From an uncultured Psychroserpens sp. (lineage in GTDB: Bacteria > Bacteroidota > Bacteroidia > Flavobacteriales > Flavobacteriaceae): DNA of 64,000 bases. The stretch spans positions 930,001-994,000 of the forward strand of contig NZ_CANLNS010000001.1 of assembly GCF_947492715.1 (NCBI RefSeq). Direction: 5' to 3'. The notes under the pieces are model-generated. The model was not told the DNA's origin, made no database searches, and saw nothing but the letters and a program-made list of their open reading frames with translations. Made by a program: the position numbers and the translations under genes. Shown one piece after another: positions 1 to 64,000 of this stretch (positions are counted from its first letter, which is position 1; the number at the start of each line of letters is the position of its first letter).

Positions 1-934
1 CCCTTCTACCGCTTGCTCCACCACGCTCATAATCTGAGCCAGTTCCGGGTAAAGCTGCATAAGTTTTAACTTTAGTATTGTGAGCCATTTGACCAGAATA
101 GGTATGTACCATACCTCTAATTAAGAAGCCCTTCACTTCCAATAGTGTTCTAGAAAATCGTCTGGTATTAGTAGTACTTGGTGTTCTTGATCTAAAGAAA
201 AATAAGGGGTCGTAGGCAAAATTCCTATCTGCAAATTCTTGGGTAAAGGATAGGTCAAACGTATCAGTATCTAAATGTCTTCCATAGCGTTTTGCTCTAA
301 ATTGTGGTGAACGCAATACCTTCTGAATAACTTTTTTATAAAGTCTACTTGCCGCACAACCCCAAACCCATACATAAGCATTATTTGCAAAAGCATTTTT
401 ATAATATAACCATCTTGTGAAATCCATATTAATCACATTGGTATCTTTTCTTCGCCCGTCTTTATCCCATGGATCACGTGTTCTAGATTGTGACCCATTG
501 GTCTTAAACTCGTCTCTTTCAAATGTATTGACAAGTACGGGGCCTCCCCTCCAGCCATGACCTAAAACAGAAAATTCATAAACCGTTCCTGGTTCGTTTT
601 TTCCTATGTTTTGAATATATGAATAAGCATCAGTAATAGATATCACGTTGGTGTTGGCCTGAATAAACTTTCGTTCTTCCGAATAATGTGTCGCATCATC
701 TATGGCATCAAAACTGTCATTTTCCAGAGTCCAATGTATAGCGCCATTATTTACTGTACCTTTATCTACACGTCCATGACGAACATCAAATAAAATAAAA
801 TTCACGTTAGGATCTGTGCGCCAAGCACGATGTTGTCTTATTAAAAACGCCGCTCTTCTTTTTGCAATGGTCGCAATATTAGTTCTCCCATTGTGGTATT
901 CATATCCGGCAACTAAAATCACATACTTTTTCAT
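1..934 (-). CDS. Partial protein of unknown family with a caspase-like (clan CD) His/Cys signature; C-terminus off the window
   Basis: The frame is open from the ATG at 934 to the window edge, giving about 311 residues, so the C-terminus is missing. There is no signal peptide. Seen in the sequence: a hydrophobic strand ending in His126-Gly127 (FSVLGHGW) and, about 66 residues later, a strand ending in Gly192-Cys193 (AYVWVWGCAAS). Known of the family: clan CD peptidases (caspases, metacaspases, gingipain-like) place the catalytic His before Gly and the Cys after a hydrophobic strand and Ala/Gly. Inference: a caspase-fold peptidase or a relative. The N-terminal stretch VILVAGYEYHNGRTNIATIA also resembles the first strand of an alpha/beta fold. 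It is the last visible gene of the 17-kb operon, 7 bp after the two-TM protein. The family is not recognised; the coding call is firm, the peptidase call is tentative. Confidence 0.6.
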   Translation of the reverse strand, partial: MKKYVILVAGYEYHNGRTNIATIAKRRAAFLIRQHRAWRTDPNVNFILFDVRHGRVDKGTVNNGAIHWTLENDSFDAIDDATHYSEERKFIQANTNVISITDAYSYIQNIGKNEPGTVYEFSVLGHGWRGGPVLVNTFERDEFKTNGSQSRTRDPWDKDGRRKDTNVINMDFTRWLYYKNAFANNAYVWVWGCAASRLYKKVIQKVLRSPQFRAKRYGRHLDTDTFDLSFTQEFADRNFAYDPLFFFRSRTPSTTNTRRFSRTLLEVKGFLIRGMVHTYSGQMAHNTKVKTYAALPGTGSDYERGGASGRR

Positions 935-941
935 TATATAC

Positions 942-1496
942 TTATTGATCAATAACGGGCTGTAGTTCAGATAGATTTACTTTTTTTCCCACATCTTGTT
1001 TAAGTTTATCTTTAACTGAAGCATTTACTTCCTGAACTTTGTAAGTCTTAGGCATTGTCAATTTAGAATAGTCTACATATTTAGCAATAAGTGACGTGTC
1101 TAGTGTTATAGGGCCATTAAATCTAGGCGGTCTGGGAGGTCCTACTGGACTTGGATCTTTAGCATTATCTAACTTATAAGCAAGATCATTTAACGCATAC
1201 TCATATTTAGTGAGCATCGCCATTAACTTAGACATATCTACAGTTAGGTTATTTACTTCATCATTGAGTTCTTCATTTTTATTTGCAAGAGGCAAACTAA
1301 AAAATCCAACCACAAGAGTGGATAGTATCACTAAACCCATAAACATCCAAATTGTCTTAACGGCAATCTGTCTTGGCTCTTCTCTTTTTAACTCTGTTTT
1401 CATTAAATAATAGGTAAATCCTATCATCAACAATGCAAATCCCGACACACCATAACTTAAAAGTTTGCCGCCTAACATATCTACTACATTTTCCAT
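942..1496 (-). CDS. Two-TM membrane protein with coiled coil and Pro-rich linker, unknown function
   Basis: The protein has 184 residues and no cleavable signal. Two hydrophobic segments lie at about residues 14-32 and 47-67. They are followed by a predicted coiled coil (about 70-110, including NEELNDEVNNLTVDMSKLM) and a proline-rich hinge (SPVGPPRPPRFNGP) before a polar C-terminal tail of about 55 residues. The layout suggests a membrane anchor whose tail contacts a partner on one side of the inner membrane. It sits between the last giant paralogue (4-bp gap) and the caspase-like gene (7-bp gap). Because two endolysin-like enzymes lie upstream in the same operon, a holin-like or anchoring role is conceivable, but no family is recognised. 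Confidence 0.55.
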   Translation of the reverse strand: MENVVDMLGGKLLSYGVSGFALLMIGFTYYLMKTELKREEPRQIAVKTIWMFMGLVILSTLVVGFFSLPLANKNEELNDEVNNLTVDMSKLMAMLTKYEYALNDLAYKLDNAKDPSPVGPPRPPRFNGPITLDTSLIAKYVDYSKLTMPKTYKVQEVNASVKDKLKQDVGKKVNLSELQPVIDQ

Positions 1497-1500
1497 TTTT

Positions 1501-3825
1501 TTAAGGTTTTATTGTTATTTCTTTTGTTATCACTTCTTTAAATTTTCCTTTTTCTTTGTTTCCATTTATATAGCGTTTAATAACTCTCATAAATAAGGTT
1601 CCTTCGTCTTCTACAACAAAATCTATTGGACTTGGTTCTTCTTCATTTGTGAATTCGACATCATCTAAGACTATTATAGTACCATCCTCCTTTTCTAACT
1701 TAAACTCCATTCTAACATAATCTAGATCTTCGTTTTCTAAACCTGGCCCTTCCCAAGTCACGGTTAAAGTATTATCTTGTTTTTTCACTTTAGGCTTCAA
1801 TAAGAGCGGACCTCCTTTTGTTTTACCTTCTTCTAAATGGGTTAAATCTCCCTCTTTGGTAATCGCAGTGAATTTATAGTCAACCTCGTCGCCTTTATTA
1901 AGAACAGGAATTGTAATTTCTTCAAGTGTGAATTCTGGTTGTTTTGCTCTAAATAATTGACTAAATTCAAAATCATCATTAGGAGCTTTATAATTTATTT
2001 GTAACAATATTTCTAAATAGTCCTCTGTGTTTCCTGTAATTACAGGAATGATATGTGCGTTTTTAAATTCGAAAGGGTCAGCCACTATGGCTTCTTCATC
2101 AATGAGTGCAGCTGGGTTCTGTTTAAGCGTAGGACGTCCATCTAAAAAATGAAAATGACGTTCTTCTTCTATAGTAGCTTCATCATGCGGATGGGTTCTA
2201 ATTCTCCAAACTTCTTCCTTATTTGCATCTGAAAGCGTAAGTATCTCTTGATTAATTTGTTTTCCGTTTTGATCTTTCGTTTTTATATAAATATCTACAC
2301 CACCAACTTTGGTACTGTCTATGTTTCCGTATTTAAAAGTGAATGCCTTTAAAGGAGCTAGCACTTGAGGAATAATAATTAAGTCTTGTGATGTGCTAAA
2401 AATCACCTTACTAAAAATACTTACTGGTGAGCTCATATTATCTAAGTCATCACGATACGTAAATTTCACCTGATAATAATATCCTGCTGGTTCATCTGGT
2501 TCGGTAATCCAGGCAATATTGTGTTTTTCTTGATCGTCTTTCGTTGTCGTGTAACTTATTAATGGAACAGCATCGTTTGGAATAGCAAATCCTTCCGTTT
2601 GAGATACTGCATTTTTTCCATCTTTCTTTCTCCAAATAAGAACCTCGGCACTTAATAAATCATTGGTATCGTTTTCAAAATCATGAAGCATTTTTGTTTC
2701 TAAATGTTGCTCTCTCCATAAATCCCCAAAGGTGACGGTTTGTGTATAATTTTCTAAATCATCTTTAATCTGATTTCCCATTAACCAAAGATGTGATTGC
2801 GGATTATGCGTTTTTATAGTGGCAGATCTTTGACGGTAATCCACAAATATTTTCTTGTTATGAAATAGTTTTTTTCTTTGAAATTTATAAGCTACTCCAA
2901 TCAAAATGCCATCACCTGGAGTTGGGTTTGGTGCTCCATCTGGGAGGTCTGGAATTTCTGGAGACACGTAAGGCCTGAAAAGTTCTCGCATTACTTTATC
3001 TGTAAATTCCTTTACCATGTCATCTACCATTTTTTTCATATCGGCATCTACAACTTGAGATATGATATTTACTTTTATATCTCCATCTTCTATCAGTTTT
3101 TCTTTAATGAATTCAAATTCGGCCTTTGCCGAAACCGTAAGTTCTCCATATTTTATGGCCGCGCCTGCCGCTACCATATGAGATACTTTCGTATGACATC
3201 GATCTAAATCTGCTTCTATAGTCATGTCTAAAGCAGGACGCATAGCTTTAAGTTTTAAATCGTACAGCACGCCAGCTACAGAGCTTCGGTCTCCCTTTAA
3301 GGTTGCTGCAATTAAGCTCGCTCCTTTTCTATCTAATCTCACATTAAATACAGCCTTTAGATCACTACTAGATAATGAAGGTTTTTTAGATCCAATAACA
3401 CTCTCAACAAAGGACTCTTCGTTAATTAAATCTTCATTTTCAGTAGAGGCATCTAAAACAATTAAATCTATTGAGCCATCATACCATTCTGGTGGTGTGA
3501 AAATAAAATCTTCTTGTACTTTATATTCATCTATCAGTATTTGCCTAGCCTCTTGTAAATGTCTATCATTAGCAATACACTGTACACCTAACGACATTAT
3601 TGCTCCTGCAGAATCTTCTAGTTCTTCAAGTCCGCCTTTAATTGCTCTACCTTCTTTAAATATTTGCAGAAAAAAGTCGTAGGCTCGTTCCTGATCTGGA
3701 TTATCTGAGATGATTGGGGCTAACCCTACTTCGCTAGGTAAAAAGTATATAATATTTTCTTGCTCATGATCTCCATAGAACAAGATGTTTTTATATGTAC
3801 CATATGGTTTTGATAAATCTAACAT
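1501..3825 (-). CDS. Giant beta-rich operon paralogue (774 aa), unknown function
   Basis: This is a member of the paralogous set in this operon. The N-terminus carries the shared domain: a segment ending in ENIIYFLPSEVGLAPI (about residues 24-39), then WYDGSIDLIVLDAS (about 114-127), KKPSLSSSDLKAVFNVRL (about 147-164) and a YDL strand (about 188). A helical stretch at about 245-295 ends in MRELFRPY, where the paralogues have a similar LFxP motif. The C-terminal 400 residues look like successive Ig/FN3-like beta-sandwich units and end with the shared strand KTKGGPLLLKPK and a last domain containing LTVTWEGPG. There is no signal peptide or TM segment. The stop lies 4 bp before the membrane-protein gene and the start 2 bp after the previous paralogue, so co-translation is likely. 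Confidence 0.6.
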   Translation of the reverse strand: MLDLSKPYGTYKNILFYGDHEQENIIYFLPSEVGLAPIISDNPDQERAYDFFLQIFKEGRAIKGGLEELEDSAGAIMSLGVQCIANDRHLQEARQILIDEYKVQEDFIFTPPEWYDGSIDLIVLDASTENEDLINEESFVESVIGSKKPSLSSSDLKAVFNVRLDRKGASLIAATLKGDRSSVAGVLYDLKLKAMRPALDMTIEADLDRCHTKVSHMVAAGAAIKYGELTVSAKAEFEFIKEKLIEDGDIKVNIISQVVDADMKKMVDDMVKEFTDKVMRELFRPYVSPEIPDLPDGAPNPTPGDGILIGVAYKFQRKKLFHNKKIFVDYRQRSATIKTHNPQSHLWLMGNQIKDDLENYTQTVTFGDLWREQHLETKMLHDFENDTNDLLSAEVLIWRKKDGKNAVSQTEGFAIPNDAVPLISYTTTKDDQEKHNIAWITEPDEPAGYYYQVKFTYRDDLDNMSSPVSIFSKVIFSTSQDLIIIPQVLAPLKAFTFKYGNIDSTKVGGVDIYIKTKDQNGKQINQEILTLSDANKEEVWRIRTHPHDEATIEEERHFHFLDGRPTLKQNPAALIDEEAIVADPFEFKNAHIIPVITGNTEDYLEILLQINYKAPNDDFEFSQLFRAKQPEFTLEEITIPVLNKGDEVDYKFTAITKEGDLTHLEEGKTKGGPLLLKPKVKKQDNTLTVTWEGPGLENEDLDYVRMEFKLEKEDGTIIVLDDVEFTNEEEPSPIDFVVEDEGTLFMRVIKRYINGNKEKGKFKEVITKEITIKP

Positions 3826-3827
3826 AA

Positions 3828-6074
3828 TTACCAGATGTTTTCAGGAATGGTTATTTCTATTTGCTCAGAACTAGAGGTCTTCCAGTTTGATTTGTAACGG
3901 TCTCCGCTTTCACTTTTTACCTTTAATCTATACTTGTAATCAGTTGCAGAAGCGTCAATCATGTCATGAGTAAATGTGATGATATCTCCAACAGCATTAA
4001 ATTCTAACTTCTTAGAATCGTCTGAACTCATTTTAATGTTGTTCTCCTCGTCTTCGTACATTATTGTAAGACGAACTTCTTTAATCTCATAGTCTTCAAA
4101 GCTGGGCGCCTCAATGAGCTTTGCTTTTATTGTACGCTCAGGTTTAACGTTATCCTTTATCATTAAAATTGGTCCGTTATGTGCTTTCCAAGCACCTCTC
4201 CTAATTGTACCATCAACTGTAATTTCTGTAGCCTTATATTCTAAAACCTCTTTTGGAGTATCAAGACTTGTGACAACCGCCAAGCTATGTGTATTAAGGT
4301 CTTTAGTGAAATTAAACTTCTCTTGAATCCAAGTTTTTCTAGTATGCTCCCAAATACGGATTTCGGTAATTATCTTTGAAGTTTTTTCCCAATCAACTTT
4401 GCTCATTAATTCTACAGACCACTTATTTTCAAAGGGGTTAGGAATAAAGAAATTAAAGTCCTGATGATCATCTAAGTCTAAAACATATTCTTGAGATCCT
4501 TCGATGTAATAGATAATTTGCAGATCTATTTTAACGGGATGCAACTTACTATAAAGGAGTGATAATAGTTTTTGGTCTTTATCATCTTCCTTTAGTAAAA
4601 ACGACTGGCTCAAAATCTTTTTGTCAGTATCACGTTCTTTAACATGTATTGTACTTTCAATAAGGTGTGTGTTTTTAAAGATGGATGTATCATCTATTCC
4701 TATTTGAAGTTTTATATTTTCGAAATATTCGGTAGGATTAAAATATATAAACTCTGATGTTGTTTCCTTCCAATCTACTTCCATCTGAGCAGGCAAACCT
4801 GTTCCTTCATTATCTAAGTAAATTGTAGTTTTATAACTGTATTTATAGGTATTTGCATGCTGCCTTGTATACTTAAAAGTTCCTTTTACTAGTTCGGATT
4901 TATTAAATATAAAGGTGTGCTCATTTTCTTTTTCATTATTGGTTTCATCCCAAACAACACAATCTATTTTAACGGTTTTGATATTATCAATTTTAAACGT
5001 GTCCACTGCAATATCTACTGTTACAGTTTCAGTTCTAAATGGCATCTTATCTAACTTAATCCATTTAAGTCTATCTCCTAATCCTCCAACGTTTTCAATC
5101 ATACTAGATAGCAAAGCTTGAGGGTAAAATGGATACTTTTTAACCTTGCGTTCTCTAAGATCTACAATGAGTTCATTAGTTTGAACCTCATCGTTGTTTC
5201 TTAAAATGTAGTGTGACCCAGGAATGATTGAAGAATGAATCATACCCACAGCATGAGCTAATCGGTTTTCTATTTTTTTACTCGCACTCAATGGTGGCAC
5301 CGAAGGTTTAAACAAGCGTTTAATTGCTTCTGTTTTTAATTCATTTAATAATGTTTTTGAAGCATATTCTGTAACGTCTGGATCGAGTTCTTCAATTTCC
5401 ATTTCAACCAAACTGGTTTCTTTCAAATCGTCTAGAGTATTGCTAATTTCTTCTCTAAAGAATATGAGGTTCTTGACTTTCATATCTTCAAAGTGCTTGT
5501 AAATACGTTCCCATTTAATACGCATTCGCGCTTTAAATGTAGGAGCTATTCCGAGCATATTCAGTTCATAATACACGTGTCCTGCTACCACATCTTCATT
5601 CAAAGCAGAGACGAGTCGCTTAGCCTCTTCTCCAGATGTTTTAACAACTAATGCTGCTCTATTGTCACCAAATATTGATGGCGAAATTCCAGAACTCACA
5701 TACCAGTCTTTTGGGTCAGGTTCTTCTCCAGCCGATGCCAAAACCATATAAACTTTCCCATCTGTTACTGTTGCTGGAATAAGGCGTTTAGCATCCATTC
5801 CCCACTTTTCTTTAATTTGGAGTTTTGCGGTTTCTAAAATTTGCTCTGAGGCTTTTAAGGAAACTTCTAAAGATAAGCTCGTATCCATGACCTGATTAAT
5901 CTCTTGGTCTGTACTACTTTCTGGCAAAATTGTATATGCCGAAATTGCTGGTCCTTCTGCTTTTTCAACGATACAAGGCTGTATATTAACATAATAGAAT
6001 GTTTCAGAGTCTCTATCATCTCTAAAAATTGTGAGATTCCCCACGTCCATAAATGGTGGCTGATAACTTAACAT
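3828..6074 (-). CDS. Giant beta-rich operon paralogue (748 aa), unknown function
   Basis: Same architecture as its neighbours. The N-terminal strand IFRDDRDSETFYYVNIQP (about residues 16-33) corresponds to the D-x-N-x-FY-x-LP segment of the other copies. It is followed by TDGKVYMVLAS (about 105-115), SPSIFGDNRAALVVK (about 131-145) and a YELNMLG strand. An acidic helical region (about 205-255) ends at RLFKPSVPP. The C-terminal half contains repeated beta-sandwich-like blocks of the form V-x-V-Y-x-D followed by Y-K-Y and ends near AHNGPILMIKD plus one more unit. No signal peptide or TM helix is visible, and no catalytic motif is recognised. A structural or binding role is an inference from beta-richness only. 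Confidence 0.6.
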   Translation of the reverse strand: MLSYQPPFMDVGNLTIFRDDRDSETFYYVNIQPCIVEKAEGPAISAYTILPESSTDQEINQVMDTSLSLEVSLKASEQILETAKLQIKEKWGMDAKRLIPATVTDGKVYMVLASAGEEPDPKDWYVSSGISPSIFGDNRAALVVKTSGEEAKRLVSALNEDVVAGHVYYELNMLGIAPTFKARMRIKWERIYKHFEDMKVKNLIFFREEISNTLDDLKETSLVEMEIEELDPDVTEYASKTLLNELKTEAIKRLFKPSVPPLSASKKIENRLAHAVGMIHSSIIPGSHYILRNNDEVQTNELIVDLRERKVKKYPFYPQALLSSMIENVGGLGDRLKWIKLDKMPFRTETVTVDIAVDTFKIDNIKTVKIDCVVWDETNNEKENEHTFIFNKSELVKGTFKYTRQHANTYKYSYKTTIYLDNEGTGLPAQMEVDWKETTSEFIYFNPTEYFENIKLQIGIDDTSIFKNTHLIESTIHVKERDTDKKILSQSFLLKEDDKDQKLLSLLYSKLHPVKIDLQIIYYIEGSQEYVLDLDDHQDFNFFIPNPFENKWSVELMSKVDWEKTSKIITEIRIWEHTRKTWIQEKFNFTKDLNTHSLAVVTSLDTPKEVLEYKATEITVDGTIRRGAWKAHNGPILMIKDNVKPERTIKAKLIEAPSFEDYEIKEVRLTIMYEDEENNIKMSSDDSKKLEFNAVGDIITFTHDMIDASATDYKYRLKVKSESGDRYKSNWKTSSSEQIEITIPENIW

Positions 6075-6078
6075 GATA

Positions 6079-8358
6079 CTATGGATTTACGTCTTTAATG
6101 ATTAAAAATTTGCCTTTCCCTTCAAGGTTTTCAACTTCTATTTGATCTCCTTGTTCTGGATATAAAGTCAATGAATAATTGTACGAATCATGTCCTTCAT
6201 CAATTCTAGGAATAAACCAATTTAGTGGCTTTTGAGCGCTTTCTGAGTTAAGAAAAAATTGATGTCTTATATCTTGAGTCCCATTTTTGTAAGCCATTTC
6301 AAGGACAACATTCTGGTACTTTTCACCAATTTTTAATCGACTCACATCAATCCCAACTTGTAAAATAGGAAGTATTAATGTTTGATCTCCTGAACTATCA
6401 ACCCAACCACTTTTCGAAAATAAATTATCTCCTACAAGTTTATAGCGATATCTAAATTCTTGCATATCTCTATCTAATTGAACTAATTTAGCCGTTACTG
6501 GTTCCCAATCATCCTCGGCAGCAAGCTCCACTTTATCTTCACTTGTAAATTGATTGTTTTCATCTTTATACTGAAACTCTACAATGATTTTTTTCAAGCT
6601 CTGATCTGGCGACATTCCTAACTCGACATCTACTTCTAGGGTGTCTTCGTATGGATTTGGTGTAAATATATCTCCAGGTTGGTTTTGGGTGAAATAGTAT
6701 TTTTGAGATGGCATTTCTATGACTTTCCCATTTTTACTGAAATAGGTTACGGTATATTCTATAGGCGCATCAATATGCTTATAGATAGCACGCTCTAGTT
6801 TTTTGCCATCAACCTCTTCTGGTGTAAACAACAACGTTGTTTTAAAATGATCTGAATCGCTTTCATTTTTATAATTAATATCCACTTGAATATTAATTAC
6901 TTTATTATCTCCAGATAGTGAGTTTAACGTTGAATGTGGCTTAAAATTAGCAACCATCAATCCTACTTTTCCAACTTCAATATTTATTAATCCGTTGGTC
7001 TCTTTTACTGGTATAACTAGTGGCTCTGAAACCCCTTTAAAATACACCTCTGAGGTGTATTTTACGACGGCATCGTCTTTTTTAGGTCGTCTAAACAGCC
7101 ATTTATTTTTAGTGGTATTTTTATCAAACAACCACGATTTTGATTCTTCAGCCGAAGGATACTCCGATATTACTTTTACTGACGATACGAATGGTGCTTC
7201 TTCCCATGGCGCATTTACTTGTAATGGGATTTCAACGGTTCCAACAATATCATCTGCCAAATCAACCACCTTAGTAATATTCTTTTTGTTAGCTTCAGAA
7301 ACACCTTCTAAAAAGTTCATAATCGTTGCTTGAGGTGCCATTTTCCATTCCACCACATCACGCTGAGTAAAACGAAGTTCAACAAACGATTTTACCTCTT
7401 CCTTCATCAGTTCAATCATAGAGGTTTTGCGTTCCTCCTGAGTCATACCATGAATTCGAGATTTAATAATTTCTTTTACTTTTTCTTCGATTAGTTTAAT
7501 GGCCATATCTCTCAACTCACTTACATGCTCGTCTGATATTTCGGTAGAACCTTTTTTAATTTCAATATTCAAAAGCCCTTCTTCTGTCATTGTTTCTACA
7601 ACACTTGAAACATCTATACGTTCTACATCTGCATCTGAACAACCTTGATCTTGATTTTTCCAAACGCGGTCTACTTTTCTATCAATTTGTGATGTTTGCG
7701 TAGATCCTGCCCAAGCTCTTATTTCTAAACTTGGTAAGCGTAGTCTAAACTTTAAATCGTATCGCGTACTTATAGCCTTATCGCCTTGCTGCAATGCTTT
7801 ATACCAAACAGCTGCTCCGTCTGGACTTAAACGAATGGCAAAGGCAGCATTATTATCGCCAATTAAACTTGCTGGTCCTCCTGCAGATGACCAAGACACC
7901 AAACCACCTTCTTTCTCTTCAAGAAGTGTCACAGTACCATCGGTATACTCTAAAGCCCCAAACGTAATTTCTCCTACTCGAGGCACATCTGGCTCAGGGA
8001 CTCTATCCTCGCCTCTGGCCCGAGCAATTAAGCCCAAACGTTCTTTTTCTAATTTTACAATTTCACGTCGGCGTTGTTGTTGTATTTTCATACTTTTCAA
8101 CTTTGCTGCCGCTTTTCTTTTTTCCTCTTCGGAAATCCCTAGGTTAATATCAAAATTGATATATCCTCCAGCTAAGCCTGCTGTAGAATTATCTGCACCA
8201 TCTGCTTTATCTGTCCAAAACAGGCCATTAAAAATAGGCATATCACCATCCATTCTAATCTGTGGTGTTGAACGCGCTAGGTAAAACATATTTGGGTTCT
8301 CATCGTCTGGATATGCAATGATATCGTCGAGTACTGTTATTTGTGGTAAAGTTGTCAT
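6079..8358 (-). CDS. Giant beta-rich operon paralogue (759 aa), unknown function
   Basis: The N-terminal shared domain reads IIAYPDDENPNMFYLARSTP (about residues 13-32). Its ARSTP also occurs in the 850-residue copy (ALRSTP), suggesting these two are closer relatives. A charged helix (about 80-125, rich in K/R/E) interrupts the domain before YTDGTVTLLEE, GDNNAAFAIRLSPDGAA and RYDLKFRLRLP. A second helical block, including EEKVKEIIKSRIHG, precedes the C-terminal beta-rich repeats; the protein ends at GKGKFLIIKDVNP, matching the GG-x-L-x-L strand near the end of the other copies. There is no export signal. It is followed after 4 bp by the next paralogue. Confidence 0.6.
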   Translation of the reverse strand: MTTLPQITVLDDIIAYPDDENPNMFYLARSTPQIRMDGDMPIFNGLFWTDKADGADNSTAGLAGGYINFDINLGISEEEKRKAAAKLKSMKIQQQRRREIVKLEKERLGLIARARGEDRVPEPDVPRVGEITFGALEYTDGTVTLLEEKEGGLVSWSSAGGPASLIGDNNAAFAIRLSPDGAAVWYKALQQGDKAISTRYDLKFRLRLPSLEIRAWAGSTQTSQIDRKVDRVWKNQDQGCSDADVERIDVSSVVETMTEEGLLNIEIKKGSTEISDEHVSELRDMAIKLIEEKVKEIIKSRIHGMTQEERKTSMIELMKEEVKSFVELRFTQRDVVEWKMAPQATIMNFLEGVSEANKKNITKVVDLADDIVGTVEIPLQVNAPWEEAPFVSSVKVISEYPSAEESKSWLFDKNTTKNKWLFRRPKKDDAVVKYTSEVYFKGVSEPLVIPVKETNGLINIEVGKVGLMVANFKPHSTLNSLSGDNKVINIQVDINYKNESDSDHFKTTLLFTPEEVDGKKLERAIYKHIDAPIEYTVTYFSKNGKVIEMPSQKYYFTQNQPGDIFTPNPYEDTLEVDVELGMSPDQSLKKIIVEFQYKDENNQFTSEDKVELAAEDDWEPVTAKLVQLDRDMQEFRYRYKLVGDNLFSKSGWVDSSGDQTLILPILQVGIDVSRLKIGEKYQNVVLEMAYKNGTQDIRHQFFLNSESAQKPLNWFIPRIDEGHDSYNYSLTLYPEQGDQIEVENLEGKGKFLIIKDVNP

Positions 8359-8381
8359 ATCTAATGTTTTTTGTTTATCGT

Positions 8382-10508
8382 TTATGGTTTAGGAGGAAAT
8401 ACATAGAGAAAGTCTGTATACATACTTCCTGCTTCTTGCCACTCTCCTTCATTCACTGAAGAAGTAGTTACAGTATTGATCCTGTAGTCATATTTTCTAT
8501 TATCAAAGTCTATGGATTGTAATAATTGTCTTGCTGTTTTTGACATTTTTATTACACCTTCGGGTTGGTCTTTATTTAATACGATAGAAAATGTATTATT
8601 GGGATCATCTTTTAATCTTGTTTCGATAAGTAAGCTAATCACGTTCATATATAGTAAGCGTTCGTCCTCCGAAAGTGTGCTCCAATTTTTAAATGGTGGA
8701 CAGAGCACCTTTAAATTCCAAATTTCTGAATCTCCTGAAGCACGATCTATAACAGAATTCATTATAACTTCTGAATTAATATCTGCTCGCACTCCGTAAG
8801 GTTCACAGACCAGAGCTGTCCAAACCATATTTTTATCAGGAATAGAATCAACAGATGTGCCGTCAAGATTAATATCCACCTCTTGTTGTGGTTCAATTAA
8901 AGGCCAATTTTTTTCTCTTATGGTTGTTTTTAGGTCATTATCAACATGGTGCACTTCTTTTTTTTCTTCATCTACTGAAAGTAAGGTAAGTTCAACACCT
9001 TCGAGTTTTAATGGTATATCTGTTTTATTAATGAGTTTAAAACCTGATGGCCAAGAAGTTTGTCCGTTGCTAGAAATAAGCATTTCAGTATCAAGGTGAA
9101 TATTTTGTAACTTCTCTAAGTTTAATTCAACATTAATCGGTTTACTTTTTGTGATAATATCTTCGCCTTCTTCTTTTTCTTGAAGTTCAAAGAATATTTT
9201 ACCAATATTAACAGCTCCTCGTAAAAGTTCTCTTTTAAAAACCTCAAAAGACTCTAGACTAAAATCTCCTGTAATGGCAAACCCTTTAACAGGATCTATA
9301 TTTATGAGTTCTTTTTTAAATTTACCAGATAAAGGATCATCGTCTAAAAATCTATCTTCTATTACAAAACTTACTTCTTTATAACCTTCAAGTCGAAGGT
9401 CTTGAGCATATTTAATTTTACCTCCAAATCTATCGCTTAATTCGCGCATTAGATCTTTTTTAGCTTTCGGATGAAAATAAGGGATCATATGAAAGATCAC
9501 CTTAATACGATACACATAGGCTTCAGTTTCATTTTTTATTTTATATAGATTAATATCCACCATTGGTTGACCGAGTCTATCAACGGCTATTCTATAAACT
9601 TGAGGCAAGAAGAGTACCTTATTAGGATCATTTGTTAATCTATAATAAAATGAATGATCTTCATTATTACTAGCTTTATTAGCAAGTGTCCATTTATAGT
9701 CTTGAATTTCAAGATTGGAGAAGATTCCTCCAAACACCTCAGGATCATTTGGTTCGACATGCTTAAACAACTCCGTTTTTACAACAACTTTTCGAGGCTT
9801 TACATCTTTGTTTTTAACCTTTTTCGCTGCAACATGTATCGGTTTACGTGTTCTTGGGTCAATTGCTCTTCTCGCTTTTCTTATTGTGAATGGAGGCTTT
9901 TGCCACCATACGTCTGCAAGAACTTCAAACTTGGCCAAAATATTTGGGCTTGTAAATGCCTTATAAATGGCGTCTTTAACGTCTGCTTTAATTAAAGCAT
10001 GTGCGTAAATGTGATTTGAAACATTTAATGCTTGAATTGGATTGGTTTTGGTAATCGTTAACGGAATTGTTTTAGTTGCTCCATTATGTTCATAATGAAA
10101 TTTAATTTTAAGTTCTCTATAAGCCAACGGAATAACATTAGGTTCATCCCGATAAGCCTCTATAATTATTTTGAGATGTATATCTTCGTTATCGCCTTCA
10201 GAAAATCGTAATGCCTGTTCTCCTGGTATTTTTTCTTCAGTAGTTTGAAGTTTAAACCTAAATTTCGGCCTTCCGTATTTCTTCCTATTATATTCATATA
10301 CACCATCACCAGAGGGAGCTGAATTTAAAGTATTTGTTATAGGCTGAATGAGCACAGCATGCACTTGAGTAAATAACTTTGCGTTATAGGCCTGAAACTG
10401 CATCTTTACAGGATTAATTTGCGTTAATCCTTTCAGCGTAGCTGGGTTCTGTGAACTTTTAGCTGCTACTCTTGATCTTATATCTCTTGGTTTCCTCTGA
10501 ATTGACAT
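8382..10508 (-). CDS. Divergent large protein of the same operon (708 aa), unknown function
   Basis: This copy departs from the others. The first 280 residues are unrelated by eye and basic (for example KKVKNKDVKPRKVVVKTE), and the shared segment appears internally as DPNKVLFLPQVYRIAVDRLG (about residues 300-320), followed by GQPMVDINLYKI as in the N-termini of its neighbours. The rest is beta-rich with no recognised catalytic motif, signal peptide or TM segment. It may have gained an N-terminal domain, or it may be a distinct subunit that keeps only part of the common module. It is flanked by gaps of 23 bp (downstream) and 55 bp (upstream); the latter is the largest in the operon and the only room for an internal promoter. 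Confidence 0.55.
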   Translation of the reverse strand: MSIQRKPRDIRSRVAAKSSQNPATLKGLTQINPVKMQFQAYNAKLFTQVHAVLIQPITNTLNSAPSGDGVYEYNRKKYGRPKFRFKLQTTEEKIPGEQALRFSEGDNEDIHLKIIIEAYRDEPNVIPLAYRELKIKFHYEHNGATKTIPLTITKTNPIQALNVSNHIYAHALIKADVKDAIYKAFTSPNILAKFEVLADVWWQKPPFTIRKARRAIDPRTRKPIHVAAKKVKNKDVKPRKVVVKTELFKHVEPNDPEVFGGIFSNLEIQDYKWTLANKASNNEDHSFYYRLTNDPNKVLFLPQVYRIAVDRLGQPMVDINLYKIKNETEAYVYRIKVIFHMIPYFHPKAKKDLMRELSDRFGGKIKYAQDLRLEGYKEVSFVIEDRFLDDDPLSGKFKKELINIDPVKGFAITGDFSLESFEVFKRELLRGAVNIGKIFFELQEKEEGEDIITKSKPINVELNLEKLQNIHLDTEMLISSNGQTSWPSGFKLINKTDIPLKLEGVELTLLSVDEEKKEVHHVDNDLKTTIREKNWPLIEPQQEVDINLDGTSVDSIPDKNMVWTALVCEPYGVRADINSEVIMNSVIDRASGDSEIWNLKVLCPPFKNWSTLSEDERLLYMNVISLLIETRLKDDPNNTFSIVLNKDQPEGVIKMSKTARQLLQSIDFDNRKYDYRINTVTTSSVNEGEWQEAGSMYTDFLYVFPPKP

Positions 10509-10563
10509 GAATTAAATTTTTATATGATTATTAGGCGATGATCTCTTATAATTAAGCAAAGAC

Positions 10564-13116
10564 CTATTGAGGTGTTACAATTGGATCTTCTGTACCTGGC
10601 TCAACTGGTGGCAATGGATCTTCAATAGGCTCATCGCTGCCTTCTGGGTCTTCTAAAATGAGAATGCCTCCTTTTGTTTTTTCCATAGGTATATCCACTA
10701 CCTTTCCATCTCCAGCATACTTTAACGTACATTCGAATTCATTTCCTCCAGGATGAAAAGACAGAATCTCAAATGTTTTTAGAAAGTCGCTTTGATCTAA
10801 GCGGATGGTATCCTGCTTTTCGTAGTTATTGTTGGTATCCTTATAGCTTACTGTAGCGTAAACCATTTTCCATTTGGTCCAATCTAACAAGCCTCCATCA
10901 ATAGTTAGTGCTTGTCTGTGACGTTTAAGATCTATTGGCGGAATATCCTCATCACTTTTGGCTACTTCCCAATCTGATGTCACGACCAAACCATCTACAT
11001 ATTGTACAAAGTGACGATACTTAAAAGAATTTGTAGCGCCTTCACGAAGTCGCATACTCCAATCCCAAGTTTCTGAACCTGTAAACCATTTTGAAAATTC
11101 TTCTGTAATGACATTTGCTTTATCTTCATAGATGATTTCAACTTTTGCCGTAGTTACAGAATTAGTATCCATTAACACATCAAAAGAGGCTTTTGCTCTT
11201 CCCACGAGATCATCATCAATTGATAATACTTCTCTCGTGTCTTCTATGTAATCTGATTCGCTTTGCGTACCATCTAAATAGATCCATTTTTTCTTGTAGC
11301 GATATGATTTATCTTCATGACCATACATAAAACATTTCCACGTATCTGAAAGAGACTCTTGGTTTAAACGAATTTGCTTCTTTGAATCTGGCTTGTTAGG
11401 CTCAGCTTTGTATTCCATGTCAACAACAACTTCTTTAACCATTGTCCAATCGATATCACCGGCAGTCACCTGAGTTGTTATAAACCCTAACTTATCGTAA
11501 GACACATTAAGAACACGATCACTAATATTATTAAGCTGTATTGGTGGTGGTGCATCGGCAGTTCCTTTATATGATATTTTGGCTTCAGCATTGTAAAAAT
11601 CAACTAATTCTCCCTTTGCATTTCTAGCCATACTTACTCTAAAAGTGAAAACTTCTTCCCCTGTTTCGAACAAGAATGACTTTGCATTTTGGCGTACAAT
11701 CCCAGATTTATGATCCTTTTGTTTGTAGTTCACATTTACAATAACAGAGTCTATATTATCTAGAACGAAATCGGCATTCACTTTTACCTGAACCTCAAGC
11801 ATTTGTACTTCTGGACTACTTACATCGATATATCGAACAGCTGCTTTACGTTCACTTTCTGTAAGCTGAACAGACAATGTTCCATTAGGGTATCTTAAAA
11901 ACTCAACAACTCCATTTTTCTTAAAATGAAAATTGATATCAGATACACTAGTTTTTTTAATATCATTTCTAAAATAGTAGTAATGGTCTTGATTCTTAAC
12001 TCTTTTATCTCTATGAGTTAGCTTTAAATCAGAATCTGGTTGTATGCTCGTACCAGTTGATGCACCCTCTTCTCCTTCATCTTCATCCTTACTATCTCCT
12101 ATAAATGCGGTTTCAAAAAATGATTTAATTATGGTCCCAAAGATGAGTTCCATTAAAGACTTTCTTAAGTTATCTTCTACTTCTTTTTTCTCGGCACTAT
12201 TAGATGCCATATCTCCATAATCGGTTATTTCAATTCTAACAACTTTTCTATCAATCATTTGCTCTACTAACGAATTGATATCTTCTTTATCAACATCAAC
12301 CTTATGATCATAGGTTGTTGTTTTTTTAGAGTACGTCACACCTAAAAACTTCTTAGTTTTTGTTCTTTTTCCTTGTTGAATGTGTTTTTTATAAGTTTCT
12401 TTTTGGGTTTGTAAAAACTCATATATTTGAGTTCCTTTAGCCCTAACTTTTACTTCAAGATTTGGAATATGAGCATACCCCTTTAAATCGTATCTAACAA
12501 TTGCCTGAATGGGTGTTTTTTCATCAGTTCCTTTTTTTGTTTTAAATCCTTTTGAAAGCGCATCAAACATGAGTTGGGCACCTTCCACACCAAATGTGGC
12601 ATACACTGCAGCCGAGTTAGAGGCTGTTAAGGATGGTTTAACTTCAGAGCTAGAACTTTTTTTGAATGTATCACCAAGCCCTTCCAATATTTCTAATCTT
12701 ACTGTTCCGTCTTTCCAAGTTCCTGGATAGGTTAAAATAGGTTCAATTTTCCTTGTTGGCACTGCTCTTTTGTAACGTTTATGATAGCGACGAACGAACG
12801 CATGCGATTTTTGATTTAATATCTTTTTTAAGTAAGTCGTTGCAATTTTATGCTCCTCTTTAGACAAGGATAAATCGACTGTAACCAGTAACTGTCCTAA
12901 TTGGGTTTCAACGAGTTCTTTATTGGAGCTACTTGCGTAGGCTATATCTGCATTTCTTGAGAAAAAGTTATAACTCAAAGCAGGTTTTCCATCTTGATCT
13001 CTTGCCACAACTGGTGTGGATCTTAAAGCATAAAATATATTGTCTTTTTTATGATCTCTAAATATTTCTACGTCTGGGAGTCCTGGAACTCCAATTTTAT
13101 CTAATAATGAAAGCAT
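10564..13116 (-). CDS. Giant beta-rich operon paralogue (850 aa) with Ig-like repeats
   Basis: The N-terminal domain has VEIFRDHKKDNIFYALRSTP (about residues 16-35), WKDGTVRLEILEG, KPSLTASNSAAVYATFGVEGA and RYDLKGYAHIP. A Lys-rich insert (about 245-275) and a helical block (about 285-340, LMELIFGTIIKSFF) follow. The C-terminal half shows the clearest repeats: about four units of 90-100 residues with a V-x-V-x-Y strand (VVVDMEYKAEP, KVEIIYEDK, YATVSYKDTN), a polar loop, an aromatic Y-R-Y/F-K-Y strand and a Y-x-DG turn. The last unit ends in EKTKGGILILEDPEG and a Pro/Glu-rich tail. The repeats suggest Ig-like folds used for binding or stacking, which is an inference. No signal peptide or enzyme motif is visible. 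Confidence 0.6.
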   Translation of the reverse strand: MLSLLDKIGVPGLPDVEIFRDHKKDNIFYALRSTPVVARDQDGKPALSYNFFSRNADIAYASSSNKELVETQLGQLLVTVDLSLSKEEHKIATTYLKKILNQKSHAFVRRYHKRYKRAVPTRKIEPILTYPGTWKDGTVRLEILEGLGDTFKKSSSSEVKPSLTASNSAAVYATFGVEGAQLMFDALSKGFKTKKGTDEKTPIQAIVRYDLKGYAHIPNLEVKVRAKGTQIYEFLQTQKETYKKHIQQGKRTKTKKFLGVTYSKKTTTYDHKVDVDKEDINSLVEQMIDRKVVRIEITDYGDMASNSAEKKEVEDNLRKSLMELIFGTIIKSFFETAFIGDSKDEDEGEEGASTGTSIQPDSDLKLTHRDKRVKNQDHYYYFRNDIKKTSVSDINFHFKKNGVVEFLRYPNGTLSVQLTESERKAAVRYIDVSSPEVQMLEVQVKVNADFVLDNIDSVIVNVNYKQKDHKSGIVRQNAKSFLFETGEEVFTFRVSMARNAKGELVDFYNAEAKISYKGTADAPPPIQLNNISDRVLNVSYDKLGFITTQVTAGDIDWTMVKEVVVDMEYKAEPNKPDSKKQIRLNQESLSDTWKCFMYGHEDKSYRYKKKWIYLDGTQSESDYIEDTREVLSIDDDLVGRAKASFDVLMDTNSVTTAKVEIIYEDKANVITEEFSKWFTGSETWDWSMRLREGATNSFKYRHFVQYVDGLVVTSDWEVAKSDEDIPPIDLKRHRQALTIDGGLLDWTKWKMVYATVSYKDTNNNYEKQDTIRLDQSDFLKTFEILSFHPGGNEFECTLKYAGDGKVVDIPMEKTKGGILILEDPEGSDEPIEDPLPPVEPGTEDPIVTPQ

Positions 13117-13148
13117 GATATTGTGTGTTTATTTGTTATTCGTTTTAT

Positions 13149-15851
13149 TTAATTCACAGTTGTTATTGGCAACATGAGTTGTGGTGTATTTGGAGGTATA
13201 GCATAGCTTTGCTCTTCTTGTGATCCATCTTTGGCAAAAATGCGAACGGCTGCTGTAAGTGCTACTGTAACTGGTAAATCTGGTATAATAGCAATATCTT
13301 CTACCTTACTCGAGTTTAAAAACAACACTGTATTACCTGGGTGAGATGGATCTGTACTACTTAAGTTAATTTCTATTGCAGCTAGACGTCCAGCAAAAGT
13401 GGCTTGACCTAATAAAGTAGCAACTTTTAAAGTCCTAAATCCGCTATTATCTAAATTAATGAAGGGTTGTTCTGTATCGTAATTAATCCAGTTACCTTCA
13501 AGTAATCTACCATCATTAAGTATAAATCGGCTTCGTCCTCTCCATTGTCTCGGATCTGATTCTTCTACTAAAACAGCAAAGGACTTGGTTGGAATTTCTG
13601 GTGTAAGACTAAGCGTTGTTTCTTTCTCTTCAGAATCGGCTGTAGTATATTTAATATCTACCAATGTTTGTCTCACTAAGTTATTACTACTAGCTAAGTT
13701 TGGTGTGATATTGAATATTCTTGCAAATGGTCTATCAACCACAACTTGAGAGTCTTTTATATTCTCTTCTTCAAAAACCAGTTTTTCATCTTTAAAGAAA
13801 AACTCTTGTTTTAAGTAATAATCGTATTGATTCTCCTCTGGAGGGTGAATTAAATAGCGTTTCATTTCGGCATTTGCGCTATTTAATATTGTGGTTCTTC
13901 CATTTGCTGATTTGGAAGGCGCTAAAAAGACTTGAACCGAACGAATACCATCATCACTAAACTGTAATTCACCAGCTTGAATCTCAACGGGAATTAATGG
14001 AGAATGTGTATCCATATTGATACTTAAGGCACGATCTGTTTCGTCTTCAAAAAGCTGAGATGTGATTTTAGTTTCTGGACTTCCAATAATAGATCCTGTA
14101 TTATGAATAAATTCTACTTGATAATCATAAGACAATGTTCCATGGTCATCAACAAAGAATTTTATTTTATCACTCAAGTTATTTTGATCTAGAGTAATAC
14201 TGTGTTCGTGCACACGTTGTGACTTGTCTCCTTTATTGCCTTTATATCCGTAAGAAATATGTACAATGGCTTCTCGAACATCATATTCTTCAAAATCAAA
14301 ACTTGCTCTAACTTCTAATTCTATTTCTTTAAATGGTCCTTCATTTAGACGAGTTATCATTAATTGTTTATCTGCATCAAAAGCAGTACCTGCCAATGTT
14401 AATGCTCCGTTAGGATGATATTTAATCACTTTGGCTTCGGCCTTATCAAATGTGAACTTTCTTTTTATTTGTTGTGAAATTTCACGTCTTCTCAGTGTAT
14501 ATCCAACATTAATATCGACATCTAACGCTGAAGATGTTTCTTCTTCTTCCGGGTTTTCATCTTCTCCAGATTCTCCTCCAGACTCACCTCCATTGGGAGT
14601 CTCATCTTCTGAAGGTACCGTAACGCTATTGTCAGGCGGATCAGTGTCTCCACCCGTTTCATTGTCACCTCCAGAGTCTTCTCCCTCTCCTGTTTCAGCT
14701 TCTCCTTCTGGACGATCATTATCAGAGTTTGTTCCATCTACGCTTTCTTCTCCATTACCTTCTGTGGTATCATCGTCTTCCCCAGAACCTTCTTCGTCTG
14801 TTTCTTCTCCTGCTTCTTCATCGGTCTCATCATCTTCCATGTCTTCTTCCTCTTCTCCTGATTCTTCTCCATTTCCTCCATCTTCATCTTCTTCCTCATT
14901 ATGTAATGGTGGATCGTCATGATCTTCATCTTCACCATCGGCATCCTCCTCTTCATCTCTAACTCTATTTGCTATAGTCTCATTGATTGCAGAACTATAG
15001 TCCTCAGTAGGGATTGCTGTAGCTTGAAATAGTGTTGGTCCCATTAATTTTTTCACCAACTCAATTCCAGTTGGGTCATTTCCTAAAAGATTGGTTTCAG
15101 ACTCTCCTTCGGCATAAACAACTTGCTTCACTGTAATCGCTCCATCACTCATTAATTCTCTAATCATAACATCAATATCTGCACTTGCAGCAATATTGAT
15201 ATTATCATTTTTAACTCCTGCTCTTAAGTTAAATGAATGGTTCCAGAAATCTTCGGTGGCTTTAAAATCCACCGTAATTTCTAAGTTATAGGCCTTCATT
15301 ACACCTAAATAGCTAAGGTCATAAACGACAGCCACCTGTGTTTGTCCTTCTTGCTTGAGTAAATTCCACATAATCTGAGCTGGTTTATTACTCAATCGTG
15401 TAGAAAACACTGCTGTTTGCCTAAGTCCCAAAGATGGCTTTGTTGAACCAGCAATAGTAACTTTAAAGTCTTCTGTATTGGCTTCTTGACTTCCGTCTGA
15501 ACTGAAAACTACAAGTTTGACATCACCATCTTTAAATGGCACCATTGACAGATTTACACCATCTCCATATTTGGATTTAAGTTCATCTTTTATAGATTCA
15601 AACTTTTCTTCTGTAGGTCCTAATTCAACTTGAAGCGTTAAAAACCCACCTACACGAGATTCATCGTTATCAAAATTGGGGTCGTCGCCTTCAATAATTT
15701 CATCGTCTGTATAAACCACATATTGAACCGCTCGTCCATTATCTGCAATTTTTGCTTTTTCTTCTGGGAGGCAGTAAAAATTATTTGGATCTGTATAATC
15801 TTGATAGATAATACATCCTTGAATGACTTCTTGTTTTTCTGTACTTAACAT
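13149..15851 (-). CDS. Giant operon paralogue (900 aa) with a long acidic linker
   Basis: The shared N-terminal domain includes IIYQDYTDPNNFYCLPEE (about residues 14-31), FKDGDVKLVVFSSDG (106-120), STKPSLGLRQTAVFSTRLS (136-154) and VYDLSYLGV (176-184). Residues about 298-440 are an extreme Asp/Glu/Ser/Gly linker with almost no basic residues, which the other copies lack. The beta-rich C-terminal half follows, starting at DVDINVGYTLRRREISQ, with Ig-like units. Acidic linkers often bind calcium or keep domains apart, but neither is shown here. It is the first of the giant genes, 32 bp after the peptidoglycan-binding protein. The opposite strand across the linker has long Ser-rich open frames; these are codon artefacts. 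Confidence 0.6.
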   Translation of the reverse strand: MLSTEKQEVIQGCIIYQDYTDPNNFYCLPEEKAKIADNGRAVQYVVYTDDEIIEGDDPNFDNDESRVGGFLTLQVELGPTEEKFESIKDELKSKYGDGVNLSMVPFKDGDVKLVVFSSDGSQEANTEDFKVTIAGSTKPSLGLRQTAVFSTRLSNKPAQIMWNLLKQEGQTQVAVVYDLSYLGVMKAYNLEITVDFKATEDFWNHSFNLRAGVKNDNINIAASADIDVMIRELMSDGAITVKQVVYAEGESETNLLGNDPTGIELVKKLMGPTLFQATAIPTEDYSSAINETIANRVRDEEEDADGEDEDHDDPPLHNEEEDEDGGNGEESGEEEEDMEDDETDEEAGEETDEEGSGEDDDTTEGNGEESVDGTNSDNDRPEGEAETGEGEDSGGDNETGGDTDPPDNSVTVPSEDETPNGGESGGESGEDENPEEEETSSALDVDINVGYTLRRREISQQIKRKFTFDKAEAKVIKYHPNGALTLAGTAFDADKQLMITRLNEGPFKEIELEVRASFDFEEYDVREAIVHISYGYKGNKGDKSQRVHEHSITLDQNNLSDKIKFFVDDHGTLSYDYQVEFIHNTGSIIGSPETKITSQLFEDETDRALSINMDTHSPLIPVEIQAGELQFSDDGIRSVQVFLAPSKSANGRTTILNSANAEMKRYLIHPPEENQYDYYLKQEFFFKDEKLVFEEENIKDSQVVVDRPFARIFNITPNLASSNNLVRQTLVDIKYTTADSEEKETTLSLTPEIPTKSFAVLVEESDPRQWRGRSRFILNDGRLLEGNWINYDTEQPFINLDNSGFRTLKVATLLGQATFAGRLAAIEINLSSTDPSHPGNTVLFLNSSKVEDIAIIPDLPVTVALTAAVRIFAKDGSQEEQSYAIPPNTPQLMLPITTVN
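14532..14960 (-). repeat. Low-complexity acidic tract inside the 900-aa protein
   Basis: About 143 codons, mostly GAA/GAT/GAG with Ser, Gly, Thr and Pro, encode residues about 298-440. On the plus strand it reads as a TTC/TCA/TCT-rich, pyrimidine-biased stretch. Imperfect short units such as GEESGEEEEDME and GGESGGESGEDENPEEEE recur, which suggests growth by slippage. Confidence 0.7.
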
Positions 15852-15883
15852 AATTCTTATTTTTTATACATTTATATATGGTC

Positions 15884-16945
15884 CTATATTGGCACACCTA
15901 AACTTCTGAAGGTGTTCTCTCCAGCACATCCATAGGCATTTCCATTAAAATTGTCTTTTTGAAATTTGATGAGTGCTTGCCCAGTTCCTCGACCAAAATC
16001 GCCATCAATTGAGCCCGAATAATATGGGTTTCCGGTACTTGCGCTTCGGGTAGCTGCCAAACCACGTTGAAGGCGCTCTACCATGCTTCCGGTTGATCCA
16101 TATCTCACTTTAATTAATGATGATTCTGATGCATTTGCCTTAGCAGCGTTATAGACATCTATACTATTTAAAAGAAGGTACTTGAAGGTGTTTTGATTTT
16201 CGGCTATATCGTCATAAACATTGCTAATGAATTTGTCCCAAGCATTCCAATTTCCGTTAGATTGACCACTAGGAATATATTGAGGAGGACAACCTGTAAT
16301 AACTTGACAACCGTAACTGCTGTAGTAATCAGACAAGCAAAAAGATGTCGAATAACTGTTTCCTCTTATGGATCTAACACGTGTTGTACTTGGATTATTT
16401 CTGGCACAATGGATATTATCTCCTGGGTTTCCTATTGAAATAGCAGCCGATGCACCATAATTGATAACAGGTTGCCCAGCGCTCATTGTATAGTTGGCAC
16501 GTCTAAGCGTTATTGAACTATTTAAGCGCAAAGCTCTGTGTTGTTGAAAGCCCGAACTACTTCTTGGATGTTGTCCTTTTATATAATCATAGAAACCTGG
16601 TTGCATACAATTAAATTGATGCATGCGTTTTCTGTTGCGTTCTACAAGTTTGAGATTTGGTACTGTACTAGATAAAAACACGGCCACTTTTCTTTGCGAA
16701 GGCAACCATTGCCCTATAAGACATCTTGGGTAGTAATAATTAATATTAACCCGTTGTAATAAATGACTTTCTTCAAACTGCATGTGCCCAGAGTAATCTA
16801 ATAACGATTCGTTTGGCGCAGCAGGCAAAGCTCCTCTTATTCCAAAAAGGATCATTTCATCTTCTCTGTTCTCTAAGGATATATTATTAAATTCGAAAGC
16901 CCTTCTTAAAACGGCGTCTGATATTCTAAAAGTTTGTGCTGACAT
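15884..16945 (-). CDS. Peptidoglycan-binding-domain protein with possible L,D-transpeptidase-like His/Cys pair
   Basis: The protein has 353 residues and no signal peptide. The C-terminal 75 residues (about 278-353) look like a PG_binding_1 repeat domain: LIKVRYGSTGSMVERLQRGL, then GSIDGDFGRGTGQALIKFQK. In the middle, DNIHCARN (His179) and SSYGCQVITG (Cys213) recall the His and Ser-x-Gly-Cys pair of YkuD-like enzymes and some phage endolysin domains; this is inference, because the spacing and surroundings were judged by eye. The N-terminal 150 residues are unrecognised. The start ATG is 3 bp after the stop of the amidase gene, so the two peptidoglycan-directed genes are probably co-translated. 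A cell-wall-binding or cleaving role is likely; the lack of an export signal is odd for such a protein. Confidence 0.6.
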   Translation of the reverse strand: MSAQTFRISDAVLRRAFEFNNISLENREDEMILFGIRGALPAAPNESLLDYSGHMQFEESHLLQRVNINYYYPRCLIGQWLPSQRKVAVFLSSTVPNLKLVERNRKRMHQFNCMQPGFYDYIKGQHPRSSSGFQQHRALRLNSSITLRRANYTMSAGQPVINYGASAAISIGNPGDNIHCARNNPSTTRVRSIRGNSYSTSFCLSDYYSSYGCQVITGCPPQYIPSGQSNGNWNAWDKFISNVYDDIAENQNTFKYLLLNSIDVYNAAKANASESSLIKVRYGSTGSMVERLQRGLAATRSASTGNPYYSGSIDGDFGRGTGQALIKFQKDNFNGNAYGCAGENTFRSLGVPI

Positions 16946-16948
16946 ATC

Positions 16949-17614
16949 TTAAATTTTAGATAATTGTTTAATCATTTCTTTTTGCGTGGCCTTATTGAAA
17001 ACACCGTTTATAGCAACACCAACTGTAGACTGAAATATTTTAAGAGCAGCTTCAGTTTTTGGTCCAAAAATGCCGTCAGATGTTCCTGGTTGACATCCAC
17101 AAAGTTTTAAGGCATCCTGAAGTTCTACTACTTCAATTCCTGTATCTCCTCTTCTTAAAACTTTTGTGCTTATTTTTTTATTTTTCAGCGGTCTAAGTCG
17201 TCTAAAACCTAGCAATTGGCTTGAAGCATATGCTGTTTCTCCAACTTGATTGTTTTGGTTTCCTCCTAGTGTATAAATTCGGGTATGATCTTGAGAATAC
17301 CCCATAAAAACTCCAACATGGCCCTTATAAGACTCTGGGCTTTCTCTCCAAAAAATAACAACATCTCCTGGCTCTGGATTCACTACTGGAATACCAACGT
17401 TTAACCATGATCTAGCGTTACCAAGGTCTGAAGATTCTACCTTAGCTTTTTTTGCAACCCAATTCATAAAAAAACTGCACCAAGGTGTTTCGTCATCGTT
17501 CACGTAACTGAAACCCGCTTCTTTAGCATAGTTTACAATTTTTTGATTATGCTGAGGCCCGGGAATTTCTCTAGTTCCTATTTCTCTTGAAGCAATATGT
17601 ATTAATGAGCTCAT
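16949..17614 (-). CDS. CHAP/NlpC-P60-like amidase (TIGR02594-type) with C-terminal peptidoglycan-binding domain
   Basis: The protein has 221 residues. The N-terminal catalytic domain (about 1-140) has the Cys in DETPWCSFFMNWVA (Cys46), the His in YKGHVGVFMGY (His99) and the PEPGDVVIFWR strand, which together mark the TIGR02594 group of Cys/His peptidoglycan hydrolases. The C-terminal PG_binding_1 domain (about 152-218) reads LRRGDTGIEVVELQDALKL and SDGIFGPKTEAALKIFQ. It should cut cell-wall peptide links. There is no signal peptide, as in many phage endolysins, so it needs another route to the wall. It is the second gene of the long operon, 11 bp after the small first gene. Confidence 0.82.
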   Translation of the reverse strand: MSSLIHIASREIGTREIPGPQHNQKIVNYAKEAGFSYVNDDETPWCSFFMNWVAKKAKVESSDLGNARSWLNVGIPVVNPEPGDVVIFWRESPESYKGHVGVFMGYSQDHTRIYTLGGNQNNQVGETAYASSQLLGFRRLRPLKNKKISTKVLRRGDTGIEVVELQDALKLCGCQPGTSDGIFGPKTEAALKIFQSTVGVAINGVFNKATQKEMIKQLSKI

Positions 17615-17625
17615 GATATTTATTT

Positions 17626-17919
17626 TTAAATGTCGTTATTACTAAAGCTTCCGCTTTCATCAAAAAACAAATCCGCTTCTTGATTCAATAGAGATAAAAT
17701 CGAAGGCAATAATGAAAGTGGATATCTTACGGTTAAAAAACCTCCTCTATTGATAAAAGCTTTTGATATTGCCTCATTAGACTCTGACATTGAAAAGTCA
17801 ATATTCCCTATCGCTTTTTTATTGTTCTCAAAACCAAAAAGCCTGATGTTAGCGTTTGAATTAGAAATTCGTATTGAATAGTGGCTAATTTTTGCTGGAT
17901 AACTTGTTAATGTTGACAT
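17626..17919 (-). CDS. Small protein of unknown function (97 aa), first gene of the 17-kb operon
   Basis: A short soluble protein with no signal peptide, TM segment or Cys motif. It has a beta-rich N-terminal half (ISHYSIRISNSNANIRLFGF) and an amphipathic segment in the C-terminal half (RYPLSLLPSILSLLNQEADL). The family is not recognised. Its coding status rests on its position 11 bp before the amidase gene, on the same strand as ten more genes, and on ordinary flavobacterial codon use. It could be a regulator, a chaperone or a small structural subunit; nothing in the sequence decides. Confidence 0.5.
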   Translation of the reverse strand: MSTLTSYPAKISHYSIRISNSNANIRLFGFENNKKAIGNIDFSMSESNEAISKAFINRGGFLTVRYPLSLLPSILSLLNQEADLFFDESGSFSNNDI

Positions 17920-18059
17920 TACATTTATTGTTTTATTGTTAACTTTTCTAGTGAATATAAATGCGTTTTAACCGCACTTATATTAGACTATAAAAATAGT
18001 AATAGAACAAGTTATAATGAGAACACAAACAACTGTTTTACAGTCGGTTATATCCTGTT

Positions 18060-18095
18060 TTTAAAAAAACAAAACCCCCTTTAAGGTATAAGGGG
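18060..18095 (-). terminator. Second of two tandem terminator-like hairpins
   Basis: Read on the minus strand, CCCCTT and AAGGGG (plus-strand 18076-18081 and 18090-18095) form a 6-bp stem with an 8-nt loop, followed by a T-rich run (GTTTTGTTTTTTT). It lies after the response-regulator gene and before the long operon. Confidence 0.5.
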
Positions 18096-18110
18096 ATTTC
18101 CTGTAGTGGA

Positions 18111-18143
18111 AAAAAATAAAACCCTAGAAATTAGGGTTTTTTT
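18111..18143 (-). terminator. Rho-independent terminator after the response-regulator gene
   Basis: AAAACCCTA (18118-18126) pairs with TAGGGTTTT (18132-18140) around a 5-nt loop, with T-rich sequence on both sides, so it can work in both directions. It lies about 95 bp after the response-regulator stop. Confidence 0.75.
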
Positions 18144-18234
18144 AGATTTAAGTTAAAGGCTAAAAATAGAGAATACCTTTGTGTATTTCAGCTCTAACTA
18201 GAAAAGTAAAATATATGTGATTGGTAAAATATTG

Positions 18235-18876
18235 TTAGAGATTGACAATTTTATTTTTAATAGCGTAAAGCACCAGCCCTATTTTATTTTTAATATTCAA
18301 TTTTTGAAATAAGGTATCTCGATAACCATCAATAGTTTTTGGGCTCAAAAACATCTTTTCGGCAATTTCTTTGTAGGTTAATTCAGAACAAACAAGTTTT
18401 ATAAATTCTATTTCTCGGTCTTTTAATCGACCTTCGGATGGTGTATCATCATTTAAAGAATTGATTAAAATGTTCGCAACATTTTTTGTGTGGTAATACC
18501 CTGTATGAATAACTTCTTTTAGTGCGGTTTCTAGAACTTCTTTTTCTACATCTTTTAAAAGATATCCTTTAGCTCCAGCTTTGAGCATTTTAATGATGGT
18601 TTCGTCATTTCCTTCTACCGACAGGGCAATAACATTGATCTGAGGGTATTCTTTTTTAATAATTTCTGTAGTTTCGATACCATTCAAAATTGGCATATTT
18701 ACATCCATTAATACAATTTCGGGAACATTTTGAGGTGTTTTGAGATAGGTTAAGAGTTCTTTTCCATTTTTGCAGAGATAGGGCACCTTAAAATTATCAA
18801 AAGAATTCACTAACCCTGCAATTGCCTGAGACAATAAAATATGATCTTCTACGACTACAACTTTATGCGTTTTCAT
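18235..18876 (-). CDS. LuxR/NarL-family response regulator
   Basis: The protein has 213 residues. The receiver domain (about 1-120) has acidic VVVVEDH near residue 10, phospho-acceptor Asp58 in IVLMDVNMP, and a conserved Lys in GYLLKDVE. The C-terminal LuxR-type helix-turn-helix (about 148-213) has LKDREIEFIKLVCS, YKEIAEKMFLSPKTIDGYR and LFQKLNIKNKIGL. It is the output partner of the DesK/NarX-like kinase gene 3 bp upstream, and binds DNA as a dimer after phosphorylation. Target genes are not known; G-rich inverted repeats upstream of this operon are possible sites. Family assignment is secure. Confidence 0.93.
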   Translation of the reverse strand: MKTHKVVVVEDHILLSQAIAGLVNSFDNFKVPYLCKNGKELLTYLKTPQNVPEIVLMDVNMPILNGIETTEIIKKEYPQINVIALSVEGNDETIIKMLKAGAKGYLLKDVEKEVLETALKEVIHTGYYHTKNVANILINSLNDDTPSEGRLKDREIEFIKLVCSELTYKEIAEKMFLSPKTIDGYRDTLFQKLNIKNKIGLVLYAIKNKIVNL

Positions 18877-18879
18877 GGG

Positions 18880-19650
18880 TTAATATTTATAGGTTATGGT
18901 TAATTGTGTTCCTTGATCTGGTTTGGAAAAAATAGAAACTTCGGCATTTACTAATTCGGCTCTATTTTTAATGTTCTCTAGTCCGATACCAACAATTTTG
19001 TTTTTATTTTCAGCATCGAAACCTTGCCCGTTATCTTTGGCAACAATTACAAGTTCATCATGTTTATAATCTACAATGACATCTAAGTGACTAGCCTTAG
19101 CATGTTTTATCGTATTGGAAAAAAACTCCTGCATTATTCTAAAGAATACGATTTCGGTTTTTTCATCTATTCTTTTTTCCTCTCCCTTAACTTGTATAGA
19201 TGCCTCTATAAAATTGAGTCTATTAAATCGTTCTATTTCTTGCGTAATAGCCTCTGTTAATTTCATACTTTTCAAGGCCTCAGGGTTTATGAGTCTTGAT
19301 AAGGATCTTAACTCAGTCAGCCCTTTATTTAATGTTGCTTTGACGTCTTCAATATCTGCAGCATTTTGGAGTTGAATCTTTGCAAGTGTTAGTAATTGAC
19401 CGATATTATCATGTAATTCCCAACTAATATTTCTAAAAGTTTCTTCTCTTATTTCGATTTGCGTCTTGGCAATTTCTTGCTCAAAATGCTTTTCAATCTC
19501 TTTTTGTTTTAATACCAGTGTGTTTTTTCTCTTTTGAAAAATCACAAACAGTACAACTAATATTAAACATAGAAATACTAGCGTAAAAACTGCTACTAGT
19601 ATTGCTGTTGCTTGTCCTTTTTCCCACATATAAACCCTATAATAAAACAA
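18880..19650 (-). CDS. HisKA_3-type sensor histidine kinase (NarX/DesK family)
   Basis: The protein has 256 residues. One TM helix (about 15-38) is followed by a coiled-coil linker and the dimerisation/phospho-acceptor helix with His80 in NISWELHDNIGQLL, typical of kinases paired with LuxR-type regulators. The HATPase domain has FFSNTIKHAKAS (N box), DNGQGFD (G1) and GIGLENIKNR (G2). There is no extracellular sensor domain; sensing may come from the upstream membrane protein, whose gene overlaps this one by 55 bp. An internal Met8 would shorten the overlap to 34 bp. Confidence 0.9.
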   Translation of the reverse strand: MFYYRVYMWEKGQATAILVAVFTLVFLCLILVVLFVIFQKRKNTLVLKQKEIEKHFEQEIAKTQIEIREETFRNISWELHDNIGQLLTLAKIQLQNAADIEDVKATLNKGLTELRSLSRLINPEALKSMKLTEAITQEIERFNRLNFIEASIQVKGEEKRIDEKTEIVFFRIMQEFFSNTIKHAKASHLDVIVDYKHDELVIVAKDNGQGFDAENKNKIVGIGLENIKNRAELVNAEVSIFSKPDQGTQLTITYKY

Positions 19651-20270
19651 ATATTTAATATTATACTTAATATACTGCTAAATTCTAAAATGTATTCCAA
19701 TCTCACCTCTTCTAAATAATAATTTCGTATCACTCTAATTGGAAGATTTCCAGAGAGATATAATAAGTACCCAACGCTAATCCAAAACAGTAAGTTTGTT
19801 TTAACAGATAACACCTCATTAGATTTTAATAGTTTCGAAAAGTAAAATACGATACTGACGATTAACAAAATAGCAGCTATAAAAAATGGAATTGTTTGAA
19901 CACGTTCTAGGTAATTTTCAAAAATCATATTTATAAAAAAACTAGACACATAGATCAATAAGAAAACACTAGTTAAACGTTTATGTTTTTCCACTTTTAG
20001 GAATCTATTAAATAATAGAAACAAAAATGAAAAATTAATAAGATGAAAAATATTATAAATGATAAGGTTATTAGCTACAATACCATATTTTCTTAAAAAG
20101 TAGCACGTGAATTCATTTACGGCGGTATACCATAAAATCACCAAAAAGTATTTTAAAAAAGTGTGCTTGTATTTGTAAAAATAAATCGTACCTACAATAG
20201 CAGATATGAGCTCGATATATTTTACCGAACTTCTTATTGGAATAGATGGAATTTCTAATAACATAAACAT
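19596..20270 (-). CDS. Multi-pass membrane protein, probable partner of the histidine kinase
   Basis: The protein has 224 residues and about six or seven hydrophobic segments filling almost its whole length, ending in a short basic tail (CGKKDKQQQY). No catalytic motif is recognised. The 3' end overlaps the kinase gene by 55 bp, so translation is probably coupled. Because the kinase has only one TM helix and no sensor domain, this protein may be the sensing part; that is inference from gene order. It follows the lipoprotein gene after a 3-bp gap. Confidence 0.6.
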   Translation of the reverse strand: MFMLLEIPSIPIRSSVKYIELISAIVGTIYFYKYKHTFLKYFLVILWYTAVNEFTCYFLRKYGIVANNLIIYNIFHLINFSFLFLLFNRFLKVEKHKRLTSVFLLIYVSSFFINMIFENYLERVQTIPFFIAAILLIVSIVFYFSKLLKSNEVLSVKTNLLFWISVGYLLYLSGNLPIRVIRNYYLEEVRLEYILEFSSILSIILNICFIIGFICGKKDKQQQY

Positions 20271-20273
20271 TTT

Positions 20274-20969
20274 TTATCCTCTTCCGTTAGGTGGTGGCGA
20301 CATTTCGCCCTCATTAAACAAAGTATTTGTAGTTTCTTTGTACTTTGGAACTAAGGTTTTAAACATATTGAAGCTCCCTTCTTGAATTCCATTTCTTTTA
20401 TTATAAAAATCATATCGACCATCTTTTTTATAGTCTAACATTAACTCTTTAACAATTTTAAATTTTCCTTTTAGGCGATTTTTGCCGTCAGGTTCAATCA
20501 CAAATGGTAGGTGACTTACATTCACATTATTACCGTCTGCCCACCCAGAATTCACAGTAGGAATCATAAAAAAGGTTTGCTGCTTAGGATGCTTTATGGT
20601 CTTTCCATTATATTGTCGTTCATTGGGGTATGCGGCAAAATAAACACGAAGTCCAGAAACCTCTTTTTTAGGGTTTTCTTCTTGGATTGCCTCTAAAAAG
20701 GCCATGTATTCTTTCATATCTTCTAGTGATAACCAAACAAATTTTGTATCCTCAAAAGAAGGGTCACCATACTTTTTTTGTAAGATGGGCTCAATAATCT
20801 TGGTTCTATTTCTTTGAAATTCTCTAAACATATTTACACCTTGTTCTTTAGATATGATGTGGTTTTTAAAGATATTGTCAAACGATCTTTTGTCCTTTTT
20901 TCGGTCACAAGAAACAATAAAAAGTGCTAATGATAAAGCCATAATTGATATGCGATAAATAGTTTTCAT
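20274..20969 (-). CDS. Predicted lipoprotein of unknown function
   Basis: The protein has 231 residues. The N-terminus MKTIYRISIMALSLALFIVSC has a basic start, a hydrophobic core and a lipobox-like V-S-C, so the mature protein should begin at Cys21 as an envelope lipoprotein. The rest is soluble and charged, with EEVFMFREF-like helices and the segment GLRVYFAAYPNERQYNGKTI. The C-terminus ends in a Pro/Gly tail. It is the first gene of the operon with the membrane protein, kinase and regulator, so it may provide or modify the signal. The family is not recognised. Confidence 0.6.
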   Translation of the reverse strand: MKTIYRISIMALSLALFIVSCDRKKDKRSFDNIFKNHIISKEQGVNMFREFQRNRTKIIEPILQKKYGDPSFEDTKFVWLSLEDMKEYMAFLEAIQEENPKKEVSGLRVYFAAYPNERQYNGKTIKHPKQQTFFMIPTVNSGWADGNNVNVSHLPFVIEPDGKNRLKGKFKIVKELMLDYKKDGRYDFYNKRNGIQEGSFNMFKTLVPKYKETTNTLFNEGEMSPPPNGRG

Positions 20970-21020
20970 AATAGTGGATTTTTAATGTTTTAAAGTTAGT
21001 TTGTTTAAACAATACAGCTA

Positions 21021-21037
21021 TAGGGGAAAAGCCCCTA
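21021..21037. promoter_or_regulatory. G-rich inverted repeat upstream of the lipoprotein/two-component operon
   Basis: TAGGGG (21021-21026) and CCCCTA (21032-21037) form a 6-bp inverted repeat with a 5-nt spacer about 52 bp upstream of the first start codon. A related GGGG/CCCC pair lies at the far end of the operon (18076-18095). It could be a binding site for the operon's own LuxR-type regulator; that is a guess. Confidence 0.3.
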
Positions 21038-21179
21038 AGTACTCAAGTTAATGCCCTGTTTTTTATGATAAAAACAGTATATCACCTTAATAACTGCGGT
21101 TGCGAGAAGCCATTAGGCCTTTAAAAAGTCTAAATATTTATATAGGGAGTATTGTAAAGATAGGTTTTTTTAGATGATT

Positions 21180-22253
21180 TTAAAACAACCTCATTTGTCC
21201 ATCTTTATGATATTCATGCAATTGCGTATTTAATCTTGGCATTGCTTTATCTTTAAAATATTTCAATCGTGCTAGTCTTACCATATCATTAATATGTTTT
21301 GCAATTTGACCTTCGCCTCGCATTCGCTTTCCAAATCGGGATTCATTTAAGGTTCCGCCATGACAATTTTCAATTTGATGCAGTACCTTGTTTGCACGAT
21401 CTGGCATTGTTTTTTCGATCCAATCTGTGAAAATATCTCCTATTGCACCATTTAAGCGCACAATGGTGTGGGCAATGCTTAATGCCCCTGCTTCCGCAGC
21501 CATTTTGGCCAATGGTAAAATTTCATGACTATTAATTGAGGGGATAATTGGAGCTAGCATCACATTAACAGGAATACCATTATCACTCAGTACCTTAACG
21601 GTTTCTAATCGTTTTTTAATCGTTGCTGTTCTTGGTTCTAGAATCCGTCTAGTACTTTCAGATTGTGATGTAATTGATATATTAACACCTATCAAATTAT
21701 CTTTAGCCAATGCTTTTAAAACATCTAAATCTCTAAGAATCAAAGCGTTCTTAGTGATAATCCCAACGGGATGCTTGTATTTTAAAAACACTTCTAAACA
21801 CTTTCTTGTGATTTTAAATTGATGCTCAGCGGGCTGATAACAATCTGTATTTCCCGACATTACAATTGGATGGGCCTTCCAGCTTTTACGCTTTATAAAC
21901 GTTTCCAATAATTTAGGTGCATCTTTTTTAATCAAAATGCGACGCTCAAAATCCAATCCTGCGCTAAAACCCCAATACTCATGACTATTTCTGGCATAGC
22001 AATACACACAGCCATGTTCGCATCCTTGATACATATTCATAGAATATGCCATTCCAACATCAGGACTCTTAACCTTATTAACTATGGTTTTAGGAAAAAC
22101 GGGAAGATAAAGCGTTTTGTTTTTATCGGCCTGCTCTCCTTCTTTAGCACAATATTCTAAAAAATCGTCGCGTTGTTCATGGCTTAATTCAAAAAAACGG
22201 TTTGGTACATTATGTTGTGCTCCTCGACCTTTAATGATTGATTTTTTAAACAT
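21180..22253 (-). CDS. PA0069-type radical SAM protein (spore photoproduct lyase-like)
   Basis: The protein has 357 residues. The radical SAM cluster motif C-x3-C-x2-C is at Cys78, Cys82 and Cys85 (YQGCEHGCVYCYARN). Further family marks are VMSGNTDCYQPAE, GIITKNALILRDLDVL and EPRTATIKKRLE. This group (PA0069/Rv2578c) is related to SplB and widely conserved, but its substrate is unsettled. It is monocistronic by spacing (86 bp from the enoyl-CoA hydratase gene). A 22-bp near-perfect inverted repeat lies just upstream of the start. Confidence 0.88.
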   Translation of the reverse strand: MFKKSIIKGRGAQHNVPNRFFELSHEQRDDFLEYCAKEGEQADKNKTLYLPVFPKTIVNKVKSPDVGMAYSMNMYQGCEHGCVYCYARNSHEYWGFSAGLDFERRILIKKDAPKLLETFIKRKSWKAHPIVMSGNTDCYQPAEHQFKITRKCLEVFLKYKHPVGIITKNALILRDLDVLKALAKDNLIGVNISITSQSESTRRILEPRTATIKKRLETVKVLSDNGIPVNVMLAPIIPSINSHEILPLAKMAAEAGALSIAHTIVRLNGAIGDIFTDWIEKTMPDRANKVLHQIENCHGGTLNESRFGKRMRGEGQIAKHINDMVRLARLKYFKDKAMPRLNTQLHEYHKDGQMRLF

Positions 22254-22261
22254 ATTATTGG

Positions 22262-22283
22262 TTTTTTGTAAAATTACAAAAAA
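22262..22283. promoter_or_regulatory. Inverted repeat in the radical SAM gene leader
   Basis: TTTTTTGTAA (22262-22271) and TTACAAAAAA (22274-22283) are perfect 10-bp arms with a 2-bp centre, 8 bp upstream of the start codon. On the minus strand it contains TAATTTTA, one base from the TAnnTTTG box. It may be a promoter or operator. Confidence 0.35.
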
Positions 22284-22338
22284 TCAAATCAAAATGAGTC
22301 GTCAAATATTAACTTATAAACAAATAACAAAAGGACAA

Positions 22339-23121
22339 TTATTTTCCTAGAAAATCGGCCTTGCGTTTTTCCAAAAACGCCGTAGTACCTTCAGTAAAGT
22401 CTTCTGTTCCAAAGCACTTACCAAATTGTTTAACCTCAGTTTTATAACCATTAACACCATCCTTAAAGTTGGCATTAATAGACTTAATGGCTGCCTTAAT
22501 AGCCACCGAAGAATTTCGCATAATTTTACCTGCAATTTTTTCAGCTAAGGCTATAAGTTCACCTTCGTCGGTGACATGATTTACTAAGCCATACTCTAGC
22601 GCTTTATTGGCATCAATCATTCCAGCAGTCATAACCATTTCCATTGCACGCCCCTTACCTACTAATTGCGGTAAGCGCTGCGTTCCACCGTAACCAGGAA
22701 TAACGCCTAAAGAGACTTCGGGCAGTCCCATTTTTGCATTACTGCTTGCTACTCTAAAATGACATGCCATTGCCAATTCTAAACCGCCTCCCAAAGCAAA
22801 ACCATTTACAGCAGCAATGACAGGAGTTGATAGGTTTTCGATATAATCAAATAATAGTTCTTGGCCTTTGGCAGCTAATTTTTCTCCATTTTTTACATCG
22901 AAATCAGCAAACTCACTAATATCTGCACCAGCGACAAAGGCCTTTTCTCCACTTCCTGTAATAATAATAACTTTAGCCTCCCTACTTTTATTGGCCACCT
23001 TAAGTGCATCATGCAGCTCTTGTATAGTGTCTTTGTTTAAGGCATTTAACTTGTTGGGTCTATTGATCGTAATAGTAGTAATCCCATTATGAGTATTGGA
23101 TAAGATATTTTGATAATTCAT
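22339..23121 (-). CDS. Enoyl-CoA hydratase/isomerase (crotonase family)
   Basis: The protein has 260 residues, the usual length for short-chain enoyl-CoA hydratases. The oxyanion-hole segment is AFVAGADISEFADFD. The first catalytic Glu lies in GFALGGGLELAMACH and the second in KMGLPEVSLGVIPGYGGTQR, which together fit a true hydratase (crotonyl-CoA to 3-hydroxybutyryl-CoA) rather than only an isomerase. The C-terminal trimerisation helices are present. It acts in the cytoplasm in fatty acid or amino acid breakdown. It lies 15 bp after the kinase gene on the same strand, so the two may be co-transcribed although unrelated in function. Confidence 0.9.
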   Translation of the reverse strand: MNYQNILSNTHNGITTITINRPNKLNALNKDTIQELHDALKVANKSREAKVIIITGSGEKAFVAGADISEFADFDVKNGEKLAAKGQELLFDYIENLSTPVIAAVNGFALGGGLELAMACHFRVASSNAKMGLPEVSLGVIPGYGGTQRLPQLVGKGRAMEMVMTAGMIDANKALEYGLVNHVTDEGELIALAEKIAGKIMRNSSVAIKAAIKSINANFKDGVNGYKTEVKQFGKCFGTEDFTEGTTAFLEKRKADFLGK

Positions 23122-23136
23122 AGTAGTATTGTATTG

Positions 23137-24591
23137 TTATAACTTCGGAAATGTCACTGAAAATGTTGTTCCAATTCCTTGCTGTGATGTAAAGGTAATA
23201 TTTCCTTTATAAGTTTCAACAATATTTTTTACCATGGCTAAACCTAATCCCATTCCACTCGTTTTGGTTGTAAATTTAGGTTCAAAAATCATTGGTTTAT
23301 TCTCTTCGGAAATTCCTAAACCATTATCTTCTACAGTAATATTTACCATATCATTTTCAGATGTAACCTTTACTTCAATTCGTGGGTTTTCCTTTTCTTC
23401 AGGGATAGCCTGAATACCATTTTTCACCAAATTGGTGACGACACGTATTAGTTGAGTACGATCAAAATTTGCCATAATCTCTTCATCTTCCGAAGAAAAC
23501 ACAATATAATCTTCACTAAAAATATCTAGTCCTAGCTTTACAATATTGGTGACATTTAAGGTTTCATTTTGTTGAGCAGGCATTTTCGCGAAATTCGAAA
23601 ATGCAGATGCGATAGAACTCATTGTATCGATTTGCTGAATGAGCGTTTGACTGTATTCATCAACTTTTTGATGTATATTTTCATCTTCAGGATTAAATTT
23701 GCGTTGAAAACTTTGAACACTTAATCGCATTGGTGTTAATGGGTTTTTAATCTCGTGCGCTACTTGTTTTGCCATTTCTCTCCATGCTTGTTCTCGTTCA
23801 CTTGTTGCCAATTTAACCGCACTTTCTTCTAGCTCATCAATCATACTGTTATAGGAATTAATAAGTGTTGAAATTTCTTCACTAGAAGATGCTATATCAA
23901 TTTTTTTATTGCGTTTCTCTAAGCGTGTCTCATTGATTTTGTCTGCAATAGTTTTTAAAGTCCTTGTAATGTATTTTGAAAGCAATAGTGCCAAAATCAC
24001 GGCAATGAGCATCATAAATAAATAGGCATAACCCAGTCGTTCCAAAAACTCATTGAGCTCTTTATTAAGAAAATCATCATTTTCTAAATACGGTAAATTA
24101 AGTATTGCTAAAGGTTTAGACTTTGAATCGTAGATATAGGTATAAGCAGATTGAAATGTTTCTCCATTTTTTTGATTCTTTTCAACATAACGATGGTCTG
24201 CAGAATTGGAAATTTCATTTAAAATATTAGTATCTATACATTGCGTTTTAGGATCTTTTGCAAAGCTATCCTTTGATGATTTTAAAAGCGTTCCATCTAA
24301 ATCATACATATAGATTCTTAGGCTATGAATATCTGCTATTCTATAAATTTCATCTTTAAAAATGAGTGGAATTTTTTCAGTAACAACCTCATAAGATGTT
24401 TTACGAATTACATAATGAATATCACTAATAATGGCTTTTTCTTTACGTTCTAAACGGTCTTTATGATAATCTCTAGCTTCTTCATTATATTGATAAATAG
24501 TAACACCTGCGATAAGTATGGATGCAATTAGCACCAGTACTATCATTGCAAAAAAAATGCGGACTCGTAAAGACAGTTTGTTTAACCTCAT
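23137..24591 (-). CDS. HAMP-domain sensor histidine kinase
   Basis: The protein has 484 residues. TM1 (about 11-33) and TM2 (about 189-208) flank a periplasmic sensor of about 150 residues. A HAMP-like region (about 208-260) precedes the HisKA helix with His279 in MAKQVAHEIKNPLTPMRLSV, the NtrY/PorY-like H box. The HATPase domain has VTNLVKNGIQAI (N), VEDNGLGIS (G1), FTTKTSGMGLGLAMV (F/G2). No response regulator gene is adjacent, so the partner is elsewhere. The HEIKNPLTP motif suggests NtrY-like kinases. Confidence 0.9.
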   Translation of the reverse strand: MRLNKLSLRVRIFFAMIVLVLIASILIAGVTIYQYNEEARDYHKDRLERKEKAIISDIHYVIRKTSYEVVTEKIPLIFKDEIYRIADIHSLRIYMYDLDGTLLKSSKDSFAKDPKTQCIDTNILNEISNSADHRYVEKNQKNGETFQSAYTYIYDSKSKPLAILNLPYLENDDFLNKELNEFLERLGYAYLFMMLIAVILALLLSKYITRTLKTIADKINETRLEKRNKKIDIASSSEEISTLINSYNSMIDELEESAVKLATSEREQAWREMAKQVAHEIKNPLTPMRLSVQSFQRKFNPEDENIHQKVDEYSQTLIQQIDTMSSIASAFSNFAKMPAQQNETLNVTNIVKLGLDIFSEDYIVFSSEDEEIMANFDRTQLIRVVTNLVKNGIQAIPEEKENPRIEVKVTSENDMVNITVEDNGLGISEENKPMIFEPKFTTKTSGMGLGLAMVKNIVETYKGNITFTSQQGIGTTFSVTFPKL

Positions 24592-24636
24592 TTCAATTTT
24601 TGTAGTGCTCTAAATGTAGCAATAATTAAGCCAATG

Positions 24637-25185
24637 TTATGCATCAGGATTTTTGCTTCTTATATTTTTATAAATTTTAAAACCTAACATGAGCAAAATA
24701 GCCAAGACCATGATCCCTATCACTCCAAATACCCAATTGATTGCACTTTTCAGAATTACTAAAAATACCACGGCAAATAGAATAAATGTAGCCCCTTCAT
24801 TCCAAAGCCTCATAAAGTTAGATGTTTTCTTAACCTCATCTCGTTGTAATTGCTTATAAAATTGATGAGTTTTTAGTTGATAAAGTATCAACAAACCAAC
24901 AAAAACTAACTTAACATGCATCCATGGTTGCTCTAACCAAATAGGCTGAAGCACAATTAACCATATGGCAAATATAGTTGCTAAAATCGCTGATGGCCAA
25001 GTAATAATTGTCCAGAGGCGTTTAGCCATTAACTTTAATTGCTTTCCTAAAATTTCTTTTTCAGGAGATGGCTTATGAAATGCTTCTATTTGATATACAA
25101 AAAGCCTTGGAATATAGAACAAACCTGCAAACCAAGTCACAATAAAAATAAGATGAAGCGCCTTTATATAATTGTAATATTCCAT
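24637..25185 (-). CDS. hemJ: HemJ-type protoporphyrinogen IX oxidase (CopD-like)
   Basis: The protein has 182 residues and four or five TM helices. The family features are an N-terminal IKALHLIFIVTWFAGLFYIP with a conserved His (His11), KRLWTIITWPSAI in the second block, PWMHVKLVFVGLLILYQ with another conserved His/Lys pair, and RLWNEGATFIL. HemJ oxidises protoporphyrinogen IX to protoporphyrin IX in many bacteria lacking HemG/HemY. Finding hemH about 4.5 kb away on the same strand, and the rest of the heme pathway in the window, supports the call. Such proteins are often labelled CopD family by similarity alone. Its start codon overlaps the last base of the upstream gene. Confidence 0.78.
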   Translation of the reverse strand: MEYYNYIKALHLIFIVTWFAGLFYIPRLFVYQIEAFHKPSPEKEILGKQLKLMAKRLWTIITWPSAILATIFAIWLIVLQPIWLEQPWMHVKLVFVGLLILYQLKTHQFYKQLQRDEVKKTSNFMRLWNEGATFILFAVVFLVILKSAINWVFGVIGIMVLAILLMLGFKIYKNIRSKNPDA

Positions 25186-28100
25186 TAATCTTCAATAAAT
25201 AAATAATTTAATTGTTTGCTATTAAATGCTTCGTTAAACGCTTTTATTTCCTTGCTAATTAATGCATTAAATGCATCTAACTCTGTTTTAATTTTAGTAG
25301 ACAGTTCATTTTTAACTGCGATATCTTGATCTGTTGGTGGAAAATCTCCCATACTTACCAGTGAATTTAGATGACCTAATTTATTTGTTAGTCTAATTGG
25401 AAAATTCAAAGGATCTTGACCACTACGATTCTGAGTTTGATACAAAGCTTCTTCAATGTTTGTAAACGCTTCTTTTAATTCTTTAGACTTCTCTAAAAGC
25501 GCTTTCACATCATCATTGCCCTTGTATTGCTTTTCAAAAGCCGAGAGCTGCTTTTTAATTTTTCTAATTTTCTTAATGGACTTATGCGCATCGTCCATTG
25601 TTTTGTTTACATCTTTTATAAAATCAAACTGCTTTTGCATATCAGCTTGAGAGCTTTCCGATCTTGGATCTGCAATAATATTGAACGATTGAGATAGTAC
25701 ATTCCCATTCATATTTAGATGAACTTTATACGTTCCAGGAATTGCTTTGGGCCCATTTAAACTTGCCCACCATAAAATCATACCATCTAGTTTTTCGGCA
25801 CCATCATAGGTCATATTCCAAACAAATTGATTCATTCCTTGTTTTACTTCAAGTTTATCTTTCTTCTTATTTTTAGTCGAATATGTTTTAATTGTATCCC
25901 CTTTAGTATCGAAATAGGTTAGTGATACTTCATCATTTGCCTTATCATAGTTTTTTAAATTGAAATAGGTCATCACACCATTAGGATGATTTGTCCCTAC
26001 TGTTTTGCTTCCTTTACGACTTCCTCCACGCATACGATAAGTATCTTTAGGCTTTAACAGTTGATTAGCTTCAGAATTCGTATTATAAAGTTGATGTAAA
26101 ACTGTTAAATCATCAATAATCCAAAGGCTTCTTCCTTGAGTAGCAACAATCAAATTATTGTCTTTTATTGCAATGTCGGTAATAGGAACAATTGGAAGGT
26201 TTAATTGAAATGGCTTCCAGTTGTTTCCGTCGTCAAATGAAATATACATTCCTGTTTCAGTCCCAGCATAGAGTAAGCCTTTTTGCTTTGGATCTTCGCG
26301 CAGTACTCTTGTAAAATGCTCTGCATTAATCCCTTTTGTAATCTTTTTCCATGTTTTCCCGTAATCTGTAGTTTTATATAAGTAAGGTTCAAAGTCTCCT
26401 GTTTTATATTTTGTTCCAGCCACATAACATGTTCCTGCGTCAAAAGCACTAGGCTCAATACTATTAATCATCATCCATTCTGGCATTCCTTTAGGGGTTA
26501 CGTTTTCCCAATTTTGTCCGCCATCTTTCGTAACATGAATTAATCCGTCATCACTTCCAACCCAAAGTAAGCCTTCTGTAATTGGCGATTCTTGAGCTGC
26601 AAAAATAGTGCAGTAATACTCTACAGAGGTATTATCTTGAGTAATTGGACCTCCCGAAGACTTTAACTTTTCTGGATCATTTCTTGTAAGATCTGGACTA
26701 ATAATTTTCCAAGATTGACCTTCATTTTCAGTCATATGAACATGTTGAGAAAAGGTATATAAACGATTAGGATTATGCTTCGAAAATATAATTGGAAAAT
26801 TCCACTGAAAGCGATATTTCATTCCTTCGGCACCATGACCCATAGGATTATCTGGCCAAACATTAATAGCTCTAACAGTCCCTGTTTTATGATTCACCCT
26901 AGTTAAAAAGCCGTCATAACTCCCTCCGTAAACTATGTCGTTATCTTCTGGGTCTATAGCTATATGTGCCGATTCTCCACCTGCTGTACTTTCCCAATCG
27001 TCTTCAGAAATTGATCTTCCATCTGTTCTATGAGGAATTCTAATGGTTGAGTTATCTTGTTGTGCGGCATAAATTCTATATGGAAAATGATTATCTGTAG
27101 TCACACGATAAAACTGCGATGTTGGCTGATTTCTATAAGTGCTCCATGTTTCGCCACCATCATAAGTCACTTGAGCGCCACCATCATCTCCAATAATCAT
27201 TCGACTAGGATCTTCGGGAGCTATCCATAAATCATGATGATCACCATGAGGTGCATTATGTGTGCTAAACGATTTTCCTCCATCGGTACTTTTATGGTAA
27301 CGTACATTTAACACATAGACCACATCAACATCTTTAGTATCTGCATAGACTCTGGTATAATACCAAGCCCGTTGACGCAATTTTCGTTCACTATTTACTT
27401 GCTTCCAAGTCTCACCTCCATCTTCACTTCGATATAAACCACCATTATCTTTGTGTTCTACAATAGCCCAAACACGTTGATTATTTACAGGTGACACAGT
27501 AACACCAATAATCCCTAAAGTGCCTTCTGGAAACCCATCTTTTACTGAAATCTCAGTCCAAGTTTCACCATTATCTGTACTTTTCCATAATGCCGAACCT
27601 TCGCCACCAGAACTTAAACTATATGGTGTGCGTTGCACTCTCCATGTTGAAGCATATATAATTCTTGGGTTGGTTGGATCAATTATTAAATCGACAACAC
27701 CAGCGTGCTCATTAGAAAATAATGTTTTTCGCCAAGTTTTTCCACCATCTTCACTTTTATAAACACCACGTTCTTCAGTTGGTTTATAGATATTCCCTAG
27801 AACACCTGCATATACGATATTATGGTTTGTAGGGTCTACAACTATTCTAGGAACATGACGTGAATTTTCTAGTCCAGAGGCTGCCCATGTTTTTCCTGCG
27901 TCAACACTTTTCCATATTCCATAACCTGAAGACACATTACCACGAACTGTTTTTTCTCCACCTCCAACATACATTACATTGGGATCACTTTTTGAAACTG
28001 CAATAGCGCCAATACTTCCTCCAAAAAAACCATCAGAAATATTGTCCCAAGTTCGTCCGCCATCAAGCGTTTTCCAAATACCACCTCCTGTTGCTCCAAA

Positions 28101-28277
28101 GTAATAAAGGTTTGGCTTATTTGGGACACCAGTTACCGCAGCACTTCTTCCGCCTCTAAATGGGCCTAAAAGTCTATATTCTAATGCGTCGTATTGTGAT
28201 TCGTTAAAAGATTGAGCTTCTAGTTGTGTCGTATTTCCGAAGATAAAAAGACACAACAACGTAGTAATTAATCTCAT
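25185..28277 (-). CDS. Secreted VPS10/BNR-repeat beta-propeller protein (glycosyl hydrolase-like)
   Basis: I chose the ATG at 28277 because it starts a normal signal peptide (MRLITTLLCLFIFGNTTQLEA); an in-frame ATG at 28316 would add 13 polar residues. The mature protein of about 1,010 residues has many Asp-box/BNR units: SxDGGxTW (LDGGRTWDNI, VDAGKTWAAS, EDGGKTWRKT, DNGETWTEI, DGGQNWENV, DDGNNWKPF). These build two sortilin/VPS10-like beta-propellers. The C-terminal 250 residues contain a beta domain and a helical tail. No T9SS tail is seen. Homologues are called glycosyl hydrolases, but no catalytic pair is evident to me. It probably acts in the periplasm or on the surface. Confidence 0.8.
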   Translation of the reverse strand: MRLITTLLCLFIFGNTTQLEAQSFNESQYDALEYRLLGPFRGGRSAAVTGVPNKPNLYYFGATGGGIWKTLDGGRTWDNISDGFFGGSIGAIAVSKSDPNVMYVGGGEKTVRGNVSSGYGIWKSVDAGKTWAASGLENSRHVPRIVVDPTNHNIVYAGVLGNIYKPTEERGVYKSEDGGKTWRKTLFSNEHAGVVDLIIDPTNPRIIYASTWRVQRTPYSLSSGGEGSALWKSTDNGETWTEISVKDGFPEGTLGIIGVTVSPVNNQRVWAIVEHKDNGGLYRSEDGGETWKQVNSERKLRQRAWYYTRVYADTKDVDVVYVLNVRYHKSTDGGKSFSTHNAPHGDHHDLWIAPEDPSRMIIGDDGGAQVTYDGGETWSTYRNQPTSQFYRVTTDNHFPYRIYAAQQDNSTIRIPHRTDGRSISEDDWESTAGGESAHIAIDPEDNDIVYGGSYDGFLTRVNHKTGTVRAINVWPDNPMGHGAEGMKYRFQWNFPIIFSKHNPNRLYTFSQHVHMTENEGQSWKIISPDLTRNDPEKLKSSGGPITQDNTSVEYYCTIFAAQESPITEGLLWVGSDDGLIHVTKDGGQNWENVTPKGMPEWMMINSIEPSAFDAGTCYVAGTKYKTGDFEPYLYKTTDYGKTWKKITKGINAEHFTRVLREDPKQKGLLYAGTETGMYISFDDGNNWKPFQLNLPIVPITDIAIKDNNLIVATQGRSLWIIDDLTVLHQLYNTNSEANQLLKPKDTYRMRGGSRKGSKTVGTNHPNGVMTYFNLKNYDKANDEVSLTYFDTKGDTIKTYSTKNKKKDKLEVKQGMNQFVWNMTYDGAEKLDGMILWWASLNGPKAIPGTYKVHLNMNGNVLSQSFNIIADPRSESSQADMQKQFDFIKDVNKTMDDAHKSIKKIRKIKKQLSAFEKQYKGNDDVKALLEKSKELKEAFTNIEEALYQTQNRSGQDPLNFPIRLTNKLGHLNSLVSMGDFPPTDQDIAVKNELSTKIKTELDAFNALISKEIKAFNEAFNSKQLNYLFIED

Positions 28278-28325
28278 TTTGTTGGTGGTTTTGTTAGTAG
28301 CTTTAAAAATAAGCATAAAAAAATA

Positions 28326-29678
28326 TTAAGCCGTCGTCTTATCCAATTTTAACTTCACCTCGCGTCTTAAGAAGAAAGCCGTTACGATAGTTGATAGTAC
28401 ATCTGAAATTGGAAATGCTATCCAAATTCCTAATTCACCGAAAAAATTTGGCAGTATATACATTAGAGGAATGAAGAAAATCGCTTGCCTTGTGAGTGTG
28501 AGAATTAAGGCTGGCAAGGCCTTTCCAATGGCTTGAAAATATGCTGCTCCAATAAGCTGTAAAGCCAAAATAGGAACTGCAGCGAATGTCCAGCGCATAT
28601 TATTAGGGGCCACCTTGATGACATCTAAATCTGTTGTAAACCATTTCGTAATAATCTCAGGAAAGACCATTAAACTAACAAAAACGATGGCTGCCAGAAC
28701 CGTTGCATATTTAATTGCTGTATAAATAACCTCTTTAACACGTTGATATTGCTGGGCACCATAGTTATAACCAGCTATAGGAATAAACCCTTGAGTAATG
28801 CCAAAAACAGGAAATAATGCAAACATGCTCATACGCCCTACTATGGCGTACGCTGTTACCGAAGTTTCTCCTCCAAAATTAAATAATGCGTTATTAACAA
28901 GTAAAAACGTAACGCTCACTACCGCTTGTCTAGCAAGCGTAACGAAGCCCAAGGAGCCTATTTCTGAAACTATTGTTTTTTCTAATTTAAAATGCGAGAT
29001 ATTAATTTTTAATTCAGAATTACGTGACAGAAAATACCATAGTATAAATATAAAAGATACAATATAAGATCCTGTAGTAGCCCATGCCGCACCAGCCATT
29101 CCTAATTCTAATACATTAATAAAAATGTAATCAAATACTAAGTTTCCGATAGACGGAATTAACATGGCATACATGGCGAATTTTGGTTTACCTTCAGCTC
29201 TAATGACGTTATTACCCATCATAACAAACCCTAAAACAGGAACACCATAAAGTATGATTTCGTAATAGATTTTTGCCGGATCAAAAATGGTTCCTTTTCC
29301 TCCAAAGGCAGGAATAAGCGTATCTACAAAATATAAGCCGAATATGGCAAAAGACACTGTAAAAATAAAGGTTAACGTAAGTTGATTCCCAAAGGTTTTT
29401 AGGGCTTTGATCTTATTATTTGCACCTAAAGCTCTAGAAATAATAGACGAGCCACCAACACCTATTGCCATCCCGAGAGCAGCAATAAAAAAGGATACTG
29501 GAAGTACAACATTAATAGCAGCTATAGCAGTAGAACCAATCCATTGCCCTACAAAAATGGTGTCAACCAAAATATTAAGGGACATCACTAAGATTCCTAT
29601 TGATGCTGGGACGGCTTGCTTAATTAACAATTTGCCAATGGGCTGAGTCCCTAAATCTTGTGATGATACTTTAGCCAT
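28326..29678 (-). CDS. MATE-family multidrug efflux transporter
   Basis: The protein has 450 residues and about twelve TM helices in two halves. The first half starts with PIGKLLIKQAVPASIGILVM and has a characteristic VDTIFVGQWIGSTAIAAINV; the second has ARQAVVSVTFLLVNNALF and GITQGFIPIAGYNYGAQQY. These are the signatures of cation-driven MATE exporters. The stop is about 48 bp from the start of the propeller gene downstream, and its start overlaps the hemH stop by 1 bp, so it is likely co-transcribed with hemH. The substrate is unknown; porphyrin export is a thought based only on position. Confidence 0.92.
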   Translation of the reverse strand: MAKVSSQDLGTQPIGKLLIKQAVPASIGILVMSLNILVDTIFVGQWIGSTAIAAINVVLPVSFFIAALGMAIGVGGSSIISRALGANNKIKALKTFGNQLTLTFIFTVSFAIFGLYFVDTLIPAFGGKGTIFDPAKIYYEIILYGVPVLGFVMMGNNVIRAEGKPKFAMYAMLIPSIGNLVFDYIFINVLELGMAGAAWATTGSYIVSFIFILWYFLSRNSELKINISHFKLEKTIVSEIGSLGFVTLARQAVVSVTFLLVNNALFNFGGETSVTAYAIVGRMSMFALFPVFGITQGFIPIAGYNYGAQQYQRVKEVIYTAIKYATVLAAIVFVSLMVFPEIITKWFTTDLDVIKVAPNNMRWTFAAVPILALQLIGAAYFQAIGKALPALILTLTRQAIFFIPLMYILPNFFGELGIWIAFPISDVLSTIVTAFFLRREVKLKLDKTTA

Positions 29679-30709
29679 TAAGCAGTAGTCGTTTCAAGCG
29701 ACACCCAAGCGTTAATCCATTTAGATAATAAGTCAACAAATTCTTGATCATCGTTTAAACAAGGAACTGTAGTAAACTCTTTCCCTCCCATTTCATGAAA
29801 AATCTCTTCACCTTCCATCGCAATCTCTTCAAGGGTTTCAAGGCAATCACTTACAAACGCGGGAGTGACTATGGCCATCTTCTTAATCCCTTCTTTACCT
29901 AAGCGTTCTATGGTTCTGTCTGTATAAGGCTGTAGCCATGGATCAAACCCTAGACGCGATTGAAATGACGTGGAGTAAGTTCCCTCTTTTAAGTTTAACT
30001 TTTCAGCTATTAAGCGTGTAACTTCAAGACATTGATGCCTATAGCAAAATTGATGAGCAGGAGATGGTGTTGCACAACAGCTTCCGTCAATTTTACAATG
30101 TGATTTTGTAACATCACTTTTTCTAATATGACGTTCTGGAACACCATGATATGAAAACAAAAGATGCTCGTAGTCTTGCCCATTTAAATGCTTTGAAATA
30201 GAATTGGAAAGCACATCAATATAATCTGTATTATTATAAAATGCAGGTAAGTCGCTAATCGTTAACTTCGGAAAATGAGCTTTCCTAACCTCTTCGGCTA
30301 GCACCAATATGGTTTCTGTTGTTGCCATGGCGAATTGTGGATATAGCGGAATTAAAAACACCTCATCCACACCTTTGTCCACCAATTCTTGGAGTCCTTT
30401 TTTAATAGTCAAACTACCATACCTCATTGCTAAACCAACAGGTACATTTGTTTGTTTTTGGATAGCATCTTGAAGTCGTTCTGAAATGACAATTAAAGGC
30501 GATCCTTCTTCCCACCAAATTTTTTGATAGGCTGCTGCTGATGCTTTAGGCCTTGTATTTAGAATAATACCTTTAACAAGTAAGGTTCTTGCCCAAAGTG
30601 GTACATCAATAACGCGTTCATCCATTAAAAATTCACCTAGATACTTTTTTACATCTTTAGGTTCTGGGCTATCAGGAGAACCTAAATTAACGAGTAAGAC
30701 TCCTTTCAT
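29678..30709 (-). CDS. hemH: Ferrochelatase
   Basis: The protein has 343 residues. It inserts Fe2+ into protoporphyrin IX. Seen: the N-terminal GVLLVNLGSPDSPEP, catalytic His188 in LLFSYHGVPERH, LRYG-like GLAMRYGSL, and SRLGFDPWLQPYTDRT near the C-terminus with the Glu-rich SDCLETLEEIAMEG helix. A Cys-rich loop (HCKIDGSCCATPSP and FCYRHQC) follows the catalytic His and may bind a metal or iron-sulphur centre, as reported for some bacterial ferrochelatases. It lies 7 bp after the small secreted-protein gene and overlaps the MATE gene by 1 bp. Confidence 0.95.
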   Translation of the reverse strand: MKGVLLVNLGSPDSPEPKDVKKYLGEFLMDERVIDVPLWARTLLVKGIILNTRPKASAAAYQKIWWEEGSPLIVISERLQDAIQKQTNVPVGLAMRYGSLTIKKGLQELVDKGVDEVFLIPLYPQFAMATTETILVLAEEVRKAHFPKLTISDLPAFYNNTDYIDVLSNSISKHLNGQDYEHLLFSYHGVPERHIRKSDVTKSHCKIDGSCCATPSPAHQFCYRHQCLEVTRLIAEKLNLKEGTYSTSFQSRLGFDPWLQPYTDRTIERLGKEGIKKMAIVTPAFVSDCLETLEEIAMEGEEIFHEMGGKEFTTVPCLNDDQEFVDLLSKWINAWVSLETTTA

Positions 30710-30716
30710 GAATTCT

Positions 30717-31319
30717 TTAGTCTTTAGTCTTTAAAAGTTTTGTTCTTATACTTTCTGGGATGATAGAATCTACTAATTCTTTCATGGCATCATCATTACC
30801 AATAAATTTCCATCCTTTATATTTTGGGTCTTTTATAGCGAACATATTGGCATCCATATTAACAAGCAATGACAACGTTTTTAAATCGGAAGTTACATTT
30901 GTTTCTCCAAATTGAGTTTTCATAATACCAGACATAAATTCTAAGAAGCTTTTTTGTTCTTCTTCTGGTTTATCTTTTTCAGAAATAAATGTCATCCTCA
31001 TTTTGCTATTATAAAATACAGCTGCATAAGTAATGTCTTCAACGTCCATCTTATCTGAGACATCCGTGACTTTATTCGATACAAATTCTATTTTCATTTC
31101 AGGAGAATTAAACATTTGCTCCATTCCTAATTTCATTTGTTCTCTAGATAACTTATCAAACACTTTTGGATACATATAATCTAATACGCCATCAAAGTTT
31201 TGATTTGTCATATACTCGTAATAGGTCTCTGCATTCTTAGTAATCTCTTCTTTGTGCGATTGAGCAAAGCCAGAAAGTGTAAACAAAACGACTAGTACTA
31301 CTGTTGAAAATAATTTCAT
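30717..31319 (-). CDS. Small secreted protein of unknown function
   Basis: The protein has 200 residues. MKLFSTVVLVVLFTLSGFAQS is a clear signal peptide ending near Ala19-Gln20. The mature part is helical at first (EEITKNAETYYEYMTNQNFDGVLDYMYPKVFD), resembling the NTF2/DUF4878-like fold of small export-linked proteins, with a beta-strand core after it. No catalytic residues stand out. It precedes hemH by 7 bp. A minus-strand -7 box TATTTTTG lies about 23-30 bp upstream of its start, so it is probably the first gene of the hemH unit. Confidence 0.6.
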   Translation of the reverse strand: MKLFSTVVLVVLFTLSGFAQSHKEEITKNAETYYEYMTNQNFDGVLDYMYPKVFDKLSREQMKLGMEQMFNSPEMKIEFVSNKVTDVSDKMDVEDITYAAVFYNSKMRMTFISEKDKPEEEQKSFLEFMSGIMKTQFGETNVTSDLKTLSLLVNMDANMFAIKDPKYKGWKFIGNDDAMKELVDSIIPESIRTKLLKTKD

Positions 31320-31341
31320 AATATATTTTAATTTGTTTTTG

Positions 31342-31349
31342 CAAAAATA
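31342..31349 (-). promoter_or_regulatory. Bacteroidota -7 promoter box for the secreted-protein/hemH unit
   Basis: The minus strand reads TATTTTTG (TAnnTTTG) 22 bp upstream of the start codon at 31319. No TTG at the usual -33 distance is seen. Confidence 0.45.
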
Positions 31350-31469
31350 CGACAGTATTTCATAATAGACAGAATATTTGGACGTTCACTATATAAAAAG
31401 ATGGGTTTACTCATTTTAATTTTTAGTACTTCCTATCTTATTTTATATTTACGTTTCTAATTAATCTTT

Positions 31470-34400
31470 ATGAAAAAAATAATACTTTCCGCTTTAATCA
31501 CCTTTTTTACTGTATTAGGTTTCGCTCAAGATAATAGTTTGCTTTGGGAGATTTCTGGTAATGGTTTGACTAAAAACTCCTATATCTACGGTACAATGCA
31601 TGTAAGTAAAAAGGTTGCCTTTAGACTAGACGATGTCTTTTACGAAGCTCTAGAAAAAAGCGAATGTGTTGCTTTAGAATCTGACCCAACACAATGGTTA
31701 GAAAACTCTTATGAAGATTTAAGCATGAGATATAATGATCTCGATGGGTCTTACTCTAGTAATTTCTATTCGAGGCTATTTGGGCTTAAGCCTGTCGATG
31801 AGCTCATGGTGAGAAACATCATACGTTTTGACAATAACTTGATTAATGGTTACTTATATAGAAAAAACTCCTTTTCCGATAATTTCGAAGAAGAGACTTA
31901 TCTTGATATGTTTATTTTTCAGGCTGGAAAGAAAAATAGCAAACCAATTGTTGGTTTAGAAGACATAAATGAATCTAGATTTTTAACTACTAAAGCCGCT
32001 TATAACCCTATTAAAGAGAAACCAGATGCTTGGTTTAGCAAGCTTTTAAAAACCGAAAACCCTTATTTACTTCAAGAAAATGTATATCGCGAGCGTAATA
32101 TTGCTTTGCTAGACTCTATAGGATCGGCTACCAATACACCTTTTTATAGAGAACATATGCTTTTTAAGCGTAATGAAAATATGGTTGTTGTTTTGGATTC
32201 ATTAATGCATAAAAAATCTGTCTTTTCTGGTGTTGGTGCAGCCCACTTAGCAGGTGAAAAAGGAATGCTTCAAATGCTAAGAGATAGAGGGTATACAGTA
32301 AAGGCATTAACCTCAAAACAAACCGATTTTGCGAAAAATGAAAAAGAAAAACTCGAAAATTTATTTACCAAACCAGAACTTTCTTACCATTCTACTCCAG
32401 ATCAATTTATTGAAATCAAAAGTTTTGACAAACTAAGAGAGTTTACTTTTAATGGCGTAAAATATTATATAGCCCCAGACATGACTAATGGTGCTTATCT
32501 AACAATTAATAGGTTAAGCACTTTTGAATATTTGCCGAGCGAAAAAGAAAAAGTAAGTCTTGACTATATTAAAAACCTACTATATGAAGATATCCCTGGT
32601 GATATCATTGAAAAAAAAGAGTTTGATCTCCCTTTTCCTGGTATTAGCATCTTAAACAAAACAAAGAAAGGCGATTATCAAAAGTATCATATATACAAAA
32701 CACCTTTAGAAATTATTGTAGTGAAATTTGGAGGAAAAAAGGACTTTGTACTTAATTATCATGAAGAAATTTTTAACTCCATAAAGTTTAAGTCAGAATC
32801 TTTAGAATACGCCAATTTTAAAGATCCATTTAAAAAATACACTTTTAATTTTCCGAAATATTACATTACAGATAACTTAAAAAATCCAGGTAAAAAATCA
32901 ATACAAGGGTATGTAGGTACTGATTATTACTTTTTTCAAGAATCTCCCAATCATGATACTAGTTACATTGAGGAGGACGATTTTGAAGCCCAGTTTATTC
33001 ATACCAATTTTTATAAAGAACTAGAAATTGAAGAAATTGAAGGGGCTTTTCAAAAAGGAACCTATAGTAGTTATGTGTCTTCTGCAGAAATTGACTCAGT
33101 ACATCATAAAAAAATATGGTTAAAATCTGTTGTTAAAGATGGGAGTTATTATCTCCTTGGTTATGCTGGTTCTACAGAAGATAAAGCCAAGTCATATTTT
33201 GATTCGTTTAAAGTTAATACAGCAACGTATGAAAATTTCAAAACAATTACAGACACCACACTTCTGTTTAAGGCAAACTCAACCACAAAGGCTCCTTTGG
33301 TGTTTATGGGCTATAGAATGCGAAATAATAAGCCTTATGATCAGGTAATAAAGCGTAATACTTTCGTTTCAAAATCTAATGAAGAAATTGCCGTATCTAG
33401 AACCAAATTTCATGACCTAAAAATGTATGAAAATGTTGATAGCTTATGGAATAGCCTTTCCAAAAAACGAAGAAACAATTACTACAGAAACCGAAGTTCT
33501 TTTTCGGTTCATGATGAAAAACGTTATACCGAAAATGGTAACAACATTTATACCTTTAAATATCGCGATTCTCTGAGCAGTAAAGAAATTCTTGTTAAGT
33601 ACATTCAAAAAAAAGGCACACTTTTTAGATTATCCACGCTCAAAGATAGTATTGGAGAACCTTCAAAATTTATAACTGAATTCTATGATTCATTTACACC
33701 AATGGATTCTTTACTTGGGAAAGACATTTTTGCCGATAAAACAGCTACATTTTTTGAAGCACTTAAGGCCAATGATAGTATCGTTTTTAAAGGGTATACT
33801 AAATTAAAATTCAATAAAACTCATGCTTCAACAATTAAGAATATCTTAGAAACTCATGAGTTTCCTGAAGATAAAGAAAATATAAAAACCTATTTGGTTG
33901 GACAACTTATTAAAATAGATAAAAGCCAATCAACCATAGGTCTTATAAAGCGTTTATATGAAGATTCTTATGCTAAGCCTTCTATTCAAAACAGGATTAT
34001 AAACGGGTTGTTATCTAGAAGTTCAAAGTCTTCTAATGACTTAATAAAAGAACTCATGCAAATAGATATTCCATTAGGAAGTAGATATTCTGGTTTCAGT
34101 ATTTACAATATCAGTTCCGATTCGTTAAAAGTTATGAAACAGTTATATCCTGATATCTTACAATACGCATCTATTGAAGAATATAAAAAGCCTGTTTATG
34201 GATTATTAGTAAAACTTTTAGACAGTAATATAGTAAAACCAAAAATCTATAAATCTGCAAAAAAGCAACTTATTAACGATGCTAAAATTGAGATTAAACG
34301 AAGTTTAAATAAAAGCAAGTACTCTAGGTTTGATGAAAATGATATGCTTGAAGGCTACACGAAACTTCTGTTTCCTTTTAGAAAGGAAAAATCTGTTGCT

Positions 34401-34976
34401 GCTTTCTATGACAAACTTATCCTTAGTAAAAATGTACATGCTTTAACAACCTACTATGCACTTCTAAAGAAAGAGCGAGAGGTGATTCCAAATGCCCTGA
34501 AAGCAGAAACCATTGATAACGAAAAAGCACAGGCCATGTTAGTTGCTAAATTGCACTTTCTAAAGCTATTAACGACCAATATTCTTAAAGAAATTGACTT
34601 AGACACTTATGCCAAATCTGGATTAATAACCAACAATAATAGTATCAAAACGAAAGATTCTATTGTATTGTTGGAAAAAAGGCAGTTAAACACAGACACC
34701 AAAAAAGCACTAATTGTTTATATTTATAAAAGAACTAGAGTTAATGAATCAAGAGAATCTTCTTATTTACATTTTATAGCTTTTGAAACCCCTAAAGGTG
34801 AACGCTATAATGTAGAGCCATACTACACCTCACGAAACAGTGGACGCTTTATTAATAACGGAACTTCCGAAGAGGATATCATAGATGACGTGATGCTTCT
34901 AATTAAACATAAAACTCGAAAACGTGTTAGCATTAATAACGAGGATTATTTAGGAGGAATGGATTTAGATTTTTAA
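31470..34976 (+). CDS. Very large TraB/GumN-like protein with long unknown C-terminal region
   Basis: The protein has 1,168 residues with a signal peptide (MKKIILSALITFFTVLGFAQ). Residues about 22-290 match the TraB/GumN (ChaN-erythromycin-esterase-like) fold: LLWEISGNGLTKNSYIYGTM, CVALESDP, and the closing GVGAAHLAGEKGMLQMLRDR with its conserved Gly-x-x-His. GumN proteins are usually about 300 residues, so about 870 residues are extra. These contain a beta-rich part to about 650 and then a helical-repeat-like part (about 750-1060) that may be HEAT-like. The role is unknown; it is probably periplasmic or outer-membrane associated. Its stop codon overlaps the stop of the convergent AraC gene in the shared TTAA. 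Confidence 0.7.
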   Translation: MKKIILSALITFFTVLGFAQDNSLLWEISGNGLTKNSYIYGTMHVSKKVAFRLDDVFYEALEKSECVALESDPTQWLENSYEDLSMRYNDLDGSYSSNFYSRLFGLKPVDELMVRNIIRFDNNLINGYLYRKNSFSDNFEEETYLDMFIFQAGKKNSKPIVGLEDINESRFLTTKAAYNPIKEKPDAWFSKLLKTENPYLLQENVYRERNIALLDSIGSATNTPFYREHMLFKRNENMVVVLDSLMHKKSVFSGVGAAHLAGEKGMLQMLRDRGYTVKALTSKQTDFAKNEKEKLENLFTKPELSYHSTPDQFIEIKSFDKLREFTFNGVKYYIAPDMTNGAYLTINRLSTFEYLPSEKEKVSLDYIKNLLYEDIPGDIIEKKEFDLPFPGISILNKTKKGDYQKYHIYKTPLEIIVVKFGGKKDFVLNYHEEIFNSIKFKSESLEYANFKDPFKKYTFNFPKYYITDNLKNPGKKSIQGYVGTDYYFFQESPNHDTSYIEEDDFEAQFIHTNFYKELEIEEIEGAFQKGTYSSYVSSAEIDSVHHKKIWLKSVVKDGSYYLLGYAGSTEDKAKSYFDSFKVNTATYENFKTITDTTLLFKANSTTKAPLVFMGYRMRNNKPYDQVIKRNTFVSKSNEEIAVSRTKFHDLKMYENVDSLWNSLSKKRRNNYYRNRSSFSVHDEKRYTENGNNIYTFKYRDSLSSKEILVKYIQKKGTLFRLSTLKDSIGEPSKFITEFYDSFTPMDSLLGKDIFADKTATFFEALKANDSIVFKGYTKLKFNKTHASTIKNILETHEFPEDKENIKTYLVGQLIKIDKSQSTIGLIKRLYEDSYAKPSIQNRIINGLLSRSSKSSNDLIKELMQIDIPLGSRYSGFSIYNISSDSLKVMKQLYPDILQYASIEEYKKPVYGLLVKLLDSNIVKPKIYKSAKKQLINDAKIEIKRSLNKSKYSRFDENDMLEGYTKLLFPFRKEKSVAAFYDKLILSKNVHALTTYYALLKKEREVIPNALKAETIDNEKAQAMLVAKLHFLKLLTTNILKEIDLDTYAKSGLITNNNSIKTKDSIVLLEKRQLNTDTKKALIVYIYKRTRVNESRESSYLHFIAFETPKGERYNVEPYYTSRNSGRFINNGTSEEDIIDDVMLLIKHKTRKRVSINNEDYLGGMDLDF

Positions 34977-35893
34977 CCCAGAGCCATGAGATACTTTTTA
35001 GGAGTTGTGCCATACTTCTTTTTAAATGCAGAAATGAAATGACTAGACGTGCTATATCCAACTTTTAAGCCCACCTCATTTACATTGTTATCTCCAGCCT
35101 CTAAAAGTTTTCTTGCAACTTCCATTTTATAATCAAATAAAAAACTAAATACAGAATCTCCATAAATTTGTTTAAACCCTTCTTTTAGTTTTTTAAGACT
35201 CAACCCTATTTCTTCAGAAAGTTCTTGAAGTGTGGGAGGTTCAGCCATACGCGCAATAATTATGTCTTTGGCTTGTCGTATTTTGATAACATTGGCCTCA
35301 TCAACAAGAAATGGGCATTGCTCTATATCTGCATCCTCGCTTCTATTAAAATATAGACTCAACAATTCTAAAGCCTTGCCTTTAAAATAAAGAGTTTTAA
35401 TAGACGAGTTTAAATTATAATTAACAAGCTGATTAAGCGCAATCGCCATGGAAGGCGAAATTTTCCCATCCTTATAATACTTTTTATCCTTATTGTCTTC
35501 ACTCAAAAACGTAATATAATCGGCCTCCTGTGAAAACAAACCATGAAACTTTTTGATAGATACAATAACAGAAACAAGCCAAGAATTAGGATGCACTTCT
35601 AAATGAATTGGCAAATCACGTTGTGGATTATAAAGCAACAACGAGTTTTCTTCTTCCATTTTCAATCGGTAATTACCTTGGTTGAAAATAAACTCACTAG
35701 AGCCCTTAATACAAAAATGAAATTGAATAAAGCTGCTATCAATCTCACGTTCAAGAGTTTGAATATGATGCTCCTCATTTTGATGAGTAAGTATGAAAAA
35801 CCCATCATCTAATCTTGTTTCATTAAATGAACCTCTAGCGATGTTTTTTGAACCTGAAAAATCGGTATTATTTTTATTGTTATTTAGATTCAT
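34973..35893 (-). CDS. AraC-family transcriptional regulator (PchR-like)
   Basis: The protein has 306 residues. The C-terminal AraC domain (about 205-306) has two helix-turn-helix units: PTLQELSEEIGLSLKKLKEG and VNEVGLKVGYSTSSHFISAF with the final KKYGTTPKKYL. The N-terminal half is a cupin-like sensor, with a CPFL segment (about residue 195) often seen before the DNA-binding part of PchR-type iron regulators. It is divergent from hemA with 170 bp between the starts, so it may control heme genes in response to iron or heme; this is inference. A 16-bp perfect palindrome just upstream of its -7 box suggests autoregulation. Confidence 0.87.
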   Translation of the reverse strand: MNLNNNKNNTDFSGSKNIARGSFNETRLDDGFFILTHQNEEHHIQTLEREIDSSFIQFHFCIKGSSEFIFNQGNYRLKMEEENSLLLYNPQRDLPIHLEVHPNSWLVSVIVSIKKFHGLFSQEADYITFLSEDNKDKKYYKDGKISPSMAIALNQLVNYNLNSSIKTLYFKGKALELLSLYFNRSEDADIEQCPFLVDEANVIKIRQAKDIIIARMAEPPTLQELSEEIGLSLKKLKEGFKQIYGDSVFSFLFDYKMEVARKLLEAGDNNVNEVGLKVGYSTSSHFISAFKKKYGTTPKKYLMALG

Positions 35894-35929
35894 TCTAAAC
35901 TAATAAGTTTTAAAGGCTTGATATGACTA

Positions 35930-35951
35930 CAAAAGTATGATATTTATCATA
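35930..35951 (-). promoter_or_regulatory. AraC-gene promoter box with overlapping 16-bp palindrome
   Basis: The minus strand carries TACTTTTG (35937-35930), a perfect TAnnTTTG box, 37 bp upstream of the start. TATGATA-TT-TATCATA (35936-35951) overlaps its upstream edge and would lie between the -7 and -33 positions, where a bound protein blocks polymerase. Confidence 0.5.
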
Positions 35952-36007
35952 TAATATTAAGAAATGACTTTAAAAAACCACAAACGATACTTAAAGTTCT
36001 TCTAGCG

Positions 36008-36039
36008 TTGTTTTTTTTCGCCTGACCTTTTTATTTTTG
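36008..36039 (+). promoter_or_regulatory. Promoter of the hemA cluster
   Basis: A TTG (36008-36010) is followed after 21 bp by TATTTTTG (36032-36039), close to the Bacteroidota -33/-7 consensus, 25 bp upstream of the hemA start codon. The leader would be about 15-20 nt. Confidence 0.6.
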
Positions 36040-36063
36040 CTAACGTAATTTTCCAAATCAGGT

Positions 36064-37326
36064 ATGGAGCACTACAATATGTCTAAAGGCACAACATTTT
36101 ATGCAATTGGTCTCAGCTATAAAAAAGCTGATGCCGAAATACGGGGTCATTTTAGTTTGGATGAAACGTCTAAGGTTAATGTTTTAGAACAAGCCAAACA
36201 AAATGGTATTGAAAGTTTAATTGTGACCTCTACATGTAACAGAACCGAAATCTATGGTTTTGCACAACACCCTTTCCAACTTATTCAATTATTATGTGAC
36301 AACACTAAAGGTACTGTTGAAGAATTTCAAAATGTGGCTTATGTCTATAAAAACCGTGATGCAATTTCTCATATTTTTAGAGTTGGTTGTGGTTTAGACA
36401 GTCAAATTCTTGGTGATTTCGAAATTATTAGTCAGTTGAAAGTTAGTGCCAGACTGTCAAAAAAACATCAATTGTTTAATCCATTTCTTGAACGTTTGGT
36501 GAATGCTGTTATTCAGGCTTCAAAACGCATTAAGACCGAAACCGATATTTCTTCGGGTGCAACCTCTGTATCATTTGCTTCGGTTCAATACATCATGAAA
36601 TCGATTAATCAGGTTTCAGAAAAGAATATTTTACTCTTTGGAACTGGTAAAATTGGCCGAAATACTTGTGAAAATTTAGTAAAACATACGAAGAACGAAC
36701 ATATCACCTTAATCAATAGAACAAAGGATAAAGCCGAAGCTATTGCAGGGAAATTTAATGTTCTTGTTAGAGATTATGCAAATCTACAGGAAGAAATTAA
36801 TAATTCTGACATTCTAATTGTCGCCACTGGAGCTCAAAATCCAACAGTCGACAAGCATTGTATACAAACATCTAGACCTTTATTGATTTTAGATTTGTCC
36901 ATCCCGAAGAACGTAAATAACAACGTTACAGACTTAGGAAATGTCACACTGGTACACTTAGATGATTTATCTCAAATTACAGATGAAACTTTAGAGCGTA
37001 GAAAAGCACATATTCCTGTTGCCGAAAACATTATTGAAGATATTAAAACCGATTTCAACGCTTGGTTAGCTACTCGAAAATTTGCACCAACTATTAAGGC
37101 GTTAAAACATAAGTTAACCGATTTTGCTACCGCCGAATTGGATACACAACGCAAAAAAATGAATGACTTCAATGAAGCGCAAGCCGAGTTAATAAGTAAC
37201 AATATCATTCAAAAAATAACCAATCATTTTGCACATCATTTAAAAGGTGATGACGTCTCAACAGATGACAGCCTTGAACTCATAAAAAAAGTGTTTCAAC
37301 TCGAAACAACTACAAACAATGCCTAA
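36064..37326 (+). CDS. hemA: Glutamyl-tRNA reductase
   Basis: The protein has 420 residues. It reduces glutamyl-tRNA(Glu) to glutamate-1-semialdehyde with NADPH, the first committed step of C5 heme synthesis. The catalytic Cys58 lies in VTSTCNRTEIYGF. The pocket motif GCGLDSQILGDFEI and the NADPH Rossmann segment ILLFGTGKIGRNTCENL are present, as is the C-terminal dimerisation helix. I kept the ATG at 36064 because MEHYNMSKG aligns with the usual short leader of Bacteroidota HemA; a second ATG at 36079 is possible. It overlaps hemC by 8 bp. Confidence 0.95.
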   Translation: MEHYNMSKGTTFYAIGLSYKKADAEIRGHFSLDETSKVNVLEQAKQNGIESLIVTSTCNRTEIYGFAQHPFQLIQLLCDNTKGTVEEFQNVAYVYKNRDAISHIFRVGCGLDSQILGDFEIISQLKVSARLSKKHQLFNPFLERLVNAVIQASKRIKTETDISSGATSVSFASVQYIMKSINQVSEKNILLFGTGKIGRNTCENLVKHTKNEHITLINRTKDKAEAIAGKFNVLVRDYANLQEEINNSDILIVATGAQNPTVDKHCIQTSRPLLILDLSIPKNVNNNVTDLGNVTLVHLDDLSQITDETLERRKAHIPVAENIIEDIKTDFNAWLATRKFAPTIKALKHKLTDFATAELDTQRKKMNDFNEAQAELISNNIIQKITNHFAHHLKGDDVSTDDSLELIKKVFQLETTTNNA

Positions 37327-38899
37327 AACAATTAGAATTGGAACGCGCGATAGTGAACTTGCACTATGGCAAGCCAAAACAGTACAAAGTCAACTTGAAC
37401 ATTTAGGTCATAAAACAGAGTTGGTTCCTGTAAAATCTACAGGAGATTTAGTCCTTAACAAGCCTATCTATGAACTAGGAATTACTGGTGTATTCACCAA
37501 AACCCTAGATATCGCTATGCTAAATGAAGATATTGATATTGCCGTTCATTCACTTAAAGACGTCCCTACTCTACTACCAAAAGGTATCGTACAAGCGGCT
37601 GTTTTAAAGCGCGGCAACGTTAAAGACTGTCTTGTTTATAAAAACAACGAAGAGTTTTTATCGCAACGTGATGCAGTTATTGCAACAGGTAGTTTGCGCA
37701 GAAGAGCACAGTGGTTAAATCGTTATCCAACGCATACTTTGGTAGATTTACGCGGAAATGTAAATTCTCGATTACAAAAGCTAGAAGACAATAATTGGAA
37801 CGCCGCTATTTTTGCTGCTGCTGGTCTTGGACGTATTGGCTTAAAACCAGAACAATCGTTTAATCTCGATTGGATGCTTCCTGCTCCTGCTCAAGGTGCT
37901 ATTATGATTACTGCTCCTGAAAATGACGAAGACATTAGAGCCATTTGCGCCGAAATTAATCATGAAGAGACCGAAATCTGTACAACAATAGAGCGCAAAT
38001 TCCTAAATCTTTTAGAAGGAGGATGCTCAGCCCCAATTGGAGCTCTCGCATTTATTAAAAATGAAGAAGTACACTTCCAAGGGGTTTTACTAAGTCTTGA
38101 TGGAAGCAAAAAAATAGAAGTTCAACGTACTGTCCCACTAGGAAAACATGACGAATTAGCGCAATTTGGTGCCGACTTTATAATTGAACGCGGTGGAAAA
38201 CGTTTAATGGATGATTTAAAAAAATCATCTAAAGATGTTAATATCTACTCTACCAAATCCTTAACCGATGACCAAAGGCAGTTGTTTCACAATAACGTTG
38301 TTTCGGAAAGCTCAGATTTTATAAAAATAAGTTTGAATCGTATGACGCCTAAGGTCTTAAAACCAATGCCTAAAAACGTCATTATTACCAGTAAAAATGC
38401 GGTAGAAGCATTGCTAATGAATTTTGCGTCACAAGAATTACAATTTGAGAATATCTACTGTGTTGGAAGGCGTACAAAACGTTTAACAGAACGTAAAATA
38501 GGAAAGGTGACACACACCGAAAACAACTCGAAAAACCTGGCCAAATATTTAGTTGAACACATTAATGGTACCGAAGCCACTTATTTTTGTAGTGATATTC
38601 GTTTAGATGAATTACCAACCATATTAGAAGAAAACAATATTACAGTTAATGAGGTAACCGCATATGAAACCAAATACGATCCGGTAAAAATTAATGAATC
38701 AGTACAAGGTGTCATGTTTTATAGCCCATCTACCGTTCAAAGTTATAAGCAAGAAAATCTTAGCGGTAACACCATAGCATTCTGTATTGGCGAAACCACA
38801 GCTAAAGAAGCCAGTAAACATTTTGACGATGTTAGAATCGCAAGAGTACCTACCGTTGAAAGTGTTATTGAGCTTGTAAATGAGAATTATATAAAGTAG
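37319..38899 (+). CDS. hemC: Fused hydroxymethylbilane synthase / uroporphyrinogen-III synthase
   Basis: The protein has 526 residues, the sum of two enzymes. HemC is residues about 1-305: RIGTRDSELALWQA, VHSLKDVPT (catalytic Asp81), TGSLRRRAQW and the dipyrromethane-cofactor Cys236 in LEGGCSAPIGA. HemD is about 315-526: a two-lobed, poorly conserved domain with NVIITSKNAVEALLMNF, NIYCVGRRTKR and YSPSTVQSYKQE. The fusion makes uroporphyrinogen III from porphobilinogen in one polypeptide, limiting loss of the unstable hydroxymethylbilane. The 8-bp overlap with hemA indicates coupled translation. HemD was assigned from the position and its C-terminal motif, so it is slightly less certain than HemC. 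Confidence 0.93.
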   Translation: MPKTIRIGTRDSELALWQAKTVQSQLEHLGHKTELVPVKSTGDLVLNKPIYELGITGVFTKTLDIAMLNEDIDIAVHSLKDVPTLLPKGIVQAAVLKRGNVKDCLVYKNNEEFLSQRDAVIATGSLRRRAQWLNRYPTHTLVDLRGNVNSRLQKLEDNNWNAAIFAAAGLGRIGLKPEQSFNLDWMLPAPAQGAIMITAPENDEDIRAICAEINHEETEICTTIERKFLNLLEGGCSAPIGALAFIKNEEVHFQGVLLSLDGSKKIEVQRTVPLGKHDELAQFGADFIIERGGKRLMDDLKKSSKDVNIYSTKSLTDDQRQLFHNNVVSESSDFIKISLNRMTPKVLKPMPKNVIITSKNAVEALLMNFASQELQFENIYCVGRRTKRLTERKIGKVTHTENNSKNLAKYLVEHINGTEATYFCSDIRLDELPTILEENNITVNEVTAYETKYDPVKINESVQGVMFYSPSTVQSYKQENLSGNTIAFCIGETTAKEASKHFDDVRIARVPTVESVIELVNENYIK

Positions 38900-38980
38900 G
38901 AAGGTTGTGGTGTTAATTTGTAAGCCTTCTAAAATGCATTGTTCATTACACCTACTTCAGTACTAACTAGGAAAAAAACT

Positions 38981-40006
38981 ATGATAAAAAACGACTTATT
39001 TTTAAGAGCATTAAAAGGAGAAACCGTAGAACGCCCACCAGTATGGATGATGCGTCAAGCAGGTCGATATCTTCCTGAATTTATGGAAATCAAAGCTAAA
39101 TACGATTTCTTTACACGTTGTCAAACACCTGAGTTAGCTAGTGAAATAACCGTTCAGCCTATTAGACGATATGGTATGGATGCCGCCATTCTGTTTAGTG
39201 ATATTTTAGTTATCCCACAAGCTATGAATATCGAGGTACAAATGAAACCTAATTTTGGGCCCTATTTACCAAATCCTGTGCGTTCTCAAAAAGATGTTGA
39301 TAATGTTATTGTTCCAGATGTAAAGGAAGCCTTAAATTATGTCTATGACGCTATAAAAGCTACCAAGGAAAAACTTAATGATGAAATTCCATTAATTGGC
39401 TTCGCTGGATCACCTTGGACTATTTTATGCTACTGTGTCCAAGGACAAGGCAGTAAAAATTTCGATAAAGCCAAAGAGTTTTGCTTTACTAATCCTATAG
39501 CTGCTCATCAATTATTACAAAAAATTACAGATACTACTATTGCTTATTTGAAAGAAAAAGTAAAAGCAGGTTGTAATGCTGTACAAGTGTTCGATTCTTG
39601 GGGTGGTATGCTATCTCCTGTTGATTATCAGGAGTTTTCTTGGCAATACATTCAACAAATTATCGATGCGTTAAAAGATGATGCACCTGTTATTGCTTTT
39701 GGTAAAGGGTGTTGGTTTGCACTCGGTGAAATGGCAAAGTCTGGGGCGTCTGCTTTAGGTGTAGACTGGACTTGTTCTGCAAGAAATGCACGTTATTTAA
39801 CAGGTGGAAATATTACCTTACAAGGAAATTTCGACCCTACGAGATTGTTCTCTCCGCCTTCAGAAATTAAAAAAATGGTTCACCAAATGATTAATGAGTT
39901 TGGTAAGGATAAATATATTGTAAATTTAGGTCATGGAATTTTACCTAACATCCCGTTAGATAATGCCAAAGCATTTATTGATGCTGTAAAAGAATATCAA
40001 CCTTAA
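38981..40006 (+). CDS. hemE: Uroporphyrinogen decarboxylase
   Basis: Starting at the ATG at 38981 gives 341 residues beginning [14 protein letters not shown], the family-typical N-terminus; the frame opens at 38939 but the extra 14 residues do not fit the family. Signatures are [16 protein letters not shown] (substrate-binding Arg), [31 protein letters not shown] and the final [11 protein letters not shown]. It converts uroporphyrinogen III to coproporphyrinogen III by four decarboxylations. There are 81 bp between hemCD and this start, with no clear TAnnTTTG box, so it probably shares the hemA transcript. Confidence 0.95.
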
Positions 40007-40023
40007 TTTCATTTAACTAAAAA

Positions 40024-40791
40024 ATGATAAAGAATATTTCACAAGGTATACAAGCATATGCTGGTTCTCTAGCATTAATCTCTAAGTTAAATCTTTGGAA
40101 ATTCTTTTTCATTCCAATTGCTATTAGTGTAATTACCGCAGCAGTTATTGGGTTATCGGCATATGGACTATCAGATAATATAGGAGACTTTATTGCTAAA
40201 ATTTGGCCTTGGGATTTTGGTAAAGAAACCTTCACTTCTATTTCCACATTTATTGGTGGTATTGTGATTTTAGTGGTAGGATTAATTCTCTATAAGCATA
40301 TCATAATGGCACTATCTGCGCCATTTATGAGTCCGGTTTCAGAAAAAATAGAAGCACATTTAACTGGTATAGAAAAACACAACCATAGAAATACTTCATC
40401 TCGCGAACAGCTATGGAGAGGTATTAGAATAAATTTACGAAACTTAGGAAAGGAGTTGTTATTTACCATCCCTCTCTTGTTGCTAAAATTCATACCTGTA
40501 ATTAATATTTTTTCAACCGTTCTTTTATTCTTACTGCAAGCATATTATGCTGGTTTTGGTAATATGGACTATACTTTAGAACGACATTATAAATATAGGG
40601 AGAGCATTAGTTTTGTTAGAAAACATAGAGGAGTTGCTATTGGTAATGGCATTGTTTTTATGCTCTTCTTATTGATTCCTGTTGTAGGTATTATTTTGGT
40701 GTTACCTATGAGTGTTACAGCAGCATCGTTGAAAACTGTAAAACTCATTCAACAAGATAATTTGCTTCCCGAACACAAAACGATTGTATGA
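40024..40791 (+). CDS. EI24/CysZ-like inner-membrane protein
   Basis: The protein has 255 residues with four or five TM helices, including KFFFIPIAISVITAAVIGLS, FIGGIVILVVGLILYKHIIM and the last two. The pattern of FxSPVSEKIEAHL and YAGFGNMDYTLERHYKYRES in cytoplasmic loops matches EI24-domain proteins. CysZ members carry sulfate, but this subset lacks firm transport data. It overlaps the GNAT gene start by 4 bp (ATGA), so these are co-translated. The link to heme synthesis is unclear. Confidence 0.75.
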   Translation: MIKNISQGIQAYAGSLALISKLNLWKFFFIPIAISVITAAVIGLSAYGLSDNIGDFIAKIWPWDFGKETFTSISTFIGGIVILVVGLILYKHIIMALSAPFMSPVSEKIEAHLTGIEKHNHRNTSSREQLWRGIRINLRNLGKELLFTIPLLLLKFIPVINIFSTVLLFLLQAYYAGFGNMDYTLERHYKYRESISFVRKHRGVAIGNGIVFMLFLLIPVVGIILVLPMSVTAASLKTVKLIQQDNLLPEHKTIV

Positions 40792-41324
40792 TGATTGGGG
40801 GATTTGACGGTTTTGAAATCAACCCAATACATCAAGGTGATGTTTGGAAAATTTGCAACTTTATGGTGGCCAATGCCGATCGTTTAAAACGCTATTTCCC
40901 TAAGACATTAGAGCAAAATCTAAACCCTACCTTATCTCAACTTTTTGTTGACAAAAAGACCAAATTATTTCAAAGCAGAGAAGAGTTTTTATTCACTGTT
41001 AAACATACCGAAACTCGAGAATTGGCAGCTGTTATATATATTAAAGAGTTAGATTGGGAGAAAAAACAAGGTGAGTTTGCTTACTGTGTTGGATATCCTT
41101 TTACTGGGCAACAACTTATGTCTAAAGCCATAAAGTTATTATCAACCTACGCTTTTGATACTTTAAAATTAAACACACTTCAAATCATTGTTAATAAGAA
41201 CAACATCCCTAGTGTAAAAGTAGCTGAAAGAAATGATTTTAAATGGCAAAAAACGCTTGAAAACGAATTTACTCCACCTGGTGAACAACCTTTAGATATG
41301 GAGCTTTATGAATTGTATAAATAA
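40788..41324 (+). CDS. GNAT acetyltransferase (RimJ/RimL type)
   Basis: The protein has 178 residues. It has the RimJ-like layout: a beta-strand with LAAVIYIKELDWEKKQGEFAYCVG where the Glu/Ala-rich strand (the GEFAYCV segment) stands at the acetyl-CoA site, then QQLMSKAIKLLSTYAFDTL, and the C-terminal NKNNIPSVKVAERNDF with the conserved Asn/Val-Ala-Glu helix. It probably acetylates the N-terminus of a protein such as a ribosomal protein. It overlaps the EI24-like gene by 4 bp; the following CHMI-like gene starts 6 bp later. Confidence 0.82.
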   Translation: MMIGGFDGFEINPIHQGDVWKICNFMVANADRLKRYFPKTLEQNLNPTLSQLFVDKKTKLFQSREEFLFTVKHTETRELAAVIYIKELDWEKKQGEFAYCVGYPFTGQQLMSKAIKLLSTYAFDTLKLNTLQIIVNKNNIPSVKVAERNDFKWQKTLENEFTPPGEQPLDMELYELYK

Positions 41325-41330
41325 TTAACT

Positions 41331-41678
41331 ATGCCGCATTTTGTGATAGATTGTTCTGAAAATGTTTTAAAATTAAATAGCCCAGAAAAAACACTTCTGA
41401 CAGTACATCAATGTGCGACTAAATCTGGATTATTTGATGAAAGTGATATCAAAGTGAGATTAAATCCTTTTAAGGAAAACTATATCGTTGGAGGAAAACA
41501 ACAAGATTTTATTCATGTCTTTTCTAACATTATGGAAGGAAGAACAACAGATCAAAAAAATCAACTGTCTAAACTCATCATAAAAGAGCTTAAAGTCATA
41601 TTTCCAACTATCGATTTTATAGCTGTTAATATTAGAGATTTTGAAAAATCAACCTACTTTAACAAAACAATGGTTTAA
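41331..41678 (+). CDS. 5-carboxymethyl-2-hydroxymuconate Delta-isomerase-like protein (tautomerase superfamily)
   Basis: The protein has 115 residues and resembles the CHMI family: Met is removed to expose Pro2 (MPHFVIDCS), the catalytic base of tautomerases, and the FIHVFSNIMEGRTTDQKNQLS segment matches the strand and helix of CHMI. CHMI normally serves homoprotocatechuate breakdown, but no such pathway genes are here, so the natural substrate is unknown. It sits between GNAT and hemF in the heme cluster, with 1 bp before the hemF start. Confidence 0.72.
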   Translation: MPHFVIDCSENVLKLNSPEKTLLTVHQCATKSGLFDESDIKVRLNPFKENYIVGGKQQDFIHVFSNIMEGRTTDQKNQLSKLIIKELKVIFPTIDFIAVNIRDFEKSTYFNKTMV

Positions 41679-41679
41679 T

Positions 41680-42582
41680 ATGAAAGATACATTCTTCAAT
41701 TACATTCACGAGCTACAAGATACGATTACTTCAAAGTTGGAAGCTATTGATGGAAAGGCTAAATTTCAAGAAGATATTTGGAAACGCCCTGAAGGTGGTG
41801 GCGGAAGAACTCGCGTTATAGAACATGGAAATGTTTTTGAAAAAGGAGGTGTTAATATTTCTGGTGTTCATGGTAAGTTGCCTGATTCTATGCAAACCTA
41901 TTTTGGTGTAGAAGATGCCAATTTTTTTGCCTGTGGGTTAAGTTTAGTGCTTCATCCTAAAAACCCAATGGTCCCAACTGTTCATGCCAATTGGCGCTAT
42001 TTTGAAATGTATGATCAAGACGGTAATATTGTAGATCAATGGTTTGGTGGTGGGCAAGATCTCACTCCTTATTATTTATTTGAAGAAGATGCCATTCATT
42101 TTCATCAAATTTGTAAAACGGCTTGTGATCATCACAATAACAATTTCTACGAAACTTATAAAGCCAGATGTGATGAGTATTTCTATAATTCGCATCGTAA
42201 TGAAGGTCGCGGTATTGGTGGTTTGTTTTTTGATTATTGCAAAGCCACCAGCGACATGTCAATGCAAAACTGGTATGATTTTGTCACGGAAGTTGGTGAT
42301 AGTTTCCTAGAGGCTTATGTGCCTATCGTTGAAAAACGTAAAGATTTAGACTACAACAAAGCACAACGCGATTGGCAAGAAATTCGTCGTGGGCGTTATG
42401 TTGAGTTCAATTTGGTACATGATAAAGGTACTTTGTTTGGCTTAAAAACGAATGGAAGAATTGAAAGTATCTTAATGAGTTTACCTCCTCACGTTCAATG
42501 GGTATATGATCACCACCCAGAACCAGGCAGCAATGAAGAAGAATTAATTAACGTATTAAAACAACCTAAAAACTGGGTATAA
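41680..42582 (+). CDS. hemF: Oxygen-dependent coproporphyrinogen III oxidase
   Basis: I chose the ATG at 41680, 1 bp past the previous stop; the open frame extends upstream to a TTG at 41641 but those residues overlap the preceding gene. From the ATG it has 300 residues, the usual length. Family motifs are KFQEDIWKRPEGGGGRTRVI, NISGVHGKLP, FFACGLSLVLHPKNP, VHANWRYFEM, WFGGGQDLTPYYL, HRNEGRGIGGLFFDY and GRYVEFNLVHDKGT. It oxidatively decarboxylates coproporphyrinogen III to protoporphyrinogen IX with O2, so the organism can make heme aerobically. The product is handed to HemJ. Confidence 0.95.
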   Translation: MKDTFFNYIHELQDTITSKLEAIDGKAKFQEDIWKRPEGGGGRTRVIEHGNVFEKGGVNISGVHGKLPDSMQTYFGVEDANFFACGLSLVLHPKNPMVPTVHANWRYFEMYDQDGNIVDQWFGGGQDLTPYYLFEEDAIHFHQICKTACDHHNNNFYETYKARCDEYFYNSHRNEGRGIGGLFFDYCKATSDMSMQNWYDFVTEVGDSFLEAYVPIVEKRKDLDYNKAQRDWQEIRRGRYVEFNLVHDKGTLFGLKTNGRIESILMSLPPHVQWVYDHHPEPGSNEEELINVLKQPKNWV

Positions 42583-43353
42583 ATGAAACTATTAAGTCGC
42601 GTATTTTTAATTATCAATTGGAAAACATTTGTTATCACAGGCTTGGCCATAGCTTCAACAGCATTTTGTTTGCATTTTGAAATCAAAGCCGATTTTCCAT
42701 TAACACTTATTGGTACTGCTATCGTATTTCCAATTGTATTCTCTATTGGCGGCGCCTATAAACGTCGTGAAGTTGCATTAGATGAATACGGCTCTATAAA
42801 AGCGCATGGTCGTGCACTGTATTTTGCTGTTTCCGATTGGCTAGAAAACCCACCTCAGGAGTTAAAAGATGAATTAAAGACCCATCTTAAAAACCTTTTA
42901 AACTCTTGTAAACATGTATTTAATAATCCAATAAATGAACTCGAAGAAAACGAAAAAGCCGTTTATGCGAGTTTTGAAGGTTTATCAAAGTTTATCAAAA
43001 GCATGCGATCTCATGGTTTACCATCTGGTGAAGCATCACGTTCTAACCAATTTTTAAGTAAAATGATGATTTCTTTTGAACGCATCAAGCACATTTATCA
43101 GTATAGAACTCCAAGAACACTCAGAACCTATAGTGATATATTCATTGTTATTTTACCTATAATTTATGGCCCTCACTTTGCGCATAATGTAACGAGCTAC
43201 AGTTTCGGTCTACAATATGCTGTACCTATCATGTTTAGTGTTATTTTGGTGGCTTTAGATAATATCCAATCACATTTAGAAAACCCATTTGATCAACAAG
43301 GTGAAGATGATGTTTATATCAACGAGGAAAAATTTATAAGAAATTTAGATTAA
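42583..43353 (+). CDS. Membrane protein of unknown function in the heme cluster (bestrophin-like topology)
   Basis: The protein has 256 residues. Hydrophobic segments lie at about 14-33, 40-58, 192-208 and 211-227, with a soluble helical middle. VFSIGGAYKRREVALDEYGS and the final cytosolic tail resemble bestrophin/UPF0187-type membrane proteins in topology, but I cannot fix the family. It starts directly after the hemF stop codon and ends 4 bp before hemB, so it is a regular member of this operon. A role in heme or porphyrin handling is inference from context. Confidence 0.6.
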   Translation: MKLLSRVFLIINWKTFVITGLAIASTAFCLHFEIKADFPLTLIGTAIVFPIVFSIGGAYKRREVALDEYGSIKAHGRALYFAVSDWLENPPQELKDELKTHLKNLLNSCKHVFNNPINELEENEKAVYASFEGLSKFIKSMRSHGLPSGEASRSNQFLSKMMISFERIKHIYQYRTPRTLRTYSDIFIVILPIIYGPHFAHNVTSYSFGLQYAVPIMFSVILVALDNIQSHLENPFDQQGEDDVYINEEKFIRNLD

Positions 43354-43357
43354 AACT

Positions 43358-44347
43358 ATGTATCCATTAAGACGAAACCGAAGATTAAGAACTAACAATG
43401 CAATTAGAAGTTTAGTTCGCGAGACCATTATTTCACCAAACGACTTTTTGGTCCCTCTATTTGTTGTAGAAGGAAAAGGGATTAAGCAAGAAATTGCTTC
43501 TATGCCAAATTATTATCGCTATAGTTTAGATTTATTAGAACATGAAGTAAAAGAGCTTTGGGCACTAGGCCTAAAATCTGTGCTTTTGTTTGTAAAAGTT
43601 CCTGACAACTTAAAAGATAATAAAGGAACAGAGGCTTTAAATCCAAACGGACTTATGCAACGTGCCATCAAAACTGTTAAAAACGTATGCCCTGAAATGT
43701 TAGTTATGACAGACGTTGCTTTAGATCCTTATTCGTCTTATGGTCATGACGGTATTATTGCTAATGGTCAAATTATTAATGATGATACTGTTGATGTCTT
43801 AGCCGAAATGAGCCTGTCTCATGCTCAAGCTGGAGCAGATTTTGTGGCGCCAAGCGATATGATGGATGGTCGAATTTTAGCGATAAGAGAAGCTCTTGAA
43901 GATGATGGTTTTACAGATACTGGTATTATGAGTTATTCTGCAAAATATGCTTCTGCTTTCTACGGCCCTTTTCGTGATGCACTAGACTCGGCACCTGCAG
44001 ATATAAAAGATATTCCTAAGGATAAAAAAACCTATCAAATGGATTTCGCAAACCGCTTTGAAGCACTCAAAGAAACCGAAATGGATATTGATGAAGGTGC
44101 AGATATTGTTATGGTTAAACCAGGCTTGTGTTACTTAGATATTGTTCGAGATATTAAAAATGAAGTAGAGGTTCCTGTTGCTGTGTATCAGGTTTCTGGA
44201 GAATATGCCATGCTTAAAGCGGCTGCCGAAAAAGGATGGTTAGATCACGATGCCGTAATGTTAGAACAAATTACTGCTATTAAACGTGCAGGAGCAGATA
44301 TTATAGCTAGTTATTTTGCTAAGGATGTTGTGAAGTTATTGTACTAA
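43358..44347 (+). CDS. hemB: Porphobilinogen synthase (delta-aminolevulinic acid dehydratase)
   Basis: The protein has 329 residues. It condenses two 5-aminolevulinate molecules into porphobilinogen. Catalytic lysines are Lys196 (SYSAKYASAF) and Lys254 (IVMVKPGLCY). The metal-binding loop TDVALDPYSSYGHDG (about 118-132) has Asp instead of the Cys triad of zinc enzymes, so this is a Mg2+/Asp-type enzyme like those of Pseudomonas. The N-terminal arm YPLRRNRRLRTNNAIRSLV is present. It follows the membrane-protein gene by 4 bp and precedes the cytochrome genes by 3 bp. Confidence 0.96.
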   Translation: MYPLRRNRRLRTNNAIRSLVRETIISPNDFLVPLFVVEGKGIKQEIASMPNYYRYSLDLLEHEVKELWALGLKSVLLFVKVPDNLKDNKGTEALNPNGLMQRAIKTVKNVCPEMLVMTDVALDPYSSYGHDGIIANGQIINDDTVDVLAEMSLSHAQAGADFVAPSDMMDGRILAIREALEDDGFTDTGIMSYSAKYASAFYGPFRDALDSAPADIKDIPKDKKTYQMDFANRFEALKETEMDIDEGADIVMVKPGLCYLDIVRDIKNEVEVPVAVYQVSGEYAMLKAAAEKGWLDHDAVMLEQITAIKRAGADIIASYFAKDVVKLLY

Positions 44348-44350
44348 CTT

Positions 44351-44746
44351 TTGAAACGTATTCTTTATATAGCGTCTTTTATTATCCTTTTAGGAAGCCT
44401 TTTGACATATTTTGTTTTAAAAAACCAAGAAACCAATCTTGGTTGTGCTACAGAAGATATTAGAAAAGGGGCGTGTGGCACTTCAGGTTTTAACGAATCT
44501 GGCTTAGAAGGGCGATCACTTTTCAATACTAATTGCGCCGCTTGTCACAGCTTATATAGAGTAATGACTGGTCCTGCGCTAAAAGGTGTAGGTAAAAAAT
44601 ATGATTCGTTAACTATAATCAAATTTTTGCATGGAGAAAAGACAGCTATAATAAATAAAGACTACGATAACAACTGCATGGTTTTCAAAAATTTAACCAA
44701 CGAAGACATCCTAGATATCTTAAAATATACAGATCATTCCAGATGA
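44351..44746 (+). CDS. Small membrane-anchored c-type cytochrome
   Basis: The protein has 131 residues. It begins with a TTG 3 bp after the hemB stop; no in-frame ATG fits better, and the predicted N-terminus KRILYIASFIILLGSLLTYFV is an uncleaved anchor or signal. One heme-attachment site, NCAACHSLY, follows GLEGRSLFN, and MTGPALKGVGKKY is the usual class I loop. The distal ligand is probably the Met in NNCMVF. The place right after hemB means the heme pathway and a heme-using protein are co-expressed. The electron partner is unknown. Confidence 0.8.
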   Translation: MKRILYIASFIILLGSLLTYFVLKNQETNLGCATEDIRKGACGTSGFNESGLEGRSLFNTNCAACHSLYRVMTGPALKGVGKKYDSLTIIKFLHGEKTAIINKDYDNNCMVFKNLTNEDILDILKYTDHSR

Positions 44747-45141
44747 AAAAACAACTATTCCTGTTTGGTATCATTATAGTCCTAGGAGGTTTCATTACTT
44801 ATGTCGTTTTAAAAAACCCAAAATCAAATACACAGCTTCAAGAGTCTAAAATTATTGATAACCCAATCACTTCAATGACCGATAACGAGTTGGAAGGTAA
44901 GCGGCAATTCGAGATTAACTGCGTCGTATGTCATAAATTAAACGTGATAGTTGACCCTCCTCTTTTACAAAAGAGAATTCATGATTATAATCTCAAGGAG
45001 TTTCAACAATTTATTCGAAACGAAAAACGAGAGCGAGTTAACAACTTTGGTATTGAGTGTATGGTATATTCTGAGATGAATAGACAAAAAATTAAATCTA
45101 TTTATGACTATCTCATATACCAGATTCCTATAGACTATTAA
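44743..45141 (+). CDS. Second small membrane-anchored c-type cytochrome
   Basis: The protein has 132 residues and starts in the overlapping ATGA of the previous gene. It is a diverged tandem relative: the N-terminal anchor LFLFGIIIVLGGFITYVVLKNP, then ELEGKRQFEINCVVCHKLN with the single CxxCH site, and IECMVYSEMN in place of the CMVF segment of its neighbour. It lacks the GPxLxG loop of class I cytochromes (VDPPLLQKRI instead), so redox or partner properties may differ. The two likely form a heterodimer or relay; that is inference. Confidence 0.75.
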   Translation: MKKQLFLFGIIIVLGGFITYVVLKNPKSNTQLQESKIIDNPITSMTDNELEGKRQFEINCVVCHKLNVIVDPPLLQKRIHDYNLKEFQQFIRNEKRERVNNFGIECMVYSEMNRQKIKSIYDYLIYQIPIDY

Positions 45142-45153
45142 ATCTATTTACTA

Positions 45154-46419
45154 CTACTGTTTGAGTTTTTTTATCTCGTCACCAAGATTAATCCCCCAGT
45201 TAATTCCTAACAAGGTCACAAGATTATCATCTACAGGAAAATCTTTTCCAAAACCACCTGTAATACTCAATTTTTTCGAATAATGGAATGTAAAGTTTCC
45301 GACAGATCTATATTGATCATCGTCTCCACTTCGTTTCAAATATTCGTATGAAAACTTAATTTTTTTAAATTCAAATTCTATTTTCCCACCAACATCCCAA
45401 TAATCATTACTAAATGGGATTTGATTCTCTCCTATATTGAAACCGTCATCAACATATTTGGCAATACCGTATAAATGCAGGTAATTTTTACTCTTGTCAT
45501 CTCTGTTACTAGATTTAACCAAATCTATTGAATAATCAAAAGTTAGCCACCCAGCAAACCGATCTAAAGACGATGAAAAATTATTATCATTAAATAACAG
45601 TCCATAACCAGCACCAAAATCGGCTCTAAATGTAGGTTTGATATTTTTCCTATTGTAATAAAAATTCTTCATTACTTTGAGTCTTTCTTTCATATAATAG
45701 TCAACCACTTTACTATCTATACCTTGATTTTTTGCCAAATCATAATAGGGCTTTTGAGCTTGAGCTCCGCCTTCTAAAACATTTATTCCTGGCATGGTAA
45801 GATTACTATTAGGACCATTGATCGCATTTTCAAAATTAAGTACATCTTGATCGCTTATCCCTTTCTCTGTTGATCCACTCACCTTGCCTCTTATACCATT
45901 AATAGCCTCAATTAATTCGGTTCTTCTATCCTCACCATAGACACTAAAAATATTAGATCGTATCCCAATAGAAAATGTCTTTTTCGCTTCAGCAAAGCCA
46001 TTAAACTTTTTATCTATATAGCCAATTGATACAGACGTATTCGTAGAAACACCTTTAAATGGATCAATTTTGGCCGTAGATTTATCAATGTCTCCATTTT
46101 GATCAAAACTATTTTCGGTAAAACCCCTATAGGCTTCGTAAGATTCTCCTGTGTTCTCTTTATTTACAAACCACCAATATAAATTAGACTCAATAGCTAT
46201 ATTACCAGAGTCAAAACCACTGTATAAATAAGTAGCCAAACTTCCTATGTTTTCAGGGTTCTCAATAGCTGTTGGTGTTTGATCAAGCAATAAAAAAGCG
46301 GGTGCTGTCGTGTTTTGAAACGTAAAATCGTTTATAGAGACTTCTTGTTTATTCTCTTGTTGCCCATAATTAGCCAAGCTTATAAACAATCCGCAGAGTA
46401 AAAAAAATAAATTTCTCAT
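45154..46419 (-). CDS. Secreted protein, probable outer-membrane beta-barrel, unknown function
   Basis: The protein has 421 residues with signal peptide MRNLFFLLCGLFISLANYGQQ. The mature part has an N-terminal polar region and, from about residue 250, alternating amphipathic strands ending in aromatic residues (RADFGAGYGLLFNDN, KNYLHLYGIAKYVDDG, KIKFSYEYLKRSGDD, NFTFHYSKKLSITGGFGKDF), consistent with a beta-barrel. No family is recognised. It is the last gene of a four-gene operon of unknown function; 9 bp precede it. The stop is 12 bp from the stop of the cytochrome gene, facing it. Confidence 0.6.
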   Translation of the reverse strand: MRNLFFLLCGLFISLANYGQQENKQEVSINDFTFQNTTAPAFLLLDQTPTAIENPENIGSLATYLYSGFDSGNIAIESNLYWWFVNKENTGESYEAYRGFTENSFDQNGDIDKSTAKIDPFKGVSTNTSVSIGYIDKKFNGFAEAKKTFSIGIRSNIFSVYGEDRRTELIEAINGIRGKVSGSTEKGISDQDVLNFENAINGPNSNLTMPGINVLEGGAQAQKPYYDLAKNQGIDSKVVDYYMKERLKVMKNFYYNRKNIKPTFRADFGAGYGLLFNDNNFSSSLDRFAGWLTFDYSIDLVKSSNRDDKSKNYLHLYGIAKYVDDGFNIGENQIPFSNDYWDVGGKIEFEFKKIKFSYEYLKRSGDDDQYRSVGNFTFHYSKKLSITGGFGKDFPVDDNLVTLLGINWGINLGDEIKKLKQ

Positions 46420-46428
46420 AGTATTATT

Positions 46429-46857
46429 TTATAGTGATTGAACAAACGATTTATGTGAACTTCTGAAATCTTCTAAAAACTTAATTTGAATTTCTTTTCT
46501 TATAAAGAACGTATTATCATCATCAAAATGAAACTCTGTAGGGAAGTCATCAAAATTAGAATAGAAGGTTTTTTTAGTATCTCGATCTGATATTTTAAAT
46601 TCTATTTTGGTCGACTTGATAAATCTAAGCCTGTCTGGACTTGTATTTTGCACCTGATCTAAAGCCAAATTAACTCTAATATTTAGTACGCTGGGATTCT
46701 TGACATCAGATTTAGAAATGGTAGCAGAATCACCATTTCCTAGAGCGTTGTCATCTAAGAAGAAAAATGATGGGCCTCGATCCTTAGCGGCTAAACTACT
46801 AATTGTTACTTTAGCATTTATGGCTTGTTTATTTTCATACGTTTCAAATGTTTCCAT
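46429..46857 (-). CDS. Soluble protein of unknown function (142 aa)
   Basis: It has no signal peptide, TM segment or Cys. The composition is beta-rich with acidic patches (FFFLDDNALGNGDSATI, STKIEFKISDRDTKK, EFHFDDDNTFFIRKEIQ). No motif was found. It lies between the putative barrel and the two-TM protein on the same strand with gaps of 9 and 38 bp. Coding status rests on context and codon use. Function unknown. Confidence 0.45.
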   Translation of the reverse strand: METFETYENKQAINAKVTISSLAAKDRGPSFFFLDDNALGNGDSATISKSDVKNPSVLNIRVNLALDQVQNTSPDRLRFIKSTKIEFKISDRDTKKTFYSNFDDFPTEFHFDDDNTFFIRKEIQIKFLEDFRSSHKSFVQSL

Positions 46858-46895
46858 AGTATATATTTTGTTATTGATTGGGTTTCTTCTTAATA

Positions 46896-47615
46896 TTATT
46901 TAATAGTTGTTTTTATTAGTGCTTTGACATTCGAAATTTCGGCTTTATAATCACATAGCGCTGGGATTTGAACCTTTATCAAATCGGTCTTATCTTCTAT
47001 TGTTTTCATTTCTATAACTAAGACTTTGTGTTCTACAAACTGAGCCTCGATAGTGATCTTATTAGCATCTTCATTAAATGTGACATGTAACTTCTTGTTT
47101 TCGGCAAACGCTTTTTCATTATCATCCTTATAGCCTTGGATCTTATCTTCTCTTTGCTCTATTTTTTCGACCTCAGCCTTTTTCTGTTTTTCAGTATTTA
47201 ATAGATATAAACTTACCGAGCCTCCAATCAAAACGGCCACTGTCGCCATGGCAACCCAGAACTTTGCACGCTTTATACTTTTGGCTAAAGCAATTACGAA
47301 ATTACCGTAGGTCTCATTAATCTTCAACGGGCTTCTTATATCCAATTTCTCAATATTTAATTCTTGCCCAACCGATGTTTTATATATAGCGACAAACACA
47401 ACAGCAATAGGAAGAATGAAGCTAAAGTAAGCCCATCCGTTGGTACTATCCTCCAACATTCCTTTTACAAGACCAATTGCCGCATAAAACCCTAATAACG
47501 CCTTGAGATAAACATTATAATTATTGAGATGTCTAAAAAGGTTGGTAAAGGTCTCGTCTACTAACTTCTGACCTTTCTCCATCCAATATATATCGAAATC
47601 TTTTAAATCACTCAT
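46896..47615 (-). CDS. Membrane protein with coiled coil, unknown function (239 aa)
   Basis: Three or four TM helices lie at about 38-55, 60-78 and 120-140, with a charged coiled-coil (about 142-175, EKQKKAEVEKIEQREDKIQ) and a soluble beta-rich tail (about 176-239). It overlaps the zinc-ribbon gene by 8 bp, indicating translational coupling. The arrangement (membrane domain, coiled coil, beta tail) suggests a scaffold or sensor. No family is recognised. Confidence 0.5.
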   Translation of the reverse strand: MSDLKDFDIYWMEKGQKLVDETFTNLFRHLNNYNVYLKALLGFYAAIGLVKGMLEDSTNGWAYFSFILPIAVVFVAIYKTSVGQELNIEKLDIRSPLKINETYGNFVIALAKSIKRAKFWVAMATVAVLIGGSVSLYLLNTEKQKKAEVEKIEQREDKIQGYKDDNEKAFAENKKLHVTFNEDANKITIEAQFVEHKVLVIEMKTIEDKTDLIKVQIPALCDYKAEISNVKALIKTTIK

Positions 47616-47868
47616 CTTGTTTTATTTTTACATATACGCGTTGCATAAAATCACAGCAAGGACACTTCACAACAATATAATCGTTAATAAGTTTCTTCTC
47701 TACTGACCGCATTAGGAGATCTATAGCTATCTCCTGAACTGGAGCTGCTACAGGTGTTAAAACAGGAGAAATCACAACATCAAAAGATTCATTGCAATCT
47801 TTCTTTTGGCATTCTACTCGAATAATCTCGTAGACCTTGGGTGCATTAGAAGTTTGTTCAGCGGCCAT
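47608..47868 (-). CDS. Small four-Cys putative zinc-ribbon protein
   Basis: The protein has 86 residues. Two Cys pairs, VECQKKDCN (C-x4-C) and VKCPCCDFM (C-x-C-C), could hold one zinc in a ribbon. Between them is a helix-rich segment of hydrophobic residues (VQEIAIDLLMRSVEKKLI). It is the first gene of the operon and overlaps the next gene by 8 bp. A small adaptor or RNA/protein-binding role is likely but unproven. A minus-strand promoter box lies upstream. Confidence 0.5.
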   Translation of the reverse strand: MAAEQTSNAPKVYEIIRVECQKKDCNESFDVVISPVLTPVAAPVQEIAIDLLMRSVEKKLINDYIVVKCPCCDFMQRVYVKIKQDE

Positions 47869-47940
47869 AATTATCTATTTAATTATGCTACTAAATTCTA
47901 AAATAGGGAGTGTAAAATCAATACCCAATACAAGGTATTT

Positions 47941-47948
47941 CAAATATA
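47941..47948 (-). promoter_or_regulatory. -7 box for the four-gene unknown operon
   Basis: The minus strand reads TATATTTG (TAnnTTTG) 72 bp upstream of the start at 47868. A TTG on the minus strand at 47975-47977 lies 26 bp upstream, slightly far for a -33 element. Confidence 0.4.
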
Positions 47949-48050
47949 AAGTTACAAAATAATCTAATCCCTTTCAAAACTCTAATGTTAACAGGAATTC
48001 TAAGATTTCTTTAAAATGCCCATTATTACTGACACTTAAACACTTACATA

Positions 48051-48067
48051 GGTTAATGCAAGGTTAA
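48051..48067 (+). promoter_or_regulatory. Direct-repeat operator upstream of the two-component leader
   Basis: GGTTAA occurs at 48051-48056 and 48062-48067, an 11-bp period (one helical turn), in the larger string GGTTAATGCAAGGTTAACTT. OmpR/PhoB-family regulators bind such spaced direct repeats. The same pair lies at the same distance from the -7 box of the gene after the response regulator. Confidence 0.6.
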
Positions 48068-48104
48068 CTTATTTGATTTTTATCATTTTTAAAAATCTTC
48101 AACC

Positions 48105-48112
48105 TAGATTTG
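48105..48112 (+). promoter_or_regulatory. -7 box of the two-component operon
   Basis: TAGATTTG matches TAnnTTTG and begins 54 bp after the start of the first GGTTAA. No TTG lies at -33, as expected for an activator-dependent promoter. The start codon of the leader ORF is 32 bp downstream. Confidence 0.6.
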
Positions 48113-48143
48113 TATCATCATCAATCATTAAAATCAAAACATC

Positions 48144-48239
48144 ATGAGAACTTTAAAAAACGATTTAATTACAGAACGACATCAAGGAACGAAATCGCAC
48201 AATTGGAATTCAAGACGACGTTACAGATCAATAAAGTAA
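48144..48239 (+). CDS. Possible 31-residue leader peptide
   Basis: ATG at 48144 opens a frame of 31 codons ending in TAA at 48239, with a basic C-terminus (SRRRYRSIK). Its start lies 32 bp after the -7 box, much like the 30 bp between the twin promoter and the start of the gene at 50556, which supports it as a real start. A strong hairpin follows. A different frame stays open from a TTG at 48110 to 48334 (74 residues) but lacks an in-frame ATG, so I do not call it; a frameshift joining the two frames is possible. Could also be noncoding. Confidence 0.35.
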   Translation: MRTLKNDLITERHQGTKSHNWNSRRRYRSIK

Positions 48240-48280
48240 AAACACATGAATTCATCAATCAAACAATCAACCACTATGAT

Positions 48281-48316
48281 GAGCATAATGTCTTTTTAGA
48301 CATTGTGCTCTCTTTT
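48281..48316 (+). terminator. Terminator-like hairpin (possible attenuator) before the histidine kinase
   Basis: GAGCATAATGTC (48281-48292) pairs with GACATTGTGCTC (48299-48310) over 12 positions with one G-U wobble and a 6-nt loop, then TCTTTTATT. It stands between the leader ORF and the kinase start at 48358, so it could end most transcripts early. Confidence 0.6.
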
Positions 48317-48357
48317 ATTAAAGATGATTCTTAATTTTAAGCGAACAAAAACATTGC

Positions 48358-49755
48358 ATGAAGAAAAAAATCAACCTGTTAATTAGTTTATCTATTCTTG
48401 GATTAATTGCCTTATCTATTATTCAAGGCTATTTAATTAACAACACCTATAAACTCAAAAAAGAAGCATTCATCACTGAAACTAGACAGTCTATTTCAAA
48501 AATTGATGACTTCTCTCCTGCTTTAGATTCGTTATCAGATATTTGGCAAGACAATTTTCTAAATACCATAGCAGATTATAAAGCCAGTACAGCCACCAAA
48601 TCAGACATATTAGAAGGTCTTCAATCTATAATAGACTCTATAAATGAAACCTATCGTGTTGAATACCAAAAAGAGCTGGTTAAAAAAAACATCCCTTATG
48701 GTATAAAATTCCATAAAAAAATTAGAGCTATTATATTACAAGATTCGGTAAAAAATGATACCATTTTCAATTTTGATAAAACACCGAAGTCCATTGTTTT
48801 AGGCGATCCTATTTCAGATGAAGATGCCATAGGTGTTAGCTCCACGCTCTGGTCTACAGATCACACTTCTAACAGAGTTATTAACGGAGAAGACAAAGAA
48901 ATCACCTTCTATTTAGTGTTTTTAACTCAAGATAAAATGGACATTGCAGGTTGGAAAAAAATCGTTTTCAAACAAATGGTTGGGTTACTTTTATTATCGC
49001 TTTTAATCTTTGCCGTGGTTATTGGGTTATTGTATTATTCGATTAAGAGTTTAATCACGCAGAAAAAAATTGCCGATATAAAAACCGATTTTGTAAACAA
49101 CATCACACACGAACTAAAAACACCGCTAGCAACCTTAACTTTGGCAACTAAAATGCTAAAAAAAGAGGAGGTAAAACAGCAACCACAACTTGTTGATAAT
49201 ACTGTAAATACTATAAAACGTCAAAATAAACGCCTTCAAAAACTCATTGATCAAGTTTTAAATAATAGTTTGGGTTATAACGAAATACAGCTTCTCAAAG
49301 AGAAGGTTGAAATTAAGCCATATATCAATACTGTTTTGGACGACTTTCTATTATCGGTTAAAAACGAAGACGTCACAATAAATCGAACCTTTGAAGGATC
49401 GCATACAACTATTGATCTCGATAAATTTTATGTTACAACAGCCTTGTTAAATATTCTAGAAAATGCTGTAAAATATGCCAGTGATCATATTATAATTGAT
49501 TGTATGGTTGACAGTAATCATGAGCTCAATATTTCAATAAAAGACAATGGTATTGGCATTTCGGATAAAGATAAAAAACAAGTATTTGAAAAGTTCTTTC
49601 GCGTTGGAAACAAAGAAATTCATAATGTTAAAGGTTTAGGTTTAGGCCTATACTATACCAATCAAATTATAAAAGCACATGATGGAAAAATCACTGTAGT
49701 TAGCAAAGAAGGTCATGGTTCAACATTTACATTAACAATTCCTTTTAACCAATAA
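48358..49755 (+). CDS. Sensor histidine kinase of an OmpR-type two-component system
   Basis: The protein has 465 residues. TM1 (about 7-27) and TM2 (about 206-226) flank a periplasmic domain of about 180 residues. HisKA has His251 in FVNNITHELKTPLATL; HATPase shows LLNILENAVKYAS (N), IKDNGIGIS (G1), FEKFFRVGN (F) and GLGLGLYYTNQI (G2). There is no HAMP domain. Its response-regulator gene starts 7 bp later. The signal is unknown. A terminator-like hairpin 42 bp upstream and the GGTTAA operator suggest tight, autoregulated expression. Confidence 0.93.
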   Translation: MKKKINLLISLSILGLIALSIIQGYLINNTYKLKKEAFITETRQSISKIDDFSPALDSLSDIWQDNFLNTIADYKASTATKSDILEGLQSIIDSINETYRVEYQKELVKKNIPYGIKFHKKIRAIILQDSVKNDTIFNFDKTPKSIVLGDPISDEDAIGVSSTLWSTDHTSNRVINGEDKEITFYLVFLTQDKMDIAGWKKIVFKQMVGLLLLSLLIFAVVIGLLYYSIKSLITQKKIADIKTDFVNNITHELKTPLATLTLATKMLKKEEVKQQPQLVDNTVNTIKRQNKRLQKLIDQVLNNSLGYNEIQLLKEKVEIKPYINTVLDDFLLSVKNEDVTINRTFEGSHTTIDLDKFYVTTALLNILENAVKYASDHIIIDCMVDSNHELNISIKDNGIGISDKDKKQVFEKFFRVGNKEIHNVKGLGLGLYYTNQIIKAHDGKITVVSKEGHGSTFTLTIPFNQ

Positions 49756-49761
49756 TAAGCT

Positions 49762-50448
49762 ATGAAACATATTCTTTTAGCCGAAGATGATGTAGATTTC
49801 GGTCATATATTAAAACAATACTTAGAAATTTCTGGATACCAAATTACTTGGGCTAAAGATGGAAAAGAGGCGTTAGAACAGTTTAAAAATGGGCATTATA
49901 ATATTTGTGTGTTTGATGTAATGATGCCAAAAATGGATGGTTTTACATTAGCCGAAAAAGTCATTGATATCAACCCCGAAACACCATTCATTTTCTTAAC
50001 GGCTAGGAAGCTTAAAGAAGATAAAATAAAAGGGTTAAAGCTTGGAGCAGATGATTATATTGTAAAACCTTTTGAAGCAGATGAACTTGTATTAAGGCTT
50101 AACAACATTCTAAAACGTACTGAAAAAGCAGCGCTTCAATTGCCTCAAAAAGATATTGTTATTATAGGAACCTACACCTTTGATACCCATAGACTCGAAT
50201 TGAGTTCTGGTGATTATAAAAAACAACTCACGCAAAAAGAAGCAGAATTGATTCTCTTTCTTTTCAATCACAAAAACCAACTCCTTAAACGTGAAGACAT
50301 CCTTAAAGCTGTTTGGGAAAATGACGATTTTTTCTCAGGAAGGAGTATGGACGTATTTATAAGCAGATTACGCAAATACTTCAAACAAGATCCTTCAATT
50401 TCAATTGAGAGCATTAGAAATGTTGGTCTTGAGTTTAAAATAAGTTAA
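49762..50448 (+). CDS. OmpR/PhoB-family response regulator
   Basis: The protein has 228 residues. The receiver has acidic AEDD near residues 7-10, phospho-acceptor Asp52 in ICVFDVMMPKMDG, Thr in FIFLTARK and Lys in DDYIVKPFEADE. The C-terminal winged helix (about 128-228) has KQLTQKEAELILFLFNHKN, REDILKAVWE and the recognition helix in RSMDVFISRLRKYF. It is the partner of the kinase just upstream. The GGTTAA direct repeats at 48051 and 50465 are the best candidate binding sites, which would make it an activator of its own operon and of the secreted-protein gene downstream. Confidence 0.93.
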   Translation: MKHILLAEDDVDFGHILKQYLEISGYQITWAKDGKEALEQFKNGHYNICVFDVMMPKMDGFTLAEKVIDINPETPFIFLTARKLKEDKIKGLKLGADDYIVKPFEADELVLRLNNILKRTEKAALQLPQKDIVIIGTYTFDTHRLELSSGDYKKQLTQKEAELILFLFNHKNQLLKREDILKAVWENDDFFSGRSMDVFISRLRKYFKQDPSISIESIRNVGLEFKIS

Positions 50449-50464
50449 TAGAGATTATGTTATT

Positions 50465-50481
50465 GGTTAACGCTAGGTTAA
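50465..50481 (+). promoter_or_regulatory. Second copy of the GGTTAA direct-repeat operator
   Basis: GGTTAA at 50465-50470 and 50476-50481, again 11 bp apart, inside TTGGTTAACGCTAGGTTAAC. The distance to the following -7 box is 54 bp, identical to the first copy. Confidence 0.6.
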
Positions 50482-50518
50482 CGCTTAATCTTTTCTTTTT
50501 TAAGCCATTACAGTCGTC

Positions 50519-50526
50519 TACATTTG
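50519..50526 (+). promoter_or_regulatory. -7 box of the secreted coiled-coil protein gene
   Basis: TACATTTG matches TAnnTTTG, 30 bp upstream of the ATG at 50556. The next bases (TATCA, then CAATCATTAAAA) match those after the two-component promoter. No -33 TTG is visible. Confidence 0.6.
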
Positions 50527-50555
50527 TATCAAACAATCATTAAAAACGAACAGTT

Positions 50556-51197
50556 ATGAATTTTTCAAAATCAAAAGACAGACAAAACAGTATTAGAATT
50601 ATCGGCCTAAAAAAAGGATTATGCTTAGCATTTAGTTTTGCTTTGCTCTCGGTTAGTGGTTTAAACGCACAAACAACTCCAGAACCACCAACTCCACCAA
50701 AAACGACAACAACATCAGGAACATCATATTCTATTTCAATAGATAATGATGATGACGAAAAATCAAACAGTTCTATTTCAGTAAAAACAACAGATGACTA
50801 TTATAAATTTAGAGCGAGCTTTCACAAATCTAAGAATGAAGCTGTAAAACAGATGCTAATCAAAACCTTAGGTAAAAGCAATTTAGATGTTAATGGTAAT
50901 ACTTATCTATGGACCAATAGTAAAACTGGTGATGAAGTTTTTGAATGTAAACTCACTAAAGGTCATTTAAGAATATCATTGGATACAGATGTCGCATCAA
51001 GTGCATTTACAGAAAAAATCACCAAACTAGGCCAAGAATTAAAGTATCTTATATCTGGTACTAGTAGAAAAGAAGACGAGGCAAGACAAGCCGAACGTGC
51101 TCGACGAGATTTAGAACGTGCACAAAGAGACTTAGATCGAGCAAAACGAGATCTTGAACGTGCAGAACGCAATGCAAAACGATCAAAAGGCAATTAA
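50556..51197 (+). CDS. Secreted protein with C-terminal charged heptad repeats, likely regulon member
   Basis: The protein has 213 residues. A basic N-terminus and hydrophobic stretch (KKGLCLAFSFALLSVSGLNA) form a signal peptide, followed by a Pro/Thr-rich linker (TTPEPPTPPKTTTTSG). A middle domain (about 75-170) is globular. The last about 35 residues are four heptads of R-A-x-R-D-L-E type (RARRDLERAQRDLDRAKRDL), a strongly helical coiled coil. There is no recognised enzyme motif. Its promoter copies that of the two-component operon, so it is probably induced by the same signal, like a stress or envelope-response protein. Confidence 0.65.
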   Translation: MNFSKSKDRQNSIRIIGLKKGLCLAFSFALLSVSGLNAQTTPEPPTPPKTTTTSGTSYSISIDNDDDEKSNSSISVKTTDDYYKFRASFHKSKNEAVKQMLIKTLGKSNLDVNGNTYLWTNSKTGDEVFECKLTKGHLRISLDTDVASSAFTEKITKLGQELKYLISGTSRKEDEARQAERARRDLERAQRDLDRAKRDLERAERNAKRSKGN

Positions 51198-51238
51198 ACC
51201 AATCAATCAAACGAATATTCTATAATATTCTATAAATT

Positions 51239-51266
51239 AGCCATTAAATAAATTTATTTAATGGCT
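51239..51266. promoter_or_regulatory. Perfect 28-bp palindrome covering the CorC-like start codon
   Basis: AGCCATTAAATAAA (51239-51252) is followed directly by its reverse complement (51253-51266), without loop or mismatch. The ATG at 51261-51263 lies within the right arm. In RNA the start codon would be paired; as DNA it could be an operator. It could also help to end transcription of the preceding gene, since T-rich sequence follows. Confidence 0.65.
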
Positions 51267-52391
51267 TTACTTTTATTATACGCATTTGTTTCTATTTTCT
51301 TTTCCTTTTTATGTTCTATACTAGAAGCTGTATTGTTAAGCGTAACACCAACATTTATAAACGTTAAGAAAAAGGAGGGCAAAGCCTACGCAAGTGCCTT
51401 AGAAACTTTAAAAAAAGATGTTGACCGCCCTTTAATTGCTATCCTAACCTTAAACACCATTGCGCACACTGTAGGTGCTATTTTGGTAGGTGTACAAGCA
51501 AAGGTTGCCTATGTTGAATTATACGGCTCACAAACAAGACGTATTTTTGGTATAGAGTTTACCGAAGAGTTAATGGTTGGGGTTGTATCATCTATTATGA
51601 CTATTTTAATTCTAGTTGCTTCGGAAATTATCCCAAAAACAATTGGAGCAACCTATTGGAAACAATTAGCAAATTTTACAACAAAGGCGTTAAAGTTCTT
51701 AATCATTCCATTGAAATACACTGGGATTCTTTGGATTTTACAACTTACAACAAAATTGATTGGAGGTAAAGGTCATCACGGAAGTGTTTTAAGTCGTGAA
51801 GATTTTCATGTCATGGCAGATATGGCTCATGAAGAAGGTGTTTTTCAAGAAAACGAAAGTAAGATTATTAAAAATCTATTAACCTTTAAGGAGGTGTTTG
51901 CTAAAGATGTAATGACGCCTAGAACTGTAATGAAAGCTGAGGATGAAAAGACCACTGTTGAAGATTTCTTTAATAAAAATATGAATTTACGTTTTTCAAG
52001 AATTCCTATATACTTAGACAACCCAGATAATATTAAAGGTTTGGTTTTAAAAGATGAAGTATTTAAAGAAATGGCTCTTGATAATGGTTCTAAAAAATTG
52101 TCTGAACTCAAACGAAATATCATCGTTGTTGAGCGCAATTTACCCATTCCAAAATTGTTCGAACAATTAGTAGAAAGTAGAAATCACATGGCACTAGTTG
52201 TTGATGAGTATGGTTCAGTTAGTGGATTGGTGACTATGGAAGATGTTATTGAAACCTTACTTGGTCTGGAGATTATGGACGAAAGTGATAATGTTTCTGA
52301 TTTGCAACATATGGCACGAAAAAGTTGGGAAGCCAGAGCTAAAAAGCTAGGAATTCTAGACGATGCTAATTCTAAAAGCGAACATGAATAG
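51261..52391 (+). CDS. HlyC/CorC-family CNNM/CBS transporter-like protein
   Basis: The protein has 376 residues. The N-terminal CNNM (DUF21) domain (about 1-180) has four TM segments, starting LLLLYAFVSIFFSFLCSILE, which aligns with the family start and so confirms this ATG. A CBS pair (about 205-345) has FAKDVMTPRTVMKAEDEKTT and VDEYGSVSGLVTMEDVIETL. Such proteins move or sense Mg2+/Co2+. No C-terminal CorC-HlyC domain is evident. The start codon lies in a perfect palindrome, which suggests translational control. Confidence 0.9.
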   Translation: MALLLLYAFVSIFFSFLCSILEAVLLSVTPTFINVKKKEGKAYASALETLKKDVDRPLIAILTLNTIAHTVGAILVGVQAKVAYVELYGSQTRRIFGIEFTEELMVGVVSSIMTILILVASEIIPKTIGATYWKQLANFTTKALKFLIIPLKYTGILWILQLTTKLIGGKGHHGSVLSREDFHVMADMAHEEGVFQENESKIIKNLLTFKEVFAKDVMTPRTVMKAEDEKTTVEDFFNKNMNLRFSRIPIYLDNPDNIKGLVLKDEVFKEMALDNGSKKLSELKRNIIVVERNLPIPKLFEQLVESRNHMALVVDEYGSVSGLVTMEDVIETLLGLEIMDESDNVSDLQHMARKSWEARAKKLGILDDANSKSEHE

Positions 52392-52393
52392 GC

Positions 52394-52867
52394 ATGGAAA
52401 CCTGTATCATTAATTCTCCTCTAGGATTCACTAAAATTGTAGGTGATGAAGATGGTATAGCTCAAGTAACGGTTTTAAACTCCAAAGAAAAAGAAACAGA
52501 TATCATTCCCACAATATTGGAAGATTGTGTCATTCAACTTAGAGACTATTTTGAAGGCTCTCGTACAACATTCGATTTAAAATTAAACCCTCAAGGCACC
52601 GAATTTCAAAAGTTAATATGGACGCTTCTTGAGGAAATTCCGTATGGGAAAACCATTTCATATCTACAGTTATCAAAACGTCTTGGTGATGTAAAAGCCA
52701 TAAGAGCTGTAGCCAACGCTAATGGTAAAAATCCATTATGGATTATTGTACCATGCCATCGCGTTATAGGCAGTGATGGCAGTCTCACGGGCTATGCAGG
52801 TGGGTTACACAGAAAGCAATGGCTTTTAGAACATGAAAGCCCCTACAAACAACAATCTCTATTTTAA
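52394..52867 (+). CDS. ogt: Methylated-DNA-[protein]-cysteine S-methyltransferase
   Basis: The protein has 157 residues. It directly removes O6-alkyl groups from guanine. The acceptor Cys121 lies in WIIVPCHRVIGSDG, and the helix-turn-helix RAVANANGKNP and GYAGGLHRKQWLLEHE are standard. It lacks the Ada-type N-terminal zinc domain, so it is an Ogt/MGMT-type single protein. It starts 2 bp after the CorC-like gene, and its stop codon shares an A with the start of the DUF4442 gene (TAATG). Confidence 0.92.
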   Translation: METCIINSPLGFTKIVGDEDGIAQVTVLNSKEKETDIIPTILEDCVIQLRDYFEGSRTTFDLKLNPQGTEFQKLIWTLLEEIPYGKTISYLQLSKRLGDVKAIRAVANANGKNPLWIIVPCHRVIGSDGSLTGYAGGLHRKQWLLEHESPYKQQSLF

Positions 52868-53388
52868 TGTATAAAGTTGCAACACAATTTTTAGAACGTT
52901 TTTTTAAACCCGCAACGATTTATAAATATGGCTTTAATTGGTCTCCAATGTATAAGCGAACCACAGCAAAAGTTGTTGAAGTTAGTGACGATTTACATAA
53001 AGTTGTCATTTCGATGAAACCTAGTTGGAAAAACAGAAATTTTGTAGGAACCATCTTTGGTGGCAGTATGTTATCTGCAACCGACCCTATTTATATGATT
53101 CAATTGATGCAAATTCTAGGCGAAAATTATGTCGTTTGGGACAAATCTGTTGAAGCGCAATATAAAAAGCCCGCTAAAAGCCAGATTTTTGGTGAGTTTA
53201 CTTTTTCTAAAGAAGAGATTGAAAATATCAAACAAGACATAGTTAACAAAAATCAAATCGACATTGTTAAAACCATGAATCTTGTTGATGCCAAACAAAA
53301 TATAATTGCTACTTTTAAGAAAACACTATATATCGCAGATAAACGTTTTTATAAAGAAAAACTAAAGCAACGTCAGACAAAACATTAA
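52867..53388 (+). CDS. DUF4442 hotdog-fold protein (putative acyl-CoA thioesterase)
   Basis: The protein has 173 residues, characteristic of DUF4442. RNFVGTIFGGSMLSATDPIY marks the hotdog central helix, and VVWDKSVEAQYKKPAK the following strand. Hotdog proteins of this type often hydrolyse acyl-CoA, but the substrate here is unknown. It overlaps Ogt by one base and is followed after 10 bp by the serine hydrolase start. Confidence 0.85.
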   Translation: MYKVATQFLERFFKPATIYKYGFNWSPMYKRTTAKVVEVSDDLHKVVISMKPSWKNRNFVGTIFGGSMLSATDPIYMIQLMQILGENYVVWDKSVEAQYKKPAKSQIFGEFTFSKEEIENIKQDIVNKNQIDIVKTMNLVDAKQNIIATFKKTLYIADKRFYKEKLKQRQTKH

Positions 53389-53398
53389 CTTGGTTACA

Positions 53399-54559
53399 AT
53401 GAAATTTTTAAAAAAACTCCTCAAGGTCTTAGCTCTTTTATTCGGTTTAATTATTCTCGTGCTCTACATAACAGATACAGATTACCTCATAAAAGCTGTA
53501 AGAACAATCTATATGAAAGGACATACAACAGCCTTTTTAGAAGATTATAAAGAATTTGACAACCAGCCAATTAGCGCCTCAGATGCACCTAAGCCTTGGC
53601 CAAACCATAAAGATTATAACACTGTAACAACAACGCCTGAGCTTGAAAAAGTTAACCAAGACTGGGGAACCATTGCTTACCTCATTATTAAAAATGATAG
53701 TATCTGGTTTGAAAAATATTATGATGGCTTTAATGAAGATTCTAAATCGAACTCATTTTCAATGGCAAAAAGTTATGTTTCAGGCCTACTAGGAAAGGCC
53801 ATAATGGAAGGTTATATAAAAAGTTTAGATCAACCTGTTTGTGATTTTCTTCCAGCTTTTTGCGAAGGAAAAGCCTCCAAAATGACCGTTGGGGATTTAT
53901 CGTCAATGGCATCTGGAACCAATTGGGATGAGGCCTACTATTCTCCATTATCGATTACTACACGTGCTTATTTTGATGACGATCTTGCAAAAGTAATGAA
54001 TGGATTAAAAGTAGTTGATGAGCCTGGACAAGGGTTTAAATATGCCAGTGGTGATACTCAAATGCTTGCTATGGTCATAGAAAAAGCAACAGGTAAAAAA
54101 ATGTATGACTACTTTGAAGAAAGCTTTTGGAAACCTTTAGGCTCTGAAAATGCTACACTTTGGCAAGTAGATAGTGAAGATCATGACTTAGTAAAAGCCT
54201 ACTGTTGTATTGCGAGTAACGCCAAAGACTTTGCGCGCTTTGGAAAACTCTATAAAGACCATGGAAAATGGAATGGAAAACAACTTTTAGACTCTGCATT
54301 TGTTGCAAAATCAGTCCAACCTCGTTTCCCTGAAAGTCCAGAGTATGGTTACGGTTGGTGGCTTCGCCAAATAGGAGATAAACACTTCTTTATGATGCGT
54401 GGTCATTTAGGTCAATACGTTTTTGTAGAGCCAAATGATAACATCATTATTGTAAGGTTAGGTCATGAAAAATCTCCAGATATTGGAACTAAAACTTTTA
54501 CTGATGATATTGGGTTATACATTGAAGAAGGCTACAAAATGCTGAACTCAAAATCGTAA
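53399..54559 (+). CDS. Beta-lactamase-family serine hydrolase, membrane-anchored
   Basis: I chose the ATG at 53399 (MKFLKKLLKVLALLFGLIIL); an upstream TTG at 53390 would add three residues. The N-terminal hydrophobic segment is a membrane anchor or signal. Catalytic Ser and Lys lie in SFSMAKSYVSG (S-x-x-K), with a Tyr in the region of KYASGDTQMLAMV (Y-A-S variant) and the C-terminal HLGQYVF at the third motif (H-x-G). This is the class C beta-lactamase/esterase EstB family, and many members are esterases or peptidases rather than drug-resistance enzymes. Confidence 0.88.
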   Translation: MKFLKKLLKVLALLFGLIILVLYITDTDYLIKAVRTIYMKGHTTAFLEDYKEFDNQPISASDAPKPWPNHKDYNTVTTTPELEKVNQDWGTIAYLIIKNDSIWFEKYYDGFNEDSKSNSFSMAKSYVSGLLGKAIMEGYIKSLDQPVCDFLPAFCEGKASKMTVGDLSSMASGTNWDEAYYSPLSITTRAYFDDDLAKVMNGLKVVDEPGQGFKYASGDTQMLAMVIEKATGKKMYDYFEESFWKPLGSENATLWQVDSEDHDLVKAYCCIASNAKDFARFGKLYKDHGKWNGKQLLDSAFVAKSVQPRFPESPEYGYGWWLRQIGDKHFFMMRGHLGQYVFVEPNDNIIIVRLGHEKSPDIGTKTFTDDIGLYIEEGYKMLNSKS

Positions 54560-54589
54560 TATTTCTTAATAAATTAAAACTAACCATCT

Positions 54590-56779
54590 ATGAAAAAGTT
54601 ACTCTTAATACTACCTGCCCTGTGCTTATGCGGTAACATATTTGCCCAGAGTAAATACAACTTAGATTTCGAAATACTCGAAAATGAAACTGCCAAAGGT
54701 TGGGCGTCTCCATTAGGAAATGATAATTATAAAATATCATATGATACATCTATACGTCAAAATGGTAAGGTATCTGCTTCAATAGAAAGTATTAATGAGG
54801 AAGGTGGATTTAGAGCTATATCGTATCGCATTCCTTCCCATTTTAGTGGAAAAAAAATTAAACTTACAGGTTATGTTAAGACAGAAAATGTTAGGGATGG
54901 CTGGGCTGGTTTATGGTTGCGTTTAGATCCAAAAATTGGATTTGATAATATGCAAGATAAAGGTATAACTGGAACAACAGACTGGAAAAAATATGAAATT
55001 GAATTAGATGATTTACCCAACGCCGAAACAATTGTATTCGGTGGTTTAATTTCTGGTAAAGGAAAAATGTGGTTCGATAATTTAGAGCTTACAATAGACG
55101 GAATACCTATTGACAAAGCACCTTTAAGAGAATTATCTAGTGCAGAAAAAGATGTTGAATTCAACAACGGATCAAATATCAATACTTTGGAACTAGACGA
55201 TACACGTCTTGCTAATTTAGATCTGTTAGGACGGATTTGGGGGTTTTTAAAATACTACCATCCCAACATAGGAACTGGAGCTGTTAATTGGGATTATGAG
55301 CTATTTAGAGTATTACCTTCTTATCTAAATGCCGCTAATAATTCGGAACGAGACGCCATACTCTTATCATGGATAAATAAACAAGGTGATGTTAAACCTT
55401 GTAAGCCTTGTAAGGCCCTAGATAAAGATGCTCAAATGGTCCCAGATTTAGATTGGATCACCTCTTCTAACTTATCGAGTGCATTGGAGCAAAAATTAAA
55501 TATGATTGAAAAAAACAGGTTTCAAGGAACACATTATTATGTTGGGAGTGGTCAGGTAGGTCAAGCTAATTTCACAAACGAAAAGTCTTATGTTAAAATT
55601 CCGTATTCAGATTTAGGATTCAGATTGTTAGCTGTTTATCGTTATTGGAATATGATTCAATATTATTTTCCGTACAAAAATGAAACCGATCAAAATTGGA
55701 ATTCGGTTTTAAAAGAAATGATTTCTAAAACTATTAAGGCAGAAACAGAAACAGATTATCACCTTGCTCTTTTAGAAATGGTGGTAAAAATAGACGATAG
55801 TCATGGTGTCTTCTCAACGCCAAAAACTTGGGCCCATTTCGGGACAAAATTCCCCCCTTTTGAAATTCAAATTATCGACAATAAAGCTGTTGTATCCAAA
55901 TTTTATGATACCAATTTAGCTGAAGAAAATGATATAAAAATTGGAGACGTTATTACCCATGTAAATGAGGTTCCTGTTTCAGAAATTTTGAAAACCAATA
56001 ATAAATATATATTTGCATCTAATCCATCCGTAAAACGAAGAGGTGCCTTTTTTGTCTTGTTTAAAGGCGATAATTCATCTTGCAATGTCACTGTAGAAAG
56101 GCAAGGAACTACGACGTCTAAAAAAATAAAGAAATATTCGTATTCAAACTTTAACCGTCAACAATCTAAAGATAAGTGGAACATGTTAGACAACAACATC
56201 GGATATGTTCATATGGGGAACTTAACGCGTGGAGATGTCACTGAAATGATGACGGCATTTAAAGACACTAAAGCTATCATATTTGATATTAGAAACTATC
56301 CGCAAGGTACTTTGTATGAAATTGCACCATACTTAAACACCAAATCTGTTGATTTTGTAAAATTCACGAAACCAGATTTATCTTATCCCGGAGCATTTAT
56401 TTGGGAGCCCAGTTATCAAGCAGGAGGAGGCAGTAAAGAAGATCTTTATAGAGGGCAAGTCATCTTGCTTGTAAATGAAACCACTCAAAGTCATGCAGAA
56501 TTTACTGCGATGTGTTTGCAAATTGCAGAAAACGCGATAACTATTGGAAGCCAAACCTCTGGAGCAGATGGCAATGTTAGCAAATTCAATGTGGTTGGAG
56601 GCTACTCAACAATGATTACAGGGATAGGGATATTTTATCCCGACGGCAGAAAAACACAGCGCATAGGCATCGTTCCTGATATTGAAATAAGACCAACCAT
56701 TAAAGGGATACAGCAAGGCAGAGATGAAGTATTAGATAAAGCACTAGAGGTAATTGACAGTAATCTGATTAAGGACTAA
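54590..56779 (+). CDS. Secreted S41-family peptidase, first tandem copy
   Basis: The protein has 729 residues. The signal peptide is MKKLLLILPALCLCGNIFAQS. Next is a beta-sandwich (about 20-175) with SKYNLDFEILENETAKGW and KKIKLTGYVKTENVRDGWAG, resembling a carbohydrate-binding module. The S41 domain is C-terminal: a conserved His in IDDSHGVFS, a PDZ-like middle with IKIGDVITHVNEVPV, and the catalytic Ser in TTQSHAEFTAMCLQ, then GADGNVSKFNVVGG. It probably cuts peptides in the periplasm or at the surface. The following gene is a close paralogue. Confidence 0.87.
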   Translation: MKKLLLILPALCLCGNIFAQSKYNLDFEILENETAKGWASPLGNDNYKISYDTSIRQNGKVSASIESINEEGGFRAISYRIPSHFSGKKIKLTGYVKTENVRDGWAGLWLRLDPKIGFDNMQDKGITGTTDWKKYEIELDDLPNAETIVFGGLISGKGKMWFDNLELTIDGIPIDKAPLRELSSAEKDVEFNNGSNINTLELDDTRLANLDLLGRIWGFLKYYHPNIGTGAVNWDYELFRVLPSYLNAANNSERDAILLSWINKQGDVKPCKPCKALDKDAQMVPDLDWITSSNLSSALEQKLNMIEKNRFQGTHYYVGSGQVGQANFTNEKSYVKIPYSDLGFRLLAVYRYWNMIQYYFPYKNETDQNWNSVLKEMISKTIKAETETDYHLALLEMVVKIDDSHGVFSTPKTWAHFGTKFPPFEIQIIDNKAVVSKFYDTNLAEENDIKIGDVITHVNEVPVSEILKTNNKYIFASNPSVKRRGAFFVLFKGDNSSCNVTVERQGTTTSKKIKKYSYSNFNRQQSKDKWNMLDNNIGYVHMGNLTRGDVTEMMTAFKDTKAIIFDIRNYPQGTLYEIAPYLNTKSVDFVKFTKPDLSYPGAFIWEPSYQAGGGSKEDLYRGQVILLVNETTQSHAEFTAMCLQIAENAITIGSQTSGADGNVSKFNVVGGYSTMITGIGIFYPDGRKTQRIGIVPDIEIRPTIKGIQQGRDEVLDKALEVIDSNLIKD

Positions 56780-56877
56780 AACATTTAACCATTAGTCTTA
56801 ATCTTTTGTTATTTAACAAATTCTTAGTTAGCCGTCTATCTATTTCTTTCTTTTTTTGATTTTAAAACCAATCAACA

Positions 56878-59109
56878 ATGAAAAAATTAATACTTCCTCT
56901 ATTTACCTTGTGTACTGTTTTCAGTTGTATTGCACAGAGTGATTTCAACTTAGATTTTGAAACTTTAGATGGCGACTCAGCCAAAGACTGGACGTCATTT
57001 GGTGATGGCAATTACAAAATAAGTTATAGCGATGTTATTGCTCAACACGGACGCATTTCGGGTGTTATTGAAAGCCTTCCTGACGAAAGTGGTTTTCGAG
57101 CATTATCTTATAAAATACCTGCTTCTTTTGGAGGTAAAAAAATAAAATTAACTGGATATCTTAAAACTGAAAATGTTAAAGGAGGTTGGGCAGGCTTATG
57201 GATGCGAATTGATCCAAATGTAGCATTCGATAATATGCGTGCTAAAAAACTTCAAGGCACGAATGACTGGGAAAAATATGAGATAGAACTCAAGCTAGAT
57301 GATAATTCAGAAGAAATACGTATTGGAGGTATACTCGTAGGAACAGGAAAAATATGGGTTGATCACCTCGAAATCACTGTAGATGGTAAACCATTAAATC
57401 AAGCCCCTAAGAAAGCACTTTCAAAAGCGCGGATGGATAAAGAATTTGATACAGGTTCTAATATTTCTTTTCATGATTTAAACGAGGTTCAAATTAAAAA
57501 TTTAGAATTAATAGGACGTGTTTGGGGTTTTCTAAAATATCATCATCCAGAAATTGCGAAAGGTAATTTCAATTGGGATTATGAATTGTTTAGAATCCTG
57601 CCAAAATACTTAAAAACCACATCCAACACTCAACGCGATAATGTATTAATTGCATGGATAGATAGTTTAGGCAAAGTAATGCCTTGTAAATCATGTAAAG
57701 CGGTAGATAAAGATGCTTTTTTAAAACCAGATTTAGATTGGATAAAAAGCAACGAAATATCGGTTGCACTAAGTGAAAAACTTCAGTATGTAAAAGAAAA
57801 CAGACACCAAGGAACGCATTTTTACATAGGCATGGAATCCTATGTAGGGAATCCAAAATTTAAGAATGAAAAATCATATTCTGGAATGAAATATCCAGAT
57901 GATGGTTTTAGATTGCTTTCGGTATTTAGGTACTGGAATATGATCAACTATTTCTTTCCATATCGACATTTAATGGATAAGGATTGGGACAGTTGTCTTG
58001 CCGAATATATTCCAAAGTTTATTGACGCGAAAAATGAACTTGAATATGAGTTAGCAGCCATTCAAATGATTGGAGATATTAAAGACACGCATGCCAATCT
58101 TTGGGGTGGTAATGATAAAATTCAGGAACAAAGAGGTGATTATTATGCACCTATTCATGTTAAATTTATTGAAGACAAACTTGTTGTTGACGCACTTTTT
58201 AATGATGAAAAGAGTAGGTCTTGTGGTTTAAAATTAGGAGATGTGATTACGCATATTAATAAAAAACCAATTACTGATATTGTTTTAGACATGAGCCCTT
58301 ATTATCCGGCATCAAATCAGCCTACACGATTACGCGATATTAGTTTTGATATTTTACGCTCTACAAATAAAAAACTTGATTTAAAAATTGACCGTGGAAG
58401 TGACCATTTTGAAACTACGATAAATCTTCATCCTAAACGAAATATTAAAGGCCATTATAAATGGTATAAAAAACGTACTGAATCTAGCTTCAAAAAATTG
58501 AATAACAATATTGGTTATGTAACACTACAAAATATTAAAGAAAAAGATGTTGATTTACTCAAAGAAGCGTTTAAAGATACTAAAGGTATTATTGTAGATA
58601 TTAGAAATTACCCTTCCACTTTTGTACCATTTACACTAGGAAATTATCTCAATTCTAATCGTACAAATTTTGTTAAATTTACATCTGGAAATATCGATAA
58701 CCCAGGTGAATTTGTTTTTAGAGATGGTTCGAAGGTAGGTTTAAAAAGAGGTTGGTCATACAAAGGACAAAAAGTAATTGTTATAGTTAATGAAATATCT
58801 CAAAGCCAAGCCGAGTATACTGCGATGGCCTTTAGAGCTGGAGATAAAACAACCATTATTGGAAGCACTACAGCTGGTGCAGATGGCAATATCTCTCGAA
58901 TTAACCTTCCTGGAGGATTGCAAACAATGATTTCTGGAATTGGCGTATATTATCCAGATGGAACAGAAACGCAGCGTATTGGGATTGTTCCAGATATTGA
59001 AGTAAAACCAACAATTGAGGGCATTAAACAAGGTCGTGATGAATTGCTAGAAAAAGCTATAGACCTCATCAACCAGTCAATTACAACAAACGAAACAATT
59101 AAAGACTAA
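56878..59109 (+). CDS. Secreted S41-family peptidase, second tandem copy
   Basis: The protein has 743 residues and is collinear with its upstream paralogue over the whole length: signal peptide MKKLILPLFTLCTVFSCIAQS, the sandwich with SDFNLDFETLDGDSAKDW and KKIKLTGYLKTENVKGGWAG, His in KDTHANLWGG, PDZ-like LKLGDVITHINKKPI, and catalytic Ser in ISQSQAEYTAMAFR. The DTHAN versus DSHGV difference lies at the His loop and could change specificity. The genes are 98 bp apart; no TAnnTTTG box is seen between, so they may be co-transcribed. Confidence 0.87.
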   Translation: MKKLILPLFTLCTVFSCIAQSDFNLDFETLDGDSAKDWTSFGDGNYKISYSDVIAQHGRISGVIESLPDESGFRALSYKIPASFGGKKIKLTGYLKTENVKGGWAGLWMRIDPNVAFDNMRAKKLQGTNDWEKYEIELKLDDNSEEIRIGGILVGTGKIWVDHLEITVDGKPLNQAPKKALSKARMDKEFDTGSNISFHDLNEVQIKNLELIGRVWGFLKYHHPEIAKGNFNWDYELFRILPKYLKTTSNTQRDNVLIAWIDSLGKVMPCKSCKAVDKDAFLKPDLDWIKSNEISVALSEKLQYVKENRHQGTHFYIGMESYVGNPKFKNEKSYSGMKYPDDGFRLLSVFRYWNMINYFFPYRHLMDKDWDSCLAEYIPKFIDAKNELEYELAAIQMIGDIKDTHANLWGGNDKIQEQRGDYYAPIHVKFIEDKLVVDALFNDEKSRSCGLKLGDVITHINKKPITDIVLDMSPYYPASNQPTRLRDISFDILRSTNKKLDLKIDRGSDHFETTINLHPKRNIKGHYKWYKKRTESSFKKLNNNIGYVTLQNIKEKDVDLLKEAFKDTKGIIVDIRNYPSTFVPFTLGNYLNSNRTNFVKFTSGNIDNPGEFVFRDGSKVGLKRGWSYKGQKVIVIVNEISQSQAEYTAMAFRAGDKTTIIGSTTAGADGNISRINLPGGLQTMISGIGVYYPDGTETQRIGIVPDIEVKPTIEGIKQGRDELLEKAIDLINQSITTNETIKD

Positions 59110-59132
59110 CGATGTATTTCTTTTAAACTGAA

Positions 59133-59852
59133 ATGAGCATGATAACAAAATTAAACATAGAAAATATTCTATTTTTAGACATAGAAACAGTTCCTGAAAC
59201 TGAGCATTTTTTAGAATTAGACGTCATCAAACAAGAGCTTTGGGATCACAAATCTAAGTATCAAAGACGCGATGAATTTACAGCTGAAGAATTTTATGAA
59301 CGTGCTGGCATTTGGGCCGAGTTTGGAAAAATTATCTGTATATCTATTGGCTATTTTAAACATGAAGGAGACATTAGAAGATTTAGAGTCACGTCTCTCT
59401 ATGGTGACGAATCTAAGATTCTTCAAGATTTTAAAAACCTATTATTAACGCATTTCAGTGGTCATAAGTTTTTACTTTGCGCACATAACGGAAAAGAGTT
59501 TGATTTCCCTTATATCGCCCGTCGTATGATTATTAATAATATAGAATTACCTAACAAGTTAAATCTCTTTGGAAAAAAACCTTGGGAAGTTCCGCATCTG
59601 GACACTTTGGAACTTTGGAAATTTGGAGACTATAAAACTTATACCTCATTAAAATTACTTACTCATGTTTTGGGAATTCCATCTCCTAAAGATGATATCG
59701 ATGGCAGTGAAGTTTATAATGTCTATTATAAGCTCAAAGATATAGATCGCATCATTACCTACTGTGAGAAAGATACAATTGCAGTGGCACAAATTTTCTT
59801 GAGATTAAGAGGTGATGAGCTATTACATGATAATGACATTGTTCATGTCTAA
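59133..59852 (+). CDS. Predicted 3'-5' exonuclease (PolB-like DEDD family)
   Basis: The protein has 239 residues. ExoI is LFLDIETVPETEHF with Asp and Glu; ExoII is LLCAHNGKEFDFPYIARRM, where Asp of FDFP follows Asn; ExoIII is ITYCEKDTIAVAQIFLRL with the last Asp. These are the DEDD metal ligands. The family is a stand-alone relative of the exonuclease domain of family-B DNA polymerases (cd05782-like). It probably trims single-stranded DNA or RNA ends in repair. It starts 23 bp after the second S41 gene and faces the T9SS protein gene. Confidence 0.86.
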   Translation: MSMITKLNIENILFLDIETVPETEHFLELDVIKQELWDHKSKYQRRDEFTAEEFYERAGIWAEFGKIICISIGYFKHEGDIRRFRVTSLYGDESKILQDFKNLLLTHFSGHKFLLCAHNGKEFDFPYIARRMIINNIELPNKLNLFGKKPWEVPHLDTLELWKFGDYKTYTSLKLLTHVLGIPSPKDDIDGSEVYNVYYKLKDIDRIITYCEKDTIAVAQIFLRLRGDELLHDNDIVHV

Positions 59853-59857
59853 ACCAT

Positions 59858-62800
59858 TTACTTAATTATTACTTTCTGAGTTTTGCTTTGAATATCACTA
59901 CTTAAGTGCACCACATAAACACCTGAACTCATTGTAGAAATGTCTATAGTATGCATAGTTTGAGAATTACTTAAACTCACCTTCTCAATTAAACGGCCTT
60001 GTAAATCATAGATAGTTAATTTAGAATCCATAAGTAAAAGCCCTTTAACAATTAACTCTTTTGGACGCGTTGTTGTATACATTTCTAAATCATTTTCGTT
60101 GGGCGTATTAACACCTAAAGTCGCTTCATTAAAGTGTAAAAAGTAACGTCCAATGCTGGTTAAGTTTTCGGTGGGCGTAATGGTATAATTTGTCGTATTA
60201 AGTAATGTGAACGTATTAGATTGCGTGTCTTCAATATATACTTCAACATTTGAGGGTATTGTACTTTCTGAAATACTAATAGTGAATTGTTGTCCTTGTC
60301 CAACATGAACTCCTAACGGAATGACAGCATTTTCTAAGGCGTCAAATCCTAAAGATTGTATCGCCATATCAATACCAGTACTCTCTTCTAATAAATGTGA
60401 GTATAAAGCAAAACTTGAAGGTGCTTGTTCTCCATAAATACTAGAATCATAATTAAAGTCCATTCCGTTTGAGGCATTATCTGTAACATAAAAATCTGTT
60501 TTATAACGTCCTCCTGAGGTTAAATTTAATTCTAATTGTAAATGTGCAATATTGGAGTTTCTTCCTGGAATAAAATCGTCTGTATTACCAGTGATTCGCA
60601 TAGTTGATGTAAAGTCGATTCGTCCATTATTAGTTGCAGAAGCCACTAAAAACCCTTGACCAGGTGTAATAATAGCATTCGGGTTCGCTTCAGAATAGGC
60701 CATGTTCCATATGGTCCATCCGTCAGATGCATTCCCATCATATCCATAAATCCCAGCGCTTTCAAAATCAAATTGCGAGTTATTTGCTGCAAGAAAATCA
60801 AACAATCTAATATAAGAAGGGTACGGGTTTCCAACTAAATTCCATTCTGGGTTTGTTGGTCCGTCATTTACTATTGGTACACTAACATCTCTAGTGTTTA
60901 CTAATCCCGTAAAAGTAAAAGTGCTTGCATCTGTTGAAGCGGCTCGGTATCCAGTTCCTGCGTACATTGGTGCGGTTTCGACATCGCTATACAGTAGGTA
61001 AGTATCTGTTATTTTATCAAAAGGACCAAATAAGAATAATGTGTTCCCCGTATTACTTACAATATTGGCATTAGACATTCTAAAATCGAAAAATGACTCG
61101 CCAAAAACGGGTGGTGCAACAAGGTCATTTCCACCAACGCTAGCTGTGGTATTAACGTATCTTCTGTACATCACTTTTCCAACCACTAAATTAGCAACTA
61201 TTAAACTAGCATATTCATTAGAGTCTGAGTCAAGAGTTACATTATCATTTGAAATTAGATTTCCGTTAACGGTTAGTGATTTAGATTTTTCAACAAATAC
61301 ATTTGCACCTCCTTCAACTCTTATATCATTAATTTGAATATCATCAGATATCGAATATGTTCCATCTAAGACAATAGCATTATCTGTTCCTGTTGTTGGT
61401 GATGGAGAGTAAGGTATCCAAGTGTTATTCGTGTAAATCAAATCATTAGATCCAACTAACTTAATCGAATAATCTTCAACTTCACCCCAAGTAAAATCCT
61501 CACAAGATGTCGGAACACCATTATATTTCATAGAAACACGCATTCTCGTGTCTGTTTCTGTTGCACTAGATGGGATAGTAAAGTTACCGCTAACGCTTGT
61601 ATTCTGATTAGGGTTAATTGTGAATACTTCTTCTCCAGAATCTTCAAAATCACCATCATTATTAAAATCAATCCAAACAGCATAGGCCTCATTGTATATT
61701 GTTCCAGTCCAAGTTGGCGTCACAGTAATTGTATATTGAGTACCTTTTCTTAGAATCGTTGACATTGCTGTAAAATCTGAATAGAACTGGGCATCAGATG
61801 TGTTATCAATAGTATTTAATTGAACTCTGCTAATAAACTCGTCATTAACATTATTACTTTGAGAGTCACAATAGGTTTGTGCAGGGCCAGATAAAGTAAG
61901 TACACCAACTTCATTGCTATCCATAGAGGTATTGTTGGCTCCATCTTTAGCAATCACTTTAAAACTATAGAGTGTTTCAGGAGACAATCCGGTAGCCTGA
62001 TAAGTTGTGGCTAAAACATCTTGAGCAATCAAACTAGCGCCTTGATAAATATCATAACCAACAGTAGCTATATTATCTGTAGAAGCCTCCCAATCTAAAT
62101 CTACTGTTGTAGTTGTAGTGTTACTGGCCAATAAATTTAATGGTGTCGTTGGTGCCTGTGTATCCAGCTCTAATGTTGTTACATTAATTGTATTACTAGC
62201 GGCTGAGCTGTTATTTGCAGCATCTTTAGCAATAACATAAAAGGCATAGTTTGTATTATCCGTTAATCCAGACACCTGATGGGAAGTTATAGAGACTGTG
62301 GCAATTAAATTATTGTCTTGGTAAATTTCATATGCCGTAACTCCTATATTATCTGTAGCGGCAGTCCAGTTTAAGTCTAAGCTCGATTGTGTAACATTAC
62401 TAGCTGTCAAATTTGTTGGAGCAGTTGGAGCTTCTGTATCAGGTAATGTTCCTGTGATTTCAATTGCAAATGTTTCTTGATAATACATACAGGTTCCAAC
62501 GGAATAAGTTACGACATAGTTGCCGTTTGTAGATGCAGACAAATCAATAACACCTGTATTAGAATTAATAGATAATCCTGTTGTGCTTGCAAATGTTCCG
62601 CCAGTAAGACCAGATATGGTTGGTGAGGGGTTCGCATCACTAACATCATAAGAATTAGCAGCATAAGAAAAATTCGCGAAATCATTGTAATGAATGTCAA
62701 TATAATCCAATACTACGGCAGCATATTCTTTTGCAAAAGGCACTAAAGTTTGAGGTCTTGTATCATACACATTCCCATTATATGTTCCGAGATCCCTTAC

Positions 62801-63754
62801 CCGCCTATTAACTTCTGTCATAATACCATCTATATGACCGCCACCTCCAACATTACCTCCGCTACTACCTGTTCCATTTCCAGAACCGTGTCTTCGATTA
62901 TTGTAGAAATCTCCATCAAAATAAGCATTAGAATGAGGCCTTGTATCATCACAACTCGTATTTCCATAGTCTGAATTACTAGGAACAGCTCTATATCCAG
63001 AGGTAACACCGCATCCTGGGTTGACATTTGCGTTGTAAAATACAGCTGGTTGATTTTGAAATAGCTCTCCCAAACTATTTACCCCTCTTATTAATTCTTC
63101 ATGGGTATGACTATTTAAGTTATTCGATACTAGATTCTTAATCGTAGATCTATTAATATTTGTAGTGCTATTTAAATTGCCTGTATTTAATTGTGTAGCA
63201 GTGATATTATATCCTATTTCTATTCTTGGTATGGTATGACTTTGACCGTGTAAATCAATGTATAAACCTTTACCCCAATTTGCTTCAACAGAAGCACTGG
63301 CCTGATCAATAAAACTATGCCAAGCATTCCAATGGTCTAAAGCATCTGAATCACCACAAGTGGCTTCGTTTTGTTCGCGGTTAGGGTCAAGTTTTGATCT
63401 GTGTAAATTATTAATGATAACATGTGCATAGCATCCTGTTAGTGCAAATATTTCAGCTTGAATTTCACGAATTAAAATGTCCGTATTATCATCACGTTCG
63501 TTAGTACCACAACTTCTATCTGGTAATGTCGAATCATTATCTGGGTAGAAGGTTCCTCCTATTGTTTGTCCAGACAACTTCACTCCTCCATGAGGTGCAG
63601 AAATAATTATAGGCAAATTCCCAGGTATATATTCTATATATTCTCTAGTATCTCCATTGAATTGTTCATAGAATGTTGATACGCCCGGAGTTTGCGCATT
63701 TGCCTGAATAGCCATAAGCAAAACTGCGATCAAAAAACGAAACTGTGAATTCAT
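59858..63754 (-). CDS. Large T9SS cargo protein with N-formylglutamate-amidohydrolase-like domain, FN3 repeats and GEVED domain
   Basis: The protein has 1,298 residues. A signal peptide (MNSQFRFLIAVLLMAIQANAQ) is followed by a catalytic-looking domain (about 30-350) with PIIISAPHGGVKLSG, NERDDNTDILIREIQ, NLHRSKLDPNR and GLYIDLHGQSH, matching the His/Asp pattern of N-formylglutamate amidohydrolase-like zinc enzymes. Then come a cadherin-like strand region, two FN3 domains (about 440-525 and 535-620, each with LDLNWTAATDNIGV or a related stretch), a GEVED domain (AYAVWIDFNNDGDFEDSGEE and FTWGEVEDYSI), a low-complexity beta region, and a C-terminal type A sorting domain ending in YVVHLSSDIQSKTQKVIIK. 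It is exported by T9SS and may be surface bound. The substrate is unknown. Confidence 0.8.
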   Translation of the reverse strand: MNSQFRFLIAVLLMAIQANAQTPGVSTFYEQFNGDTREYIEYIPGNLPIIISAPHGGVKLSGQTIGGTFYPDNDSTLPDRSCGTNERDDNTDILIREIQAEIFALTGCYAHVIINNLHRSKLDPNREQNEATCGDSDALDHWNAWHSFIDQASASVEANWGKGLYIDLHGQSHTIPRIEIGYNITATQLNTGNLNSTTNINRSTIKNLVSNNLNSHTHEELIRGVNSLGELFQNQPAVFYNANVNPGCGVTSGYRAVPSNSDYGNTSCDDTRPHSNAYFDGDFYNNRRHGSGNGTGSSGGNVGGGGHIDGIMTEVNRRVRDLGTYNGNVYDTRPQTLVPFAKEYAAVVLDYIDIHYNDFANFSYAANSYDVSDANPSPTISGLTGGTFASTTGLSINSNTGVIDLSASTNGNYVVTYSVGTCMYYQETFAIEITGTLPDTEAPTAPTNLTASNVTQSSLDLNWTAATDNIGVTAYEIYQDNNLIATVSITSHQVSGLTDNTNYAFYVIAKDAANNSSAASNTINVTTLELDTQAPTTPLNLLASNTTTTTVDLDWEASTDNIATVGYDIYQGASLIAQDVLATTYQATGLSPETLYSFKVIAKDGANNTSMDSNEVGVLTLSGPAQTYCDSQSNNVNDEFISRVQLNTIDNTSDAQFYSDFTAMSTILRKGTQYTITVTPTWTGTIYNEAYAVWIDFNNDGDFEDSGEEVFTINPNQNTSVSGNFTIPSSATETDTRMRVSMKYNGVPTSCEDFTWGEVEDYSIKLVGSNDLIYTNNTWIPYSPSPTTGTDNAIVLDGTYSISDDIQINDIRVEGGANVFVEKSKSLTVNGNLISNDNVTLDSDSNEYASLIVANLVVGKVMYRRYVNTTASVGGNDLVAPPVFGESFFDFRMSNANIVSNTGNTLFLFGPFDKITDTYLLYSDVETAPMYAGTGYRAASTDASTFTFTGLVNTRDVSVPIVNDGPTNPEWNLVGNPYPSYIRLFDFLAANNSQFDFESAGIYGYDGNASDGWTIWNMAYSEANPNAIITPGQGFLVASATNNGRIDFTSTMRITGNTDDFIPGRNSNIAHLQLELNLTSGGRYKTDFYVTDNASNGMDFNYDSSIYGEQAPSSFALYSHLLEESTGIDMAIQSLGFDALENAVIPLGVHVGQGQQFTISISESTIPSNVEVYIEDTQSNTFTLLNTTNYTITPTENLTSIGRYFLHFNEATLGVNTPNENDLEMYTTTRPKELIVKGLLLMDSKLTIYDLQGRLIEKVSLSNSQTMHTIDISTMSSGVYVVHLSSDIQSKTQKVIIK

Positions 63755-63841
63755 ATAGTTTTTAGGAATGTAATAGCATTAATATATACAAGGTATTGAT
63801 AATCTCTTTATTAGACTCATATTTTTGTTGTATGTCACAAA

Positions 63842-63873
63842 AAAAAAGCCCAGATACGTGATCTGGACTTTTT
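63842..63873 (-). terminator. Terminator after the partial T9SS gene
   Basis: AAAAAGCCCAGAT and ATCTGGACTTTTT pair with one mismatch around a 5-nt loop (ACGTG), flanked by A and T runs on either side. It stands 18 bp after the stop at 63891 in minus direction. Confidence 0.75.
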
Positions 63874-63890
63874 AAAGTTAATTGGTATTT

Positions 63891-64000
63891 CTATTGTTTT
63901 ATAAATCGTTTTGTTAATGTTTTATCTTCTAAGGTAAATATAATTTGATAGATGGCTCCATCAAGTTCACTTATATTAATAGCATCGTTTTTAACGATTC
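63891..64000 (-). CDS. Partial T9SS-cargo C-terminus
   Basis: The stop codon is at 63891-63893 and the frame stays open to the window end. The visible 35 residues include ISELDGAIYQIIFTLEDKTL, then TKRFIKQ, the pattern of a type A T9SS sorting domain (a Gly-Xaa-Tyr strand and a basic final K/R strand). The rest of the protein lies outside, so its function is unknown. Confidence 0.65.
   Translation of the reverse strand, partial: IVKNDAINISELDGAIYQIIFTLEDKTLTKRFIKQ

Follow-up and report, generated by a model that had tools for sequence, protein, structure and literature searches.

An eleven-gene set of giant proteins, a predicted clan CD-fold protease and peptidoglycan-directed proteins that looks like an undescribed molecular machine

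What might a run of tightly packed genes do when its giant products match no model in four family libraries, yet have relatives in several phyla? The question is raised by the left end of a 64,000-nucleotide stretch of flavobacterial DNA (the window), where positions 1..17919 of the minus strand hold eleven open reading frames (ORFs) separated by intergenic gaps of 2 to 55 bp. From the first gene to the last, the gaps are 11, 3, 32, 32, 55, 23, 4, 2, 4, and 7 bp, and the products are 97, 221, 353, 900, 850, 708, 759, 748, 774, and 184 amino acids (aa) long, followed by a protease of 362 aa. This layout, described in a first-pass annotation of the letters, is confirmed by the ORF coordinates. 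Its account of an operon-like set with unrecognised products is likewise supported, as searches of Pfam, PHROGs, NCBIfam, and PADLOC returned no above-noise family match for any giant or for the protease.

Layout and conservation of the gene set

The features are as follows.

2..934, minus strand: gene for a predicted clan CD-fold (clostripain/legumain/caspase-like) peptidase, 362 aa; the final ~155 bp are outside the window, to its left (G000:C1:929846-930000)
942..1496, minus strand: 184-aa membrane protein, probably two transmembrane (TM) segments and a soluble C-terminal part
1501..3825, minus strand: giant G774, paralogue family
3828..6074, minus strand: giant G748, paralogue family
6079..8358, minus strand: giant G759, paralogue family, top conservation among the eight core genes
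8382..10508, minus strand: G708, large protein not in the paralogue family
10564..13116, minus strand: giant G850, paralogue family
13149..15851, minus strand: giant G900, paralogue family, acidic low-complexity insert
15884..16945, minus strand: 353-aa protein (PGB353), N-terminal His/Cys domain and C-terminal PG_binding_1
16949..17614, minus strand: 221-aa CHAP (TIGR02594-type) and PG_binding_1 protein
17626..17919, minus strand: 97-aa protein leading the gene set, function unassigned; outside the family-library scans
17920..18234, minus strand: intergenic leader with two terminator-like hairpins (18140-18118, 18100-18071)
18235..20969, minus strand: four-gene block (by eye: response regulator, histidine kinase, membrane protein, lipoprotein)

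Within the window alone, the protease ORF amounts to 317 codons from a TTG. Extension left of position 1, as had been proposed, completed it at 362 aa from an ATG at window position 934, with its end about 155 bp outside the window. Judged from the sequence, a single transcript for all eleven genes is plausible. The nearest upstream gene lies beyond a 315-bp gap, and the two genes downstream of the protease lie on the opposite strand. The hairpins in the upstream gap by themselves prove nothing, since the scan returned 12 terminator-like sites against 9.6 (sd 3.0) in shuffles. Promoter-like sites were rarer than in shuffles (49 versus 67.8), and window positions 1-22000 gave no match in Rfam. 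The four-gene signalling block beyond the gap adjoins the operon in both the window genome and genome G005, and is a candidate regulator of it. A relative 64% identical to its response regulator (18235-18876) lies at G008:C4:329522-330154, in a genome without G759.

Whether the genes travel together in other genomes was a check named beforehand, and its outcome was positive. The eight-gene core (PGB353-G900-G850-G708-G759-G748-G774-protease) is a real conserved set, more than chance, since order and strand are kept in all nine loci that span it (L007-L012, L014, L017, and L018) among 13 related loci found by a GTDB contig scan. Two further loci are cut by contig ends and are colinear as far as they extend (4/4 genes in L013; 7/7 core genes in L015, with G900 cut). 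An acidobacterial locus, L016, is rearranged (G900 minus, G759 plus, G748 plus, G774 minus) and adjoined by an S8 protease gene, while the thirteenth locus, from Nakamurella (L019), belongs to a second operon type. In L011, from Rhodocytophaga aerolata, the core is colinear with the protease gene in two overlapping ORFs (L011:16885-17972), either a sequencing error or a broken gene. The gene for the 184-aa membrane protein is present in five flavobacterial loci (L007, L008, L009, L015, and L017) and absent from L010, L011, L012, L014, and L018. Pairwise distances of the eight core genes correlate at 0.73-0.99 across the window genome and eight loci, a range that, lacking a species-tree control, cannot alone separate joint transfer from plain descent.

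Relatives of G759 numbered at least 106 in a protein search and at least 126 in a broader alignment (120 of these listed), both lower bounds with about 8000 candidates scored per search. Those listed include Bacteroidota, Thermoanaerobaculia, Terrimicrobiaceae, Polyangiales, actinomycetes, proteobacteria, and a Nitrospira, and relatives of the giants extend across Bacteroidota, Acidobacteriota, Actinomycetota, and Pseudomonadota. The distribution is patchy: counting the window's own genome, matches were found in 2 of 23 genomes of the genus, 8 of 397 of the family (six with a full-length match), and 2 of 395 of the phylum; two actinomycete samples gave 3/246 and 1/296. One cultured strain with the set is Psychroserpens algicola Dm15. 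A phage or virus origin of the giants was considered and rejected, as 78 pattern matches to G759 relatives in IMG/VR yielded no confirmed one and phage records held no relative of G759 or of a giant of the second operon type.

The giants, the protease and the peptidoglycan-directed proteins

Full-length paralogy links five of the six giants, which bears out for those five the earlier claim that the giants are related; the 708-aa G708 stands outside the family. G850 is the closest paralogue of G759 (E 2.6e-48). Among the eight core genes, G759 is the most conserved (mean pairwise identity 0.65 over nine genomes) and G708 has the lowest mean identity (0.40). The structure model of G759 has an N-terminal alpha/beta part followed by tandem Ig/FN3-like sandwiches at residues 373-749, and the description of the giants as beta-rich is upheld for that one giant. 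The Foldseek and VIA rows listed for this model are taken up by FN3/Ig-like sandwiches of the C-terminal half, at TM-scores of about 0.1, and a known fold for the giants was rejected on this basis; complement C5, the rank 1 structure match, is an FN3/Ig-like repeat match that we do not take as homology. Nor do we claim a new fold, since the N-terminal ~345 residues of G759 were predicted and searched as part of the longer model. None of the listed G759 relatives has a precomputed Pfam domain. G900 carries an acidic insert at residues 285-440 (window 14532-14999; Asp plus Glu, 46%). In a Nakamurella giant (L019:14364-17258), a Lys/Asp/Pro-rich stretch and a stretch that looks OmpA-like by eye lie unaligned in mid-protein, the latter with no match in Pfam.

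The tandem FN3/Ig-like domains of G759 are consistent with an adhesive or fibre-like structure of the cell envelope or surface, in which FN3-tailed giants would be exported, attached to peptidoglycan, and matured by the clan CD protease, somewhat as gingipain-like PorU matures type IX secretion system (T9SS) cargo. This explanation assumes export by an unrecognised route, with the peptidoglycan-binding proteins as anchors. We consider it possible though doubtful, and nearly as likely as the protease-licensed machine proposed below. The presence of PG_binding_1 in two products, the OmpA-like stretch, and the signal-like N-termini of relatives in genome G400 (see below) also speak for it. However, none of the window's ten scanned products besides the membrane protein has an N-terminal hydrophobic segment above threshold, and NCBIfam found no T9SS C-terminal domain in the ten. 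The earlier statement that the giants lack export signals holds on the basis of this hydropathy scan, which is not a signal-peptide predictor.

The possible clan CD peptidase of the first-pass annotation is now better founded. The 362-aa protein is predicted to have a clan CD (caspase-like) fold, supported by a structure model with a pLDDT of 95.5, for which 50/50 of the structure matches listed are clan CD peptidases. His126, after strand 118-124 (strand 3), and Cys193, after strand 182-190 (strand 4), are invariant in all 48 aligned homologues. The fold and the His/Cys pair are shared with the clan CD cysteine peptidases (C11 clostripain/iotapain, C13 legumain, and C14 caspases). Unlike the clan CD families in Pfam, the protease is unrecognised by that library (0 of 48 members matched a peptidase family, including Peptidase_C14 PF00656) and, between the His and the Cys, carries a lengthy insertion with the motif RDPxDKDGRxKD. 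A profile link to Peptidase_C14 proteins was not significant (hhalign E 0.096 over 15 columns, the HG motifs of both in register), and PDB sequence searches gave no link between the two.

Both of the peptidoglycan-directed proteins claimed earlier are supported, one combining CHAP with PG_binding_1 and the other an invariant His/Cys domain with PG_binding_1. In the latter, the 353-aa protein, His179 and SSxGC(213) are invariant in 10 rows, yet Pfam YkuD matched none of the 10 members of its family. The His/SSxGC motif is one that we take to resemble L,D-transpeptidases, and the protein is possibly L,D-transpeptidase-like. For the 184-aa protein, which had been called a two-TM anchor, a second segment is plausible, but only one passes the 19-residue threshold of the hydropathy scan.

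The 221-aa CHAP protein matches the PHROGs tail category (phrog_1259, "baseplate hub subunit and tail lysozyme," 1.1e-28; phrog_329, 6.3e-7) as well as PHROGs endolysins. These matches, and endolysin-like genes without signal peptides, would suit a particle that carries lysis genes for its own release, such as a contractile injection system, tailocin, or gene-transfer agent. We regard such a particle as very improbable, given that the PHROGs matches are confined to the CHAP/PG-binding regions while the giants and other products stay at noise level, that the scanned products lack a Pfam ATPase, and that the phage and viral collections hold no relative.

Variant clusters and neighbouring genes

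The second operon type occurs in genome G538, from another Bacteroidota family, where genes for proteins of 887, 603, 278, 737, 761, and 742 aa are followed by two Peptidase_C14 genes. The same gene order recurs on contig C224 of genome G369, a flavobacterial metagenome-assembled genome (MAG), although the second caspase gene there is incomplete in the fetched stretch and matched by profile only. Three type-II proteins in the protease-like position match Peptidase_C14 (PF00656), and three type-II giants match Nakamurella giants (37-39% identity over 714-745 columns). In G369, a CHAP-PG_binding gene whose product is 74% identical to the window's over 137 residues lies 44 bp before the first type-II gene. 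Contig C169 of G369 carries the first operon type; since this MAG consists of 360 contigs with 4% contamination, the two types may not share one cell. In the actinomycete genome G859, a fusion of Peptidase_C14 (3e-23) and PG_binding_1 (2.9e-17) is encoded after a giant-like gene (46 bits) and a 1009-aa gene without a match. In more than one lineage, then, giants occur alongside protease and wall-binding parts, as the G538/G369 and G859 clusters indicate. In Dyadobacter, a gene for a PG_binding_1 and GH19 protein follows the protease gene. No protease match was obtained in the Nakamurella or genome G1055 clusters, and the eight ORFs of a Pararhizobium cluster gave zero Pfam matches. Actinobacterial giants are followed by unrecognised 353-aa and 312-aa proteins without a Pfam match. 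A protein that appears terpene-cyclase-like by eye, and is not matched by Pfam, occurs in the Nakamurella and Paracoccus clusters. Together, these genes lie at L019:17219-19107, L059:8595-9533, and L040:31995-33491.

These variants bear on two of the alternatives. An intracellular structural or metabolic complex, whose peptidoglycan-binding and protease genes would serve turnover or assembly rather than conflict, would agree with the absence of export signals by hydropathy and with the strong conservation of G759. However, giants are repeatedly joined by peptidoglycan-binding and protease genes, in both types of operon, so metabolism is not a ready explanation, and we judge this complex unlikely. 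In genome G400 (L044:2901-14531, G400:C2), hydropathy indicates signal-like N-termini in 6/6 consecutive ORFs, three of which match giant profiles; this set is possibly a secreted version of the giants. Since these relatives look secreted, they favour an extracellular role, which counts against the machine proposed below.

Left of the window, L003:6861-17832 (G000:C1:918861-929832) holds what appear by eye to be an ECF sigma factor with TPR, an S8 protease, and a TPR-CHAT protein with HG and SAC motifs (TPR is the only one of these names backed by a match), along with two large proteins that have long near-identical stretches in common. Genes of this ECF/TPR cassette sit downstream of the window's operon and upstream of its counterparts in genomes G239, G406, and G268 (two genera), with one other gene in between in G268. 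We considered the ECF/TPR/S8/CHAT cassette as part of the system. It is multicopy in flavobacteria; because CHAT matches, present in nine of ten genomes, number 2 to 9 in each of those nine, and because the window cassette's closest relatives are in genomes G001 and G008, both without G759, its membership is suggestive only.

Company of a conflict kind is seen for several relatives. On a Paracoccus plasmid, 129 bp separate the giants from preceding genes for EAD1-trypsin, EAD1, and an AAA_16 ATPase, and a PLD-like gene lies among the giants; EAD1 passes its cut-off there, while STAND and NACHT models stay below theirs, and the EAD1 genes may be a separate unit. On an Azospirillum plasmid, a Bacillus_HBL-family protein is encoded two genes from a giant. 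In G859, an LmuB-like gene (33% identity to one in Ensifer) lies about 3 kb from the cluster on the opposite strand. A plasmid of Ensifer adhaerens Casida A (L079:9053-24815) carries, between DrmA/DrmB (DISARM) and a set with LmuB-like and weakly ThsA-like members, a protease homologue without giants, together with a 992-aa protein and a small membrane protein; this is a possible undescribed defence module. In both Ensifer and a Tsukamurella plasmid (L080), the partner of the protease is a different large protein (34.6% identity over 602 columns). All of these are single cases, clues by association without a count against random neighbours.

Proposed mechanism and comparison with known systems

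Five paralogous giants and G708 belong to a single conserved gene block, which also encodes a peptidoglycan-binding protein and a clan CD-fold protease. The operon looks like an undescribed molecular machine, possibly for bacterial conflict or controlled lysis. Our leading explanation, held tentatively, is an effector machine of several subunits that is licensed by the protease and directed at the cell wall, with biological conflict or regulated lysis as its probable role. An inducing signal would turn the operon on via an upstream regulator, and the giants would form one heteromeric complex in the cytosol in which each distinct paralogue has its own place, the N-terminal domains joining and the FN3-like tails projecting. 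The protease would cut at least one subunit, the acidic linker of G900 being a candidate site, and this cleavage would activate the complex. The CHAP and Cys/His peptidoglycan-binding proteins, aided by the two-TM protein, would then open the wall, whereupon the complex might either lyse the producing cell or leave it. A bolder version, which we think improbable, is a bacterial execution machine without known counterpart, in which a caspase-fold protease switches on a five-paralogue heteromer. Together with peptidoglycan enzymes this heteromer would breach the envelope, and in the several phyla that have it the proteases and effectors would be exchangeable. Of the functional reading in the first-pass annotation, the operon-like set, the gene family, and the co-travel stand; the type of assembly, envelope or intracellular, stays conjectural. 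If the protease-licensed mechanism is true, it would add a previously undescribed class to the machines of conflict or lysis.

The first-pass annotation had found that the combination fits no system it knew, and the comparison agrees. Ten of the eleven products were scanned in family libraries (the 97-aa protein was left out, and the protease was cut by the window edge in the Pfam and PHROGs scans). In these ten, no phage tail, contractile injection system, or gliding set was recognised (Pfam, PHROGs, and NCBIfam), and PADLOC gave no match (best E, 0.018). A literature search of open PubMed Central papers found no description of the operon, though we do not claim its absence from print. Contractile injection systems and phage tails have in common with the window set a CHAP endolysin-like gene and a large operon; they differ in that the ten products match no sheath, tube, baseplate, or ATPase, the only matches being in CHAP/PG-binding regions. 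In EAD-centred NTP-dependent conflict systems, proteases and peptidoglycan-attacking effectors recur, as described in PMC7159879, whose text does not contain the word "giant." The ten products differ from these systems in having no EAD, STAND, vWA, or MoxR domain, while the EAD1-trypsin and EAD1 genes directly before the Paracoccus giants are a likeness. Prokaryotic caspase homologues have been surveyed, and the portion consulted of that survey reports a putative peptidoglycan-binding domain in 11 sequences and Amidase_2 in 4 (PMC3501461); it contains no multi-gene set with giants, unlike the operon here. The caspase-PG_binding_1 fusion of G859 resembles the peptidoglycan-binding homologues of that survey. 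The recurrent company of the giants, caspase-fold proteases and peptidoglycan binding, makes them a testable candidate target of some bacterial caspase homologues.
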